Shown: one piece after another, positions 1 through 64,000 of the stretch
Position numbering within the stretch: the stretch's first letter is position 1
How the letters are laid out: every line of letters begins with the position of its first letter
Source of the DNA: Porpolomopsis calyptriformis
Lineage: Eukaryota > Basidiomycota > Agaricomycetes > Agaricales > Hygrophoraceae
DNA length: 64,000 nucleotides
Assembly: GCA_951640195.1 (NCBI GenBank)
Contig: OX621171.1
Location: 248,001 to 312,000, forward strand
Direction of reading: 5' to 3'
Position numbers and translations under genes: made by a program
Notes under the pieces: model-generated
What the model was told of the DNA's origin: nothing
Databases searched by the model: none
Seen by the model: only the letters and a program-made list of their open reading frames with translations

Positions 1-191
1 CCCCCCCCTCTGTGAGGGTGGGGCAACTGTACTTCAAGTTTTACCCCAACGCGTTGGCAGTCGGGGAAGTAGCCCTGGCCGCGCCCCCTCCTTCCCCGGG
101 TGCTGGGGGCTCTCGCATCCCCACCAAGCCATCTCCAGCCTGGAGAAGTGGCCCAGAAGTAATTTGTGAGTACCTGGAAGAAGTAAATCAA

Positions 192-1893
192 ATGGAAACT
201 GACGTACCTCCAGTGATGCGGTGCGTCGACGCTTTCCATCCCCCCACTCGCGACCCGCGAATGGACCCACCCGGGTCCAATCGCTACGTCCCTGCCCCCT
301 CGTCCGTCGACCACGACTATGAGGGTGACGACGCCAACACGGAGATGTCGTCGCCCATGGAGGTAGAGCGCGGGTGGGGCGATTACCCAGTCGACAGTCA
401 GGAGCTGTGCGCGCCCCTGTCGCCCCCGCCCATGGTTTTACTTGCTACGTCTGCGCGACCCCCCCCCACCTGTTCATCACCCTCTCCCGCTCCGACGCCC
501 CCTCAGTGATGCCCAGTCGTCACTCGACGCACAGTGGGCCCGGACCCGCGACTCAGTGTCGCCCCCGCCTCCACCGCCGACTTCCCCATTCAACGCGGTC
601 GGCCTAGCCCCCACAACCACAGCCGTCCATGTCCCTGCCCGATGCCCGGCTAACGACACCCCGACGTCGTTAGTCCATTCGTATGGGCGCACCTACGTGC
701 GCCCCTGCGCTCAGTCCTACCCAGAGTGGGACCACGGCGCATATGACTGCCCACCAGCCCCTGCACTTCGCTATTCCCCACTCCCCCCCATCGACACATG
801 CGACGAGCGCCCGACCGCTCGTCGCACCCCCTTGTTCCTCCCGTCACCGCCCACTTCCGTGTCCGATAACAACGGCATTTACCGCCCGTCGCGCCCTTCC
901 CTCGATTCCCCCCCATATACCCCGTACTCACCCACTGACGTAATGTACGACAGCAGTGTGTCCCTGCGCGAGCGCGGGGACCCCTTCATAAATACGTCGT
1001 ATGATAGATATCACGAGTATGTAAATGGTGCCGGGCACCATTGGGATGTCCGCACGGAATCAGATGCTTCCTCTGATTCTGATATTTCCTCGGAAGATGA
1101 TGTATCTTTTGTATACCCCTCCAATACATTATCTTCTCTTTACATGTCTGATCTAAGTCACAATCAAGAGACTGATATCTGTCCTCCCCCCCCTATGAAA
1201 CCTATGATCTTCAGAGACACCCCCAATACCCTTACTTCCCTTCAGTCAACCCACTATCCAGAGCAGAACCTGCTCAACCAGTTGCAGGCAGAGCCTGTAC
1301 TCAGCTCAGCAGAGCCCATCTACATCCTGAATATCACAGCCAAGGGGGAAGGCTTGCCTTTACCCACATGCCCCACTATGCAGTCCCTCATTGGGCCTGA
1401 CCATTTCATTGACAGTGCCAAGGTCCACCTAGCCTTCTTGGCTGGAATCCGCAAGGCCCTTCATACATGTATTGGGCATACTGCCACTATCCTCAACACC
1501 CCTGCCTGGAAGACTTATGTCCATACCATGCCAGTCAGTAACCCAGCCCACCATTACTTTCTATACCACAGCCAACTGTTCCCTCATTGGAGGAAAGAAG
1601 ACTCATGCACCCCATACCAGATGCCTTGGTGCCCTCATCCTAGTCCATTTGTTTTTCCTGTTGAGCAGGAGAGAGCTGGGTGTAACCCATTGCTCTCAGA
1701 AGAGGAAGCAGAGTTTTTTCTGTATTCAGCTGCTGTATTTCAAGCAGCAAACAGACTACTTCTTGCTGATGCAATCAATGCAGTTCTTAACATGGAATTT
1801 CGTAACCCCTCCCTCATCTCAGATCTGTTTAATGAAGGGTACTTTGGTCCTTACTTTAACACCAGAGACCTTCAGGTTTATCCTCAGGATTAA
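192..1893 (+). pseudogene. gag-like ORF of element A, probable frameshift
   Basis: Position in front of pol makes this the structural (Gag) gene by inference; no zinc knuckle or known capsid motif is visible. An ATG at 192 opens a Pro/Ser/Asp-rich frame to 509. The frame from 442 to 1893 continues the same low-complexity style and then becomes a more globular C-terminal half (from about 1250) rich in Leu/Ala/Pro. The two frames overlap across a run of nine C near 460, so a single-base slip in that homopolymer is the simplest explanation for the break. Bases up to about 1060 are rich in CpG, whereas the rest of the gene and pol are almost devoid of it. An alternative is two separate proteins, or the ATG at 442 as the true start. 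Confidence 0.5.
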
Positions 1894-2149
1894 ACCTACA
1901 GCCAACTCCCTCTCCCATATGCAAAACTCACTTACTTTGTCCCCTGCACCAAGATACCCTCTTCTATGCTCAGACCAATCATTTTGCCCACTGTTCTCCT
2001 TAAATATGATTTATACCAAGGCAATCCCACCTAGTTTAGCTACTCTCCATACCAACCCCATGTCACCCAATCCTAGTAATAAGAAACTACATGCATTATG
2101 CACACCTCAAATCAACAATCCTCAGAGTCATCACATCAAATGTTACTCA

Positions 2150-5100
2150 ATGACTATAAATGAAGATACCGAGTACACCCCCTCTTATGAACCAGAGCTA
2201 GCCTACCCTGAAGATGATAATGAAACTACACCTGCCGGTTCAGAAGCCGACTACTACTACTTTACAGATGAAAATGAGATGGCAAGAGAATACCTCAACA
2301 TTGACGACACTGTTATGATTCCATCTGATAACCTAGATAGCGAAGGTTTCCCCAAAGTGTTCACAGCCTACAAGAAGGTTAGCCAAAGGACTTACCCAGT
2401 GTCTGGGACATTCCCTGAAGCTGCTAGAGTAATCAGAAAGTTCCCTCACAACCCTTTATCCAGCCTCCCCTTCTTGCCAAGACAGCCCCCTGATTTCTCT
2501 CCAACCCCAAGACTCACTGAAGCTCGACTAGAATTTCTAAAGGTAAATGAAGAAGGGTTCCTTCTCCCTGAAGAAGAGAAACTATTCAATCATGTTATGT
2601 GGCTTAACCAGGAAGCCATTGCCTTTGAAGATCCAGAACGAGGAACACTCAAAGAGTCATACTTTTCACCATATATTATTCCAACTATCCCGCACACCCC
2701 TTGGGTGTATAAGAATATCCCTATCCCTCCAGGGATTCGTGAGAAAGTCATAGAACTCTTGAAAACCAAGATTGATGCAGGAGTCTATGAGCCAAGTCAA
2801 TCATCCTATCGATCACGATGGTTCTGCGTCTTGAAAAAGAATGGAACCCTAAGAATTGTTCATGACCTTCAGCCTCTAAATAAAGTCACCATTAGAGATG
2901 CTGGTCTCCCTCCCATTGTGGATGATTTTGTAGAACCATTTGCAGGACGCCAATGTTACACAGTCTTTGACCTTTTCTGGGGATTTGATGCTAGAAAGGT
3001 CCATCCAGCCTCACGAGATCTTACTGCCTTTTATACACCACTTGGACTTCTTCGTATCACTTCATTGCCCATGGGATTCACTAACTCACCAGCTGAATTC
3101 CAGAAATGTATGACTTTCATTCTTCAAGATGAAATCCCTGTAGTTGCAAACATCTTTATTGATGACCTGCCAATTAAAGGGCCTCCCTCAAGATTTCTTG
3201 ATAAAGATGGAAAGCCAGAAGTACTTCCTGATAACCCTGGAATCAGAAGATTTATTTGGGAACATGCCTTAGATGTACACCGTGTTATGCACCAAGTAAA
3301 ATGTGCAGGTGGAACCTTTGCTGCTAAGAAATCCCAGATATGTAGACCTAATGTGCTTATAGTTGGACAGAAGTGTACCCCTGAAGGATGTTGTCCAGAG
3401 GATGACAAAGTATCCAAGATCCTCAAATGGCCCCCTCTCAAGACTCCTAAAGAAGTACGAGGCTTCTTAGGATTATGTGGAACAGTACGTATTTGGATTC
3501 AAGACTACTCTCATCTGGCCAGACCTCTCACAGAATTGGTTCATAAAGATGCAGAGTTCATTTGGGATGATAGAAGACAAGAAGCCTTTGATACACTAAA
3601 ACAGAAAATCGCCTCAGCCCCAGCCTTACGTCTAATTGACTATCAATCAGACAATCCAGTTATATTATCTGTAGATAGCAGCTTTATTGCTGCAGGATTT
3701 ATCCTGTCCCAAATTGATGATGAAGGAAAATGTCGTCCAGCTAGATATGGCTCACTACCCATGAATGAAAGAGAGGCTAGGTATTCCCAGCCTAAACTTG
3801 AATTATATGGACTATATCGTGCACTACGCCATTGGAGGCTATATCTTATTGGAGTTAAGAATCTCCATGTAGAAGTTGATGCCAAGTATATCAAAGGCAT
3901 GCTTAATGAACCAGATCTCCAACCCAATGCTGCTGTTAACAGATGGATCCAAGGGATTCTCTTATTTGATTTCAAACTTATTCATATACCTGCTACTCAA
4001 TTCAGAGGACCAGATGCCCTTTCTAGAAGAGAGTTAGCAGAGGATGAAGAATTCCCTATTCATAGTGATGCATGGTTAGATGATCTTGCATTACTTATCC
4101 ACGTTCCTTTACTTCAATCAATTAAAGATTTTTCATTTGTAACTGCTACACCCCTCCCTTACTCTTCATATGCCCTCCCTTCATCATCCACAAGATCACG
4201 CCAAGACCTTTTATTATTAGAAATTTATAAATTCCTTTCTACTTTTCATCTACCCCATTTCTCAAGTTTACAGGAGCGAAAAAGATTTATCAAGAAAGCC
4301 ACACAGTTCTTTGTGAAAGAAGAAAAGATGTTTAAAAGAAGCAATAAGTCACCATTACTAGTAATTCTAAAGCCAAAGAAGAGGCTTGCTATCCTCACTC
4401 AAGCCCACGAAAACCTAGGCCATAAGGGAGAACAAGCAGTCTTTGAAATTATCCGCATACGATTCTTCTGGCCACATCTTAGAACAGATGTCCACCATCA
4501 TATCTCCTCATGCCATGAGTGCCAAATCCGAAGCCTCAAACGAATGGAGTTACCTCCTACAAATTCCACGCCTACTACTCTTTTCGAAAAAGTGTATATT
4601 GATGTTATGTTCATGCCTCCATCTGCTAGATTCCACTTCATTGTCGCAGCTCGTGATGACCTTACTGGAATAGTTGAAGCCAAGGCCTTACGTAGAAATG
4701 ATTCCCAGAGCCTAGCTAAGTTCTTCTGGGAACAACTTTATTGCTGATATGGAGCAATTGGTCATGTTGTGACAGATAATGGAAGTGAAGTCAGAGGAGC
4801 ATTTGAAATACTGCTGCAGAGACTGAATATACCCCAAGTTCGGATCTCTCCATATAACAAGCATGCCAATGGAGTTGTGGAATGTGGTCACTTCACATTA
4901 TGAGAGGCTATCGTCAAGTCAAGTGACAAAGATAAATTTGGAAGGATCAGAAACTGGCACAAACAGGTGGAGATAGCAGCCTTTGCTGACTGAGTTACAG
5001 TCAGTAGTGTTACAGGATATTCCCCATATTATCTCCTTCATGGAATGCATCCCTTATTACCCTTTGATCTTGCAGAAGCTACCTTCATGGTTGAGGGTTT

Positions 5101-5608
5101 CCAATCAGGATTATCAACCTCTGATCTCCTTGCCCTGAGGATTAGACAGCTAGAACGACGTCAAGAAGATATTGACAAAGCTGCTGAAACTCTAAAGAAA
5201 GCTCGTTTCAAGTCTAAGCAACAGTTTGAACACCATTTCAGGAAGCATCTCATCAGAAGATATTATAGACCAGGAGAACTAGTCCTTGTCAGAAATAGCT
5301 GATTAGAATCTACCTTAGGAAGGCTCAAGACAGAACCAAGGTACCTTGGCCCATATAAGGTAGCCAAGAGAACGACAAGAGGAGCCTACATCCTCCAGGA
5401 ACTGGATGGAGCTGAACATGCGGAACGTTATGCTGCATTCCGCTTACTCCCCTACGTCTATCGAGATAGCCCTACCCTATATAGATTATCCCATGATGAT
5501 GAGATTGCCGATGGGCAAACAGCTTCCGAGGACTCCGATTATCGATCAGAACCCAGCGATCTGGACACTGATATTGAAATGGGAAGTTTAAGTAACGAGA
5601 CTTCCTAA
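2150..5608 (+). pseudogene. pol polyprotein of element A (RT-RNase H-integrase)
   Basis: This is the replication and integration enzyme set of a Ty3-type retrotransposon. The ATG at 2150 starts an acidic N-terminal region. RT follows, with the LPMGF box at about 3069 and FIDDLPIKG as the catalytic YxDD-equivalent at about 3160. RNase H (VDSSF, later VDAKY) lies about 3670-4010. The integrase zinc finger (H-x4-H...C-x2-C) is about 4408-4520, and the core Asp residues are in the IDVMF and VTDNGSE segments. Four in-frame TGA codons (4745, 4901, 4991, 5300) lie where Arg is expected and each fits CGA>TGA; otherwise the frame is open for 1152 codons. The element is therefore recently active but dead as written. 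The protease is not obvious, and no chromodomain is seen. Confidence 0.85.
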
Positions 5609-5755
5609 TCAAGACTTAATCATCGATCAGATCTAGCCACCTGATGTAAACTGCATGCCCCCACACTCGCTTATTACTTTCCTTCAATCTAGACAACGAC
5701 AAGCTACCTCCTGCTGCAAAGTCCCTCCCCTCCACTTGAAATCAAACCGCTCATC

Positions 5756-6277
5756 ATGTCGACACCCTATTCCGCTGAAGCACAATGCCAATGGTTCAAC
5801 TGGGACCAGGCAAACCCGAACAACCAAGCCACGTCTAGCAACCTCCCCCCACCTACGACACACGTACTGCTGCCCCCACCTCTCACTGCCTACGATTGCC
5901 ATAACCCCCACCAACCCCTTTATACCCTCATGCCTGCAATGGATGAGGCACCGGCTAATCCGTCAAAGGACGAAATCATCGCGACCCTACTTAGGGATCG
6001 ACATCAGCAAGACGTGTACCTTCGGAAGCTCGAGAGCGAGCTCTTTGAGCTCAATGGCAAACTTGTAGGGCAGGAGCTAGCGCTACGTTTAAGGGCGGAA
6101 ATGATTGAGTATTGGATGGATCAAGCTACATACTGGGAGTCTAGGTATGTAACAGCATATGGGCAAAGCGCGTTCATCCCATCTATTCCCCCCCTTCCCC
6201 CCAATGTCATTATCCCTCCTTCATCTCTCATTGGTGCCAATGGCCCCATGGAGGAAGAACCCTTAGATAGGGAGTAG
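5756..6277 (+). CDS. extra ORF 1 downstream of pol in element A
   Basis: An intact 173-codon frame starts 147 nt after the pol stop on the same strand. The N-terminal 70 residues are Pro/Asn/Gln-rich and look disordered. Residues about 70-125 (from NPSKDEIIATLL) are charged and leucine-rich and look like a coiled coil. The C-terminus is again Pro-rich and acidic. I recognise no family. Its place between pol and the 3' LTR matches the extra ORFs known from some plant Ty3 elements. It could be a translated accessory protein, a displaced structural protein, or chance. The lack of stops in an otherwise decayed element argues for recent coding function. Confidence 0.5.
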   Translation: MSTPYSAEAQCQWFNWDQANPNNQATSSNLPPPTTHVLLPPPLTAYDCHNPHQPLYTLMPAMDEAPANPSKDEIIATLLRDRHQQDVYLRKLESELFELNGKLVGQELALRLRAEMIEYWMDQATYWESRYVTAYGQSAFIPSIPPLPPNVIIPPSSLIGANGPMEEEPLDRE

Positions 6278-6579
6278 TATTTGTTCCTCATACACACGCC
6301 GCCAATTATTTGTTTTATTTTTGTATAGTCCTTTTTACTCTTTTTACCACAATGTCACAGAAAGAATCTCTTATTAGGAGTAATCCCTGTAAATAGGAGA
6401 GACATTGGGTAAATAATTAAATATGTAAACCCTCTACAAGCAACAGAATCGTTAAAGGATTGACTAAGATTTCAGCTCAGGCTAGTCACGTGCCTATAAA
6501 CCAGGTTCAGTTCACAAGCCACGATATCGCACTCACCGCTATCCAACACCGCCCTCAGCCTTTACTCTTTTTTATTACA

Positions 6580-7140
6580 ATGCAGTCATCCACTTCCCTC
6601 ACTTCTATCCCCGAATCTAACTATGAGGACACCGCCAACTCATCCACACGCACTCTCCTTCGCGAATCTCGTCTTTTCCGTGCCTCGGTCGAAGTCGAAC
6701 GGCCACCCCCCATATATGTCTCTGGGCCAAGAACTGGCCTAATTCTTCCAGACCACTCATATCCCCCACCCCAAGCTACCTCCACCCCCACTGTACTCGC
6801 TACTGCTCAACGACTACAAAGTGGTTTTCAGTCCCTCAACTGGGAGGGGTTTGTTTTCTGTCTCAGCCGCATTCAAGGTGGTCCTATTCAACTGGGATCC
6901 CTAGTTCAATTCCGCTACCCAAGCAACCAAGTCCAAAGACAAGGACAAGCAATAATTACTAGCGTCTGGATCATCGCAAAATCGTATTGGGTGTTGGAGG
7001 CACGTTTGGAGCGAGAAGACGTTGATATTTTGCTTGTGGTGGATCGGAAAGATGCTAGGATGGAAAAGAAGGAACCTTGGAATGGATGGTTGGGAAGGTT
7101 CTTCCCTTGCTGTACCGAATATGAGACCTCGTCTGTATAA
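6580..7140 (+). CDS. extra ORF 2 downstream of pol in element A
   Basis: A 186-codon frame begins at the ATG at 6580; an upstream ATG at 6460 is in frame but follows no good context. It ends 76 nt before the LTR. The N-terminus is Ser/Thr-rich. Residues about 85-160 look globular, with alternating hydrophobic segments (GFVFCLSRIQGG, IITSVWIIAKSYWVLEARL). A Cys pair (FPCC) lies near the C-terminus. There is no transmembrane segment long enough for an envelope protein. The function is unknown. Together with the 5756-6277 ORF it forms a two-gene 3' module. Confidence 0.5.
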   Translation: MQSSTSLTSIPESNYEDTANSSTRTLLRESRLFRASVEVERPPPIYVSGPRTGLILPDHSYPPPQATSTPTVLATAQRLQSGFQSLNWEGFVFCLSRIQGGPIQLGSLVQFRYPSNQVQRQGQAIITSVWIIAKSYWVLEARLEREDVDILLVVDRKDARMEKKEPWNGWLGRFFPCCTEYETSSV

Positions 7141-7216
7141 AAGATTACTAGGTCGATAGACATTGTATATACAAGAATCAACTGAGGGCAGTTGTAATTT
7201 CTTTGTCCCCTGCAGA

Positions 7217-8247
7217 TGTCATGATCCCAAACTGATTTGGTATCAAACTTAACCAAAGATCATGCATTCAGCAAGTAGCATCCATAGCTCAAATATCCTT
7301 TATCTTATCTTATCTGATCTTATCTTAGATAAGATATCACTGTCCTTCACACATTATCTTATCTCAGATAAGATACACTACTATCTTTACTTATGCTATC
7401 TTATCATGGACAATAGCATTCTTCCCATTGTTCTCTGAGTCAGAATGACTCATATCCCATTTCTCTATTGTTCTGTCATCACTCCATTGTTCTCTGAGTC
7501 ACTATGACTCATATTAATCTTCCCCATTGTTCTCCTCATTGTCTGACTCATAGTGAGTCACAATTCAAACTCCTCATTGTTCTTTTGTCCATTGTTCTTA
7601 TTTCCTATTGTTCTCATTACCCATTGTTCTCAAACATATATAAAGGGCCCCCTTTTCACCAGTGAGGAGTTCAGTTCACTTTCAACCCACTTTTACCCCA
7701 CTCCCCTCCCCTAGTCCACTCTCCCCCTTTTCCCTTGAACTCACCCCTAGTACTCAGTACCTAGTACTACCCCTTATTGATACTACTTGTCTGTAGTCAA
7801 TACATCCAATCCAATCTAGTCTATTAAGCTTATACCCTGTGTGATTTCGCCTAAGCCCTCTTACGTTAAGAACCAACTTAGGAATCACCCCTTGACGTAT
7901 TTCTGTAAGTTGAAGATAGCCACCGAGGACTATCTTATCTTACTTCAGCCCCTGCTTATTCATCACATTCTCTAAGTCTCAGTCCTTATTGGAGAGACCT
8001 CACTGTGATACATATTCTTCTAAGTCAGCCGTTGACTTCATTCTTGCTCTCCCAGTCAATACTATCCATTGAGTTTGGATAGCCTGCTCATCTGTACATC
8101 CTAGCCAAGGATTACTCAAGCCCCATCAAAGGAGGAAGTGATCATTACCCAATCAACTCACATCTCCCCCGAACAACTAGGACCTACTTGATTGACGTAT
8201 AACTCCAGTAGTCCTAGAAGTGAAGTATTTATATTTCACCTGATACA
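7217..8247 (+). repeat. LTR of family A (3' LTR of element A)
   Basis: A roughly 1.03-kb LTR starts TGTCATGATCCC and ends near CACCTGATA. It is near-identical to the solo copy at 56695-57726. U3 contains inverted GATAAG motifs and repeated CCATTGTTCT boxes. A TATA box (CATATATAAAG) lies at 7635-7645, so transcription should start near 7665-7675. Confidence 0.85.
7290..7645 (+). promoter_or_regulatory. U3 enhancer-like array and TATA box of LTR A
   Basis: Three pairs of TGAGTCA/TGACTCA lie head to head with exactly 3 nt between them (7436-7452, 7495-7511, 7544-7560). They are interleaved with at least six ATTGTTCT boxes. Upstream is a set of GATAAG motifs in both orientations, including a perfect 10-bp-arm palindrome at 7355-7375. 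TGASTCA is the site of Gcn4/AP-1 bZIP factors and GATAAG that of fungal GATA factors, so control by amino-acid or nitrogen status is a reasonable inference. The TATA box sits 75 nt downstream of the last pair. Confidence 0.65.
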
Positions 8248-9042
8248 GTGCAGTGCACCACTCCAGACTGCTTGAAGAATCGAATGTAGTGGCCTTGGTG
8301 GGAGGGAGTCATGATGATTGATGAGGATTGAACTGAAGCATAGGCGTACAACCCTACACCTTTTATACATCCACAAACAAAGGGAGGACTAAATAGAGCT
8401 TCCTCAGTCAAAGAAGAGAAACCCAATACACTAGATAAAGAGATAGAAACAATGGCGATCTCATGACCAGAAGAACAATAAGAACAAGTCATGAGACAAC
8501 ATGGCCTAGTGCTGCGGAAGGCTATGCCTAATATAAATGAGTTATCAGAAACACACAGCCTTCCGCAGTATGACTAGGAACAATAGCAAACCTTAAATAG
8601 GAGGCTGTGAATAATAGAAAATGGGGTAACTGCGGAGGCTGACTCATAATGACTCCTATTTTAGAAATACTATATAAACCCTAAGGGCGAAGCGGATCAT
8701 CACTTCATCCTCCTGTGAGATTACTTGTAGTAGCACAAACGCAATCAGAATCATCAGACTTCCTTTCCATCAGAACAAGGAAAGAGAAACATAAACTCGA
8801 AAACTATTAAGCCAACTGTTCATGCCTATATTCCCTAAACTCTCAGTAGAGGCATGAAACGGATTTAACCCACAACAGAACTTCTTCATAGAAGTCAAAC
8901 TAAATACTGAGGGAATCATTGCCCTTTACAAAGACGTTCCTGTCAGAACCTTTTTCTACATCCTTCTAGACTTATTAAGCTCCAAGGCCTGCCTTGTGAT
9001 TAACGAAAAGACTTGCAACTACAGTTGTGACAGTGGCGGCGA
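8248..9042. repeat. LTR B, truncated copy
   Basis: This matches the right half (51360-52149) of the solo LTR B at 50579-52149. It starts at the edge of LTR A, so element A probably inserted into it and the missing left part lies left of the window. It holds the divergent promoter of LTR B (TATAAA-like boxes on both strands) and the beginning of the plus-strand ORF at about 8823 (degenerate). It ends in GTTGTGACA. The bases that follow (TGGCGGCGAGTAATCGAG) begin with TGG and could be a tRNA primer-binding site, which would make this a 5' LTR. Confidence 0.6.
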
Positions 9043-9271
9043 GTAATCGAGTTGTTTCACTTTGAGTTCTTCCTAAAACCTGTGAGGTTCTTGGTAGAGG
9101 GGCAGCTTGACTAGCTTCCTCTGTTGGATCTGGGAAGAGCTAGGTTTGTGAGTAAAGCAATTGAGAGAGAGGATTTCATTCAGAAGAATCATAGAGATCT
9201 TCTTTGTCATCCAGTGTGAAAGCAAGGGTGGATCAAGTAGAGAGGAGAGAGCAAGAAGGAAGTCTGATTCT
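9043..9271. other. unassigned stretch after LTR B, possible PBS
   Basis: About 230 bp are not seen elsewhere in the window. Apart from the TGG-initial candidate primer-binding site at the left edge I see no motif or gene. It may be the first bases of the internal region of an LTR-B element. Confidence 0.3.
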
Positions 9272-9682
9272 TGTTATAAACTAGTTGCTGTTGAGATGGT
9301 TTTACTTCCAGGTGCTCTGTCCAAGACAATGATGATGGTCTCAAGTCCTAGTTATTGGGGTGTCTAACAAGGAATCAGACTTATGGTCTGAGTATGACTA
9401 ACTAGGTGTTTATATACTGACTATGCTACTGCAGATGAGTTAGTGTTACAACGAGGAATACATGTGGTAAGTCAAAGATAAGCATGATAACAATGTGGAG
9501 CATGTGAAAGGATGAAACATAAGTAGTCGGAAATGAAATATATCCTACTTTAGGTAAATGAAAAAGATAAGACTATGGGGAATCCCATAGTGTGATCGTG
9601 GGGAATCCCAAGCAAGATAAGATGAGTCCGACTAACTACAATGACAAACATAGAGAGAGAAGGAAAAATTATGTCCGTGATA
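9272..9682. repeat. LTR of family D, first copy
   Basis: It starts TGTTATAAACT and ends GTGATA, and aligns along its length with 11094-11496 in the same direction. No target duplication is visible, and its right edge cuts into an LTR C fragment. It is either a solo LTR with a damaged flank or a rearrangement product. Confidence 0.65.
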
Positions 9683-10018
9683 GGATCCCTTTGAGTGTAT
9701 ATAATAAAAGGGAGCCTCTCTAATGATCTAAGGGGAATGTAGTAAATGGGAATGAAGAAATCAAATAAAAAGGGAGAAATAGAAGAGAAATAGAAGCCTT
9801 TGTATATAGTCTTCCCTTTGATATGCAAACTTTCATTTGCATTTGGAAAGCTTCAATTGCATTTGGAGAGTTTGATGATTCTCAAACTTGTTTGGGACAT
9901 TCAGAAGCTATCAGGGGTATTCAAAGGTTTCATATTCATGTTTGAAGGACTTGATAGCTGTCTAGTATTTGTATAGTTGAATATACAGGGCTCAGGGGAT
10001 GGAGGGGTTGTATCACCA
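9683..10018 (-). repeat. LTR C fragment
   Basis: This matches the part of LTR C from the AAAGGGATCC box to its terminus as in 55430-55770, ending GGGGTTGTATCA. It is joined on the left to LTR D and on the right to LTR B at CCACTTTGCC, so LTR C had inserted into LTR B before LTR D truncated it. Confidence 0.65.
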
Positions 10019-11093
10019 CTTTGCCCTCAGGGTTTATATAGTATTTCTAAATCTGGAGTCATTATGAGTCAGCCTCCACAGTCTAGGCTGTATTGTCTTA
10101 TGACTTGTTCCTATTGTTCTTAGTTATGAGATCACTGCTGTTTCTATGTCTTGTTTAGCATATCAGGTTTCCCTTCTTCTACTGAGGCTCCTTTTGGGGT
10201 TCCCTTTGTGTTCTTTAGTATAAAAAGGACTGGGTTGTATTATTATTACTCCAGTTCAATCTTCATTCAATCATTATCACCCCCTCTTACCAAGGCCACT
10301 ATGTCCGATTCTTCAAGCAGTCTAGGGTTGTGCATTGCACTACCCCTGTCTTTCTTGACTGTGATTTGTTTCACTATTATCTTCAGCATATTCCCTCCAA
10401 TGCCAACCTCTGCTAGTCATCTTTTTCCTGCTTTGCTTGTGGTGGCAAGCACAAGGTCAAGAAGTGTCTATATGTTTACTAGCCAATCCAACATGCTTGT
10501 GGTCTGATGGAGGACCCACTTGATAAGTATCTTGTTTTGTCTTTATTAGTCTTTATTTGTTAATAATATGCTTCCCCCTTCTTAGCTTGGGATAATGACA
10601 CCCCTCCCCCTACTTCCCAGCTCCCTTTGGAGGAGCAGGTTAATTGGGGGTCTGATAAGTGAGCAGACTCTCTTCCTTCTGTTAAGAAGGAGGTAGTTGA
10701 CTAGGCTGCCAGTCCCCCCTTCCATCCTTGGACCCCTAGTCCATTGAGTTCTTTGTCTAGTGGTAAGGCTGTCAACTCTCTCACTCTCTTCATAGTTATT
10801 CATTCCTACTTCTTTTAGTTGAAGACTTGTCAGCATCATTCACCAATGTCAATGTCAAGATTGAGATTCCACCTAGTTTGTTGTGGAGTCCCACCAATGA
10901 TTGGTTGGGTGAGGAAGTGAGAAAGATCACAATAAGTTTTGTGGAGGGGAAGGCTGCTGAGTTGCAGGCCTCTGGTGGGGATACTAATGGGGCAATCTAT
11001 TAGGGAAATAAGTTAGCCACATTAGATGGTCAAGTAGTCTTGAGTTTTGTGGAGTTCCTGAGGGATAGTATGGTGTAGGAGATTGTTATAAAC
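10019..11093 (+). pseudogene. inverted LTR B remnant with decayed zinc-knuckle gene
   Basis: An inverted, diverged copy of LTR B. From about 10301 it carries the gene that is intact at 50598-51430, in recognisable order: the start with the SSSSL-like segment, the Cys/His stretch near 10425-10470, the intron (GTATCTTG...CTTAG, about 10527-10585) and the C-terminal exon to 11093. Frameshifts and stops break every exon. It is the target into which element D inserted: homology to LTR B stops at GGAGATTG where LTR D begins. Confidence 0.6.
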
Positions 11094-11496
11094 TGGTTGT
11101 TGTTGAGACAGTTTTACTTTGGAGTGCTCTGTCCCAAGACAATGACAATGTCTCAAGTCCTAGTTATTGGGGTGTCTAATGAGGAATCAGACTTAAAGTC
11201 TGAGTACAACTAACTAGGGGTTTTTATACTGACTATGCTACTGCAGATGAGTCAGTGTTACAATGAGGAACACATGTGGTAGATAAGAGATAGGCATGAT
11301 AACAATGTGGAGCATGTGAAGGGATGAAACATAAGAGTCAGAAATGAATTGTATCCTACTTAAGGTAAATGAAAAAAAGATAAGGTCATGGGGAATCCCA
11401 TGATGAAACTGTGGGGAATCCCAAGCAAGATACAAGGAGTCCGACTAGACTACAAGGACAAACATAGAAGAAGAATGAAAATTTACATCTGTGACA
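11094..11496 (-). repeat. 3' LTR of element D
   Basis: A 403-bp LTR, on the minus strand TGTCAC...ATAACA, with a second copy at 9272-9682. On the minus strand the bases just before it (GAAAAGCGAGGTGTA) are purine-rich, as expected for a polypurine tract. The accessory ORF of element D ends 35 nt from it. Confidence 0.65.
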
Positions 11497-11530
11497 TACA
11501 CCTCGCTTTTCAGGAAATTCAACCCAAATT

Positions 11531-12268
11531 TCAAACTTGGGTGATGTCGGTCGTTTCATTCTCTGAGGCCTGAGTCTGGATTTCCTCAGTGGTGGGGGCC
11601 TCGATGGCCACTGAGAGGGAAGTGATGGGGTCAGCTTCCCAAGTTGCCTCTACTGGGGAAGAGGCTCTGACTGTCACAATGTCATCGTTGTCATCCAGGT
11701 ATTCTAAATCGAGGTCAATGGGGTACTCAACCAATTTTCTGTATTCAATCAACATTTCTCTCATCGCAAGATCCTCCCAAGTCAACCTGACGTCTTCTCT
11801 TGTAAGCCTTTCAGCCTGACGACAGTCCTCCAGGAACTTGATGATGTGGGCGCGAGTGGTAACATTACTGCAATCCACCCATGTTCATTTCTTTTTGCAT
11901 TGGAGCTCCCAAAGCTTGAGCTCGCTGTTATCCCAACGATCCTTCCAAAATTGAATACTGTTCTGCAGCAATTTGTTTTTGGCTTGCAAGGCATTGCCCT
12001 CCTGATGAAACTCTCAGTTCCACTGGCTGATGCTGTTGCTGTGGACTGTAAGATGAGAGATGGTGACAGCAGGGTCTTCGGGAGGAGGGGTCAAGTTGTT
12101 TTCAAAAAGGTTGGCAGTAGTCATGCAATGTTGTCAGTGCAATTGTCTGGAAGCAGGGATGGTAGTGGTGGAGGAGGGACCAGGAGTAGGGGATTGGAGG
12201 TGGGATGGTGAGATTTGTCCAGCATGAGGGATGGCAACTTGAGGAGAAGGAGATCAAGTGGTAGGCAT
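11531..12268 (-). pseudogene. accessory ORF of element D, sense orientation
   Basis: A 245-codon frame lies between the chromodomain and the 3' LTR on the pol strand. The ATG is at 12268. The N-terminal third is Pro/Ser/Thr-rich. The middle (about residues 100-150) is Lys/Gln/Trp-rich and likely helical. The C-terminal third is acidic, Glu/Thr-rich and open from 11878. Four in-frame TGA codons interrupt it, each plausible as CGA>TGA. No family is recognised. By position it corresponds to the extra ORFs of element A, although the sequences do not look alike. Confidence 0.5.
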
Positions 12269-12430
12269 CTTTGAGTGAATTGTAGTAGTTAGGGTGTTTG
12301 TCAAAGGTGGGCAAAAGATTGAATAGAGACGTATCAACATCTCTGGGTTTATAAGCGCCATTTGGATCTAAAAATAAAGTAACAAAATGGATAGCCGGAA
12401 TGATGACAAATGAATTAAGTTGCCATTTGA

Positions 12431-12545
12431 ATTGAGTCTTCATAAGTCTTCACAATTTCCTTGGCATGTCATAAGACATTCGATCATTCTTCCCAAGTAG
12501 CTTCTTTGATTGGATAACCTTTCCATTTGACCAAATATTTTTGTC
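12431..12545 (-). pseudogene. chromodomain end of element D pol
   Basis: The minus frame reads QKYLVKWKGYPIKEATWEE, then a stop (TGA), then SNVLWHAKEIVK. This is the second half of a chromodomain with the aromatic and WKGY...TWEE signature. Its missing first half (EYEVESIL) is at about 21190, on the other side of element T, and both halves are on the minus strand. Chromodomains target integration of chromoviruses to marked chromatin. Confidence 0.75.
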
Positions 12546-12689
12546 AGCATTTAGCTCTGGAATTTCAGGGTTGGTACTGGACATAAATAAACAAATTTCC
12601 CAAAGGCCTTCTGGACTGTATTGGAGAAATAAATGCGTGAGATGGAAAAACTAAAATGTATGTAGAAAGTTAGTCATATTTTAGCCAAA

Positions 12690-12910
12690 TTTCCCAAAAT
12701 GAGTGATCATTTCTGAACTTTCTGGACCATGTCTCAAACTTTCCGTGCATGCTAAATTTCCCAATGGTTTTGTCAAATTTCCCAATAGCTTTATCAAATT
12801 TCCCGACAATTTCACCAAACTTCCCAATGATTTCACCAAGTCTCCCAATAAATTTCACCAACTTCCCAATGATTATGTCCAACTTCCCGAAGCAATAGAC
12901 GCAACTTTCC
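12690..12910. repeat. degenerate ~21-bp tandem array, left end of element T
   Basis: About nine units of the type AAATTTCCCAATGGTTTTGTC, each differing by a few bases. On the minus strand they read as IGKF-like peptide repeats, but no start or flanking coding sequence supports a gene. A mirror-image array lies at 20864-21070. Confidence 0.65.
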
Positions 12911-12938
12911 CAATCAAATACTTATGTAATACATTCCC

Positions 12939-14742
12939 ATGTCCACACCAAACCAGCTCCCTCGGGAGACTATTCAAGCTGCTTTTCAGGTACTAGGCAA
13001 TCAAGTGCGTACTGCACTACAAACCCAGGTAGGGGATGTAGCCTGTCTAGGAGTCCATAGGAGTGAGTGCTTACGATTGCAGGAAACTGTTTGGATAGTT
13101 ATGTTTTCAGCTTTGATATATGTTCAGTTCTGCTAATAATTGCTATTCAGCATGCAGCAGTCTTGTTGCTTGAGCATATATCTGTTATCAATGCAAGTCT
13201 TCAGTCCATGATCAGTCATCTAGATCATGCAGCTACGATTTCAGCCAATCCTCCCGATGCACCTTATATCGAACTGACTTATGTTACACATACTGGCTGA
13301 CAAGGTCGCCCTCGGATTGAATTCAACCATGATATCCTTGCTACTGCACTAGAAATGCGTGGTCCTACTGCTCTTGCCCCAGTATTTGGGACATCTTCTA
13401 GGACTGTTTGACATCAGGCACTTGAGTTTGGACTTGTAGAACCTGGACCTCCAGTCAATGCTGAATATGTGGCTGATGATGGTTCTTCTCATCGCTACCA
13501 TACCTCCTCCACTGCCCCAATGTCTGATATCTCTGATGATACCTTGGATAGTATCACTCAGCAGATAATCGAAAATTTTCCAACATTTGGGCGAAGAATG
13601 ATTGCTGGTCATTTATCTTCTCTTGGAATCCGAGTCCCCCAATCACGTTTACGAGCCTCCTATTTACGAGTCCATGGTCCTCCTGCCGCATCATTCAGTG
13701 GGCGAAGGATAGTGGAGTGGCGAACTTACTCAGTTCCTGGCCCAAACTCATTATGGCACCATGATGGACAGCACGGTGTGTACATTCTATACCTCTCTGG
13801 CTGAAAATTCACAGTAAATCCAGGACTTATACATTGGAAGATTGTAATCCATGCCTTTATCGATAGTTATTCTTGTTTGGTCACCACAATTCAGGCAAGC
13901 AACAACAATCAGGCTGCAACAGTCCTTGACGTTTTTCAAACTGCTATTCCATGGCATGGATTGCCCAGTCGTGTCCGTGGTGATCATGGGACTGAGAATG
14001 TCCTTGTTGCCACCTACATGGAGGAAGCACATGGTGTTGAATGCGGGTCATATATATGGGGAAGGTATATCTTTCTTTTGACTTTTCTCATTTTTCACTG
14101 AGGTTAAATCATTCTAGGAGTGTCCACAATATTCGCATCGAGCGACTTTGGGTAGACGTCACAGCTGGGTTTAGCCAAAAGTGGAAGAAACTTTTTCAAG
14201 ATCTTGAGCAATGGAACGGCCTTGATGTTGAGAACGATGGTCACCTCTGGCTCCTACATTATCTATTCCTGCCTGCAATCAATGCAGATGCACAAGACTG
14301 GCAAGGAGCATGGAACAATCATAGGCTCAGCACACCAGGAGTGGGCTCAAACAGCCCTCGTGAGATGTTTTTCTTTGGGATGCTTCAGGAAGGTCCTCGA
14401 GGACTTGCCGAAATGGAGGAAGAGCTTGAGGAAGATGATTTAGCTGAGTATGGGGTTGATTGGGAGGATTTAAGTGATGAACGTATACGTGCCCATCATG
14501 ACGCATTCAATGCTGCAGATGGTGACCTCGACAATGATGCCATCACTTACCTCCCTCAAGTACCTGACCACCTCTCAAACGTTGAGGTACAGGAGCCTAG
14601 GTGTAGTTTGACACTCGAACAGGTGCAGTTTTTGGATTCTCAATTAATGCAATATGATTTTTGGCATTCTCGCAGCATTGACTCGTATCGTCTCTCCTGG
14701 ATCAATGCATTGCGCATATGTAGATCCATGTTTGCAATATAA
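12939..14742 (+). pseudogene. integrase-core (DDE) protein of the mushroom/rve-like family
   Basis: This matches the integrase-core-domain proteins that are expanded in Agaricomycetes and related to retroviral-type integrases. The core starts with WHHDGQH (first Asp) at about 13760, then IHAFIDSYS, RGDHGTENV (second Asp) at about 13975 and RIERLW (Glu) at about 14140, followed by an acidic tail. Two introns are clear: 13776-13823 (48 nt) and 14065-14117 (53 nt), and removing them restores the conserved blocks. In the upstream exon TGA codons at 13298 and 13409 replace expected Arg (CGA>TGA). The N-terminal exon from the ATG at 12942 is tentative. It is likely the recombinase of element T. The gene is broken but only lightly decayed. 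Confidence 0.75.
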
Positions 14743-14789
14743 TATCACCCTCCCATTGTGACAAGCTGTGGGCTTATCATTGAAAGAAA

Positions 14790-15950
14790 CTGCACTTGTT
14801 TACAACTCATGAGGACAGTATGATGAGGCTGAGACTCTCTCCAAGCAGGAGTTAGCTGATCACCCAGACATGCTTACATTGGTTAACAATCTCGCAGGCG
14901 TTTATGACTCATGAGGATGATACGACGAGGCTGAGACTCTTCAAACAAGTGTTAGCTGGTTGCGAGGACCACCTGGGTACCGAACACCCAGACACCCTTA
15001 CATCGATGAACAATCTCGTGTGCGTTTACGACTCACAAGGACAGTGCGACAAGGCTGAGACTCTTCAAGCAGGCAGCAGAGAGAGGGTCATCTGGGTGCT
15101 GATCACCCATTCATGCTTACATCGGTGAGCAGCCTCGCACTTGTTTACGACTCACAAGAATGATACGACGTGGCTGAGATTCTCTGCTGGCAGAGAGGAC
15201 CATCTAGGTACCGACCACCCAGACACGCTTGCGTCAGTGAACAATCTCGCAGGCGTTTATGACTCACAAGGATGGTATGACGAGGCTGAGACACTCTCAG
15301 CCAGCAATGAGGACCATCTGGGTGCTAATCACCCATTCACGCTTACGTCGGTGAGTAACCCCGCGGGCATTTACTACCCCCATACACACTCACGTCGGTT
15401 AACAATCTCGCACTTGTTTACAACTCACAAGGACGACACGACGAGGCTGAAACACTCTTCAAGCGAGTGCTAGCTGGTTGCGAGGACCACCTGGGCACTG
15501 ACCACCCATTCACACTTACATCGGTGGGTAACCTCGCACTTGTTTACAACTCATAAGAACAATACGACGAGGTTGAAACACTCTTCAAGCAGACGTCAGC
15601 TGGCAGAGAGGACCATCTGAATGCCGACCACCCTTCCACACTTACGTCGGTGAGCAACCTCGCCAGTGTTTACTACTCACAAGGGATGATACAAGGGGAC
15701 GCTCTATGAGCAGACATTAACTGGTAGAGAGGACTATCTAGGTGCGGACCACTCATTCACGCTTACATCGGTTAAACAATCTCGCAGGTGTTTACCACTC
15801 ACGAGGATGATACGATGAGACTGAGACCCTCTTCAAGTGGGGATTAGCTGGCGATGAGGAACATCTGGGCGCTGATCATCCAGACATGCTTACGTTGATG
15901 AACAATCTCACGTGCGTTTACAACTCATGATGACCTTACAACAAGGCACC
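14790..15950 (+). pseudogene. degenerate TPR (kinesin-light-chain type) array
   Basis: About nine units of roughly 126 nt (42 residues) carry the signature LGxxHPxTLxSxxNLAxVYxSQGxxDEAE. Units are joined in shifting frames with many stops and small indels. In mushrooms such arrays usually form the C-terminus of NACHT/NB-ARC proteins. No nucleotide-binding domain is present here, so this is a detached remnant. A second array in the opposite direction lies at 19863-20800. Confidence 0.75.
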
Positions 15951-16292
15951 AACAGAGCATGACGTTGGTCATGGTTTCCAAGAGAACTTTGACCATTCAT
16001 GTGTGATGGTGGTCAGCGATTACATCAACCAGGGTTACGCTCCGGATTCAGACCCCCATACAAGTCTCAAGGAGTGTACAGTTGCATAGTTTAAACTACG
16101 ATACAATGAATGGCGATGTAGCGTGTGATAAAGGGAGCGGTTGAGGATGTAGAATGCAGCTAGAAATACAATGATGGAATGACGTGGCAAAGCACACATG
16201 TAATAATGTTAATGGAACAAAGAATGGGGGTAATAGTGATTTTGCAGGGTGAATGTTGCGATAACGAGTGTGTATACAGTAAAAGAGCATGT
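15951..16292. other. intergenic, nothing recognised
   Basis: The stretch between the TPR array and the 3' end of the HECT-like gene holds no supported ORF and no repeat shared with the rest of the window. Confidence 0.4.
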
Positions 16293-19243
16293 TCACACCT
16301 TATTGAAGGTCTCAGAGCCATTCTCTATGGAAGACATTGGAAAGATGGCTTGGTGCAACCAGAGGTCGAATTCAGTGACGATGTTGGGATTGTCAGGGAC
16401 CTTGGCCTCAAGGAGATCAATGAGACTGAGGGTGACAGCAAGTTCAGCATAATGGCCACACGAATGGAAGTAGAGTGGTTGTGCAGGTGTCTGTAGTTGC
16501 ATTCAACTTGAATCCAGGTCGAAATATTGAAGTGACCAAGGACATACCTTCCAATCTGCAGCTGCTGTAACAGGTTGTTTATGCTCGCTGGTGAGAGATC
16601 GTACAAATCGAATCTGTGTATTGCGGTGTTGGAAGTCAGGGCACAGGATGTAATGGACGTGATGACACTCACTTCCATCTTCTGAGGTAGTGAATCAAGG
16701 AAAATAGTGCCCGTCATATGTGACTTGAATTGGCGAGCACGAAAAGTGATATCCATTTCCACCTCTTCTCGCTTTGCGAAGGGGATGAATTCATTGAATT
16801 GTTTGCAGTCTGGATGGCCTGCCCCATTCAAGTAGTGGCCAAGGTGTTTCATGAATCGTTGGGATAGTGCATCTAGCTGAAGACCATCAGCGGGTGCACC
16901 TGGTTCCACTTCTTGACCAGACCACTCAGTGGGAAGGATGTCGTTGGGTGGAATCAACTTGAAATGGATAAGCTCGAGAACTTGGGTAGGATTGATGATA
17001 CGTCAGGAATAAAGTTCTTTCAGCAACGACAAACCAAATGGGCCACGAAATGCCTATATAGCATCGGAAGTAAGTTATCAGGGCTTACTGCACAGTAAGG
17101 AAATACACACAGATGAGATGTCAGGGATTGAATCATCAATTTTGATACGCAGTCCTTCATCAAATGCTTTAACCTCTGACATCTCTGCTGGTCCGACCAG
17201 GGTGCTAAAAAAGACTTCAGACCTCAGCCGCTGCAACTGGACTGGTGTGTAGTCAGTAATATCACAGTGCTGTATATTTGTATAGTCTCAGAATATGCCT
17301 TGTATAAGATGCCTCGTACCTCAATACCAAGATTACTTAACAACATTGAGTTATTCTGTGATTGAGGTACTGGCGAATTATCTATTGGCCAGTCTGAAAC
17401 TGACTTTGCTGTTTCAGGGGCAACAGCAGCAATGAAGTCTTGATCCTCAAGAATTTGATTGCTCTGCAGGACGCTTGCAAGAAGAAATGGTGAGACTGGA
17501 TCAGGAGTTAGGCCATGAAAAATTGATATCATGATAAGTGTCGCATATGTTTTAATTTGTGTTTGGCATAGTAGTGATGTCTCACAATGTGGTGCCAAGG
17601 AGAAGTATGCCTCGTCTAGTCCACTCTGCCAGTATCGTTCATTAGCAAGCATATACTTGATGGCTGCTTCTAAGACAACACGGACAACACCTTGACTGGT
17701 GCCTTCCCCACTATATATCCAGATGGTTAGATACAGGCAAATCCAAACTGTGATGATACTCACACAATAAAGGTGACGTTTGATCAAAAAACATCCCAGC
17801 AATCGACGAACTGGGTTGAATCTTGACCCCCAATTCAGTTTGGCGCTCACGACTGAGATTGGCTTTCCCAGAGTAAACGGCAAGAACAAACTCAAAAAGA
17901 GCCTGTGCAGCAGTATCCACGTTTTCAGCCTTTAAGAAAAATTGGCCTTCTTCATCGCACTTTTCGAGGTCAGCTTGCACCTGAAGTCGCCAAGAATCTA
18001 GTGACATAACACATGAAGGATTGGGAACGGATGATAGAGAGGGTATGTGGGCAGTTGAATATGGCGGTGGTGAATTACAAGTCAGAAAAAGTGCCTCGTG
18101 GACAGGTGGTGGAGTTAGTGAATTACGAGGTGATGGAGTAAATAATGGCTGGTTCCTGCAGTGAGCATAAGTAAAAGTAGCTTCGGAATCACTAGAGGGT
18201 ATTAATGAAGGAGTTGCTGGCAGCATAAGTAGTGATCACGGACAATTATCGGAACATCCTGGCCCTTCACTAGGTTCCTCTGGCAAACAGGTGCTTTGAA
18301 AATTGGCAAACACACGAGCATGGAAGCAGGGATGCTGTGCTCGTGAACCTGGTGCAATGGGTCCCTTTAGCAAACCAAAGCTTGGTGCTATGTTGAGAGT
18401 GAGAGAAATCGCAAGCGAACTACAAGAAATGACACACCAATAAAAAGTAATGGGCGGTCTTGAACATTTGGAAGCTTGCGCAAGTCCTTTCCAACAGTGG
18501 TCTTTGCCCCAGAAAACAGTTCGTGCCATGTCATAAGATGATAAGGGATGATTGAATTTGAGATCGTGTAATATACCCCAGAGTTAGGGTATGATTTGCG
18601 ATTCCCAAAGGTTACAAATTTCCATGAGAGGCGATAGAAATCAGCTTGCTCGGATGTTTGTCCCATGGAGGGGAATATTGGTGGTTGGCGAGACTCAGGC
18701 ATTTCGAGAAAATGAGTTGCAAGGTGGTGGTTGATTGTGTCGTTTAGAAATTTGGTTGCATTATCGGAAGGAAGGGCATCAGCATTGGCAAAGATTATTA
18801 GGTTATGGGATTGTAGGTGGTTAATCATTTCGGGCAGGCGTTCTGAATAAATTCGGCTTAAAAAGTATTGATCTGGTTGAACACCAGTCACAGGTGATAG
18901 CTATGAAGGCAATGAGTTAATTATACCAGTATGCAATAAATAACTTGTCACCTACTGGATTGGCAAGGATGGCAATATCGAACTTATAATTCTTTAAAAG
19001 GTCATTCGTTGATGCTGTGTTATGATTCATGCGCCCATTGGTTCAACGTGAACCACGAGTTGAAGACGTAGTGGGAGTAACTCTCCGGTGTCGGGTCATG
19101 GCATTAACACGTCGCCCATTAGTAGATGTATTGGTATCTGGTGGTTGCGGTGGTTCCCACATTGGAAATGGGGCTGGTATTTGTGTTATTGGTTGTTCAG
19201 AACTTCGGGGAGCATTCACACTAGCAGTCGACATAATGTTCAT
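16293..19243 (-). pseudogene. HECT-like protein of a mushroom-specific family
   Basis: A multi-exon minus-strand gene from the ATG at 19243 to TGA at 16293. Introns inferred from GT...AG and frame continuity lie near 18950-18900, 18395-18350, 17763-17711, 17338-17225 and 16540-16500. The N-terminal part (LSPVTGVQPDQYFLSRIY...) is followed by a low-complexity Ser/Pro stretch. The middle block contains HGLTPDPVSPFLLASVL, and the C-terminal block contains HMTGT followed by QPLYFHSCGHY. The last two resemble the N-lobe and the catalytic-Cys loop of HECT ubiquitin ligases. Mushroom genomes hold many such HECT-like proteins. TGA codons near 19040 and 18230 break it (both fit CGA>TGA). A ubiquitin-ligase role is inference from the Cys position only. 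Confidence 0.5.
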
Positions 19244-19862
19244 TATGAGAGTAAGACAGTAATGATGATTTATTCACCTGGAATGCGCCAGCCATGTTTG
19301 GCCACAGACACAAAGCGTACGTGGGGAAACAGTAAGAGAATCCTAGTACATGGTTGTTTGAGTGTTTTACGAGCAATAATAACTTGCAGTCTTACAGTGC
19401 GGAAGGATGGACACCTTGTTTCGGAGCATCTCCCTTTTGGTGGTAATGGTATATCAGGTGCAGTCGGACTTGTCGAATGGGTATTTTCAGGATGTGCACA
19501 TAGGCAGAGACATTGGCTAATAGGTATGCCCTGCAAGTCAATGGTTCAAGTGTTCAGGTCGAGACTGCATGTGAGCTGATCATACGCACCATCTGATTGG
19601 GCACTGGTACAAACTTGGCACAGCGCTCTCCACCTTCTCTACAATGTGAACAGTCATATCTTTGCATTTTATAAGTTATGAGTGGAGCAGGAAATAGTAA
19701 ATATAAAAAAGTGATGCGGATGGGACAGAAGAGTGTACAAATATGGGTGACAGATGCATGGTCAAAGTAACCACAGAGACAAGCCAGACATTCTTTTGCA
19801 TTGGTTTTATCATACAGGTTAGACAATAGCTAAGAAAACCCGTTTGCGCCATTCCCCAGTCC
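19244..19862 (-). other. unassigned, Cys-rich fragment
   Basis: The minus frame from 19826 contains two Cys clusters (ECLACLCGY and YDCSHCREGGERC). It could be a small zinc-binding protein, or the upstream exon of the HECT-like gene. There are no further conserved features and the frame ends at 19554. Confidence 0.3.
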
Positions 19863-20800
19863 TTAACTATAGCATAAATCTGGCAACAGTGTGCACTGAT
19901 GTAGGTGTGGATGGGTAGTCGGTCTGCACCCAGATGTTCCTCTCTGCCAGCTACCGCCTGCCTGAAGGGTCTCAGCCTTGTCGTCCTTGTAGGCGAGTGC
20001 GAGGTTGTTCACTAATGCAAGCGTGGATGGGTGATTAGTGCCCAGATGGTCCTCTCTGCCAGCTGAGAGTGTCTCAGCCTCGTCGTGTCGTCCCTGTGAG
20101 TTGTAAACGCCTGTGAGGTTGCTCACCAACGCAAGCGTGAATGGGTGATCAGCACCCAAAGGTTCCTTCATATTGTCCTAGCAAACAAGTGCAAGGTTAC
20201 TCACTAACATAATGAAGCGGGTCCTCGTGAGTTGTAAATGCCTGACTGACGTAAGCGTGTATGGGTGATCAGCGCCTAGATGGTCCTAACGCCCACTTGA
20301 AGAGAGCCCTAGCCTCATCATATCGTCCTTCTAGGCGAGCGCACAAGGTTGTTCACCCATGCAAGTGTGTCTGGTTGACACTCAGATGGTCCTCATCATG
20401 AGGAGCATTTCAGCCTCATTCTATTGTGCTTGTAAACAAGTGTGAGGTTACCCACCAATGTAAGTGTGAATGGGTGATTAGCACCCAGATGGTCCTCATT
20501 GCCAGCTGAGAGTGTCTCAGCCTTGTCGTATTGTCTTTGTAAACAAGTGCGAGGCTGCTCACCGATGTAAGTGTGAGTGAGTGATCAGCACCCAGATGAC
20601 ACTCTCTACTGCCCGCTTGAAGAGTCTCAGCCTTGTCGTATTGTCCTTGTGAGTCGTAAACACCTGCGAGATTGTTCATCAACGCAAGCGTGTCTGGGTG
20701 GTTGGTACCTAGATGGTTGGCTAATGCCCATTCGTAGAGCATCCTGTCATATCATCCTTGTGAGTAGTAAACGTCTATGAGGTTGCTCACCGACATAAGC
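19863..20800 (-). pseudogene. degenerate TPR array, inverted relative to 14790-15950
   Basis: About seven 126-nt units on the minus strand carry the same HPxTLxxxxNLAxVYDSQGxxDEAETL signature, scrambled by stops and frameshifts. The best unit is at 20742-20600. Its position just inside the right terminal array of element T mirrors the plus-strand array near the left end. Confidence 0.75.
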
Positions 20801-20863
20801 ATTGCCAGCTTGATGGTGACCATATCACAATGTGACAGTATGCGTCACGCCAGCGGAAAGTTT

Positions 20864-21070
20864 GGCAACACTTGCCGGGAAGTTTGCGGTGCTTCCTGGA
20901 AAATTTAGACAACTTTCTGGGAAGTTTGCAATACTTCCTGGAAAGTTTGAACAACTTTTGCATGAAGTTCGCAACCGTCTCTGGGAAGTTCCTTGGCAAT
21001 GCCGGAAAAGTAGGTACTAATGCCAGGAAAATTAACAAAAATTTAAGTTCATCTTGGGAAAGTTTAGGCA
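20864..21070. repeat. degenerate ~21-25-bp tandem array, right end of element T
   Basis: About eight units of the form CTTCCTGGAAAGTTTGAACAA, each diverged. The GGGAAGTTT core is the reverse complement of the AAATTTCCC core in the array at 12690-12910, so the two arrays are inverted relative to each other. Confidence 0.6.
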
Positions 21071-21142
21071 AAGGTTGTGAAAAAAAGAGTCCATTTGTCA
21101 AGTAAATTTATATTTTGGGAGATAAATTATCACTTCGGCATG

Positions 21143-22942
21143 CAAATGTTTTTGTCCAATGTGGCCCCTCATACCGGAATGTTGTAAAATAGATTCGACC
21201 TCATATTCTTCTTCATTTTCGATTAAATCTGGGGGAGGTCAAGATGTATCAGTGACATCAGGGTGGAGCGACTTATCTTCAACATTAGGTCTCAGGAGTG
21301 ATACGTGAAAGACTGGGTGGAGTTTCCAAGTTCCAGGAATATCAATAAGATACGCAAGATCTGATACTTGTTTCAGGATCTTGAATGGTCCAGTCCTTCG
21401 GTTATCTAGTTTCTTAGTGGGTTGAGTCATCTTGATATTCTTGGTATCTAAGCAAACCAGGTCTCCAACCTTGAAGGAGGGAGAGAGTTTCTATTTTCGA
21501 TTGGCATATTTCTTCATCAATTCTGCAGCATGTGATAGTAATTCACCAGCATTCTTCTGAGCACGCATGAGATGTTCATGGAAGGTATTTGCTGTGGGAA
21601 TGTTACTTGGGGAATTGATAGTGATCAGTAAATGAGGGTAACAGCCATATTCTAGATAGAAGGGTGATTGTGAAGTGGCAGAGTGTTGTTGATTATTGTA
21701 AGTGAATTCGGTGGAAGCCAGCCATTTGGACCAGTTGTCTTGCATGAAATTGGTATAGAATCGTAGGTAGACCTCAAGTTCTTGATTCATTCATTCAGTC
21801 TGACCATCAGTTTCAGGATGATAAGCAGTAGACAGTCCAGAAATGGTTCCTAAGAGTTTATTAAGGGCTTCAGTGAATTTCGATGTGAATTGAACTCCAC
21901 AATCATAAATGATCTTCTTTGGCCATCTGTAGTGTTTCCAAATGTGATCATGGAAGAGTCAGGCAGTGCCTTCTGATGAAAGATTGGAAGTCATCAGAAT
22001 AAAATGGGCATGTTTCATAAATTGATTGACGACTACTATTACAGCATCATATCCAAGCAAGTCAGGTAATTGAATGATGAGATTGACAGTTATCTCAGTC
22101 CATGGTTTAGTAGCAGGAGGTATTGGTTGTAGGAGTCCTGTCAGCTTTGAGGGGTAGTTCTTGTTTTGTTGACAAGTGGGGCAGGACCATACATAGTTGA
22201 TAACGTCTTGAGAGACGCCATCCCAAACAAAGTTTCGGAGTACCAGCTCCTTCATCTTCTCAATGCCAGGGTGTCCAGCATGGGGGTAGGCATGGGACAG
22301 TCGTATTATGTCTGTGCGCAAAGATACTTCCTTCAGCACCACAATTTGACCTTCAACATCATGAACCAACCCATCGGCTTGGTCCCAAAACAATGAGGCA
22401 TCCTTGATTTTCTGTGAGATCTTGTTCAGTATTGGTAGCTTGAAGCATAGTCTTGCGAAAAAGTCTGGTTTTGAAAGTTTGATGATTGAATTGATCCAGT
22501 GGTTTTCTGCGATTAAAACCTCATTTTCCACCTCACCTTTACCTTCATCAAAATAGTCTGGACATCTGGATAGTCCATTGGCTTTGTTCTTTCTCCCTGG
22601 GATGTACTTGATTTTGTATTCATATCTTGATAAAATCTCTGACCAATGGGCACATCGTCCAAACAATACATGAGCAATACTGAAATACTTGAGGGCAAGA
22701 CTGTTAGTATGGATTAGAAGGTCATGTCTTAAACCTTCCAAGAGATGTCGCCACATCTTGAGACAGTCCATTATGGCTAAAAGCTTGGCATTGTGAGTTG
22801 GATATTTCTTTTCAGCAGGGGTTAATGATCTTGAGTGAAAGCCTACAGGTTTCCATTTGTTTCCATGTAGCTGAGATAGTATACCTCCTAAGGCAACTCC
22901 AGAGGCGTCAGTCTCTAGGTAATACGGCAGGTCTTGGTCTGG
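21143..22942 (-). pseudogene. element D pol: RNase H, integrase, start of chromodomain
   Basis: The minus frame opens with RNase H (LETDASGVALGG at about 22905, later HTNSLALKYF). The integrase zinc finger is about 22290-22180 (H-x3-H...CPTCQQNK). The core begins at about 22090, where the first catalytic position reads VNLI instead of VDxI; YHPETDGQTE is at about 21810. The GPFKIL...HPVFHVSLLRP C-terminal region is at about 21400. The start of the chromodomain (EYEVESIL) is at about 21210, after which element T interrupts. TGA stops at about 21960 and 21790 again replace Arg. Confidence 0.85.
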
Positions 22943-23515
22943 TGATATAACCCCTTAGTCACCTGAGCTCTGGAGTACATGTTCCATATATCTACGTGAT
23001 CCCCCAGATGACTACTACACTGCTATGATGTCCCCGACTATGCGATTTGGCTTCCTGTCCAGCGATTTATCTCCAAATTCTCCAAATTTCTTCGACTTTC
23101 TTCGAATTCTTGAATCCTTCAATTCGTGATCGCAGCTCATATCAAAGGATGCATCTGATAGCCAGACATCCATTGTGTAGATCCTCATAGTTTCCATTGA
23201 CCCTTTCACTGGTGGATTCATTCAGAAGTCTCATCCCTTTACTATATAGCATATAAAAGGATCTTTGTTTTCACAGATATATTTACTTGTAGATATGTTT
23301 GTATCATAGAGAAGGAAGATAGATCCCATCATCCTACATCTGGTCCTTCATGTTTGAGCCTCTTCGATCGCCTCTAGCACTCTAAAGAGTGCTCTGAATT
23401 TCTGATTTCTTCTATTTCTTCTATTTTTACGATTTCTTTAATAGCTCCTTTCTATTGTGCCTCCCATCATCTCTCAGGGCAGATTCCAGAGCTCAGATGG
23501 CTCCACATCGCATCA
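22943..23515. repeat. solo LTR (family G, related to LTR C) in element D
   Basis: A 573-bp repeat runs TGATATAACCCC...CGCATCA and is flanked by CTGG on both sides (CTGGT if the ends are set one base in). Removing it joins two pieces of RNase H/linker in frame. It shares its first 25 or so bases and general layout with LTR C but is otherwise diverged. Confidence 0.75.
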
Positions 23516-23593
23516 CTGGTACTTCAAGAACAGGGTCATTTGTGAGGGAGTGCTTTAAATGATCAAAGGCACATTGTCATTTGGGAGTCCATT
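23516..23593 (-). pseudogene. element D pol fragment between LTR G and element P
   Basis: The minus frame reads WTPK, stop, QCAFDHLKHSLTNDPVLEVP, the connection between RT and RNase H. The stop is TGA at an expected Arg. The preceding residues (LLCKDAIWE) are at 53620-53585, on the other side of element P, so the segment proves that the 30-kb element split a single pol. Confidence 0.85.
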
Positions 23594-24034
23594 CACTCCT
23601 TGCACCCGACTATTTTCCCACATGCAAAATCTTATGCAGAATAGTCGGTAGCCTGTTAAATTTTTGTGAAAAATTTTGTCTATTGCAATTTTTTTCATTC
23701 TGCTTTGTGCAAAATCGGTCTTAAATGTTCAATGTCACTCAAATTTTGCTCTTTGTAAATTGTTTTGTTTCGCATTCTTGCAAAAAGATGGGAAAATGTA
23801 GCATTTTATTATAATTTTACATTTCTGGAAAACAAAAAGTTCTACAGCGTGCAATTTTCTGCGAATATTGAAACTTTTCAAACATGAAATATTATAAATA
23901 TTGTACAAACATTTTGCATGGTGCAAAATCGGCAGGAAATCTAAGATTTTGTACACAACAAGATCGATCGTGCACTACAGCACGCGATGTCTGGAACGAT
24001 AGGCGTGCAAGCAAGCGCACGCAGATTTTCTTAT
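23594..24034 (+). repeat. terminal inverted repeat, left end of element P
   Basis: About 441 bp are alignable with the reverse complement of 53145-53584 at roughly 80-85% by eye, ending with GCAGATTTTCTTA. It is AT-rich, with several copies of a TGCAAAAT-like word in both orientations (for example 23635, 23710, 23925), which are candidate transposase-binding repeats. Confidence 0.9.
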
Positions 24035-25445
24035 CAATGATGATCACAACATATACCAATTGAAAGAACATTAAGTAGGCCATAGTCCGGCCAAATTTAC
24101 ACAGCTGAACTGTAAAATTTAGTAGACAATACAAGTAGACTACTCCTGCTCAATATATCTGAATGAGACACGTCTGTTAGCCTCAGGCATTGAAGCACAA
24201 GGATATACTTACCTGCAACAATGATATCACCACGGTTACCGCTACCTCTTCCCATGAGAGGTGAGAAGCAGCAAAATGTGAGTCGATCACATTTGTGGTT
24301 ATGATCTCGATCTCTTTGAGTCGAGTGCTCCACATCCTAGTCTGAAGTATGGGGTATCGAAGGAATGGGTCACAAGCGACTTGAGCATGTTCATAACGCC
24401 GGACAGCAATTAGTGTTTTGACAGTATTTGCGGCACGCAACTGCAAGATGTAATCAATTTGGGCAGGGACAGGCATCTCACTTTCATCCGAGGCAATCAG
24501 AACTTAACTATTCCCAAGGTGCTTTGATGATATTGCATCTGTGATACCGTCAATGGTCAAATGAGATAGGAAATTAGTGTGGCGTAGTGGGGTGACTCTG
24601 AGGAAGGTAGCCAGGGCCTGATGTATGCTCTGAGGCATTGGGTGTGAGTTGTATTCATTGGAATCATTCGCAGCTTCATCTTCTGTGTCCTGCGCTGCAG
24701 CAGATAAACTAAGGATATCAGTGACGAGCGTGTTGTGGACTTGCGGGTCCAGGAGTTTCTGGAACATCGGCTGGCAGTGTTTCATTGCCTGCGGACAACT
24801 AGACTTTGATAAAATGCCCCGCAGATTGGCAGATCTGGTGAAGGAGCGAGACATGGTCTCTTCAAATTCTCCTGGTCTATAATTGGTAGTGACCTGCTGT
24901 AGTACACCAATGAGCCTCTTAAAGGGAAAGGTCCACCATGCATGAACAGGGCCAAAGAGGAGTAAATATTTGTGGAGGTGGAGTGCCATATGATGATTAG
25001 GATGGAATTCATAATCAGGGAAAATCATCTTGATACCTGCAAGGTACACTTGCATGTGTTGCAGGTACAAATCAGCGTGCGCAGGTGAAGTGACACGAGA
25101 AGAGGTGACAACTACTGCGGAAAGGAGTGCTATTGTAACATCCAATATTTTACCACACCTATCTAACCGGTTATTGCCCGACTCTACCTTAGCCCAGAGC
25201 TGGACCAGGGAGATGGGAAGATATGTGGTACCAAGGACACGCCACTAGTCTGCCTTGAGCTTTCCATGGCTCGGGGAGCCCAGGTTTAGGGGCACTGATG
25301 TTAACCATGAGGGAGTCACCATAGCATCGATGTCAGACCGCAATTGTTGCAACTCCTCGACTGTGAGAACATGGCCATGCCTCACCAAATGAGTCTCCTG
25401 TTCCTGTTAAGCAACACGCTATAAATACTGATTAGTCTTAGAAAT

Positions 25446-25692
25446 TGTTACATCCCAGTTCTGACGAACTCTGACGAATTCTGATGAACTCCGATAACTC
25501 CGAACACTCCATACTTTTCACATGTTTCCTACTTATGATGTCCTCTGTCGTCACTATGTCTCAGATATAATTATCTAGCAGGTATATAAGTACTGCGTTT
25601 TTCCCCTGTATCTGTAGACAGAATATCGACTAAGTCCCGTCATTTATCCATCTCCGAACTCTGAATTCACCTCTGAAACTTTGGACCTAACA
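25446..25692 (+). repeat. 5' LTR of outer chromovirus
   Basis: 247 bp, TGTTACATCC...CCTAACA, the same length as the 3' LTR at 37694-37940 with a handful of mismatches. Direct repeats of the word AACTCCGA are typical of its U3. The left flank GAAAT is the target duplication. Confidence 0.95.
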
Positions 25693-25705
25693 GTATATTC
25701 TGTCT
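25583..25705 (+). promoter_or_regulatory. TATA box, RNA start and self-priming site
   Basis: TATATAAG is at 25583-25590. AGACAGAATAT at 25616-25626, about 30 nt downstream and therefore at the expected RNA start, is exactly complementary to ATATTCTGTCT at 25695-25705, 2 nt inside the LTR. Tf1 and sushi elements prime reverse transcription with the folded-back first bases of their own RNA, and the layout here is the same. The sibling copy shows the same pairing on the minus strand. Confidence 0.75.
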
Positions 25706-25727
25706 CTAGCTCGGGTTTTTATTCACG

Positions 25728-26954
25728 ATGACACAACATACTCTTGAACATTTTACAGGATTTTCAACTAGAAGTCAATTATCTCTGACCAACTCCGAAA
25801 CAAGTCCTGTGTCTCCGACTACGCATATATCTGAAAGGCTTCCTACTGCTTTTCATGATTGAGAAAATCCGTTACGACCTGTAACTCTGCGGACTACCCA
25901 AGGTCAAGCATCAACTTCGGTTGAAGAAACACCTCAAGTCCAGCCAACTCAAGAAGCTCCGGAACAGGAGACAGCTGAAGAGAGATTGATCATGGCTTTT
26001 CAAAATATCGCCACCATCACTCAAGCTTCTTCTGGAGCCAAACCCGCAAAATCCAAAGTCTGAGAGCCTGATCCTTTTGATGGCTCTGATCCGATGAAAC
26101 TCCGACCTTTCCTGGTTTAACTTCAATTGAATTTCAAAGATAGGCCTTCTGCGTTTACTTCCGATGAAGCTAAGGTCAATTACACTATGTCATTTCTGAA
26201 GGGAATGGCGTTATCTTTATTCAAACTTTACCTTTTGGAGACTATTCCTAACCCTCCATTGTTCCTTTCGGACTTCTCGGAGTTCTGCTCCGAGTTACAG
26301 GACCAATTCGGACCTTTGGATCCAATAGGAACTGCCGAAGCGGAATTGGAATCCTTGAAGATGTTTGATAATCAACGGATCGCCAAATATATTGTGCACT
26401 TCAATAGGCTAGCGGTTCAAGTCCAATGGGACATTGGAGCACTGCGGCATATCTTTTACCGTGGTCTTCCAGATCAAATCAAGGATCAAATGTCTCAAGT
26501 CGGAAAACCAGCCATGTTGGTAGCTATGAAGGAGTTAGCTCAAACGATTGATACTAGGTATTGGGAACGTAAAGGAGAGCTTAAGCAGGACTCTGGTCGT
26601 GCTCCGGCACCTCCGATGAATGCTCCTAAACCACCTTCAACTCCAACAACACCTTCTACTTTCAAGAAAACTCCTATGAAATCCACTCCGACTACCTCAA
26701 CTCTGAAGCATCCTGACCTCTCCGATAAGCTTGGAAAAGACGGAAAGCTTACTCCGGCCAAACGAAAACGTCGTTTGGATAATAACTTGTGTATGTTTTG
26801 TGGATCCCCAGGTCATATGGCAAAAGAATGTCCAAAGTCGGGTTCCTCTGCTTCAAAGAAGGCTTCTGGACGTGCCACTACTATTGCCAATCCACCCACT
26901 CAGGAATCCCCTACTCCTATTCCGAGCGCCCCTCCGGCCACTCCGGAAAAATAG
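25728..26954 (+). pseudogene. gag of outer chromovirus
   Basis: Structural protein that coats the element RNA. The ATG at 25728 is 35 nt inside the LTR. It has a Ser/Thr/Glu-rich N-terminus, then a capsid-like retrotransposon gag domain (about 26070-26560: LNFKDRPSAF...FHNRLAVQ-type), a Pro/Thr linker and one CCHC knuckle CMFCGSPGHMAKEC at about 26790. The length of 409 codons equals the sibling's gag. In-frame stops are TGA near 25859 and 26061 and a TAA near 26118. The first is shared with the sibling; the TAA position is open in the sibling (CAA). Confidence 0.9.
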
Positions 26955-27090
26955 GAGGCAGTCCGCATGAGACGCGGAATGTGGACTGCATTGAAACCGT
27001 TCCTGTGTCTTCTATTGTAAAGCTCAATGCTTCCGTTCCTTGCTCTGATTCCTTTTTGATCACTTTATTTATCGATTCATTATCTATTCC

Positions 27091-27336
27091 TGTTATGTCC
27101 GAAGTTTCGGAGTTGAATTCAGAGATCGGAGATGAATAAACGATGGGACTTAGTCGATATTCTGTCTACAGATACAGGAAAAAACGCAGTACTTATATAC
27201 CTGCTAGATAATTATATCTGAGACATAATGACGACAGAGGACGTCATAAGTAGGAAACATGTGAAAAGTACGGAGTGTTCGGAGTTGTTGGAGTTCATCG
27301 GAATTCATCGGAGTTCGTCGGAACTGGGATGTAACA
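27091..27336 (-). repeat. 3' LTR of inner chromovirus
   Basis: 246 bp, reverse of TGTTACATCC...CATAACA. Just outside on the interior side (27337-27349) is the polypurine tract, AAGAGGGAGATAC on the minus strand, identical to that of the outer copy. Confidence 0.95.
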
Positions 27337-27505
27337 GTATCTCCCTCTTAAGGGTAAGCCCTTGAGACCGCATATTGGACTTGACCATATTTGGTAATGA
27401 CCAAGAAATTGGAGTTTCGGAATGTGGCGGATTTCGGAGAATCGTCGGAGTTTGAAATCGGAACATATATAATAAGGTCCGGCGGACCACCCTTCTTCAT
27501 TAACA

Positions 27506-28288
27506 ATGCCCACTCGCGAAGAAATCCAAGCTCAACTCGCACAGCTTCAAGTCCTGCTCGAAAATGAAGAACAATGAGAGCGCGAGGAAGCGGAGCAAGC
27601 GGAGGAGGCCCGGAGGGTGGAGGAAGAGTGTCGGTTGGCAGAGGAACGACGAGCAGCCAGAAAGGCGGCTAAGGCTGCAAAAAGGGAGGCAGCAAGGAGG
27701 GCGAAGGAGGCGGCTCAAATAGCGGAGCCAGCGGAGCAGGCGGAGATGGCGGCAGAGGAAAGATCAGGGCAAGAGGCCTTGATCAGACGACCGTAAGTAT
27801 TTTCTGTTTATCCACTTTATTCCGGAGTTGACCGGAGTTCGTTTAGGAGGGCTCCGTGTGAGCCTTGCATCAAGAAAGGGAGTGCGGAGGGGTGTGTGTG
27901 GCCGACTGGACAGGGGAAGGCCCGGAGTTGTACCGCCTGCCAACAGGTGAAGGCCAAATGCTGGGTTGGAGAAGAACCAGCAAAAAGAAAGCGCGTTCGG
28001 AGCACCACGGAGGAACCAAAGCACGGCGGAAAAAGATGATGGGGAAATGCGGAGTCATCGGAGATGGCGATTTTGAGGGAGGAGCTGCAAGGAGTTTGGG
28101 GGGAGATGAGGAAGATGAGGATGGAGATGAAGAGAATGAGGGAGTCCATGGAGAGGAATGAGGAGTTGTTAGATGGGGAGTATAAGGATAGTGGAGAAAG
28201 CGGAGAAAGTTCGGAGATGTCGGAGGAGTTGGAGATGTTGGAGGAGGAAATGCCCATAAGGGATGTAGAAATAGTCCCTTTGGAATAG
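27506..28288 (+). pseudogene. antisense zinc-cluster gene of inner chromovirus
   Basis: The gene runs opposite to pol, between the pol stop (28338) and the 3' LTR. Exon 1 is 27506-27792, with a 54-nt intron 27793-27846 (GTAAGT...GTTTAG) and exon 2 27847-28288, about 242 codons. Residues 10-85 form a Glu/Ala/Arg coiled coil. Exon 2 begins with Cys-rich CEPC...GC...CTACQQVKAKC, spaced C-x2-C-x8-C-x11-C-x2-C-x6-C, close to fungal Zn2Cys6 clusters. A Met/Glu/Arg-rich helix and an acidic tail follow. TGA codons at residue 24 and after KHGGKR break it; the first also occurs in the outer copy. A DNA- or RNA-binding regulator is a guess from the Cys pattern. Confidence 0.65.
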
Positions 28289-28337
28289 ATAATGAATTTT
28301 TTTGAATTGAAGTAAAGAATAAATAAGAGCGAAAGAA

Positions 28338-31300
28338 ATCAATAGTCAGGTCCGGGTTTCTCCGGATAAGCGGAGTGGAACTCTGAGACGAGTTCCAAAG
28401 CATGTCCTAGCTCAGTAGCGAGGATCCATGAGGTTTCTTCGTCGGTACCTTCGTAGCCTTCCCAACAAACCAAATACAATAATTTGCATAAGCGACGCCT
28501 ATTATCAATTTTCGAGTCTAGGATTTCAGAGATCTCGAACTCCGGTTCTCCGTCTATGATTACTGGAGGAGGTGGAGGTTGTACTCGGTTGGAATCGTAT
28601 TCGGTGAGGCTGGTTCCAACTGTGATACATGAAAGACAGGATGGATAGCTTTCATGGAACTAGGCAAACAGAGAGTATAGGAATGGGTTCCAACTCGGGT
28701 AATAACCTCAAAAGGACCTAAGTTCTTCTCCGAGAGTTTCTTGGAGGGTCTGGTAGTTTGGAAAAACTTGGCCTTTATGAAGGCTTGAGTTCCTATTTCA
28801 AAATCAGGGGCTGGAATGCGTTTTAAGTCAGCGTAGTGCTGATAACGCTTTTGAGCTTCGGAGATGGTATTTCGGAGTTCGGAGTGGAGTTCGTCCAAAT
28901 CAACAGCTAGTTCTCTGGCTCGAACGGAAGTAAGATCATGCTCAGGGTGTACTGAAATATTTGGATGATAACCCTTGTTAGCGAAAAAAGGGGATATCCC
29001 AGTAGTAGCATTCGGAGCGTTGTTATACACGAATTCCGCAATAGCCAGGAGATGGGACCAGTTGTCCTGTTGATAGTTACAATACATCCATAGGTATTGC
29101 TCCAAGGTTTGATTGACTCATTCAGTTTGTCCGTCACCTTCCGGATGATACCCGGAGGTAAAATGGAGACGCATGTCAAGGACTTTACCCAATGACCGGA
29201 AAAAGTGGGAGACGAACTCTGAGCCTCGGTCACAGGTGACATGTGAGGGAACTCCATGTTTGGAGAATACATGGACAAGGAAAAGTTGAGCGAGTTGAGG
29301 AGCAGTGATGGTGTCGAAGGTTGGTATAAAAATAGCTTGTTTGGAGAATTGATCAATAATGACAAGAATAGTGGAGAATTCATCAGAGTTAGGGAGTTGC
29401 TCGATGAAATCCATGGAGATGGAATTCCAAGGTTTCTCCGGAATTGGGAGTTGCTTGAGCAAACCATAAGGTCGATGGCGAGGGACTTTGGACCTAGCGC
29501 ACATAGTACAGGAGTTACAGTAGTCCTTTACAAAGGTCCGGAGTTCCGGCCATGTGTATTCTCGTCGGATCAATTCAAGCATTTTGTTTTGACCAAAATG
29601 ACCAGCAATTGGATGATCATGTTTCATACGCAAAATTTGAAGTCGTAAGTCATCTACGTCGGGCACATAGATATGATCATTGTGACGAAGGAAACCAGAA
29701 GTGTCGATAGTCCATCGGAGATTGGAGTTGGCATTGGAGTTGGCCTCGGAGTTAGACTCCGCAACCTTCAGATGCTCCATAGCCACTGGATCATCACGAA
29801 GTGAATTCTGAATTTTCGAGTGGAGGGAGTCCACATCCATAATGAAAGCAGCCTTTAACACTGGATCCAATAAGGATAAAGCTCATAGGGACGAAGCCAG
29901 TTGCTCCGAGGTAAAAACTGGTCGGAGGTTCTGAGGGTTGATACTGGCGTAGTCGCTATCTCCCTCTTTAGGGTTTATGTCATACCGACGTGTTAAGAAG
30001 TCCGGTTTCGCTCCGAGCTTTCTGGGGCGAAAACGAATGACCAGATTAAAGCCCGACAAAAATTCAGACCAATGAGCCTGACGCCGTGACAGGAGTTTGG
30101 TTGTAGAAAAGTATACCAAATTCTTGTGATCAGTGACAATGTCGACCGGGTCAGAAGAGCCTTCAAGGTAATGACGCCAGTTGCGAAAACTATTGTGAAT
30201 GGCTAACAGTTCCTTGTCATGAATATTGTAATTCAACTCCGGCGGAGTTAAAGTCCGAGAGTAGAATGCAATGGGATGTAATGATTCATCATCAGCGTAA
30301 GTTGATAAGATGCCTACTATGGCATAATTGGAGGCATCTGTCTCTACTACCAGACGTGATCCCGGAGTGAAATTGACAAGAACAGGAGCGGAAGTGAAGG
30401 CCCACTTCAGAGATTCAAATGCGAACTTGCATTGAGTATCGAAATTCCACGGAACGTTTTTCTGGGTCAGTCGCGTAAGCGGGGATACCAATCCCGAGTA
30501 GTTATTGATAAAACACCTATAGAAATTTCCAAAACCTAAGAATGACTGGACATCCTTGATTTTCCATGGTTCTGGCCAATCCAGGATAATTTGAACCTTG
30601 GCAGGGTCCATGGTAATTCCACCAGGGGAAAGAATAAATCCAAGGTATTCAATCGTATCTTGATGAAAGAAACATTTCTCCAGTTTTCCGAAAAGACTGT
30701 TAAGTTGGAGTCTTCGGAGTACCTCGCGGACATGTCTCCGGTGATCTGTAATGTTATCAGAGTAGATAAGGATATCATCAAGATATACTACAACGGAGAT
30801 ATTGGAGAGGTCGGAGAAAATCTCGTTTATGAAACGTTGAAATGTTGATGGGGCATTGCATAGACCTAGGGGCATAACCAAGAATTCGAAAGCACCATAC
30901 CTGGTACGGAAAGTGGTTTTCCATTCATCCCCTCCCGCGATTCGTACATTGAAGTATCCAATTCATAGATCGATTTTGGTGTAAATACGACCTTTGCTGG
31001 CACGGTCCAGGAGATCGGAGATGAGCGGAAGTGGGTAACGATCTTTCTTGGTGATTTTATTGATGCCTCGATAGTCCACGCATAAACGTAAGGAACCATC
31101 TTTCTTGTGGATGAAAACGATCGGAGCACCGCCCGGAGATCTGGAGGAACGTATCCAACCTTTTCTAAGATGCTCATCCAAGAATATACGAAGGGCTTCT
31201 TGTTCCGCAACAGAAAGAGAATAGATGCGTCCCAGTGGAGGTGTCGTTCCTTCTTCTAGTTCAATATGATGATCGCTGTAACAATGAGGAGGAAGATGTT

Positions 31301-32015
31301 TAGATTTTCCTTCACTGAAAACATCAGCATAGTCATGATATTCCGGAGGAACTTTCGCGTAAAATGTAGGGTCCGGAGGAACATCAGAGATGTCGACAGA
31401 ACATGCTTTCGCAATATCAGTAGTTTGAAGAATGAATGATTGAGATCCTTCTTGCTTGCTAGCATGTACAAATGCGGCTGCCGAAATAATGGACACAGGA
31501 GGAAGTGAAGTCGGAGCTGGAGTCGGAGCTGGAGGGTCAAACAGAGTTGCCTCGGAGGGCATAGGTGTCGACCACGAAGACGAATACATCGGTTTTGGTG
31601 TCCCGAATGAAATACTGCTTGTAACCCAGTCAATCAACGGATTGTAGCGGGTAAGCCAGTTGAATCCAAGAACAGCAGAACAAGATGCATCCAATGGAGG
31701 GACCAAAAACTCAATATCTAGAGTTTCTCCAGATGGAAATCGGACAGGGAGGATAACTCCCAAATCAATGGTTCTCCCTTGAGATCCATCAAATAATTGG
31801 AGTTGCTTTGGAGGAAGCGGAGATGTTTTAAGCTTGTTTCGATGGACAAAGTCAAAGTCCAAGAAACAATGCGTGGATCCTGAATCGATAAGAGTTGGAA
31901 TAGATAATGAATCAATAAATAAAGTGATCAAAAAGGAATCAGAGCAAGGAACGGAAGCGTTGAGCTTTACAATAGAAGATGCAGGAACAGTTTCAACGCA
32001 GTCCACATTCCGCAT
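28338..32015 (-). pseudogene. pol of inner chromovirus
   Basis: The minus frame starts at the ATG at 32015, 18 nt beyond the gag stop. Protease LIDSGSTHC is at about 31900, RT RLCVDYRGIN at about 31095, VMPLGLCNAPSTF at 30880 and YLDDILIY at about 30780. RNase H ETDASNYA is at about 30350, the integrase zinc finger about 29655-29540 and CDRGSEF at about 29235. Chromodomain FEISEILDS...TSWILATE is about 28540-28400, and the stop is at 28338. TGA stops at about 30961, 29883 and 29118 plus a frameshift near 28560 kill it. The 30961 and 29118 stops are also present in the outer copy. Confidence 0.9.
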
Positions 32016-32032
32016 CTCATGCGGACTGCCTC

Positions 32033-33259
32033 CTATTTTTCTGGAGCAGCCGGAGGGGCGCTCAGAATAGGAGTAGGGGATTCCTGAGTGGGTGGATCAG
32101 CAACAGCAGTGGCATGTCCAGAAGCCTTCTTTGAAGCAGAGGAACCAGACTTTGGACATTCCTTCGCCATATGACCTGGGGATCCACAAAACATACACAA
32201 GTTATTATCCAAACGACGTTTTCATTCGGCCGGAGTAAGCTTCCCGTCTTTTCCGAGCTTATCAGAGAGGTCAGGATGCTTCGGAGTTGAGGTAGTCGGA
32301 GTGGATTTCATAGGAGTTTTCTTGAAAGTAGAAGGTGTCGTTGGAGTTGAAGGTAGTTTAGGAGCATTCGTCGGAGGTGCAGGAGCATGACCGGAGTCCC
32401 GCTTAAGTTCTCCTTTACGTTCCCAATACCTAGCATCAATCGTTTGAGCTAACTCCTTCATAGCTACCAACGTGGCTGGTTTTCCGACTTGAGACATTTG
32501 ATCCTTGATTCGATCTGGGAGACCACGGTAAAAGATATGCCGCAGTGCTCCAACATCCCATTGGACTTGAACCGCTAGCCTATTGAAATGCACAATATAT
32601 TTGGCAATTCGTTGATTATCGAACATCTTCAAGGATTCTAATTCCGCTTCGGCAGTTCCTATTGGATCCAAAGGTCCGAATTGGTCCTGTAACTCAGAGC
32701 AGAACTCTGAGAAGTCCGAAAGGAACAACGGAGGGTTAGGAATAGTTTCCAAAAGATAAGGTTCGAATAAAGATAACGCCATTCCCTTCAGAAACGACAT
32801 AGCATAATTGACCTTAGCTTCATCGGAAGTAAATGCAGAAGGCCTATCCTTGAAATTCAATTGAAGTTGAACCAGGAAAGGTCGGAGTTTCATCGGATCA
32901 GAGCCGTCAAAAGGATCAGGCTCTCGGACTTTGGATTTTGCCGGTTTAGCTCCAGAAGAAGCTTGAGCGATGGTGGCGATATTTTGAAAAGCCATGATCA
33001 ATCTTTCTTCAGCTGTCTCCTGTTCTGGAGCTTCCTGAGCCGGCTGGACTTGCAGTGTCTCTTCAACCGAAGTTGATGCTTGACCTTGAGTAGTCTGCGG
33101 AGTTATGGGTCATAACGGATTTTCTCAATCATGAAAAGTAGTAGGAAGCCTCTCAGATGTACACGTAGTTGGAGACACAGGACTTGTTTCAGAGTTGGTC
33201 GGAGATAATCGACCTCTAGTTGAAAATCCTGTAAAACGTTCAAGAGTACGTTGTGTCAT
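32033..33259 (-). pseudogene. gag of inner chromovirus
   Basis: 409 codons from the ATG at 33259, the same architecture as the outer gag: capsid-like domain (about 32880-32400), Pro/Thr linker and CCHC knuckle CMFCGSPGHMAKEC at about 32200. There is a TGA at about 32220 (CGA in the outer copy) and one near 33122 that both copies share. The 5' leader to the LTR is 35 nt. Confidence 0.9.
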
Positions 33260-33294
33260 TGTGAATAAAAACCCGAGCTAGAGACAGAATATAC

Positions 33295-33540
33295 TGTCAT
33301 GTCCAAAGTTTCAGAGTTGAATTCAGAGATCGGAGATGAATAAACGACGGGACTTAGTCGATATTCTGTCTACAGATACAGGAAAAAACGCAGTACTTAT
33401 ATACCTGCTAGATAATTATATCTGAGACATAATGACGATAGAGGATGTCATAAGTAGGAAACATGTGAAAAGTACAGAGTGTTCAGAGTTGTTGGAGTTC
33501 ATCGGAATTCATTGGAGTTCGTCGGAACTGGGATGTAACA
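33295..33540 (-). repeat. 5' LTR of inner chromovirus
   Basis: 246 bp on the minus strand. AGACAGAATAT within it pairs with ATATTCTGTCT just inside the element (about 33282-33292), repeating the self-priming layout of the outer copy. ATTCC follows as target duplication. Confidence 0.95.
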
Positions 33541-36500
33541 ATTCCAACTCTTATCGATTCAGGATCCACATATTGTTTCTTGGACTTTGACTTTGTCCAT
33601 CGAAACAAACTCAAAACATCTCTGCTTCCTCCAAAGCAACTCCAATTATTTGATGGATCTCAAGGGAGAATCATTGATATGGGAGTTATGCTCCCCATCC
33701 GATTTCCGTCTGGAGAAACTCTAGATATTGAGTTTTTGGTCACTCCGTTGGATGCATCTTGTTCTGCTGTTCTTGGATTCAACTGGCTTACCCGCTACAA
33801 TCCGTTGATTGACTGGGTTACAAGCAGTATTTCATTCGGGACACCAAAACCGATGTATTCGTCTTCGTGGTCGACACCTATGCCCTCCGAGGCAACTCTG
33901 TTTGACCCTCCAGCTCCGACTCCAGCTCCGACTTCACTTCCTCCTGTGTCTATTATTTCGGCAGCTGCCTTTGTACATGCTAGCAAGCAAGAAGGATCTC
34001 AGTCCTTTGTTCTTCAAGCTGCTGATATTTCAAAAGCGCGTTCTGTCGACATCTCCGATGTTCCTCTGGACCCTATGTTTTATGTGAAAGTTGCTTCAGA
34101 ATATCATGACTATGCTAATGTTTTCAGTGAAGGAAAATCTAAACGTCTTCCTCCTCATCATTATAGTGATCATCATATTGATCTAGAGGAGGGTATGACA
34201 CCTCCACTGGGATGCATCTACTCTCTTTCTGTTGCAGAACAAGAAGCCCTTCATATATTCTTAGATGAGCACCTTAGAAAAGGTTGGATACATTCCTCCG
34301 GATCTCCGGGCGGTGCTCCGATCATTTTCATCCGCAAGAAAGATGGCTCCTTACGTTTATGCATGGACTATCGAGGTATCAATAAAATTACCAAGAAAGA
34401 TTGTTACCCACTTCCGCTCATCTCCGATCTCCTGGACCGTGCCAGCAAAGGTCATATCTACACCAAAATCGATTTGTGAATTGGATACTTCAATGTATGA
34501 ATCGCAGAAGGAGATGAATGGAAAACCACTTTCTGTACCAGGTATGGTGCTTTCGAATTCTTGGTTATGCCCCTAGGTCTATGCAATGCCCCATCAACAT
34601 TTCAACGTTTCATGAACGAGATTTTCTCTGACCTCTCCGATATCTCCATTGTAGTATATCTTGACGATATCCTTATCTACTCAGATAACGTTGCGGATCA
34701 CTGGAGACATGTCCGCGAGGTGCTCCGAAGACTCCCACTTAACAGTCTTTTCAGAAAACTGGAGAAATGTTTCTTCCATCAAGATACGATTGAATACCTT
34801 GGATTTATCCTTTCCCCTGGTGGAATTACCATGGACCCTGCCAAAGTTCAAATTATCCTAGATTGGCCGGAACCATGGAAAATCAAGGATGTCCAGTCGT
34901 TCTTAGGTTTTGGAAATTTCTATAGGCGTTTTATCAACAACTACTCGGGATTGGTATCTCCACTTACACGACTGACCCGAAAAAACGCCTTCACTTCCGC
35001 TCCTGTTCTTGTCAATTTTACTCCGGGGTCACATCTGGTAGTAGGAACAGATGCCTCTGACTACGCCATAGCGGGCATCTTATCAACTTATGCTGAGGAT
35101 GAATCATTACATCCCATCGCGTTCTACTCTCAGACTTTAACTCCCCCAGAGTTGAACTATGATATCCATGACAAGGAGCTATTAGCCATTCATGATAGTT
35201 TTTGCAACTGGCGTCATTACCTTGAAGGCTCTTCTGACCCGATCGACGTTGTCACTGATCACAAGAACTTGGTATACTTTTCTATGACCAAACTCCTGTC
35301 ACGGCGTCAGGCTCATCAGTCTGAATTTTTGTCAGGCTTTAATCTCATCATTCGTTTTCACCCCGGAAAACTCGGAGCGAAACCGGACTTCTTAACTTGT
35401 CGATATGACATAAATCCTAAAGAGGGAGGTAGCAACTACGCCAGTATCAATCCTCAGAACCTCCAACCAGTTTTTACCTTGGAGCAACTGGCTTTGTCCC
35501 TACAGGCTTTATCCTTATTGGATCCAGTGTTAAAGGCTGCATTCATTATGGATGTAGACTCCCTCCACTCGAAAGTTCGGAATTCACTTCGTGATGATCT
35601 AGTGGCTATGGAGCATTTGAAGGTTGCGGAGTCCAACTCTGATGCCAACTCCGATCTCCGATAGACTATCGACACCTCTGGTTTCCTTCGTTACGATGGT
35701 CGTATCTATGTGCCCGATGTAGGTGGCTTACAACTTCAAATTTTGCGTATGAAACATAATCATACAATTGCTGGTCATTTCGGTCAAAACAAAACAATTG
35801 AATTGATCCGACGAGAATACACTTGGCCTGAACTCCGGACCTTTGTAAAGGACTACTGTAACTCCTGTACTATATGCGCTAGGTCTAAAATCCCTCGCCA
35901 TCGACCTTATGGTTTACTCAAGCAACTCCCAATTCCGGAGAAACCTTGGAATTCCATCTCCATGGATTTCATCGAGCAACTCCCTAACTCCGATGAATTC
36001 TCCGCTATTCTTGTCATTGTTGATCGATTCTCCAAACAAGCTATTTTCATACCAACCTTTGACACCATCACTGCTCCTCAACTCACTCAACTTTTCCTTG
36101 TCCATGTATTCTCCAAACATGGAGTTCCCTCACATGTCACCTGTGACCGAGGCTCAGAGTTCGTCTCCCGCTTTTTCCAGTTATTGGGTCAAGTCCTTGA
36201 CATGTGTCTCCATTTTACCTCCAGGTACCATCCAGAAGGTGATGGACAAACTGAATGAGTTAATCAAACCTTGGAGCAATACCTATGGATGTATTGTAAC
36301 TATCAACAGGACAACTGGTCCCATCTCCTGGCTATTGCGGAATTCGCGTATAACAATGCTCCAAACGCTACTACTGGGATATCCCCTTTTTTCGCTAACA
36401 AGGGTTATCATCCAAATATTTCAGTACACCCTGAGTGTGATCTTACTTCTGTTCAAGCCAGAGAATTAGCTGTTGATTTAGACGAACTCCACTCTGAACT

Positions 36501-37086
36501 CTAAAATACCATCTCCGAAGCTCAAAAGCGTTATCAGCACTATGCTGACTTAAAACGCATTCCAGCCCCTGATTTCAAGATAGGAACTCAAGCCTTCGTA
36601 AAGGCCAAGTTTTTCCAAACTACCAGACCCTCCAAGAAACTCTCGGAGAAGAACTTAGGTCCTTTCAAGGTCATTGCCCGAGTTGGAACCCATTCCTATG
36701 CTCTCCGTTTGCCTAGTTCTATGAAAGCTATCCATCCTGTCTTTCATGTATCACAGTTGGAACCAGCCTCACCAAATACGATTCTGAACTGAGTACAACC
36801 TCTGCCTCCTCCGGTAATCATAGACGGAGAACCGGAGTTCGAGATCTCCGAAATCCTAGACTCGAAAATTGATAATAGGCGTCACTTATGCAAATTATTG
36901 TATTTGGTTCGTTGGGAAGGCTATGAAGGTACCGACGAAGAAACCTCATGGATCCTTGCTACTGAGCTAGGACATGCTTCGGAACTCATTGCGGAGTTCC
37001 ACTCCGCTTATCCGGAGAAACCTGGACCTGACTATTGATTTCTTTCACTCTTATTTATTCTTTACTTCGATTCAAAAATTCATTAT

Positions 37087-37524
37087 CTATTCCAAAGGGA
37101 CTATTTCTACATCCCTTATGGGTAATTCCTCCTCCGACATCTCCAAACTTTCTCCGCTCTCTCCACTGTCCTTATACTCCCCATCTAACAACTCCTCAGT
37201 CCTCTCCATGGACTCCCTCATTCTCTTCATCTCCATTCTCATCTTCTTCATCTCCCCCCGAACTCCTTGCAGCTCCTCCCTCAAATTCGCCATCTCCGCT
37301 GGCTCCGCTATTTGAGCCACCTCCTTCGCCCTCCTTGCTGCCTCCCTTTTTGCAGCCTTAGCTGCCTTTCTGGCTGCCTGTCGTTCCTCTGCCAACCGAC
37401 GCTCTTCCTCCGCCCTCCGGGCCTCCTCTGTTTGCTCCGCTTCCTCGCGCTCTCATTGTTCTTCATTTTCGAGCAGGACTTGGAGCTGTGTGAGTTGAGC
37501 TTGGATTTCGTCGCGAGTGGGCAT
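37087..37524 (-). pseudogene. antisense coiled-coil ORF of outer chromovirus
   Basis: 145 codons on the strand opposite to pol, starting 170 nt from the 3' LTR and ending 49 nt past the pol stop. The N-terminal Glu/Ala/Arg coiled coil and the C-terminal acidic tail (SEEELPIRDVEIVPLE) match the inner copy. The intron and the Cys-rich part are missing: the protein jumps from AEPAE directly to MANLREEL. A TGA stands at residue 24, as in the inner copy; translation could start after it at 37395. Confidence 0.6.
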
Positions 37525-37693
37525 TGTTAATGAAGAAGAGTGATCCACCAGACCTTATTATATATGTTCCGATTTCAAACTCCGACGATTCTCCGAAATC
37601 CGCCACATCCCGAAACTCCGATTTCTTGGTCATTACCAAATATGGTCAAGTCCAATATGCGGTCTCAAGGGCTCGCCCTTAAGAGGGAGATAC

Positions 37694-37940
37694 TGTTACA
37701 TCCCAGTTCTGATGAACTCCGATGAATTCCAATGAACTCCGATAACTCTGAACACTCTGTACTTTTCACATGTTTCCTACTTATGACGTCCTCTGTCGTC
37801 ACTATGTCTCAGATATAATTATCTAGCAGGTATATAAGTACTGCGTTTTTCCCCTGTATCTGTAGACAGAATATCGACTAAGTCCCGTCGTTTATCCATC
37901 TCCAAACTCCGAATTCACCTCCGAAACTTCAGACCTAACA
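37694..37940 (+). repeat. 3' LTR of outer chromovirus
   Basis: 247 bp, TGTTACATCC...CCTAACA, preceded by the purine tract AAGAGGGAGATAC (37681-37693) and followed by the target duplication GAAAT. Confidence 0.95.
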
Positions 37941-40417
37941 GAAATGCGAAAGGATCATTCAAAAGTCATACCCAAGTGATGAGTGCGTCAACTAGGTCAG
38001 CCTTTCTCAGCCTGGTTTTCCGTGATTGCCCTGCAATTGAGGGTTCGCAACGCAGTTCAGAGCAAGCGAAACTGAGTACTCATTCATGTAATGTCAGAAA
38101 CTTTTTCTTCCATTCTAGACGACCTGAATTTGTGGCGAGGCTGGCACTGAGGGGTGACTGGAGCCATTTGAGCAGTTTTTTTGTACTCTTCTGTTCGTTC
38201 TTCGAGAATGCTTCCCAGCTATTGGAAAAGGAGATTTGTAATACAGTTTTCTCCTCCTCCTCCTTGTCAAGGTGGATTCCAAGGATGCTGTCAAAATGTT
38301 CCTTGATCAGACCCAAGAAGAGATTGTGCATCGTATCAAGAACGATGAAGCGCGTAGGGTCGAAGTAAGGTAGACGAAGTAGTTCTGACCAGCGCACACC
38401 AAACTCAGTGAATGCCATCAACTGTTCTTTGGCGTCTGATGCATTCTGGTATTTTTTGGCAGCAGCATAGCAATCTTCTCTTGTACGTCATCTCCATGTA
38501 TGATATTCAGTATTTCCATAGCCATGTTCATGTCTAGTACAGTGACATATAGAACAAAAGTGATTGTGAGAACAGGCCGCAAAGCCAGCGGTTTTACGAG
38601 TGGCAGGTAGGTCGCAAACAAGTGCAACAAGGGCACAGCGGACCAATCTTCCATCCCGGCATTGCTGTGTTTGCGAGAATCGTATGCCCGGCTGCCAGAA
38701 CTCCAAGAGGTCATCGACAAGGGGGGTGAGGTAATGATTGAGGGCATCCAAAGGGGGTTTGCGTGGACCTGGGACGACACTAGCTAGGAACATGTTTTCA
38801 GGTTTGTACCTGATATCTAGCGGGAGATTCAGGCAGAGCAAGGAGATCATGCCCACTGACATTTTCTAACCTCCTTGTTTGTTGGTCAGAGGGTTGAAGA
38901 AGTCGACGCATAACGAGAAAGTGTAGTGAGCTTCATTGCCACCCGAGCTGAAGGGTGTCTTGTCATCAGGACCTTTGAAATTCTGAAGGACATTCCCGTC
39001 AAATATATCATGCATCTTTGACCCATCGCCCAGGTTCTTGGTGTCCCAAGCAGAATCCATCATCTTTTCGTAACCCAGCCGAGATAATAGGCTGCCAATC
39101 CAGTCTTTGAAGTCCCAGGATACAAATGTCTTGATTGGTACTTGAATTTCGACACCTGATATGATCCGTGGCCGAAGAAGTTGCATCTTACAATGCTTAC
39201 TGCCACAAAATTGTTTATGAGTGCAGTGAGTTGGATAGGATGGGATTGGAGAGTTGTCTTGGAAGGTTGGCGCATACGTTCGATGACATTTTGGGTCTGG
39301 ACAAACAGCATATATGGTGTTTTTGCCATCCAGGTGAAGATGTTCTGATGCAGAACAGATATCAACTGGAAAATCACTGAGGAGCTTCTGATCTCGAGGC
39401 GACAACTTAGTGGTGTTTCGCATCAGGCTAAGTTGGATAATATATTGCAGCATAGAGAAGATAAATCTGCACCCTCGGGCTCCAATATCCAGTACAGTGC
39501 TGCACGCTACAACCATGAAAATTGATATCTGAAGCACTGGATCAACGCCCCTCAGCAAGGGCTGGAAGTGATGGCCTACAAAAAGCAAATTAATTAGTAT
39601 CATCCTCTTGGTTCACAGCGAAGCCAATAGGCTCACTGGTATTGTATTTAATACCAGGCTGCAAAGCTCGACTTTGGTCCTTGCAATGCTTCCACTTGCG
39701 GTTGGATAGCTCGAGGGCATTCATGGAATCGTGAAGCTGTTCGTAGATAGAATGTTTCATCTCCGTCACCGATGCCTCCTCACTCGCAATCAAATCAAGA
39801 TCGCTTTTGAGGGAGAGGCTGCTTTGGTGAAGGCCGTTGAGCAGGTAGGCTGCATCTGTCGAAGGATATTCCAAGTGGTCCAAAGCGGTGGTCGTCTCAT
39901 CCACAAAGGCCTTTACAAGTGAGTCAAGACTTGACAAATGCCAAAGCAGATCTGCTATGTGGCTCCTACGGGAATCAGGAACGTGTTTGCATGCATTATG
40001 GGGAGTGCCGGAATTTTCGACAGTATCCTGTGGATACAACGAGGAAGACTGCTGGGAAGAGGATGGGATATTGTGATTGTTGAAGGCACTTTGTATATCC
40101 TGGAGATCAGGCTTCGCTTTGGCCCATATGCGGCCAGGACCTTGGGAAGCACTGGAGACTTTATCTGCGAGGGTGACTGAAGAAAGGTAGGAAGCGATAT
40201 TATCCAGTTCTGCAGCGACGGCACAATCTGAGGCAACACAGGCCTTGCGTGCAAGGGCTGCTTGATCTTCAAGCTGGTGAAGCTTAAGTGTACGAGCGTC
40301 TACAGGGGTGCCAAGAGATTGATTCGTTACAGGATCAGTTCCCCGTTCGGCGCATCCAAATGATGTGCAGAAGCAATTTGGCATCATGAGATAAGTGGGG
40401 TTGGGCAGGCTGGGAGG

Positions 40418-41125
40418 TGTCTGGGCCACCCAAAACACTGGGAACAAGCGGGAAGATAAGGAGTTGGGTGTGCGTGTCTGGGCCACCCAAAACACTAGGA
40501 ACAAGTGGGAAGATAAGGAGTTAGGTAGTGCATGTCTGGGTCACCCAAAACACAGGAAAGGAACAAGGGGTATGATAGATAGGTAATGCAAATGCATTTC
40601 GGCAGTCCATTTATGCTAGGAGAGTACAAGGTCGCAAGGGAAACGATATACAAAGCAACAAACGCACAGAAAAGGATATGAAGGCATCTCTGGATTATCC
40701 AAAAGATGTAGAGGAAGAGGCCTCTCTGGGAATCCCAAAAGATGATGGTGGTGAGTTTGAGGAAGAGATGTCTCTGGGAATCCCAAAAGACGATGGTGGT
40801 GAGTTGTTTTGATACGCAAACTGACTTTGTTTGATGCTGCTTTGTTGTTGTAAGTTGTTTGACGCTGCTTTATTGTGCGACCAAACTTTGTTGACACTGC
40901 TTTGGCATGACAACTCATGTTCTCGATCACTCTTACCACCACCATTGTGTTCTGGATTATCCAGACACGATCCCCCTCTCTCCCTCTCCCACTGTGTTTT
41001 GGATTATCCAGACACACCTCTTCTCTCACTGTGTTTTGGATTATCCAGACACCTCTTCTTGCCCATGCTTGGCTACTCACATGCTCCTGTCCCACTGTGT
41101 TTTGGGTCCCCCAGACACAACTTTT
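40418..41125. repeat. hairpin-motif cluster 1 of element P
   Basis: Ten copies of a 20-24-nt imperfect palindrome. In plus orientation: 40418, 40468, 40529, about 40687, 40722 and 40767. In minus orientation: about 40943, 40994, 41029 and 41095. The core is TGGAT-T-ATCCA or TGGG-N3-CCCA, flanked by one C on one side and AA on the other, then by outer arms that always pair (CATCT/AGATG, GTCT/AGAC or GTGT/ACAC). The cluster lies directly upstream of the transposase start. Confidence 0.8.
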
Positions 41126-41170
41126 CTCGCTGAATTCACGTAGGCATTCGAGTCCGCATACAGGAGTACT

Positions 41171-43728
41171 CTACACATCTGCCTCAGTTATATCAGGAAG
41201 ATCTACCAGATCTTTTGCAGCGAGGTCCCTCTTCTGCCTGTTGGTGAGTCCGGAATACCAATCTTCATCATAAAAATTTATGGGGAGCTCTGTAGGGGGG
41301 TCGTGGACACTCTTAGTATTGCTGGAATGTCGAAGCCTTGTGCGTGGCGGATTACCTGATCGAATATTCCTGTAAGCATTTGTTTTGTTGTGATCGCGGT
41401 CCACTAACATCAAGTAGCGAGTTAGTGCCTTACTTCGCCAGACTCGTTTCTTGACATTGTAAATTGGCCTATTTCTCTTGTTGGTATCACTTTCATCGGA
41501 GCTCATCCCCATGAGCGTTAAGGTGTCGACTATGTTGAAAAGCTCGTCCCAGGCTTCATCAACCATCCCATGCGGAGCCACCCTGTTTGCCAGGGCTATC
41601 TCTTTCCTCGTCATGAACAACTGTAACTTTGTGAGTGACCTAATTTATGTTGATTTAGTGCAGACTGACCTGACCACGTCGTGTGTTAGGTCTTTTTCTC
41701 TTCAGTTCCCCTTTTTTCTCCCTCAGCATGCATTCTCTGTAGTCCTCGATGGTCTCATCAGATTCCCTACTTGTTGAAGCGAGTTGACGGTGAAGGCGTT
41801 TCAAGTGATCCTCGAACATTGCTTCAAGCTCAGAGTGGTCATTGGCTGTAAGCGTTAGCTGATGTTCATCCTGAAATCTGTCCACAAACAATTCTGCCAG
41901 CCATTGATTCCATTGGTATTTCATTGGCTTTTTTGTGAAATATGGTCTCATTGGTTTCAAACTGGGACCTTGACTACAATCCGTTTCATACTCCATTATT
42001 GTGTCGATCGAGGGCCTTGTAATCGTCACTATATCCTTGTCTCTCACGATCCCTAGGAGGTTGTTCATCATTTCACGCACCAGTCCCTACATCCAATGTA
42101 ATTTGACCCGAATATCATGGTTGATTGTGATGGGCTCACCAGTTTCTCTGTCCTTTCTCGATCACATCCTCTGGTTGGAGCTCTTCGGAAGGAAAGGGGT
42201 AGCCACCTCTTAGGTGTATCTTCATTTATTGGCCTCTGGTTTACCAGTGCAGCAACTGTAGAACTCAGTTGCTGGATAGAGCCAAACATCATCCCCAACT
42301 TTGCATCCAAGTCGAGTTCTTCATAGTTTCGATCAGGCCTGTGGGAGCCTTGATTGAATCCCGCTGGCTGGGGGTTTTCATCAGGTTCTTCGGCAAGTCC
42401 TGAGACTTGGGGTTGCTTGGACTTTACAGTCAGAGCACGACCTGCGCTGCCTCGTGGTCTTTTGAATGTCATTGGCAGCGGCACACTGATATCCCTTTGG
42501 CTATCCTGTTGTATAGCTATCAGTTCCTTATCCCGCAAATTCGCATTTATCACACCTCGTCACTCTCAGACTCCAGCATTGCTCTCTGCTTTCCATGCTT
42601 GACTGTGTTGAGGTGTCATATGGACTTCCCCCGTTTCCCAACCTCGCTAGCACCAATATCATCCCCGCCAACCATCATTTCATCATCTTGTTCGTGTGTT
42701 CTACTATCGATGTTCCAGTGATGTGTAGCCCTGGATCCTGATGCATGCCCATCCACTGCCACTTCACGAAGTCACATCAGTTCTGCTGACTGGGTTATTC
42801 CTTTTTGCTCACCTTTCGCCTCAAGTGTATTTGTCCGATTCTCTGCAATAATCAATTGTTCGCGCATGCGAGCTTGCTCTTTATCCAGGAATTGGGCAGC
42901 TTGAAAAGCTAGTCAGCTGCTTGCAAACTCAGCCCTTCTCTGCACTAACCTTCAGCCTCTATTCTTGCTTGATGAATCATCACCTGTTCAGACAGGGTTG
43001 CGAATTCATTCGCAACTTGCTCATCAGCTTGTCGAGTCACTGCTTCCATCTGCTGCCGAAGCGCTTCCATTGACTCCTTGTAGGCTCCAACCTATCACAT
43101 TGTAAGTTTCGTGGTTTCCTGCAAGGGTGATTTGCCTACCTCTTGTTCTAATACTTTAATTTGCTCCGCCTGGCCTTGTACTACCAGTTTGGTCTTCATA
43201 CTCTCCTGCTCAACCAATTGAACATTTCTCGCACCTTGCCCCTGTCATATTCAATGGTGTGTTAGCCAGTCCGAGTCCTGAGTCCATTACACTTACTGGT
43301 GTTCGATGAGTAATGATGCGGGGGGTAGATTCAGTGTGTGCGATTTCTTCAGTGTCTGGGGTAAGTTCTTCGCCTCCATGTTGTTTCTAAGATCTGATTG
43401 AGGAATTACTGAAGACTGAAGATGACGAAGACACAGATCGTGAGATAGGGTTTTTAACTCGAGCCATCGAATTGTCAGATTGATGAGATGCGGGTTGGGC
43501 CGTAGAATTATCAACTGCGCTATCCTCCATTGTACTTGCAGTTACCTCTGGAGTGGAATGCAATGCCTGATCGCGGATTCCCTGACCAAGTAGAGATCGA
43601 AACATAATCAGAATGTGTCTGAGGACAGTGACAGCCAGGTCTGATGGACTATAAGTACTCATTCCTAGCACGACACTTTTGTCTGACGAATCTAAGGTGA
43701 TGCTTTTGTCCTGGCATCTCCTAAGCAA
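41171..43728 (-). CDS. spliced hypothetical protein of a mushroom-specific family
   Basis: Minus-strand reading blocks follow each other with the spacing of small introns. They are a Ser-rich N-terminus (43728-43387), a coiled-coil stretch with Gln/Glu-rich heptads (about 43290-42850), a Pro/Arg-rich block (42553-42100), a conserved block with PMRPYFTKKPMKYQWNQWLAELF (42080-41655), and a C-terminal block containing GMSSDESD, RVWRSKALTRYLMLVD and LPINFYDEDWY (41620-41171). Agaricomycete genomes contain many proteins with this SSDES...W...DEDWY order, and their function is unknown to me. Exact exon ends are uncertain, and a few stops at intron positions are not fully resolved. It lies inside element P, so it is cargo or a helper gene. 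Confidence 0.5.
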
Positions 43729-43864
43729 CCAAGTTAAACGACCAAGTTAAGCGACAAAGTGATTATGATGTAGGCATATTATTGTGTCTCATAGTATATA
43801 TAATATACTGGTATAAACAGAGCACATAGAATACAGAATAACATACTCAATACTCATACCGCAG

Positions 43865-44323
43865 ATGCTATCTTCACGCGAGCTCATTCCCCCCTCTCAA
43901 AAGGTATGCTGTTTCATATGGTATTATCAAGTACTGAACTCTCAAAAGGCTAGGTACCTTACCATTTGTGGGCGTAGATATTCGGCATCATTGAAGCAAC
44001 CAAGATATGTCCACATCCAGGCACACGATAGCAGACCAACTCGGTTTCCCCTCTTGGAAGGCCTGCTAGCCAATGTGCGTACACAGCCCTATATCCATGA
44101 CTGCGTCGTTATCATCCATGAGGGCAATGAAGTGAACACATTCCAAGTGTTCTACAAGAACCACTGCAGGCTTCCAATCAATAAGGTTGCTGTTGAGAAG
44201 GGGAGACACGTACTCTGGCGTGGCGATGTTATTGTCATGCGAGCTGGAAAAAGGCAGCTGAGGTTAGTTGTAAACATGCGCGGAAGAGATTCCAGCATAG
44301 CAGACTTCATCGTCAGGGAGTGA
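43865..44323 (+). CDS. small conserved mushroom protein, element P cargo
   Basis: 152 codons starting at the ATG at 43865; an intron near 43903-43960 may connect LSSRELIPPSQK to RYLTICGRRYSASLKQ. The body (PTRFPLLEGLLANVRTQPYIHDCVVIIHEGNEVNTFQVFYKNH...LWRGDVIVMRAG) is a compact alpha/beta-looking domain without recognisable catalytic motif. It is transcribed away from the gene at 43728, from which it is 137 nt away, suggesting a shared divergent promoter. The sequence between contains TATA-like ATATATAATATA. Confidence 0.5.
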   Translation: MLSSRELIPPSQKVCCFIWYYQVLNSQKARYLTICGRRYSASLKQPRYVHIQAHDSRPTRFPLLEGLLANVRTQPYIHDCVVIIHEGNEVNTFQVFYKNHCRLPINKVAVEKGRHVLWRGDVIVMRAGKRQLRLVVNMRGRDSSIADFIVRE

Positions 44324-44453
44324 GTGGTTCGTTGAGTAACAGGGCTAGTACTGACAAGGCCCAGATTTGTGAAGCGCGTCAAACAGCGCACCCCTTTTAG
44401 GTTCCCAAAAGCATTGGTATTCCATAGATCATAGTGCATGTTGTAATAAGAGA

Positions 44454-45440
44454 TCTCTGGATTATCCAAAAGACCTAGACAACCAAAAGAAGGAGTGTGT
44501 TGCGCAATTGTCAGGTAACCAGTGGTAGCTCTGGTAGTCAGAGGCAAGAGACCGAACCGGGATGGAGTCCGGATCTTGGTACTGTGCGAACAAAGGCTGG
44601 AACCACAAAACACCTGAGTGAACAAGGCAGCTAAGCGAATAAAAAGCGAACAACATACCTAAGCGAACAAAACAGAAAGCGAACAGAACAGAACAGAACA
44701 GCGAACAAACAGAATAGCAAACAAAAGCTGAAAGGCAACGATGACAGCTGCAAAGCGAAAACAAGGGTTAGAGCAAAGGTATGGAAGAGGGATAAATCTG
44801 CGAAACGAGGATAGGAAGCGTACGTACTTATTCCTCTCACCATCCCATCCCCAGATCCCTATCATTGTGGTTTGGATTATCCACACACAACTCTTCCTCT
44901 CCATGTTTGGGTCTCCAAGGTACAAGTAGTGAATCCAGAGATGTATATCTCTGGGAAACCCAAAAGACGGTGTTGGCAGTGTGTTGCGCACGCTTCATTG
45001 AGTATCAGGGCTATTACTGACAGAGGCCCTGATTTGTGAAGCGCATCAGGGCACACATCCTTTCGGGTTCCCCAAGAGCATCTCTGGATTATCCAAAAGA
45101 TGCAATGTGAGAATTGTCTCTGGGAAACCCAAAAGACGTGGTGGTAAGAGACTTGGTGCGAGTTTGTGTTTGCGCATGCTTTACCAAAGTGAGCGTGCAT
45201 GTGCCAACTTTGATATGCAAAGACATCGTGTTTGCTCGCCTCCTGTTTGCCTTCGTGTTTTGGATTATCCAGACATGGCACTTCCTCTGTGTTTTGAGTC
45301 TCCCAGACACGCTTGCCCATGCTATACCATAGTGAGTGTGTGCATAGGAACTTTATGCTTTGCGCTATCTTTGCCTTCATGTTTTAGATTATCCAGACAT
45401 GGCACTTCCTCTCTGTGTTTTGGGTCTCCCAGACATTGTA
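44454..45440. repeat. hairpin-motif cluster 2 of element P
   Basis: About ten copies at 44454, 44866, 44902 (partial), 44942, 45077, 45117, 45253, 45290, 45378 and 45414, in both orientations. The conserved inner arms and C/AA asymmetry are the same as in cluster 1. The stretch from 44640 to 44760 additionally contains an (AACAGAACAG)-like short repeat with no coding support. Confidence 0.75.
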
Positions 45441-45633
45441 ATGAATCCATAAAGTCCTATACCCATACTCAGTACTCTATCTTTCTACCTCACTTGGATT
45501 CCAACTCCATCCCTGTGTCCTGCGATTCTGTACCCTGTGATTTCTTACTGCTCTCGCTTGCGGCAATCCGCCTTTTGCGCAAGACAGTCTTCTTGGCTAC
45601 CTGTAACGCGAATATAATTAAAGCAGCACCACA

Positions 45634-46266
45634 TTACAATCTGGAATGTACCTTCTCAAGTTTCCGTGTTATTTTTTTTGATTTGGCACGCCACGCGGTC
45701 TCTGCTGTATATTTCAGGTGGAGTTTAAGCATGTCACGCACTGGCCAGCAGTTCGCATATCTCCTCAGTTCTGGGAATGCCTTTTCTTGCTCTTGGCAGA
45801 TCTGAGTTATTAGTGGACGTCTCTGCTTGCTGAAACTCGCTTTGGTGTCAAGGTATTTTTTTGCCTGTGCATGAGTACCTTTCTGGTCTTGGGTGAGCGT
45901 TATTCTACTCCCTTGTATCCCTGAACTCACCAGTACTGCTTCATACGTCTTCTTAGGTAAACCTGTAGATTCCTCAAGGTTGTATCCCCCGCTACCCGGA
46001 CGTCCAGGTTCCCCTGGTGGTTTAGGGATCAAGGACAGCATCTCCTCATCATCGGATCCCTCAACAGAAGAGAGCTCGAACGATGTCTCAGAATGCTGGT
46101 CAGGTTCCTCAACGGTACCCCGTCTGGTCGGACGCTCAATCTCAGGGATGGAAAAATCGATGCAGGGCGTAATAGTTGGAAGCGTTTGGGGTGGAAATTC
46201 GATACATGCGGTAATCAGAGGGAGATGCCGTTTCATGTCATCCTGGATATCTCTACCTGTACTCAA
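45634..46266 (-). CDS. conserved mushroom protein with SKHLDT-like domain, element P cargo
   Basis: 210 codons from the ATG at 46266, open without stops. The N-terminal half is acidic and Ser/Pro-rich. The C-terminal half (about residues 95-205) contains GLPKKTYEAVLV, AKKYLDTKASFSKQ, ICQEQEKAFPELRRYANCWPVRDMLKLHLKYTAE, a block seen in many Agaricomycete hypothetical proteins that accompany the family at 41171-43728. A DNA-binding role is possible from the basic C-terminus (KSKKITRKLEK), but unproven. Confidence 0.55.
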   Translation of the reverse strand: MSTGRDIQDDMKRHLPLITACIEFPPQTLPTITPCIDFSIPEIERPTRRGTVEEPDQHSETSFELSSVEGSDDEEMLSLIPKPPGEPGRPGSGGYNLEESTGLPKKTYEAVLVSSGIQGSRITLTQDQKGTHAQAKKYLDTKASFSKQRRPLITQICQEQEKAFPELRRYANCWPVRDMLKLHLKYTAETAWRAKSKKITRKLEKVHSRL

Positions 46267-46444
46267 GTATATTTAAATCCTGGATACTTTTGTTCACTGC
46301 TCGTTGTTTGAGTGCAAGTGCTTTTGTTGTACTGTACTATCCTTGTCATCAAGAGTCAGTCACCTAGATACACAATCACAATTATGCAGAACGATATATA
46401 GTGAGCAGCTCAGAGGGACTCAAAGTAAAAGCAAGATAGACGCA

Positions 46445-47745
46445 ATGTTCATCCAAGAAATACAGAGATGGTGGAGATATTTGTACGCCCCACACAAAGT
46501 AAGTACTCAACATCACTTTATTTGTTCAAATCATTGATTCTATAAGTACTATCACCTCGCTGCTCGTCTCCGAGGTCATAAAGGCCCAATCAACTGCCTC
46601 GGTTTCACGCGAGATGGGGCATTCCTTGCAAGCGGTGGTAAGAATCTATTCTATCGCCAATAGAATCAGTATATCAATAAACTACAGGTGATGACGGATG
46701 TGTCAGAATCTGGGTGATAGCGACAATGACATGCCAGCATGTCATCCAGGATCATCATGGGAGTTGGGGGCAGATTACCTGCATCGCTTGGTTGGGGCAT
46801 GAAAGCGGTGGCCTAAACAAGACCATCTGCTTTGGAACAGGGCGAGGGCTGATCGCGATTTATAAAAGAATGAGGAATGGTGTACATACTTGAAAAGCTT
46901 CCATGATTGATAAGCTCAATCAGACAGCAGGTACCTGCTGTAGAATTATCGAGCACTTGCGTGGTTCCAAGCAGTGACAGCATCGAGGCACTGGCGTACG
47001 ACCCGGTCCACAGTCGGATTGCGGTAACTAGTCATTATGGAGAGATCTTGATGCATACGCTGGAGAAGAATGGTAAGCATTGTTCAGTACTGTTTGAGCT
47101 GTCATTTAATCGAAGCAGGTACCTTGGTCAAGTTGTGGAAGAAGCAAGTGGATGACGTGATTCCCCGAGCAATACATTTTCTGGACGAGTGCCAGAATAT
47201 TCTTGTCTTTGGCCTGGAGACGGGAGAAATGTGAGCTCGAAAATTGATTGGAAGGGAAATTTTTATGATGGTGATTTCAGGACATTGCAGAATGCAGAGG
47301 CAGCGGAACCTGTGGAGAAACCGAAAGTAGTCAAGACTTTGAAATCTGAAATGTAAGATCCCATTTACCATCATGTTTGGAACTTGCTGAATACAAGGTC
47401 GCAGAGGGAATGCAATTGTCTATCCCAAAGGGAAACTTGTGCTCATTGACAATTTATCCAATGGATTCGATCTATATCACATACCTTGCACGTCGCCAAT
47501 GCAGACAATGATCATTCGCTCAAAGAAGAGATTTGTGAAACAGGGAGCCTTCGTGGAGAATTGCACTGCTGTTGCTTGTGGAAGCGACCACGGAAGAATC
47601 TATGTCTTCCGCATCAAGACCTGCAAGCAGCTGCAGGTCCTAAAGCATACGGCAGGTGAGAAAAAAATCCACCAACTGGGCTCACATGCTGAGGACGCTG
47701 ATATCTGTCTCTGGAAAAAAACGGTGAGTTATGACCAACGTTAGA
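46445..47745 (+). CDS. WD40-repeat protein, element P cargo
   Basis: A beta-propeller scaffold gene with several small introns. Exon 1 is 46445-46498, intron 46499-46546, exon 2 46547-46637 (LRGHKGPINCLGFTRDGAFLASGG), and exon 3 from 46688 (DDGCVRIWVIATMTCQHV, GQITCIAW, FGTGRGLIAIYKR). Further blades are at about 46919-47080 and 47127-47250, and AVACGSDHGRIYVF at about 47565. Such WD40 proteins are common in mushrooms and here sit between two other cargo genes. The 3' end is uncertain: the frame from 47439 stops at 47744, and more exons may follow to about 48030. Confidence 0.6.
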
Positions 47746-48059
47746 GGAATGGCTCACCGATCAAGTGTTGGATAGGCTTCCAATGGTCAAATGGGCAAAT
47801 CAGATACAGATGCCAAGGGTCTTATCAATGTCCTAGTCCTGCTCATGTTAATTTGGTTGTCATCAGACTATTGGATGAGCGCATGGATGAATGTGAGTGA
47901 ACCTTTCATGGAAAAATCCCAAAACTAAAACCATTAATAGGGAAAGAGGGTCTTTGTGAGCGTCAATTGGGGAGAGTACTTCCCAAAAGAGCGAGGGTGG
48001 GGATTTGATGAAGCCGAAGGCTTAGACTACCTGTAATTCAATTACTGTAGTCTGAATAC

Positions 48060-48815
48060 ATTTGTAATGAGCAGGGGAGTAGGCATCTCTGGGAACCCCA
48101 AAAGACGATGGGACTCTGGCACAGAGATGTCAGAGTTTTTCTGTGCAAAGGCTAGAAGTGGTATAGAATAAGGTATAAGTGAATGAAAGCATCTCTGGAT
48201 TATCCAAAAGATGAGGGAGAGATGTCTCTGGGAATCCCAAAAGACGATGGTACTCTGGCACAGAATAGCGGGATCACGGCGCTTCTTTGCAAGACTAGAG
48301 GTGGGATAGAATAAAGGTATAAGCGAATGAAAGCATCTCTGGATTATCCAAAAGATGCAGAGGAAGAAACGTCTCTGGGAATCCCAAAAGACGATGGTGG
48401 TGAGTTTGAGCTAAGTTGTTATTTGCGCGCAAACTGACTTTGCAGTTTGACGCTGCTTTGTTGTTGTTGTAAGTTGCTTGGTTGCTTTATTGTGTAACAA
48501 TGTGTTTTTGGATTTATCCAGACACGATCACTCTTACTCTTACCACCATCCCTCACTGTGTTTTGGATTATCCAGACACATGTCTTTCTCACTGAGTTGT
48601 GCAGTCGGCTTCATTTGTTTGCGCCATGTTTGTCAACCAAACTACTTTATTTGGCGTGACAACTCATAAACGCCACAACTCTTCTTGTCTCTTACCCTCA
48701 TCATGTTTTGGATCTTCCAGACACGATTCTCCTCTCCCACTACTGTGTTTTTTTGGATTATCCAGACATAATTCTCCACTCCCATTGTGTTTTGGGCTCA
48801 CCAGACACACCTTCC
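48060..48815. repeat. hairpin-motif cluster 3 of element P
   Basis: Ten copies: plus orientation at 48087, 48189, 48223, 48333 and 48369; minus orientation at 48500, 48556, 48704, 48745 and 48786. The linkers are also repeated. The segment 48320-48480 matches 40680-40870 of cluster 1, so the cluster is a duplicated cassette. It ends just upstream of the start of the next gene (48832). Confidence 0.8.
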
Positions 48816-50597
48816 CACTGAAACTCATGCCATGTATCGGGGTCGCGTTTCTATTCTCAACAGTGATATTTTTTATTCTCCAAACTGCTTGGCAGATGTG
48901 GAGCTTCTGGATCCAGCCCATCCCAACTGCTACATCTTCAGAGGCTCCGCTCTTCGCATTGAAGACTTCAAAAAACCTCGTTGGTGGAGTAACGCGTACG
49001 GATGGCTGAGCTTTATACCACTCCGGCCATCATTCACCGGGGTGCCATTCAACCGACTCAGCTTCCCGCCCATCGTCAGCAGACATGGCGGGTATCATCT
49101 TCGCGCAGACATGATGCAAAGTTGGCGGCGTCTTGAGAACAAAATGATTTATGCTGTGATTTTCATGAATAGACACAATCCAGAGCTGGCCTCACTCCCC
49201 TTCCTTCATCCACCCCCTCCATTCGATCTCCACTACAATGGTCTATACAGGACTGCTCGTGACGCTCGCATCCAACTCCATCTTGCTCGAGATTGGTTCG
49301 TCATGTGGATGGGCCTTCTCTCATACGCCATTGCCACGTCTTTCAAGACTTTTGGCGAAAAACTTGCCAATCCAATTCCCAAGTGGGTCACACTCTTGGC
49401 AAACAATGGCTTCCCCCAAGCTTGGTTATCCAGTGTCATGGCCTCTACGGTCAACGACTTCTCCCGTGACAACCCTCGAGCTGGTATCTTCATTGACCCG
49501 CTCCTCAAGCAGAGGAAATATGGCAAGCAGCCAGGTGTAGATTTTTTTTGTGACTACAATATCCCTGTATGGTACCTGTGGACATCCCCATATGTAAACA
49601 AGGCTCATTTTGATACCAACATTGCTATCTTGGCCCCCCCCTCGGAACTCCTGCAGGCTGCAACATTGTCGATCCTTCGAAGCCCTCGTTTCTCCATGCC
49701 ATCCTGCGAAGTGTCCACCAGTGTGGCAGAACAACGTAAACCACCCGAAAAGAAGCAAAAGCAAACAAAGCCGTGGGAGGAATTCTTCACGGTGAGAGCT
49801 AAACGACACGCCGAAAAGGAGTTGACAGAGAGCCCCCTCGATCGTCAGAAGCGCTTGCAGCGGGAGAAGAATCCTGCGATAAAAAAGGCCAAAGTTTTTA
49901 AATGGGTTTACAACGAGGAAGAACCACCTCAACTTTCCCGGTGAAAAGTTTCTCAAAAATATAATGAGGACACCATATACAACTACGGTGAACAGCAAAG
50001 GCAATACAATGCTTGGGAAAATGTGTGGGACCTGTGTGAAGAGTTTGGTGACAATGATGAGCCTGAGGACCCTTACCCCGAAGGCATGGATCCCTACGAG
50101 TACGACTTCCCACCTACTGCTACACAAGTGAATCCACCGGATGATCTGCTGGATGATGCTGTTGTCGACTCTTACCTCGCATGCAACGCTTTTGATTGCG
50201 GTGCAAGTTCTCTTGTTCCAAATGACGATGGCGATCAGCACAAACAGGTGCATAATGATGTCGTCGAACTCCTGGCTTGTCATTACGGCTTCGTCGCTCC
50301 CCTCCTAGATCTTGGCTCTCCACAGGACTCTCAGAGATGGCAGCGTGGCTTGCGCATTCTCAGCGTCAATGTGGATCTGGTTCCAGACTCACTCTCCTCA
50401 ATTGAAATGGCAATGGTTCATTTCATCTTCACGCTATCAAGAGGAGTGCGCCCAGATGTCATGAAATTGGCGTTCACTCTCTTAAAATTCCTCTCTTTTC
50501 TTCGTTAGGCCAATTCTTTTGGAAGGAAGGCTGTCTTTATTGGCAGTGGAAACTACTTGTATGAAAGGAGGAATCCATGTCTGACTAGCTAATTATA

Positions 50598-51430
50598 CTA
50601 GTCCATCTTGGCAATCTCCTGCACCATACTGTCCCTCAAGAACTCTACAAAACTCGACACTACTTGACCATCTATTGCGGCCAACTTATTACCCCAGTAG
50701 ATTGCCCCATTGGTGTCACCACCAGAGGCCTGCAACTCGGCAGCCTTCCCTTCAACGAAACTCATCGCTATCTTTCTCGCTTCCTCACCCAACCAATCGT
50801 TGGTGGGACTCCATAACAAACTGGGAGGAACTTCTTCCTCCTCGATCTTGACGTTGACGTTGGTCAATGACGACGACAAATCTTCGACTAAAAAAGACAG
50901 GGAATCAGCAACTATGAAGAGAGCGAGAGAGTTAAAAGGCTTACCACTAGACAAAACACTTGTTGGACTAGGGGTCCAAGGATGGAAAGGGGGGCTAGTA
51001 GGCAAGTCCTCAGGCTTAGCATCATCAAAGGGGAGGGGATACCCCCAACAGTCGGAACTCCAATCAACTCGCTCCTCCAAAGGGAGCTTGGAGGTGGGAG
51101 GAGGGGCGTCATCATCCCAAGCTAAAAAGGGAAAGCCTATTATCAATAAACACGGACTAATAAAGACAAAACAAGATACATACCAAGCGAATCCTCCATC
51201 AAGCCACAAACATGCTGGATTGGCCAGCGAACATATGGACACTTTCTGACCTTATGCTTGCCACCGCAAGCAAAACAAGAGAAGGAAGACCAGCAGAGGT
51301 CGGCGTTGGAAGGGATGCGCTGAAGGTAGTAATGAAATGAATCGCAATCGAGAAAGACAGGAGCAGTGCGGTGCACCACTCCAGACTGCTTGAAGAATCG
51401 GACGTAGTGGCCTTGGTAGGAGGGAGTCAT
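50598..51430 (-). CDS. zinc-knuckle-like gene within LTR B
   Basis: The start is the ATG at 51430. Exon 1 is 51430-51184, a 62-nt intron 51183-51122 (GTATGT...TTTTTAG), and exon 2 51121-50598, about 256 codons with no stop. Residues 50-70 read CFACGGKHKVRKC, a C-x2-C-x3-H-x4-C knuckle one residue shorter than retroviral CCHC. The rest is acidic with Pro/Ser-rich and helical segments (EEARKIAMSFVEGKAAELQ). A TATAAAAGG box precedes it on the minus strand. Gag-like RNA binding is plausible; the location within an LTR is unusual. The intron-exon structure is conserved in the decayed copy at 10301-11093. Confidence 0.6.
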
Positions 51431-51940
51431 GATGAATTGACAAGGATTGAACTGAAGCGTAGGGATACAACCCTACACCTTTTATACGCTCAGACACAAA
51501 GGGAAGACCAAAAGGAGGTTCCTCAGTCAAAGAAGAGAAACCCGATACGCCGGACAAGAGATAGAAACAACGGCGATCTCATGACTAGAAGAACAATAGG
51601 AACCAGTCATGAGACAGCACAGCCTGATACTGTGGAAGGCTATGCCTAATAGAGTTGAGTCATCAAAAAACAACACAGCCATCTGCAGTATGACTAAGAA
51701 CAATGGCAAACCTTAAACCGGAGGCTGTGAACAATAGAAAATGGGGTGACTGCGGAAGCTGACTCATAGTGACTCCTATTTTAGAAATACTATATAAACC
51801 CTGAGGGCAAAGTGGATCATCACTTCGTCCTCCTGTGAGATTACTTGTAGTAGCATGAACGCAATCAGAATCATCAGACTTCTTTTCCATCAGAACAAGA
51901 AAAGAGAAACATAAACCCATAACTACTGAGCCAATCGTTC

Positions 51941-52149
51941 ATGCCCATATTCCCTAAACTCTCAGCAGAGGCATGCAACGGATTTAACTCACAGAACAAC
52001 TTCTTTGTAGAAGTAAAACTTAACTCAGAAGGAATCATCACCCTTTACGAGGACGTCCCCGTCAGAACTTTCTTCTACATCCTACTAGACTTATTAAGCT
52101 CCAAGGCCTGCCTTGTGATTGACGAAAAGACTTGCAACTACAGTTGTGA
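51941..52149 (+). CDS. plus-strand ORF start at the right edge of LTR B
   Basis: Begins MPIFPKLSAEACNGFNS and runs open into the flanking gene; only the first 69 codons belong to the LTR. The same start is seen at 8823 with two substitutions to stop or changed codons. A TATATAAAC box lies 150 nt upstream. In a full-length element this ORF would continue from the LTR into the internal region. No family is recognised. Confidence 0.45.
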
Positions 52150-53144
52150 CACCAGAACAAAGCGAATGGGATCTCAACGATGGAAATCAACAAGCTCTGG
52201 TGCACAAATGCCACTCTCCGATTGCCCAGGCTGCACCGGACCTGTATGCCCTTTCATCCCCTCCAAGCTCTGCTTGCAACTGGGTCCTTGGCTTGACCAA
52301 TGCGGCAGATACGCTGTACGCATTACGATCGATCAGTAAAGACAATATCAGCATTTATAGCATGGCTCGCCTGCTGATTCAGCAGGGGATCACATTCCGA
52401 ACACTTGTATCACTCAAATTGGTCCTACCCCCAGTCTCACAGGCTACTGTGAAGATAGTACCTATACGTTTGTTGGGTTACAAATTCGCTTCACACGATT
52501 ATGCCGCTTATCTACATGAACGAGCCGCAATCCTCACCCAACCACGAGGCCATACTGCCCTACTCCAGGGAGGGATCGTTTGGCAGTTGGCCAAGGAGAG
52601 TCTCAGCCTCAACTCTGCATTGCAAGGCCCTTCGTCTGCGGTAACAGTACATCATACGGGGTACTGCACAGATGAACTGGAACTGGGCTGTGCACTATGG
52701 GATGACGAACTCTCGGATGCAGAAGTCCGACTTATTTGCGGAGTCTACCACTGTTATACAGGTGTGTATGGTGTTACTATATCTCCTACCAGAGCTGATC
52801 CTTCTTTGCTTTTCAGGGTATGGTGATCAAATGGTGGTGAAATCTTAGTGGCCGCTTCCCACCACCTGGAATGAGTGGGATTGTGGCGTCAATCTCAGCC
52901 ATTGGACAGAGCGGAATGAGGAGTGGTATCAAAAACATTTGAAGGAGATCCAAGATGGACAGGCTGAACCTCTCCCTGCCAACAAGTGGTGTGACCGACT
53001 GAAAGGAATGAGAGAAACTCGCACTCTCAAAGCATGCATTCGAAAATTCTCATATAAGTACTTGGATAACCACCACTTCTTTGCATAGTGTCTCACTACT
53101 TGTAGCGTTTTCAATACTATTTTTTTCCATGTCATACCACTAAG

Positions 53145-53584
53145 TAAGAAAATCAGTGTGCACTTGCTTGCATGCTTATTGTTCTAGACATCGCGTGCTT
53201 CAGCGTGTGGTCAATTTTGTAGTGTGCAAAATTTTAGATTTCCTGCTGATTTCGCACCTTGCAAAATGTTTGTGCAATATTTATAATATTTCATGTCTGA
53301 AGAGCTTAAATATTTGCAGAAAATTGCACACAGTAGATCTTTTTGTTTCCAAATGGTGCAAATTATAATAAAATACAACATTTTCCCAATGTTTTTGCAA
53401 GAATACGAAACCAAACAAATTTACAAGAGCAAAATTTGAGTGACATTTAACATTTAAAACCAATTTTGCACAAAGTGGAATGAAAATAATTGCAGTAGAC
53501 AAAATCTTTTATGATATTATAACAGACTACCAACTATTTTGCATAAGATTTTGCATGTGGGAAAATAGTTGGGTGCAAGGAGTG
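53145..53584 (-). repeat. terminal inverted repeat, right end of element P
   Basis: 440 bp, reverse complement of 23594-24034 with scattered mismatches and a few indels. It ends GGGTGCAAGGAGTG, followed by ATT. The long perfect-looking core is the outermost 47 bases. Confidence 0.9.
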
Positions 53585-53704
53585 ATTCCCATATGGCATC
53601 TTTGCAGAGTAACTGGTTGAGGGGCTGAGCGATCTTTGAGAAATCCTTGATGTATTTTCTCCAGAAGTTAGTGCTTCTGAGGAAGGATTGAAGTTGCTTA
53701 ACGG
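53585..53704 (-). pseudogene. element D pol fragment between element P and LTR C
   Basis: The minus frame reads VKQLQSFLRSTNFWRKYIKDFSKIAQPLNQLLCKDAIWE, the region after RT (each half quoted is contiguous with 23593 after removal of element P). It is preceded across LTR C by WPKP and a TGA. Confidence 0.85.
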
Positions 53705-54313
53705 TGATATGACCCCTCTGTCCCCTGAGCACTGTATATTCAACTATATGAATACTAGACACCTACTAAGTCCTTCGAACACAAACTCGAACCCTCCAAA
53801 CACTCTCGATAGCTCCCAAACATCCCGAATGAGTTCGAGATTCATCGAACGCTCTGAACGCAATCGAAGCTTTCCGAACGCGAATGAAAGTTTGTATATC
53901 AAAGGGAAGACACTATTCAAAGGCATCTGTTCTCTTCTATTTCTCCCTTTTCATTCGATTCCTTCATCCCCATTCACTACTTTCCCCTTAGATCATTAGA
54001 GAGCCTCCCCTTTTATCATATACACTCAAAGGGATCCTTGTACTAGAAGATATATATACTGTATGTTGTAGCTAGTGATCCAACAAGTTAGATATTCGCT
54101 TCTCTCTCGCTCTCGAGTCTAGATCCTCTCTAGATCTTCTTAAGACTTCCTCTTTCAACTTTCCGATCCTTCTGATTCCCTGATCGATCACGTTCGCGAA
54201 CAATCGAAGACTTCCTTTCCACGATTATCAATCATAGGCTGTGTCGAGACTCTTTATAGTCATCCTCGCACCTTGTTCTGTGTTCGGTTCTCATACACGA
54301 AGCAGATGTATCA
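53705..54313 (+). repeat. solo LTR C in element D
   Basis: 609 bp, TGATATGACCCC...GATGTATCA, flanked by ACGG on both sides (53701-53704, 54314-54317; ACGGT if the left end is set one base in). Removing it joins WPKP to TVKQLQ in frame. The same family forms the 3' LTR of element C at 55161-55770. Confidence 0.9.
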
Positions 54314-54369
54314 ACGGTTCAAGGTTTAGGCCATTCAACTATGGCTTTGACTTTTTTGGGATTAGTTCT
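54314..54369 (-). pseudogene. element D pol fragment between LTR C and LTR E
   Basis: The minus frame encodes TNPKKVKAIVEWPKP followed by TGA, the RT-to-connection segment that normally follows GHIR. Both neighbours join in frame. Confidence 0.8.
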
Positions 54370-54708
54370 TGTCAGAGATATATTTTTTCTTTTTCCTTTG
54401 CTCGTCTATCCCTATTTACATCAGACAGTTTACATCAATAACCACTTAGCCACCCAAGCTCTGCTTAGTAATAGAAGGTGACCAAGCCATCTCTATATTT
54501 AGTCTACTATCACTCTCCTTATCTACATGACTCATCCATAGTCGTTATGACTCATACTTAGCTAGTATATAAAGCTAGCAGTAGATAGACTTAGGATAAG
54601 TCTGTTTCTTTCGTTAACACCCCAATCAGTAGTCTGCTAGCCCTTTAAAACCCTACACCCAGAGCCTGAAGTAAAACCTTGTGATCAATCCTAGACTGCT
54701 GTCTAACA
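54370..54708. repeat. solo LTR E in element D
   Basis: 339 bp, TGTCAGAG...GTCTAACA, with a 5-bp target duplication GTTCT (54365-54369 and 54709-54713). It contains TATATAAAGC at about 54560 on the plus strand and two TGACTCAT sites 14 nt apart at 54527 and 54549. No other copy is in the window. Confidence 0.85.
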
Positions 54709-55160
54709 GTTCTGATATGACCCTTTGACAAGGTCATTCCTAGATAGATCACCTCTTCCTTCTTGAATTGGCATTTGACAGGTTTACAGGAGAGTTTGTG
54801 TTTCTTCATGATATCAAGGGTTTTGAACATCCAGTAATGTAGTTCTTCTAGATTGTCTCCGCAGATGAGAACGTCATCAATATAGATAAAAACGCAACCT
54901 GATCTTAGCACTTCAGCAAATCACGTATCGATCATTCATTGGAATGTAGCTGGAGAATTCTGTAGACCAAAGAATATCACTCTTGGAATGAAGAGTCCCT
55001 CGATAATGTTGAAACTGGCTTTCCATTCATCGCCTTCTTTGATTCAGATATTGTTGAATCCCCACCGGATATCCACAACTGTGAACAGTGCAGCAGATTG
55101 CAGTTTTGGTTGTTGAACTATTTGATGTAAGAGTGGTAGGGGATAATGATTGGGAACCAT
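54709..55160 (-). pseudogene. element D pol, reverse transcriptase core
   Basis: The minus frame from 55160: MVPNHYPLPLLHQI, then TVVDIRWGFNN, GDEWKASF, FGLQNSPATFQ, the catalytic YIDDVLI at about 54885, KCQFKKEEVIYLGM and KGHIR at 54715. Stops at about 55048, 54937 and 54928 are TGA/TGA/TAA-type changes. The upstream part of RT is missing because element C begins here. Confidence 0.85.
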
Positions 55161-55770
55161 TGATACGTCTGCTTTGTGTATGAGAACCAAACACAGAATA
55201 AGGTGTGAGGATCACTATAAAGAGTCTTGACACAGTCTATGATCAATGATCATGGAAAGGGAGTCTTCAATTGTTTGTGAATGTGATCAATCGGGGGATC
55301 AGAAGAGTTAGAGAATTGAAAGAGGAAGTTGAGAAGAAGTCTTAGAGAGGATCTAGACTTGAGAGTGAGAGAGAAGTGAATATCTAACTTGTTGGATCAC
55401 TAGCTACAATATACAGTATATATATCTTCTAGTACAAGGATCCCTTTGAATGAATATGATAAAAGGCGAGCCTCTCTAATGATCTAAGGGGAAAGTAGTG
55501 GATGGGAATGAAGAAGTTGAATGAAAAGGGAGAAATAGAAGAGAACTGATGCCTTTGAATAGTGTCTTCCCTTTGATATACAAATTTTCATTCGCATTCG
55601 GAAAGCTTTAATCGCCTTTAGAGTGTTTGATATTTTTCAAACTTGTTTGGGACATTTGGAAGCTATCAAGAGTGTTTGGAGAGTTCATGTTCATATTTGA
55701 AGGACTTGATAGGCATCTAGTATTCGTATAGTTGAATATATAGTGGTCAGGGGATGGAGGGGTTGTATCA
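55161..55770 (-). repeat. 3' LTR of element C (family C)
   Basis: 610 bp; on the minus strand TGATACAACCCC...AGACGTATCA. It matches the solo copy 53705-54313 in inverse orientation. The flanks are not a duplication of each other (CCAT left, element interior right), as expected for a 3' LTR still attached to its element. Confidence 0.85.
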
Positions 55771-55790
55771 TCTCTTCCTCACTGAAATGT
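55771..55790 (-). promoter_or_regulatory. polypurine tract of element C
   Basis: On the minus strand ACATTTCAGTGAGGAAGAG immediately precedes the 3' LTR (one A between). The purine run GTGAGGAAGAGA should prime plus-strand DNA synthesis. The same 19 bases recur inside pol at 60105-60123. Confidence 0.7.
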
Positions 55791-55936
55791 TGACTGTCCT
55801 CAGTCAATCACATGATTTGCTGGTAGTTGCCAGGGCACATTTATAAGTGTGACAACTGTGTCATATTCCTCTTCAGACATAACAGTCTTTAAATCGCACA
55901 CCACAACGTCAAGAAAATGTGTCAAGACAATCAGCA

Positions 55937-58545
55937 ATGGTGAAGAACATAATAACCATTGCGAAACAGAAGATTAGCAACCAGATGAAGTTGCTTCCAG
56001 ATGGGGTTGCTGAACCCAAAGATTACAAGATCTGGGGGCAACAATTTTGCAAGTTGCTGGTAAGTCTGGTGTTTTTAATCGTTTTTCTTTACTAATCCAT
56101 CTTTTTAGATTGCATATAATCAGGTCGTGAAGGCCTTTAAAGAAACATCGACAGATGATGAGGTCATCATGTGGCAAAAGGAGGCCCATGAGACCTTCGA
56201 CGTTTTCGAAGAATAAGGGTAGTTAGAGTGGGTGGGGGAGCTGCTGATGCCAAGGTTGGCAGGGGTGGTACATCGGGAGGTCGAAGAGAAGGCAGAGGCG
56301 GAGAAGGGTTAAGCGAGAGCGAAGAGAGGAAGAAGAACATGAGGCGAGGGAGAGGGTGGAGGCATCTGCGTGGGAGGAGTAAGAGAGGGTTGAACACGAG
56401 GAGCGAGAAGAACCAGAGCAGGTGGAGCAAGAAGAATGAGAGCAAGTGGAGCACAAGTGGGTCGAGAGGGTGGAATGAGAGGAGTGAGAGAAATGGGAGC
56501 AAGAGGTATAGGAGGAACAGGATGCAGAGGACTGGAAGCAGGTGGAGGAAGCCTACAAGAGGCTCCTCCAGTTGCTTCTGGATAGAAAAATCAATGAGGA
56601 AGAGTTCCATTGAGAGACAGAAAAGGCAGTGGGTGAAGGTGGAATGAAGGTGGCAGAGGTGTCAGCAGACATGCCAGACATGACGGGGGCAATGTGTCAT
56701 GATCCCAAACTGATTTGGTATCAAACTTAACCAAAGATCATGCATTCAGCAAGTAGCATCCATGGCTCAAATATCCTTCATCTTATCTTATCTTATCTTA
56801 TCTTAGATAAGATATCACTATCCCTCACATATTATCTTATCTCGGATAAGATACACTACTATCTTTACCTATGCTATCTTATCATGGACAATAGCATTCT
56901 TCCCCATTGTTCTCTGAGTCAGAATGACTCATATCCCATGTGTCTATTGTTCTATCATCACTCCATTGTTCTCTGAGTCACTATGACTCATATTAATCTC
57001 CTCCATTGTTCTCCTCGTTGTCTGACTCAGAGTGAGTCACAATTCAAACTCCTCATTGTTCTTTTATCCATTGTTCTTATTTCCTATTGTTCTCATTGCC
57101 CATTGTTCTCAAACATATATAAAGGGCCCCCTTTTCACCAGTGAGGAGTTCAGTTCACATTCAGTTCACTTTAAAGCCTACTTTATCCCCCCCCCCCTCA
57201 CTCTCCCCTTTTCCCTTGAACTCACCCCTAGTACTCAGTACCTAGTACTACCTCTTATTGATACTACTTGTCTGTAGTCAATACATCCAATCTAGTCTAG
57301 TCTATTAAGCTTATACCCTGTGTGATTTTGCCTAAGCCCTCTTACATTGAGAACCAACTTAGGAATCACCCCTTGACGTATTTCTGTAAGTTGAAGATAG
57401 CCACTGAGGACTATCTTATCTTACCTCAGCCCCTGCTTATTCATCACATTCTCTAAGTCTCAGTCCTTATTGGAGAGACCTCACTGTGATATGTATTCTT
57501 CTAAGTCAGCCGTTAACTTCATTCTTGTTCTCCCAGTCAATACTATCCATTGAGTTTGGATAGCCTGTTTATCTGTACATCCTAGCCAAGGATTACTCAA
57601 GCCCCATCAAAGAAGGAAGTGTCCATTAGCCAATCAATCCACATCTCCCCTGAACAACTAGAACTTACTTGATTGACATATAACTCCAGTAGTTCTAGAA
57701 GTGAAGTATTTATATTTCACCTGATAAATGACGCAGACGACGGAGGATGGGCACCAGCCCCTGGATAGTGAAGAAGAGTCGATAGCAGCAGTGCAATCAC
57801 TGACTGCAGAAGAACTGGTCAAGCAGTCGAAGGCAGCCTACTGGGAGAGGATGGTGGAGAAGGGTCAGTCCCTTCCAGTAATAACGATGCGGGAGTACTG
57901 CAAGTGAAAGGCAATAGAGGAGACCTTGCACCTGGTCGAGGGCAAGGTAAGTTTCTCTCTCTTCTCTTATTTTTGTTTTACTAATAGACTTCTTTATTTC
58001 ATAGTGTGACTTTTGCAAAAAGGTCAGCGCAGAATGTGAGATTGACCCCACCAATCCATTATGTGTCAAGTGCGTAATAGATAAGCGTGGATACTATTGG
58101 AAGGGGGAAACCTGTTTGGGCAAGAAGTTCAAGCCATGGCCCAAGGTGGAATTGAAGGGTATGAACAAGTTGGTGATGGTGGGAGAATCATTGAAGGGGG
58201 TTCGGAAATTGGTGAGGGCCATTTCTCATAAGTTTTTCTTTTTTTTTTTTTTTTTTGACTTTTATTCTTTCCAACTAATTCTTTTTCAGGTCCTGTGGTT
58301 TATATTGATGAGACCCTGCCCTTTGAAGAGGAGATGGTGGGCAAGAGTTCAAAAGGAATGATGTGGCCAATTGCAGGTTGGAAAGGAAAGGCAAAGGCAG
58401 CAGCTGCCAATAAAGACAAGTTATGAGAGGTTTTGGCAGCAATTGCGGAGGAGAAAGCACACGTAAAAGCGCAAATCATCATTCTTGAAGAGATTTTAAG
58501 GGGTTTAGAAGAGAAGGAAGAGGAAATGGTCTTGGACCAATTGTA
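55937..58545 (+). pseudogene. antisense zinc-cluster gene of element C, split by solo LTR A
   Basis: The gene converges on pol, ending 131 nt from the pol stop. Exon 1 is 55937-56059 (ATG at 55937), intron 56060-56108, then a short conserved piece. A Glu/Arg-rich coiled-coil segment (about 56285-56690) is interrupted by several TGA and one frameshift. After the solo LTR A the frame continues (TQTTEDGHQPLDSEEE), then intron 57947-58004. The following exon starts CDFCKKVSAEC...CVKC...C (C-x2-C-x6-C-x8-C-x2-C-x13-C), followed by Lys-rich sequence. After an intron 58212-58289 with a long T run comes a helical C-terminus to 58545. The layout equals the antisense gene of the inner chromovirus. Function unknown. 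Confidence 0.55.
56695..57726 (+). repeat. solo LTR A in the antisense gene of element C
   Basis: 1032 bp, the same as 7217-8247 including GATA arrays, TGAGTCA/TGACTCA pairs and the TATA box. It is flanked by AATG (56691-56694, 57727-57730). Removing it restores the coding frame (DMTGAM-TQTTED). Confidence 0.85.
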
Positions 58546-58676
58546 GATTTTACTTTGTCTTGTATAATTTTGTAGCCTTTAGGCTTTTCTTCTTTTAAAA
58601 TTGTATTTCTGTTTCTAAAAAAAATGAAAGAAAGACTTGAAATGAAAAACAGTGTGTAGCGATGCATTACGGCAGG

Positions 58677-61600
58677 TTACAAGTCCTCAATCGCAATGCT
58701 ATCGAGTGGTTCACTAGTTAGCAAACATTCCATATCTCTAAGTTGTGAAGTCGATATGTTGAGGAATCATTCAGGAATTGCGATTGATCTTCGAGTGAAG
58801 TATGGGATGACTCTAAACACAGCGATTGGATGGTGTAAGACAGATCCGTCGAGCTCTGCAACAATATAAGCTTTTCCTAGGTTTCGAGATATCACAACTA
58901 GGGGTTCTAGGTATTGAGGATGCATCTTTCGATTGAGAGACTTCTCGATCTTTGTATTCCAAATGAGTATGAGATCGCCAGTTTTGAAGTCGTAGTCGCA
59001 AATGGTCTTCTTGTGTCTCTTCTCGAATTGAACGGTGGATCATAGGTGAGCAGTGAGAACCTTCAATCGAAGTTGCTCTAAGTCTGCATCTCATTTCTGT
59101 AGAGCGATTGTGCATTGCAATATTAGATCAGTTGTTGAGAGAACTGAATCTGGAGTGGGAAGGAGATATGTTGCTTTGGAAATATCTAAAGGAAGTAATA
59201 GCTGAGATCCAGTGACAGCAAAGTAGGGTGAGCATCCCAATCACTTTTGGGTAGTGATGCACTCAGCCTAGAAGACAGAGTAGGCTCCGATTTACCATTG
59301 TTTCTGATTGCCATCAACAACTTTGAATAGCAATTGTTATATGTTGAAGTGAGATCATTTGACTATTCCATTCACTCAAGAGTTGTATCCACTGATGCGA
59401 ATGTGGTTGATTCGATAGCGCTTGGCAAGGTGATCTATAGTTCCTAAGAAGGCCATTCCATTGTCCATGACAATTTCTCGAAGAGAGCCCCAGCAACAGA
59501 TTATATCCTTGAAAATCCATTCGCCAATCCATTTCGCTGTTTCCGAATGAAGCATTTGGAATTCAGGGTAGTGGGTGAGGGAGCATCACCCTTGGACTAT
59601 ATATTGAAATGGGCTGGATCGGGGCATATGCATTGTGTTGACATAGACTTTAGTGAACAGGGGAGCTGGCATGGAGATGGTTGGAGGGATGAGGGCTTGC
59701 ATAGTTTGATGAACCTGACAGGTATGACACTTCCGAATGAACTAGACTATGTCAGGGGCCATATGAGGCCACCAGAAATGTTTGGAAATGATCGATCAAG
59801 TAGTGAAAATAGCCTTGTGGCCTGTTCAATTGTGAAGTTCCATCATGATCGCTAATCGGTGATCTAGATCTATGACTAATTTGTGAGCGCCTTGTCTATC
59901 CTTTTGCCATAGTTGATTGTTGTCAATAAAGAATTCTTTGCAGTATTGTATGAAACTCACATAGTTGTTGTTGGGCATGTTGCTCAGGCATTCAAGATCT
60001 GAGAGCCATTTTCGAATGAGGATAAGTTGTCGATCATCTTGTTGAGCTGCTTCCGATCACAGAATGATGTTGTAGCAATTGGTACATGGATGGATAGGGT
60101 CCTCCTCTTCCTCACTGAAATGTTTACTCTGTGAGTAAACTGAGGTTGGCAATTGGAGGGTTTTTGTTTGGGGCATGGGCGAATCGTTGATATAGTGCAT
60201 TAATCTGTGGACGTGATTAATCCAATCATCAAAGTCTTTATCAATCAGCTCTTCGTCATTTTGGTCATCAGGCTGTTGGGGGCATCGAGAGAGACTGTCA
60301 GGACCATGGTTCAAACCAGCAATGTGTACTAAAGTAAAATGGAACATGAGGATTGCTACAATCCATCTGTTAATACTAGCTTGAGGTGCAATGTCTGGGT
60401 TCGCTAGCATTCCTTTGATATATCAAGCATCAACTTCTATAATGAGGTTTCGAACACTGATGAGGTAGAGTTGGAGTGATTGCAAGGCTTGATAGAGACT
60501 GTAGATTTCGAGTTTCAGCTGAGAGAACCTTCTTTCTTGATTATTCAATGTGATCAAACCGAATTGATTATAGTATCATTTCTTTGGGTCATCGGGATTG
60601 CATTGGCACAGGTGAAAGCTAACAGCAATATAGGAGGTGTCGACGGTGAGTATTACTGGGGCATCAGAAGTATAATTGAGAACTCGCAGAGCAGGCGATT
60701 GTAGAAGGGCTTGTTTTAAGTCCTCTTGAGCGGCAAGCTAATTGGGACCGAATTCAAAGGGCATATCTTTCCTAGTGAGCTTGACTAGGTGGTGCACTTA
60801 ATGTGCGAAGTTGTGAATGAAAATTCAAATGACGCCAATAGTACCAAGGAAGGCTCAAACTTCAGAGAGGTCTTTACAAGGACCCCAGTTTCAGATTGCT
60901 GAGACACATGATTCATCGGGGAGTTGTCCTAAATGAGTACATCAATGTCCAAGAATGGTGGTTTCTTCTGCACACAAGAATAATTTATAGCCTGCATGGT
61001 TCTGCTGCAATACTTCATTCACTGGACTATTCGATTGAGATTTCTGAAGTGTTCCCACACAAATCATCAAATTCCATCATTCTCTGGAATCATTTCATAG
61101 GATCTGTTAGGTAATATGTATTGAGTCGTGGGACCCTTTATAGGGATATCGTCAATATAGGGGATTATAAACTCAGGAATCTCCAGTTGGAGGATATAGG
61201 TGACATCGTCATGAAAAACAGGCACAGAGTTGGTCCATCCCATGGGTAGGGTAACTAGTTGATGAGCCCCATAGGGTGTTTGGAATGTGGTTAGATCGCG
61301 AGATGAAGGTGTGATCACTTGTTCATCATATCCAATGTAAAGATCGAACATAGTGCCACAGGATCGTCTGCTGAACTGTTTGGCCAAGTGTTCAGGAATT
61401 GGTGTGACTCCTGAATGTCGAATTGTGACTTGATTGAGTGGTTTGAGACTATGAACAATTCTAAGTTCTTTTCCCCCTTTCTTTAGAACAGTGAACTATC
61501 GCGATCAGTAGGAGGAGTTCAAGGGTTCGTAGATACCAGCATTGATTTTTCGCTGGATAACTTTGCAGACTTCATAATAGATACCTGGGGGAATTGGAAT

Positions 61601-62024
61601 ATTCTTTTGTACCCAGCGTGTATGTGGTACTACTGGGAGATTGATGGGAGGGAAAAAGTTGGATCTGAAACGTCCTCATTCAGAGTCATTCCAGGTGAAG
61701 GTGAGATCTTGCTTTCTCATGAAATCATAAAGGAGAGCCCTTTCCTAAGGCCAAAGGAAATCTCTGGGGTGAGCTTTATTGAAAAGCTCCATTCATTCGA
61801 TCATATATCTTTTGGTCGGGGTAAATGTTGGGGGGTTTGGGTCAAGTGTTGGCATGTCTGCAAGTGGATCGCTAAGGATTATTCAGATTATTTGGAACTT
61901 GTTGGGGAGTTCAGCTACTATGGAGCAAACTTTCTTTGAGACGGGTTTATATTTCTTTTTTGATGCAAGGAAGGTTGCAATTTCCATCAATCGATCAAGA
62001 TGGTCAGAATTGGAAGGTTGATTG
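58677..62024 (-). pseudogene. pol of element C (RT-RNase H-integrase)
   Basis: The minus frame shows WVQKNIPIPPGI (about 61610), TVLKKGGKELRIVHSLKPLNQVTIR (about 61490), FDLYIGYDE (about 61345), LPMGWTNS (about 61250) and the catalytic YIDDIPIKGP at about 61145. RNase H ends with GPDSLSRCP (about 60290) and the integrase core Asp is in VMDNGMAF (about 59465). The end is LDSIAIEDL, stop at 58677. Closest relative in the window is element A pol. Many TGA and several frameshifts are present, so it is older than element A. Confidence 0.8.
60105..60123 (-). promoter_or_regulatory. candidate central polypurine tract of element C
   Basis: ACATTTCAGTGAGGAAGAG on the minus strand, identical over 19 nt to the 3' polypurine tract at 55772-55790, lies within pol between RNase H and integrase (KHFSEEE in protein). 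Lentiviruses and Ty1 use such a duplicated internal tract to start plus-strand DNA synthesis a second time. Confidence 0.55.
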
Positions 62025-62412
62025 TGTTATGTTGGCAGTCGAAACCTCAGGTTGCTTAGACGGGGGGCAACGAAGAGCTTAGTGCATAAACTAAGGGTGG
62101 CAACGTTGAAGGACGAAAACTAGGGAGGTACAAGTGCTCTGTACTCTACTTATATCTACCTAGGTCTGGGCTGTGATTGTGATAACCACGGCGATGATCC
62201 ATGGAACGGCTGACTAATGCGCAGCACTGTATAGCCTTGCGCAGCTACTGCGGAGCACGTCTTCATCAGCCAATGGCGTTATCACCTTTGATCTATGAGA
62301 AGATAAGATAAAGATTAGATAGGGAGAGATAAGATAAGATCAAATCGAAGATAAGATTAGATAAGACGAAAAAGGAAAGTTGGTGAGATGACAAAATGAA
62401 GTGACCGTAACA
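62025..62412 (-). repeat. 3' LTR of element F
   Basis: The U3 side contains about eight GATAAGA/TAGATAAGA units within 62295-62380, again a GATA-factor-type array as in LTR A although the LTRs are otherwise unrelated. Confidence 0.8.
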
Positions 62413-64000
62413 TCACCCTCTCTTCAAATTCGCGTCCGCGCGACGTTAGAACAGGCGTTGGAGATGTCTTGAACAGTCTCGTAACAACCATTGAGGTGCA
62501 TAACAGGGAGAAGTAGGGAGATGATATTGGTATTGTCGACGAATCTCCAGGGCAGGCAGGGGGGAAACTAGTTGATACATTCGGAGCAATTGTCCCTGGG
62601 CATCCAGCCGTAGAACAGCAGTAATTGCATTAACAGGACTGGATTCATAGATCCATGCTCAACGAGCAGATGAAGGCAGATGGGGGAGGAAGATGGAACC
62701 ATTGAAATCGCGTTCGAGTAGTCAGTCAACTTCTGTGGGATAGAGTGGGATGAGAACATCAATATTGTCACTGACCTTGGGCAGTTTGTAGTCCTCGCCA
62801 GTGGAGTCTGTGATTGGGTCGTAGAGATGTTCATCGATCCCGAAGAAGTTGTCCATTCGAATGACACGCAATTGGAGTCGAGGGGCTGGTCGATCAGGGT
62901 GGAGAGCGTGAAACTCGTCAACCAGTTCCTGAGCATTCTTAGCGTTCGACTCGGGCTCCCAAGTGTTTTCTTCACTAGTGTAGCCTTCCCAGTGTACCAA
63001 GTATTGGAGTTTTCCTTGTCGCAGACGAGAGTCCAGAATTTCATCGACGACGTATTCGGAGTTGCCTTCCAGTTGGATTGGGGGAGGAGGAGTAGGTTTT
63101 TTCTGATTGGGGAACGAGGGAGATCGATAAGGGGAGAGGTAGGATTCGTTGAAGACCGGATGGAGCCCCAACCATTCGTGGGGGAGATCAAGTTTGTAGG
63201 CGGAACGGCCGATTTTCTCAATGACCTTGAAAGGACCAAAGCGTTTGTTGTCGAGCTTCTTCATTGGTCATTTAGTCTTGATGTTGGTAGCAGCCAACCA
63301 TACTTTATCTCCTGGCAAATATTCTTGAGCAGTTCGGACATGTTTATCATGGGTGGCCTTCATAGTTTCATTCGCTCTCCTGAGGGCAGCTTCAGCTTCT
63401 TGATGGATGTTTTTCATCCGATCAGCGAATTGGGTTGCGGACTCATTTTGGACTTCTCTTGTGGTGTCATTTCCCTTCCAGGGGTTCTGACCGTAGTTGA
63501 CATAGAAAGGGGTTTGTCGTGTGGCTGCGTGGACTGAGTTATTGTACAAGAACTCAGCTAACGCAAGCCATTCTTTCCAATTGTCCTAACAATGATTGAC
63601 AAAGATGCGAAGGTATTGTTCGAGCATCTGATTCATTCGTTCGGATTGGCCATCAGTCTGGGGATGATAAGCTGTGGAAACGTTCTGGGAAGTGCCCAGA
63701 AGATGGAAAAGATCAGTCATGAATTTGGAAACAAATCGTGGATCATGATCATGGATGATGCGTTGGGGGACACTGTGATCTCGGATGACGCGATCCTGAA
63801 TGATCTTCGCAAACCCTTCGGAGTTCAACTCGATGTGGGTGGCTTCGAATTTGACAGCCTTTGAGAAGTGGTCGACAATCGTGAGGATTGCGTTGTAGCC
63901 CTGACATTCAGGTATGGGGCCAACAAGATTGACTGTGATCGTATCCCAGGGTCGAGGAGGAGGGTCAAAGGGATGGAGTGGGGTCTTGGCGGGCAGTCGG
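62413..64000 (-). pseudogene. pol of element F: integrase and chromodomain
   Basis: Partial at the right edge. The minus frame reads ITVNLVGPIP at the first integrase Asp position (Asn instead of Asp), IVDHFSKAVKF at about 63880, HDHDPRF, YHPQTDGQSERMN at about 63680 and VNYGQNPW. The integrase C-terminal GPFKVI...HPVFNESYLSPY is about 63240-63140. The chromodomain YVVDEILDS...VHWEGYTSEENTWEPE is about 63065-62955, followed by a tail of about 110 residues of unknown role reaching the purine tract. Stops at about 63590 (TAG), 63267 (TGA) and 62722 (TGA) fit C>T changes. Confidence 0.85.

Follow-up and report, generated by a model that had tools for sequence, protein, structure and literature searches.

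The window, a stretch of 64,000 nucleotides from the basidiomycete Porpolomopsis calyptriformis (contig OX621171.1, positions 248,001 to 312,000), carries what is probably (roughly three chances in four) a cut-and-paste transposon of the CACTA/EnSpm type (CMC clade), with a native length of about 15.8 kb and a conserved module of five genes: a Tnp2/DUF4218 transposase, g2, g3, the WD40-like g5 and g4. Its ends are defined exactly, copies at independent sites have 3-bp duplications, empty sites exist for the window insertion, and genes of the module are linked in deeply diverged loci.

Element ends and insertion site

The boundaries of the element are given by the following features:

23594..24036, + strand: left terminal inverted repeat, starting CACTCCTTGCACC, paired with the right arm, with 11 genomic matches
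53145..53584, - strand: right terminal inverted repeat, paired with the left arm
23591..23593, no strand: left copy of the target-site duplication ATT, from flank comparison
53585..53587, no strand: right copy of the target-site duplication ATT, from flank comparison

The two arms are identical in 381 of 444 aligned columns (86%, E 2e-143), and the mobile unit proposed by the sequence-only reading, with inverted CACTCC termini of about 440 bp and an ATT duplication, was thus confirmed. The same reading had noticed that excision restores a split pol frame (IWE/WTPK). The flanks joined with a single ATT indeed form one frame, reading KDAIWEWTPK across the joint and followed by an in-frame stop, because of which the host retroelement is regarded as already decayed itself. 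All 40 genomic matches scored, from 132 candidates, cross this joint without interruption at 85-88% identity, and they are paralogous empty sites for the window insertion. Duplications of 3 bp accompany each of the five two-ended copies: ATT in A and B (A is the window copy; the two share their flanks and represent one insertion event), ATT in C, AAG in D and TAT in the element at locus C8. The termini read CACTC in copies A-D and CACTG in C8, CACTA itself being found in neither. The motif TGCAAAA, picked after inspection, occurs 5 times in the left arm and 6 times in the right arm versus approximately 0.9 and 1.1 in shuffled sequences; the top 7-mer counts in the arms were equalled by 22-73 of 500 shuffles.

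Nested insertions and native size

Two insertions lie within the window copy:

25446..37939, no strand: nested LTR (Ty3-type) retroelement block of 12.5 kb, with gag, RT, RNaseH and integrase and a GAAAT duplication
50457..52151, no strand: nested 1.7-kb insert, solo-LTR-like, with TGTCA..TGACA ends (TG..CA) and a CCAGA duplication

The first interrupts the transposase gene and is missing at the same place in copies C, D and E, while the second interrupts g4, is missing from D and is present in C at a different place; both are foreign to the element proper. Copy D, free of both inserts, measures 15,793 bp and has its own target duplication AAG. The size of 30 kb that had been given to the unit must therefore be lowered to an element proper of about 15.8 kb, the remainder being nested insertions. 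Copy C also contains an unassigned insert of 0.3 kb.

The transposase

24186..40392, - strand: Tnp2/DUF4218 transposase gene, split by the LTR block and containing stops, mapped from pieces of copy D

The Tnp2-like transposase noticed at the outset was borne out by Pfam, with PF02992 (1.4e-8) and PF13960 (6.6e-7) each passing its cut-off in copy D, and PF13960 (1e-6) on the window copy itself. Motifs of CMC type (VDFFNP, CDLPATRK, FCSIC, HMALH and FPFER) were found by self-chosen patterns, not all of them in every copy. The protein is a DDE transposase with C(2)C and H(3-4)H motifs, in which the first catalytic D reads N in copies D and E. The transposase pieces of the window copy contain stops, that of copy C carries inserts, and no plainly intact transposase was seen within the A-D family.

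Accessory genes

The remaining members of the module are:

41174..42557, - strand: accessory gene g2; its relatives carry the label PF26792 in 3 of 5 cases
45659..46272, - strand: accessory gene g3, with a conserved PKPPGEPGRPGSGGYNLE motif
46738..47735, + strand: accessory gene g5, a WD40-like beta-propeller (weak match), with an 80-bp gap compared with copies B, C and D
48832..53085, + strand: accessory gene g4, split by the 1.7-kb insert; its relatives carry the label PF28437 in 32 of 43 cases

The open reading frames at 41171-43728, 45634-46266 and 48832-53088 correspond to the conserved families g2, g3 and g4, which have relatives in other Agaricales, and those upstream of g2, reaching 43746, may form its N-terminal part. 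From the earlier count of at least five genes plus a WD40 gene, four accessory families were recovered, g5 among them, together with some unassigned ORF pieces between g2 and g3. The WD40 assignment itself is weak: of the ten WD40/beta-propeller families listed for g5, the best reached E 0.009 and none passed its cut-off. The structure model of a g3 relative has a helical C-terminal part. Pieces of g2 are stop-free in A and C relative to D, with dN/dS of 0.21-0.53, and among all comparisons between copies dN/dS is below 1 in 31 of 32 (0.21-0.81), dS being 0 in the remaining one. Tnp2 and g4 occupy opposite ends of the element and both point outward.

Conservation of the gene module

The five families recur, fully or partly, at loci with about 26-52% protein identity. 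One example is the 19.1-kb element at C8, which encloses all five genes between its own 521-bp inverted ends (98% identical) with a TAT duplication. Its gene order is that of D (Tnp2, g2, g3, WD40, g4), its proteins are 32-52% identical to those of D in matched pieces, and blastn of its fetched ends against D gave no match. At C4:1.51-1.53M the order g4, WD40, g2, Tnp2 is that of reversed D, and a second order (g4, g2, WD40, Tnp2) is found at C3, C9:1.18M and C12:0.74M, so that across the diverged loci Tnp2 and g4 trade ends. All five families, including g3, are present in C8 and C9:1.18M, and four of the five in C4, C3 and C12.

Outside the close family, most loci lie within 10 kb of another member: 7/8 for g2, 3/4 for g3, 7/7 for WD40, 6/7 for g4 and 7/8 for the Tnp2 clade, whereas among controls the figures were 0/12 (KDZ) and 1/45 (other Tnp2), under a null which presumes uniform placement. 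One of the 8 loci of the Tnp2 clade (C9:881k) lacks any accessory gene out to 25 kb. All 13 g4 loci found by one query stand in an element context, and the proposal that such elements explain the repetition of orphan families holds to this extent within this genome. Across families, a uniform divergence rank was obtained for Tnp2, g2 and WD40 only; the values for g3 lie almost level, and different queries were used in the search for g4. Paired ends around all five genes are known from two families (A-D and C8) in one genome, in which type II ends were sought and not found.

Comparison with known systems

With CACTA/EnSpm (CMC) transposons, among them the fungal EnSpm of Kojima 2025 (PMC12730594), the element shares 3-bp duplications, CAC..GTG ends and a DDE transposase that has the C2C and H3H motifs. 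The accessory gene treated in that paper is TET/JBP, and the main text of that source has no WD40, Tnp2 or DUF4218. Full-length CACTA elements are described with two ORFs (PMC4158355), in contrast to five linked genes in 15.8-19.1 kb here. Comparable in size and gene number, within the same superfamily and by description only, are EnSpm families of the red alga Chondrus crispus with 16-20 kb and 4-5 ORFs (Kojima 2013, cited in PMC6431247).

On its sequence characters the element is assigned to CACTA/EnSpm and not to Plavaka, and the label Plavaka-like had to be abandoned. Plavaka and KDZ elements are common mushroom DNA transposons in which an additional gene, for instance TET/JBP, can be present; as described, Plavaka has ends TGT..ACA or CATCA..TGATG and pfam18759, and KDZ groups make 7- or 8-bp duplications (PMC12730594, PMC8290104). 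Neither pair of ends is that of this element, no PF18759 was found among 31 element ORFs of at least 150 aa or in the D pieces (PF02992 and PF13960 being found instead), none of the 19 KDZ matches (PF18758) listed falls within the element, and its duplications are of 3 bp, not 7-8 bp.

Starships, according to the cited accounts, are moved by a DUF3435 tyrosine recombinase (PMC12134995) and are reported also in the basidiomycete Tremella fuciformis (PMC13066641). They are likewise large multi-gene fungal cut-and-paste units, but the element described here has a DDE transposase and a gene set that looks fixed; no PF11917 (DUF3435) captain was detected in the 31 element ORFs of at least 150 aa or in the D pieces, a search which genes of many short exons could escape.

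Alternative explanations

The closest competitor, although an improbable one, is a giant transposon that moves cargo as Starships do but with a DDE transposase, its accessory genes being captured host genes that are carried along and swapped. A large multi-gene unit with exact ends, orphan and multicopy families, a Tnp2/g4 order that varies between lineages and the lack of an equal divergence rank for g3 and g4 all agree with it. It is opposed by the recurrence of the complete set of families in C8 and C9:1.18M and of four in C4, C3 and C12, and by the large differences among copies A, B, C and D, which consist of LTR retroelements and the solo-LTR-like insert and include no recognised host genes (few complete copies being compared). 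Since the accessory families recur in C8, which shows no DNA similarity to D at the ends compared, and wholly or partly in further loci, and since A-D differ by retroelements, these genes look like the element's own, and cargo in the Starship sense, as first suggested, is not upheld.

Mobile elements or viruses can fuse with a transposase, Teratorn being the precedent, and the accessory genes might be remnants of a formerly autonomous mobile element or virus joined to a CACTA transposase. Several linked genes, named relatives that were all fungal in the searches made (most relatives being unnamed) and fold searches giving no significant match are compatible with such an origin, which is nonetheless very unlikely: in Pfam, the element ORFs outside the nested retroelements matched no family of capsid, DNA polymerase or packaging type. 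Least credible of all is an ordinary CACTA element of one or two genes that merely happens to lie next to repeated genes in TE-rich regions, for although Tnp2 without accessory genes is common in this genome (44 of 45 further matches have none within 10 kb), inverted ends enclose all genes in A-D and C8 and were never found pairing solely over the transposase, order and strand are conserved, and the linkage of g2 and WD40 stands against the controls given above.

Proposed mechanism and significance

For the five-gene CACTA/EnSpm element, by analogy with CACTA biology, the transposase would cut the CACT ends and join them to a staggered 3-bp target. More tentatively, g3 and/or g2 might bind the AT-rich repeats of the long inverted ends in a TnpA-like role, and g4 together with the WD40-like protein could perhaps assist assembly of the synaptic complex or oppose silencing. 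The window copy would be a decayed passenger, mobile only with transposase supplied in trans.

A broader reading, to which slightly less than even odds are given, is that of an old and distinct Agaricomycete lineage of large DDE transposons, in which the five-gene core (Tnp2, g2, g3, WD40-like, g4) has been passed on together, with Tnp2 and g4 switching ends along the way. Its accessory proteins, four in number, would then be machinery required to move or protect an element of 16-30 kb, and much of the repeated orphan content of mushrooms (PF26792, PF28437 and the g3 families) would be its debris.

Mushroom genomes contain repeated families of hypothetical genes, several of which could be accounted for by an element origin. 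If they are the transposon's own genes, they should be masked and kept out of host gene counts, and analyses of gene-family expansion would change accordingly. In that case there would also be a new model of a DDE transposon keeping a multi-gene unit well beyond the usual two ORFs of CACTA, and four defined proteins which can be tested for roles in transposition or silencing.

Insertion site and ends of the element

The inverted ends of the element (window 23594-24036 on the left and 53145-53584 on the right) are 86% identical over 444 columns, and ATT flanks the unit at either side. When the flanks are rejoined with a single ATT, a Ty3-type RT/RNaseH frame becomes continuous and reads ...KDAIWEWTPK..., followed directly by an in-frame stop. 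All 40 scored matches of a 200-base joint query (132 candidates) span both sides unbroken at 85-88% identity. These results establish a real insertion with exact ends, and they bear out the long inverted termini, the 3-bp duplication and the restoration of a split pol frame (IWE/WTPK) proposed in the sequence-only reading.

Several other features surround the insertion:

21959-22951 (-), ORF with RNaseH and integrase domains, immediately beyond the left end, within the retroelement that received the insertion
1433-4744 (+), further flanking retroelement RT/RNaseH/integrase frames
14041-14739 (+), ORF with an rva_4 integrase core (PF24764, 1.9e-23), directly ahead of tandem repeats
14782-15947 and 19890-20802, degenerate tandem-repeat blocks matching each other in inverted orientation

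Copies and native size

The left arm of the element matched 11 places in the genome; the other four left-type arms match it at 96-99% and six right-type arms at 81-87%. Three places (E, F and G) have one end only, while the following copies have both; all of these are termed here the close family.

Two-ended copies of the element
Copy A, window, 29,991 bp
Copy B, contig C1:3807592-3837774, 30,183 bp
Copy C, contig C1:3146881-3171663, 24,783 bp
Copy D, contig C6:1006443-1022235, 15,793 bp

A and B have common flanks, and other matches also pair between contig C9:104-348k, which holds the window, and contig C1:3754-4005k. A and B seem to lie inside a larger duplicated region and were therefore counted as one insertion; the insertion sites of C (ATT) and D (AAG) differ from theirs. 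The paired C9 and C1 matches suggest an inverted duplication of about 240 kb, which could be segmental or reflect a second haplotype.

Two blocks of the window copy are absent from D, namely an LTR retroelement block at 25446-37939 (duplication GAAAT), which interrupts the transposase gene, and a 1.7-kb repeat at 50457-52151 (TG..CA ends, duplication CCAGA), which interrupts g4. The latter repeat is also present in copy C at a different place, together with a 7-kb insert of that copy's own, a Ty3-type retroelement with a chromodomain, and an additional 0.3-kb insert. Because the nested inserts of A and C are absent from D, the native element is about 15.8 kb long; the 30 kb first ascribed to the unit is the measured length of the window copy, and the rest of it is nested insertions.

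The five-gene module

Transposase gene at the left end, leftward
g2, leftward
g3, leftward
g5, WD40-like, rightward
g4, rightward

The Tnp2-like transposase noted earlier is indeed carried: in copy D its gene matches PF02992 (Tnp2, 1.4e-8) and PF13960 (DUF4218, 6.6e-7), and PF13960 was detected in the window copy too. The CMC motifs were found across copies by pattern search, though not every motif in every copy. The first catalytic D stands in VDFFNP or IDFFNP in A, B, C and the relatives on contigs C8 and C14, and is replaced by N in D and E; the second lies in CDLPATRK and its variants, the catalytic E in FPFER or YPFER, and C2C and H3H motifs are also present. Given that A carries stops, D and E the N, and C inserts, the close family showed no transposase that plainly works.

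The WD40 gene of the sequence-only reading is kept here as a tentative assignment: ten beta-propeller families are listed for g5, with a best E of 0.009 and none above its own cut-off. Among the 31 element ORFs of at least 150 aa, no further Pfam domain was found outside the nested retroelements, the one exception being DUF1348 in g3, matched below threshold (E 0.008). Of 32 piecewise comparisons between D and other copies, which were not independent and excluded stop codons, 31 gave a dN/dS below 1 (range 0.21 to 0.81); in the last, dS was 0 and the ratio is undefined. ORF pieces between g2 and g3 (window 43746-44263 and the D counterpart) could represent either a separate sixth gene or the N-terminal portion of g2. 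A predicted structure for a g4 relative, confident in parts, gave no match. In the model of a g3 relative, confidence is low over the N-terminal half and good in a helical C-terminal part, and its search gave no clear structural match.

The module in a second family

On contig C8 the same genes recur in the order and on the strands of D.

Module genes on contig C8 (own-genome protein search)
Tnp2, 130.8k, leftward
g2, 133.6-134.5k, leftward
g3, 140.2-140.8k, leftward
WD40, 142.0k, rightward
g4, 144.1-146.7k, rightward

The interior is known mostly from these search matches, and sequence was read at the ends, where a 521-bp inverted repeat, 98% identical (128313-128833 and 146930-147448), lies close to the positions expected from copy D. 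The termini are CACTGGTGG and the target duplication is TAT. A blastn comparison of the end stretches with D gave no similarity, but tblastx aligned both outer genes, with 36-51% identity. C8-type inverted-end fragments, some split or short, were noticed at C10:838-854k, C9:343k, C1:3759k, C6:1088.7k and other places, as from decayed or non-autonomous relatives. In the C14 relative of the C8 family, about 2.4 kb of inserted sequence interrupts the left inverted end (C14:1349764-1352687).

More distant module loci
C4:1514.8-1527.0k, g4, WD40, g2, Tnp2; order and strands of D reversed
C3:1349.0-1361.8k, g4, g2 leftward; WD40, Tnp2 rightward
C9:1180.2-1191.9k, g4, g2, g3 leftward; WD40, Tnp2 rightward
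C12:742.0-771.6k, g4, g2 leftward; WD40, Tnp2 rightward

As the gene arrangement compared with D shows, Tnp2 and g4 have exchanged ends in the C3, C9 and C12 loci, the last of which spans 30 kb and includes an additional Tnp2 match. C8 and C14 are closer to D than the other loci by Tnp2 (51% and 49% identity, the remaining loci 36-39%) and by the C-part of g2 (42-44% and 27-31%), and C8 also by WD40 (40% and 27-35%); C14 was not found with the WD40 query. The g3 identities differ little and the g4 queries were not the same, so these two genes give no rank of divergence.

Linkage of the module genes

Loci outside the close family with another module member within 10 kb and within 25 kb
g2: 7/8, 8/8
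g3: 3/4, 4/4
WD40: 7/7, 7/7
g4: 6/7, 7/7
Tnp2 clade: 7/8, 7/8
Control, KDZ loci near an accessory gene (g2-g5): 0/12, 1/12
Control, Tnp2 matches outside the clade and close family, near an accessory gene: 1/45, 2/45

Locus counts rest on the best-scored candidates and are lower bounds. The Tnp2 clade (8 loci) was delimited by match strength, weaker matches being placed with the others, and three weaker Tnp2 matches (C10:1960k, C2:66k and C4:497k) are omitted from the counts. Under a uniform null, P is 3.6e-10 for seven of eight g2 loci having one of the 56 Tnp2 places within 10 kb, and 5e-11 for five of seven g4 loci within 10 kb of g2; TE clustering makes both values too small, and for this reason the controls matter. 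All 13 g4 loci found have a module context: those of A-D and C8 lie between inverted ends, those of F (7 kb) and G near a right-type end, and the remaining six within 25 kb of another member.

Proposed mechanism

Beyond the observed ends, duplications, empty sites, copies and linkage, movement would proceed by DDE cleavage and cut-and-paste insertion, by analogy with CACTA biology. It might be that g3 or g2 binds the TGCAAAA-rich long ends in a TnpA-like role, and g4 and the WD40-like protein could conceivably act in assembly or anti-silencing.

Relatives in other species and known systems

Searches of other species covered proteins, taken apart from their genomic context. Five relatives of g2 were found (one named, Marasmius crinis-equi), 24 of g3 (Armillaria, Infundibulicybe and Gymnopilus among the named) and, from the best 7999 candidates scored, at least 43 of g4 (named: Galerina, Pholiota, Lyophyllum, Coprinopsis and Phlegmacium). 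These relatives point to an agaricomycete host. Precomputed labels, which the Pfam copy searched here does not show, are PF26792 on three of the five g2 relatives and PF28437 on 32 of the 43 g4 relatives. In the portions of the literature consulted, no description of the mushroom five-gene module was found, and EnSpm elements of 16-20 kb with 4-5 ORFs are reported in a red alga (PMC6431247). The CACTA/EnSpm superfamily itself is already known.
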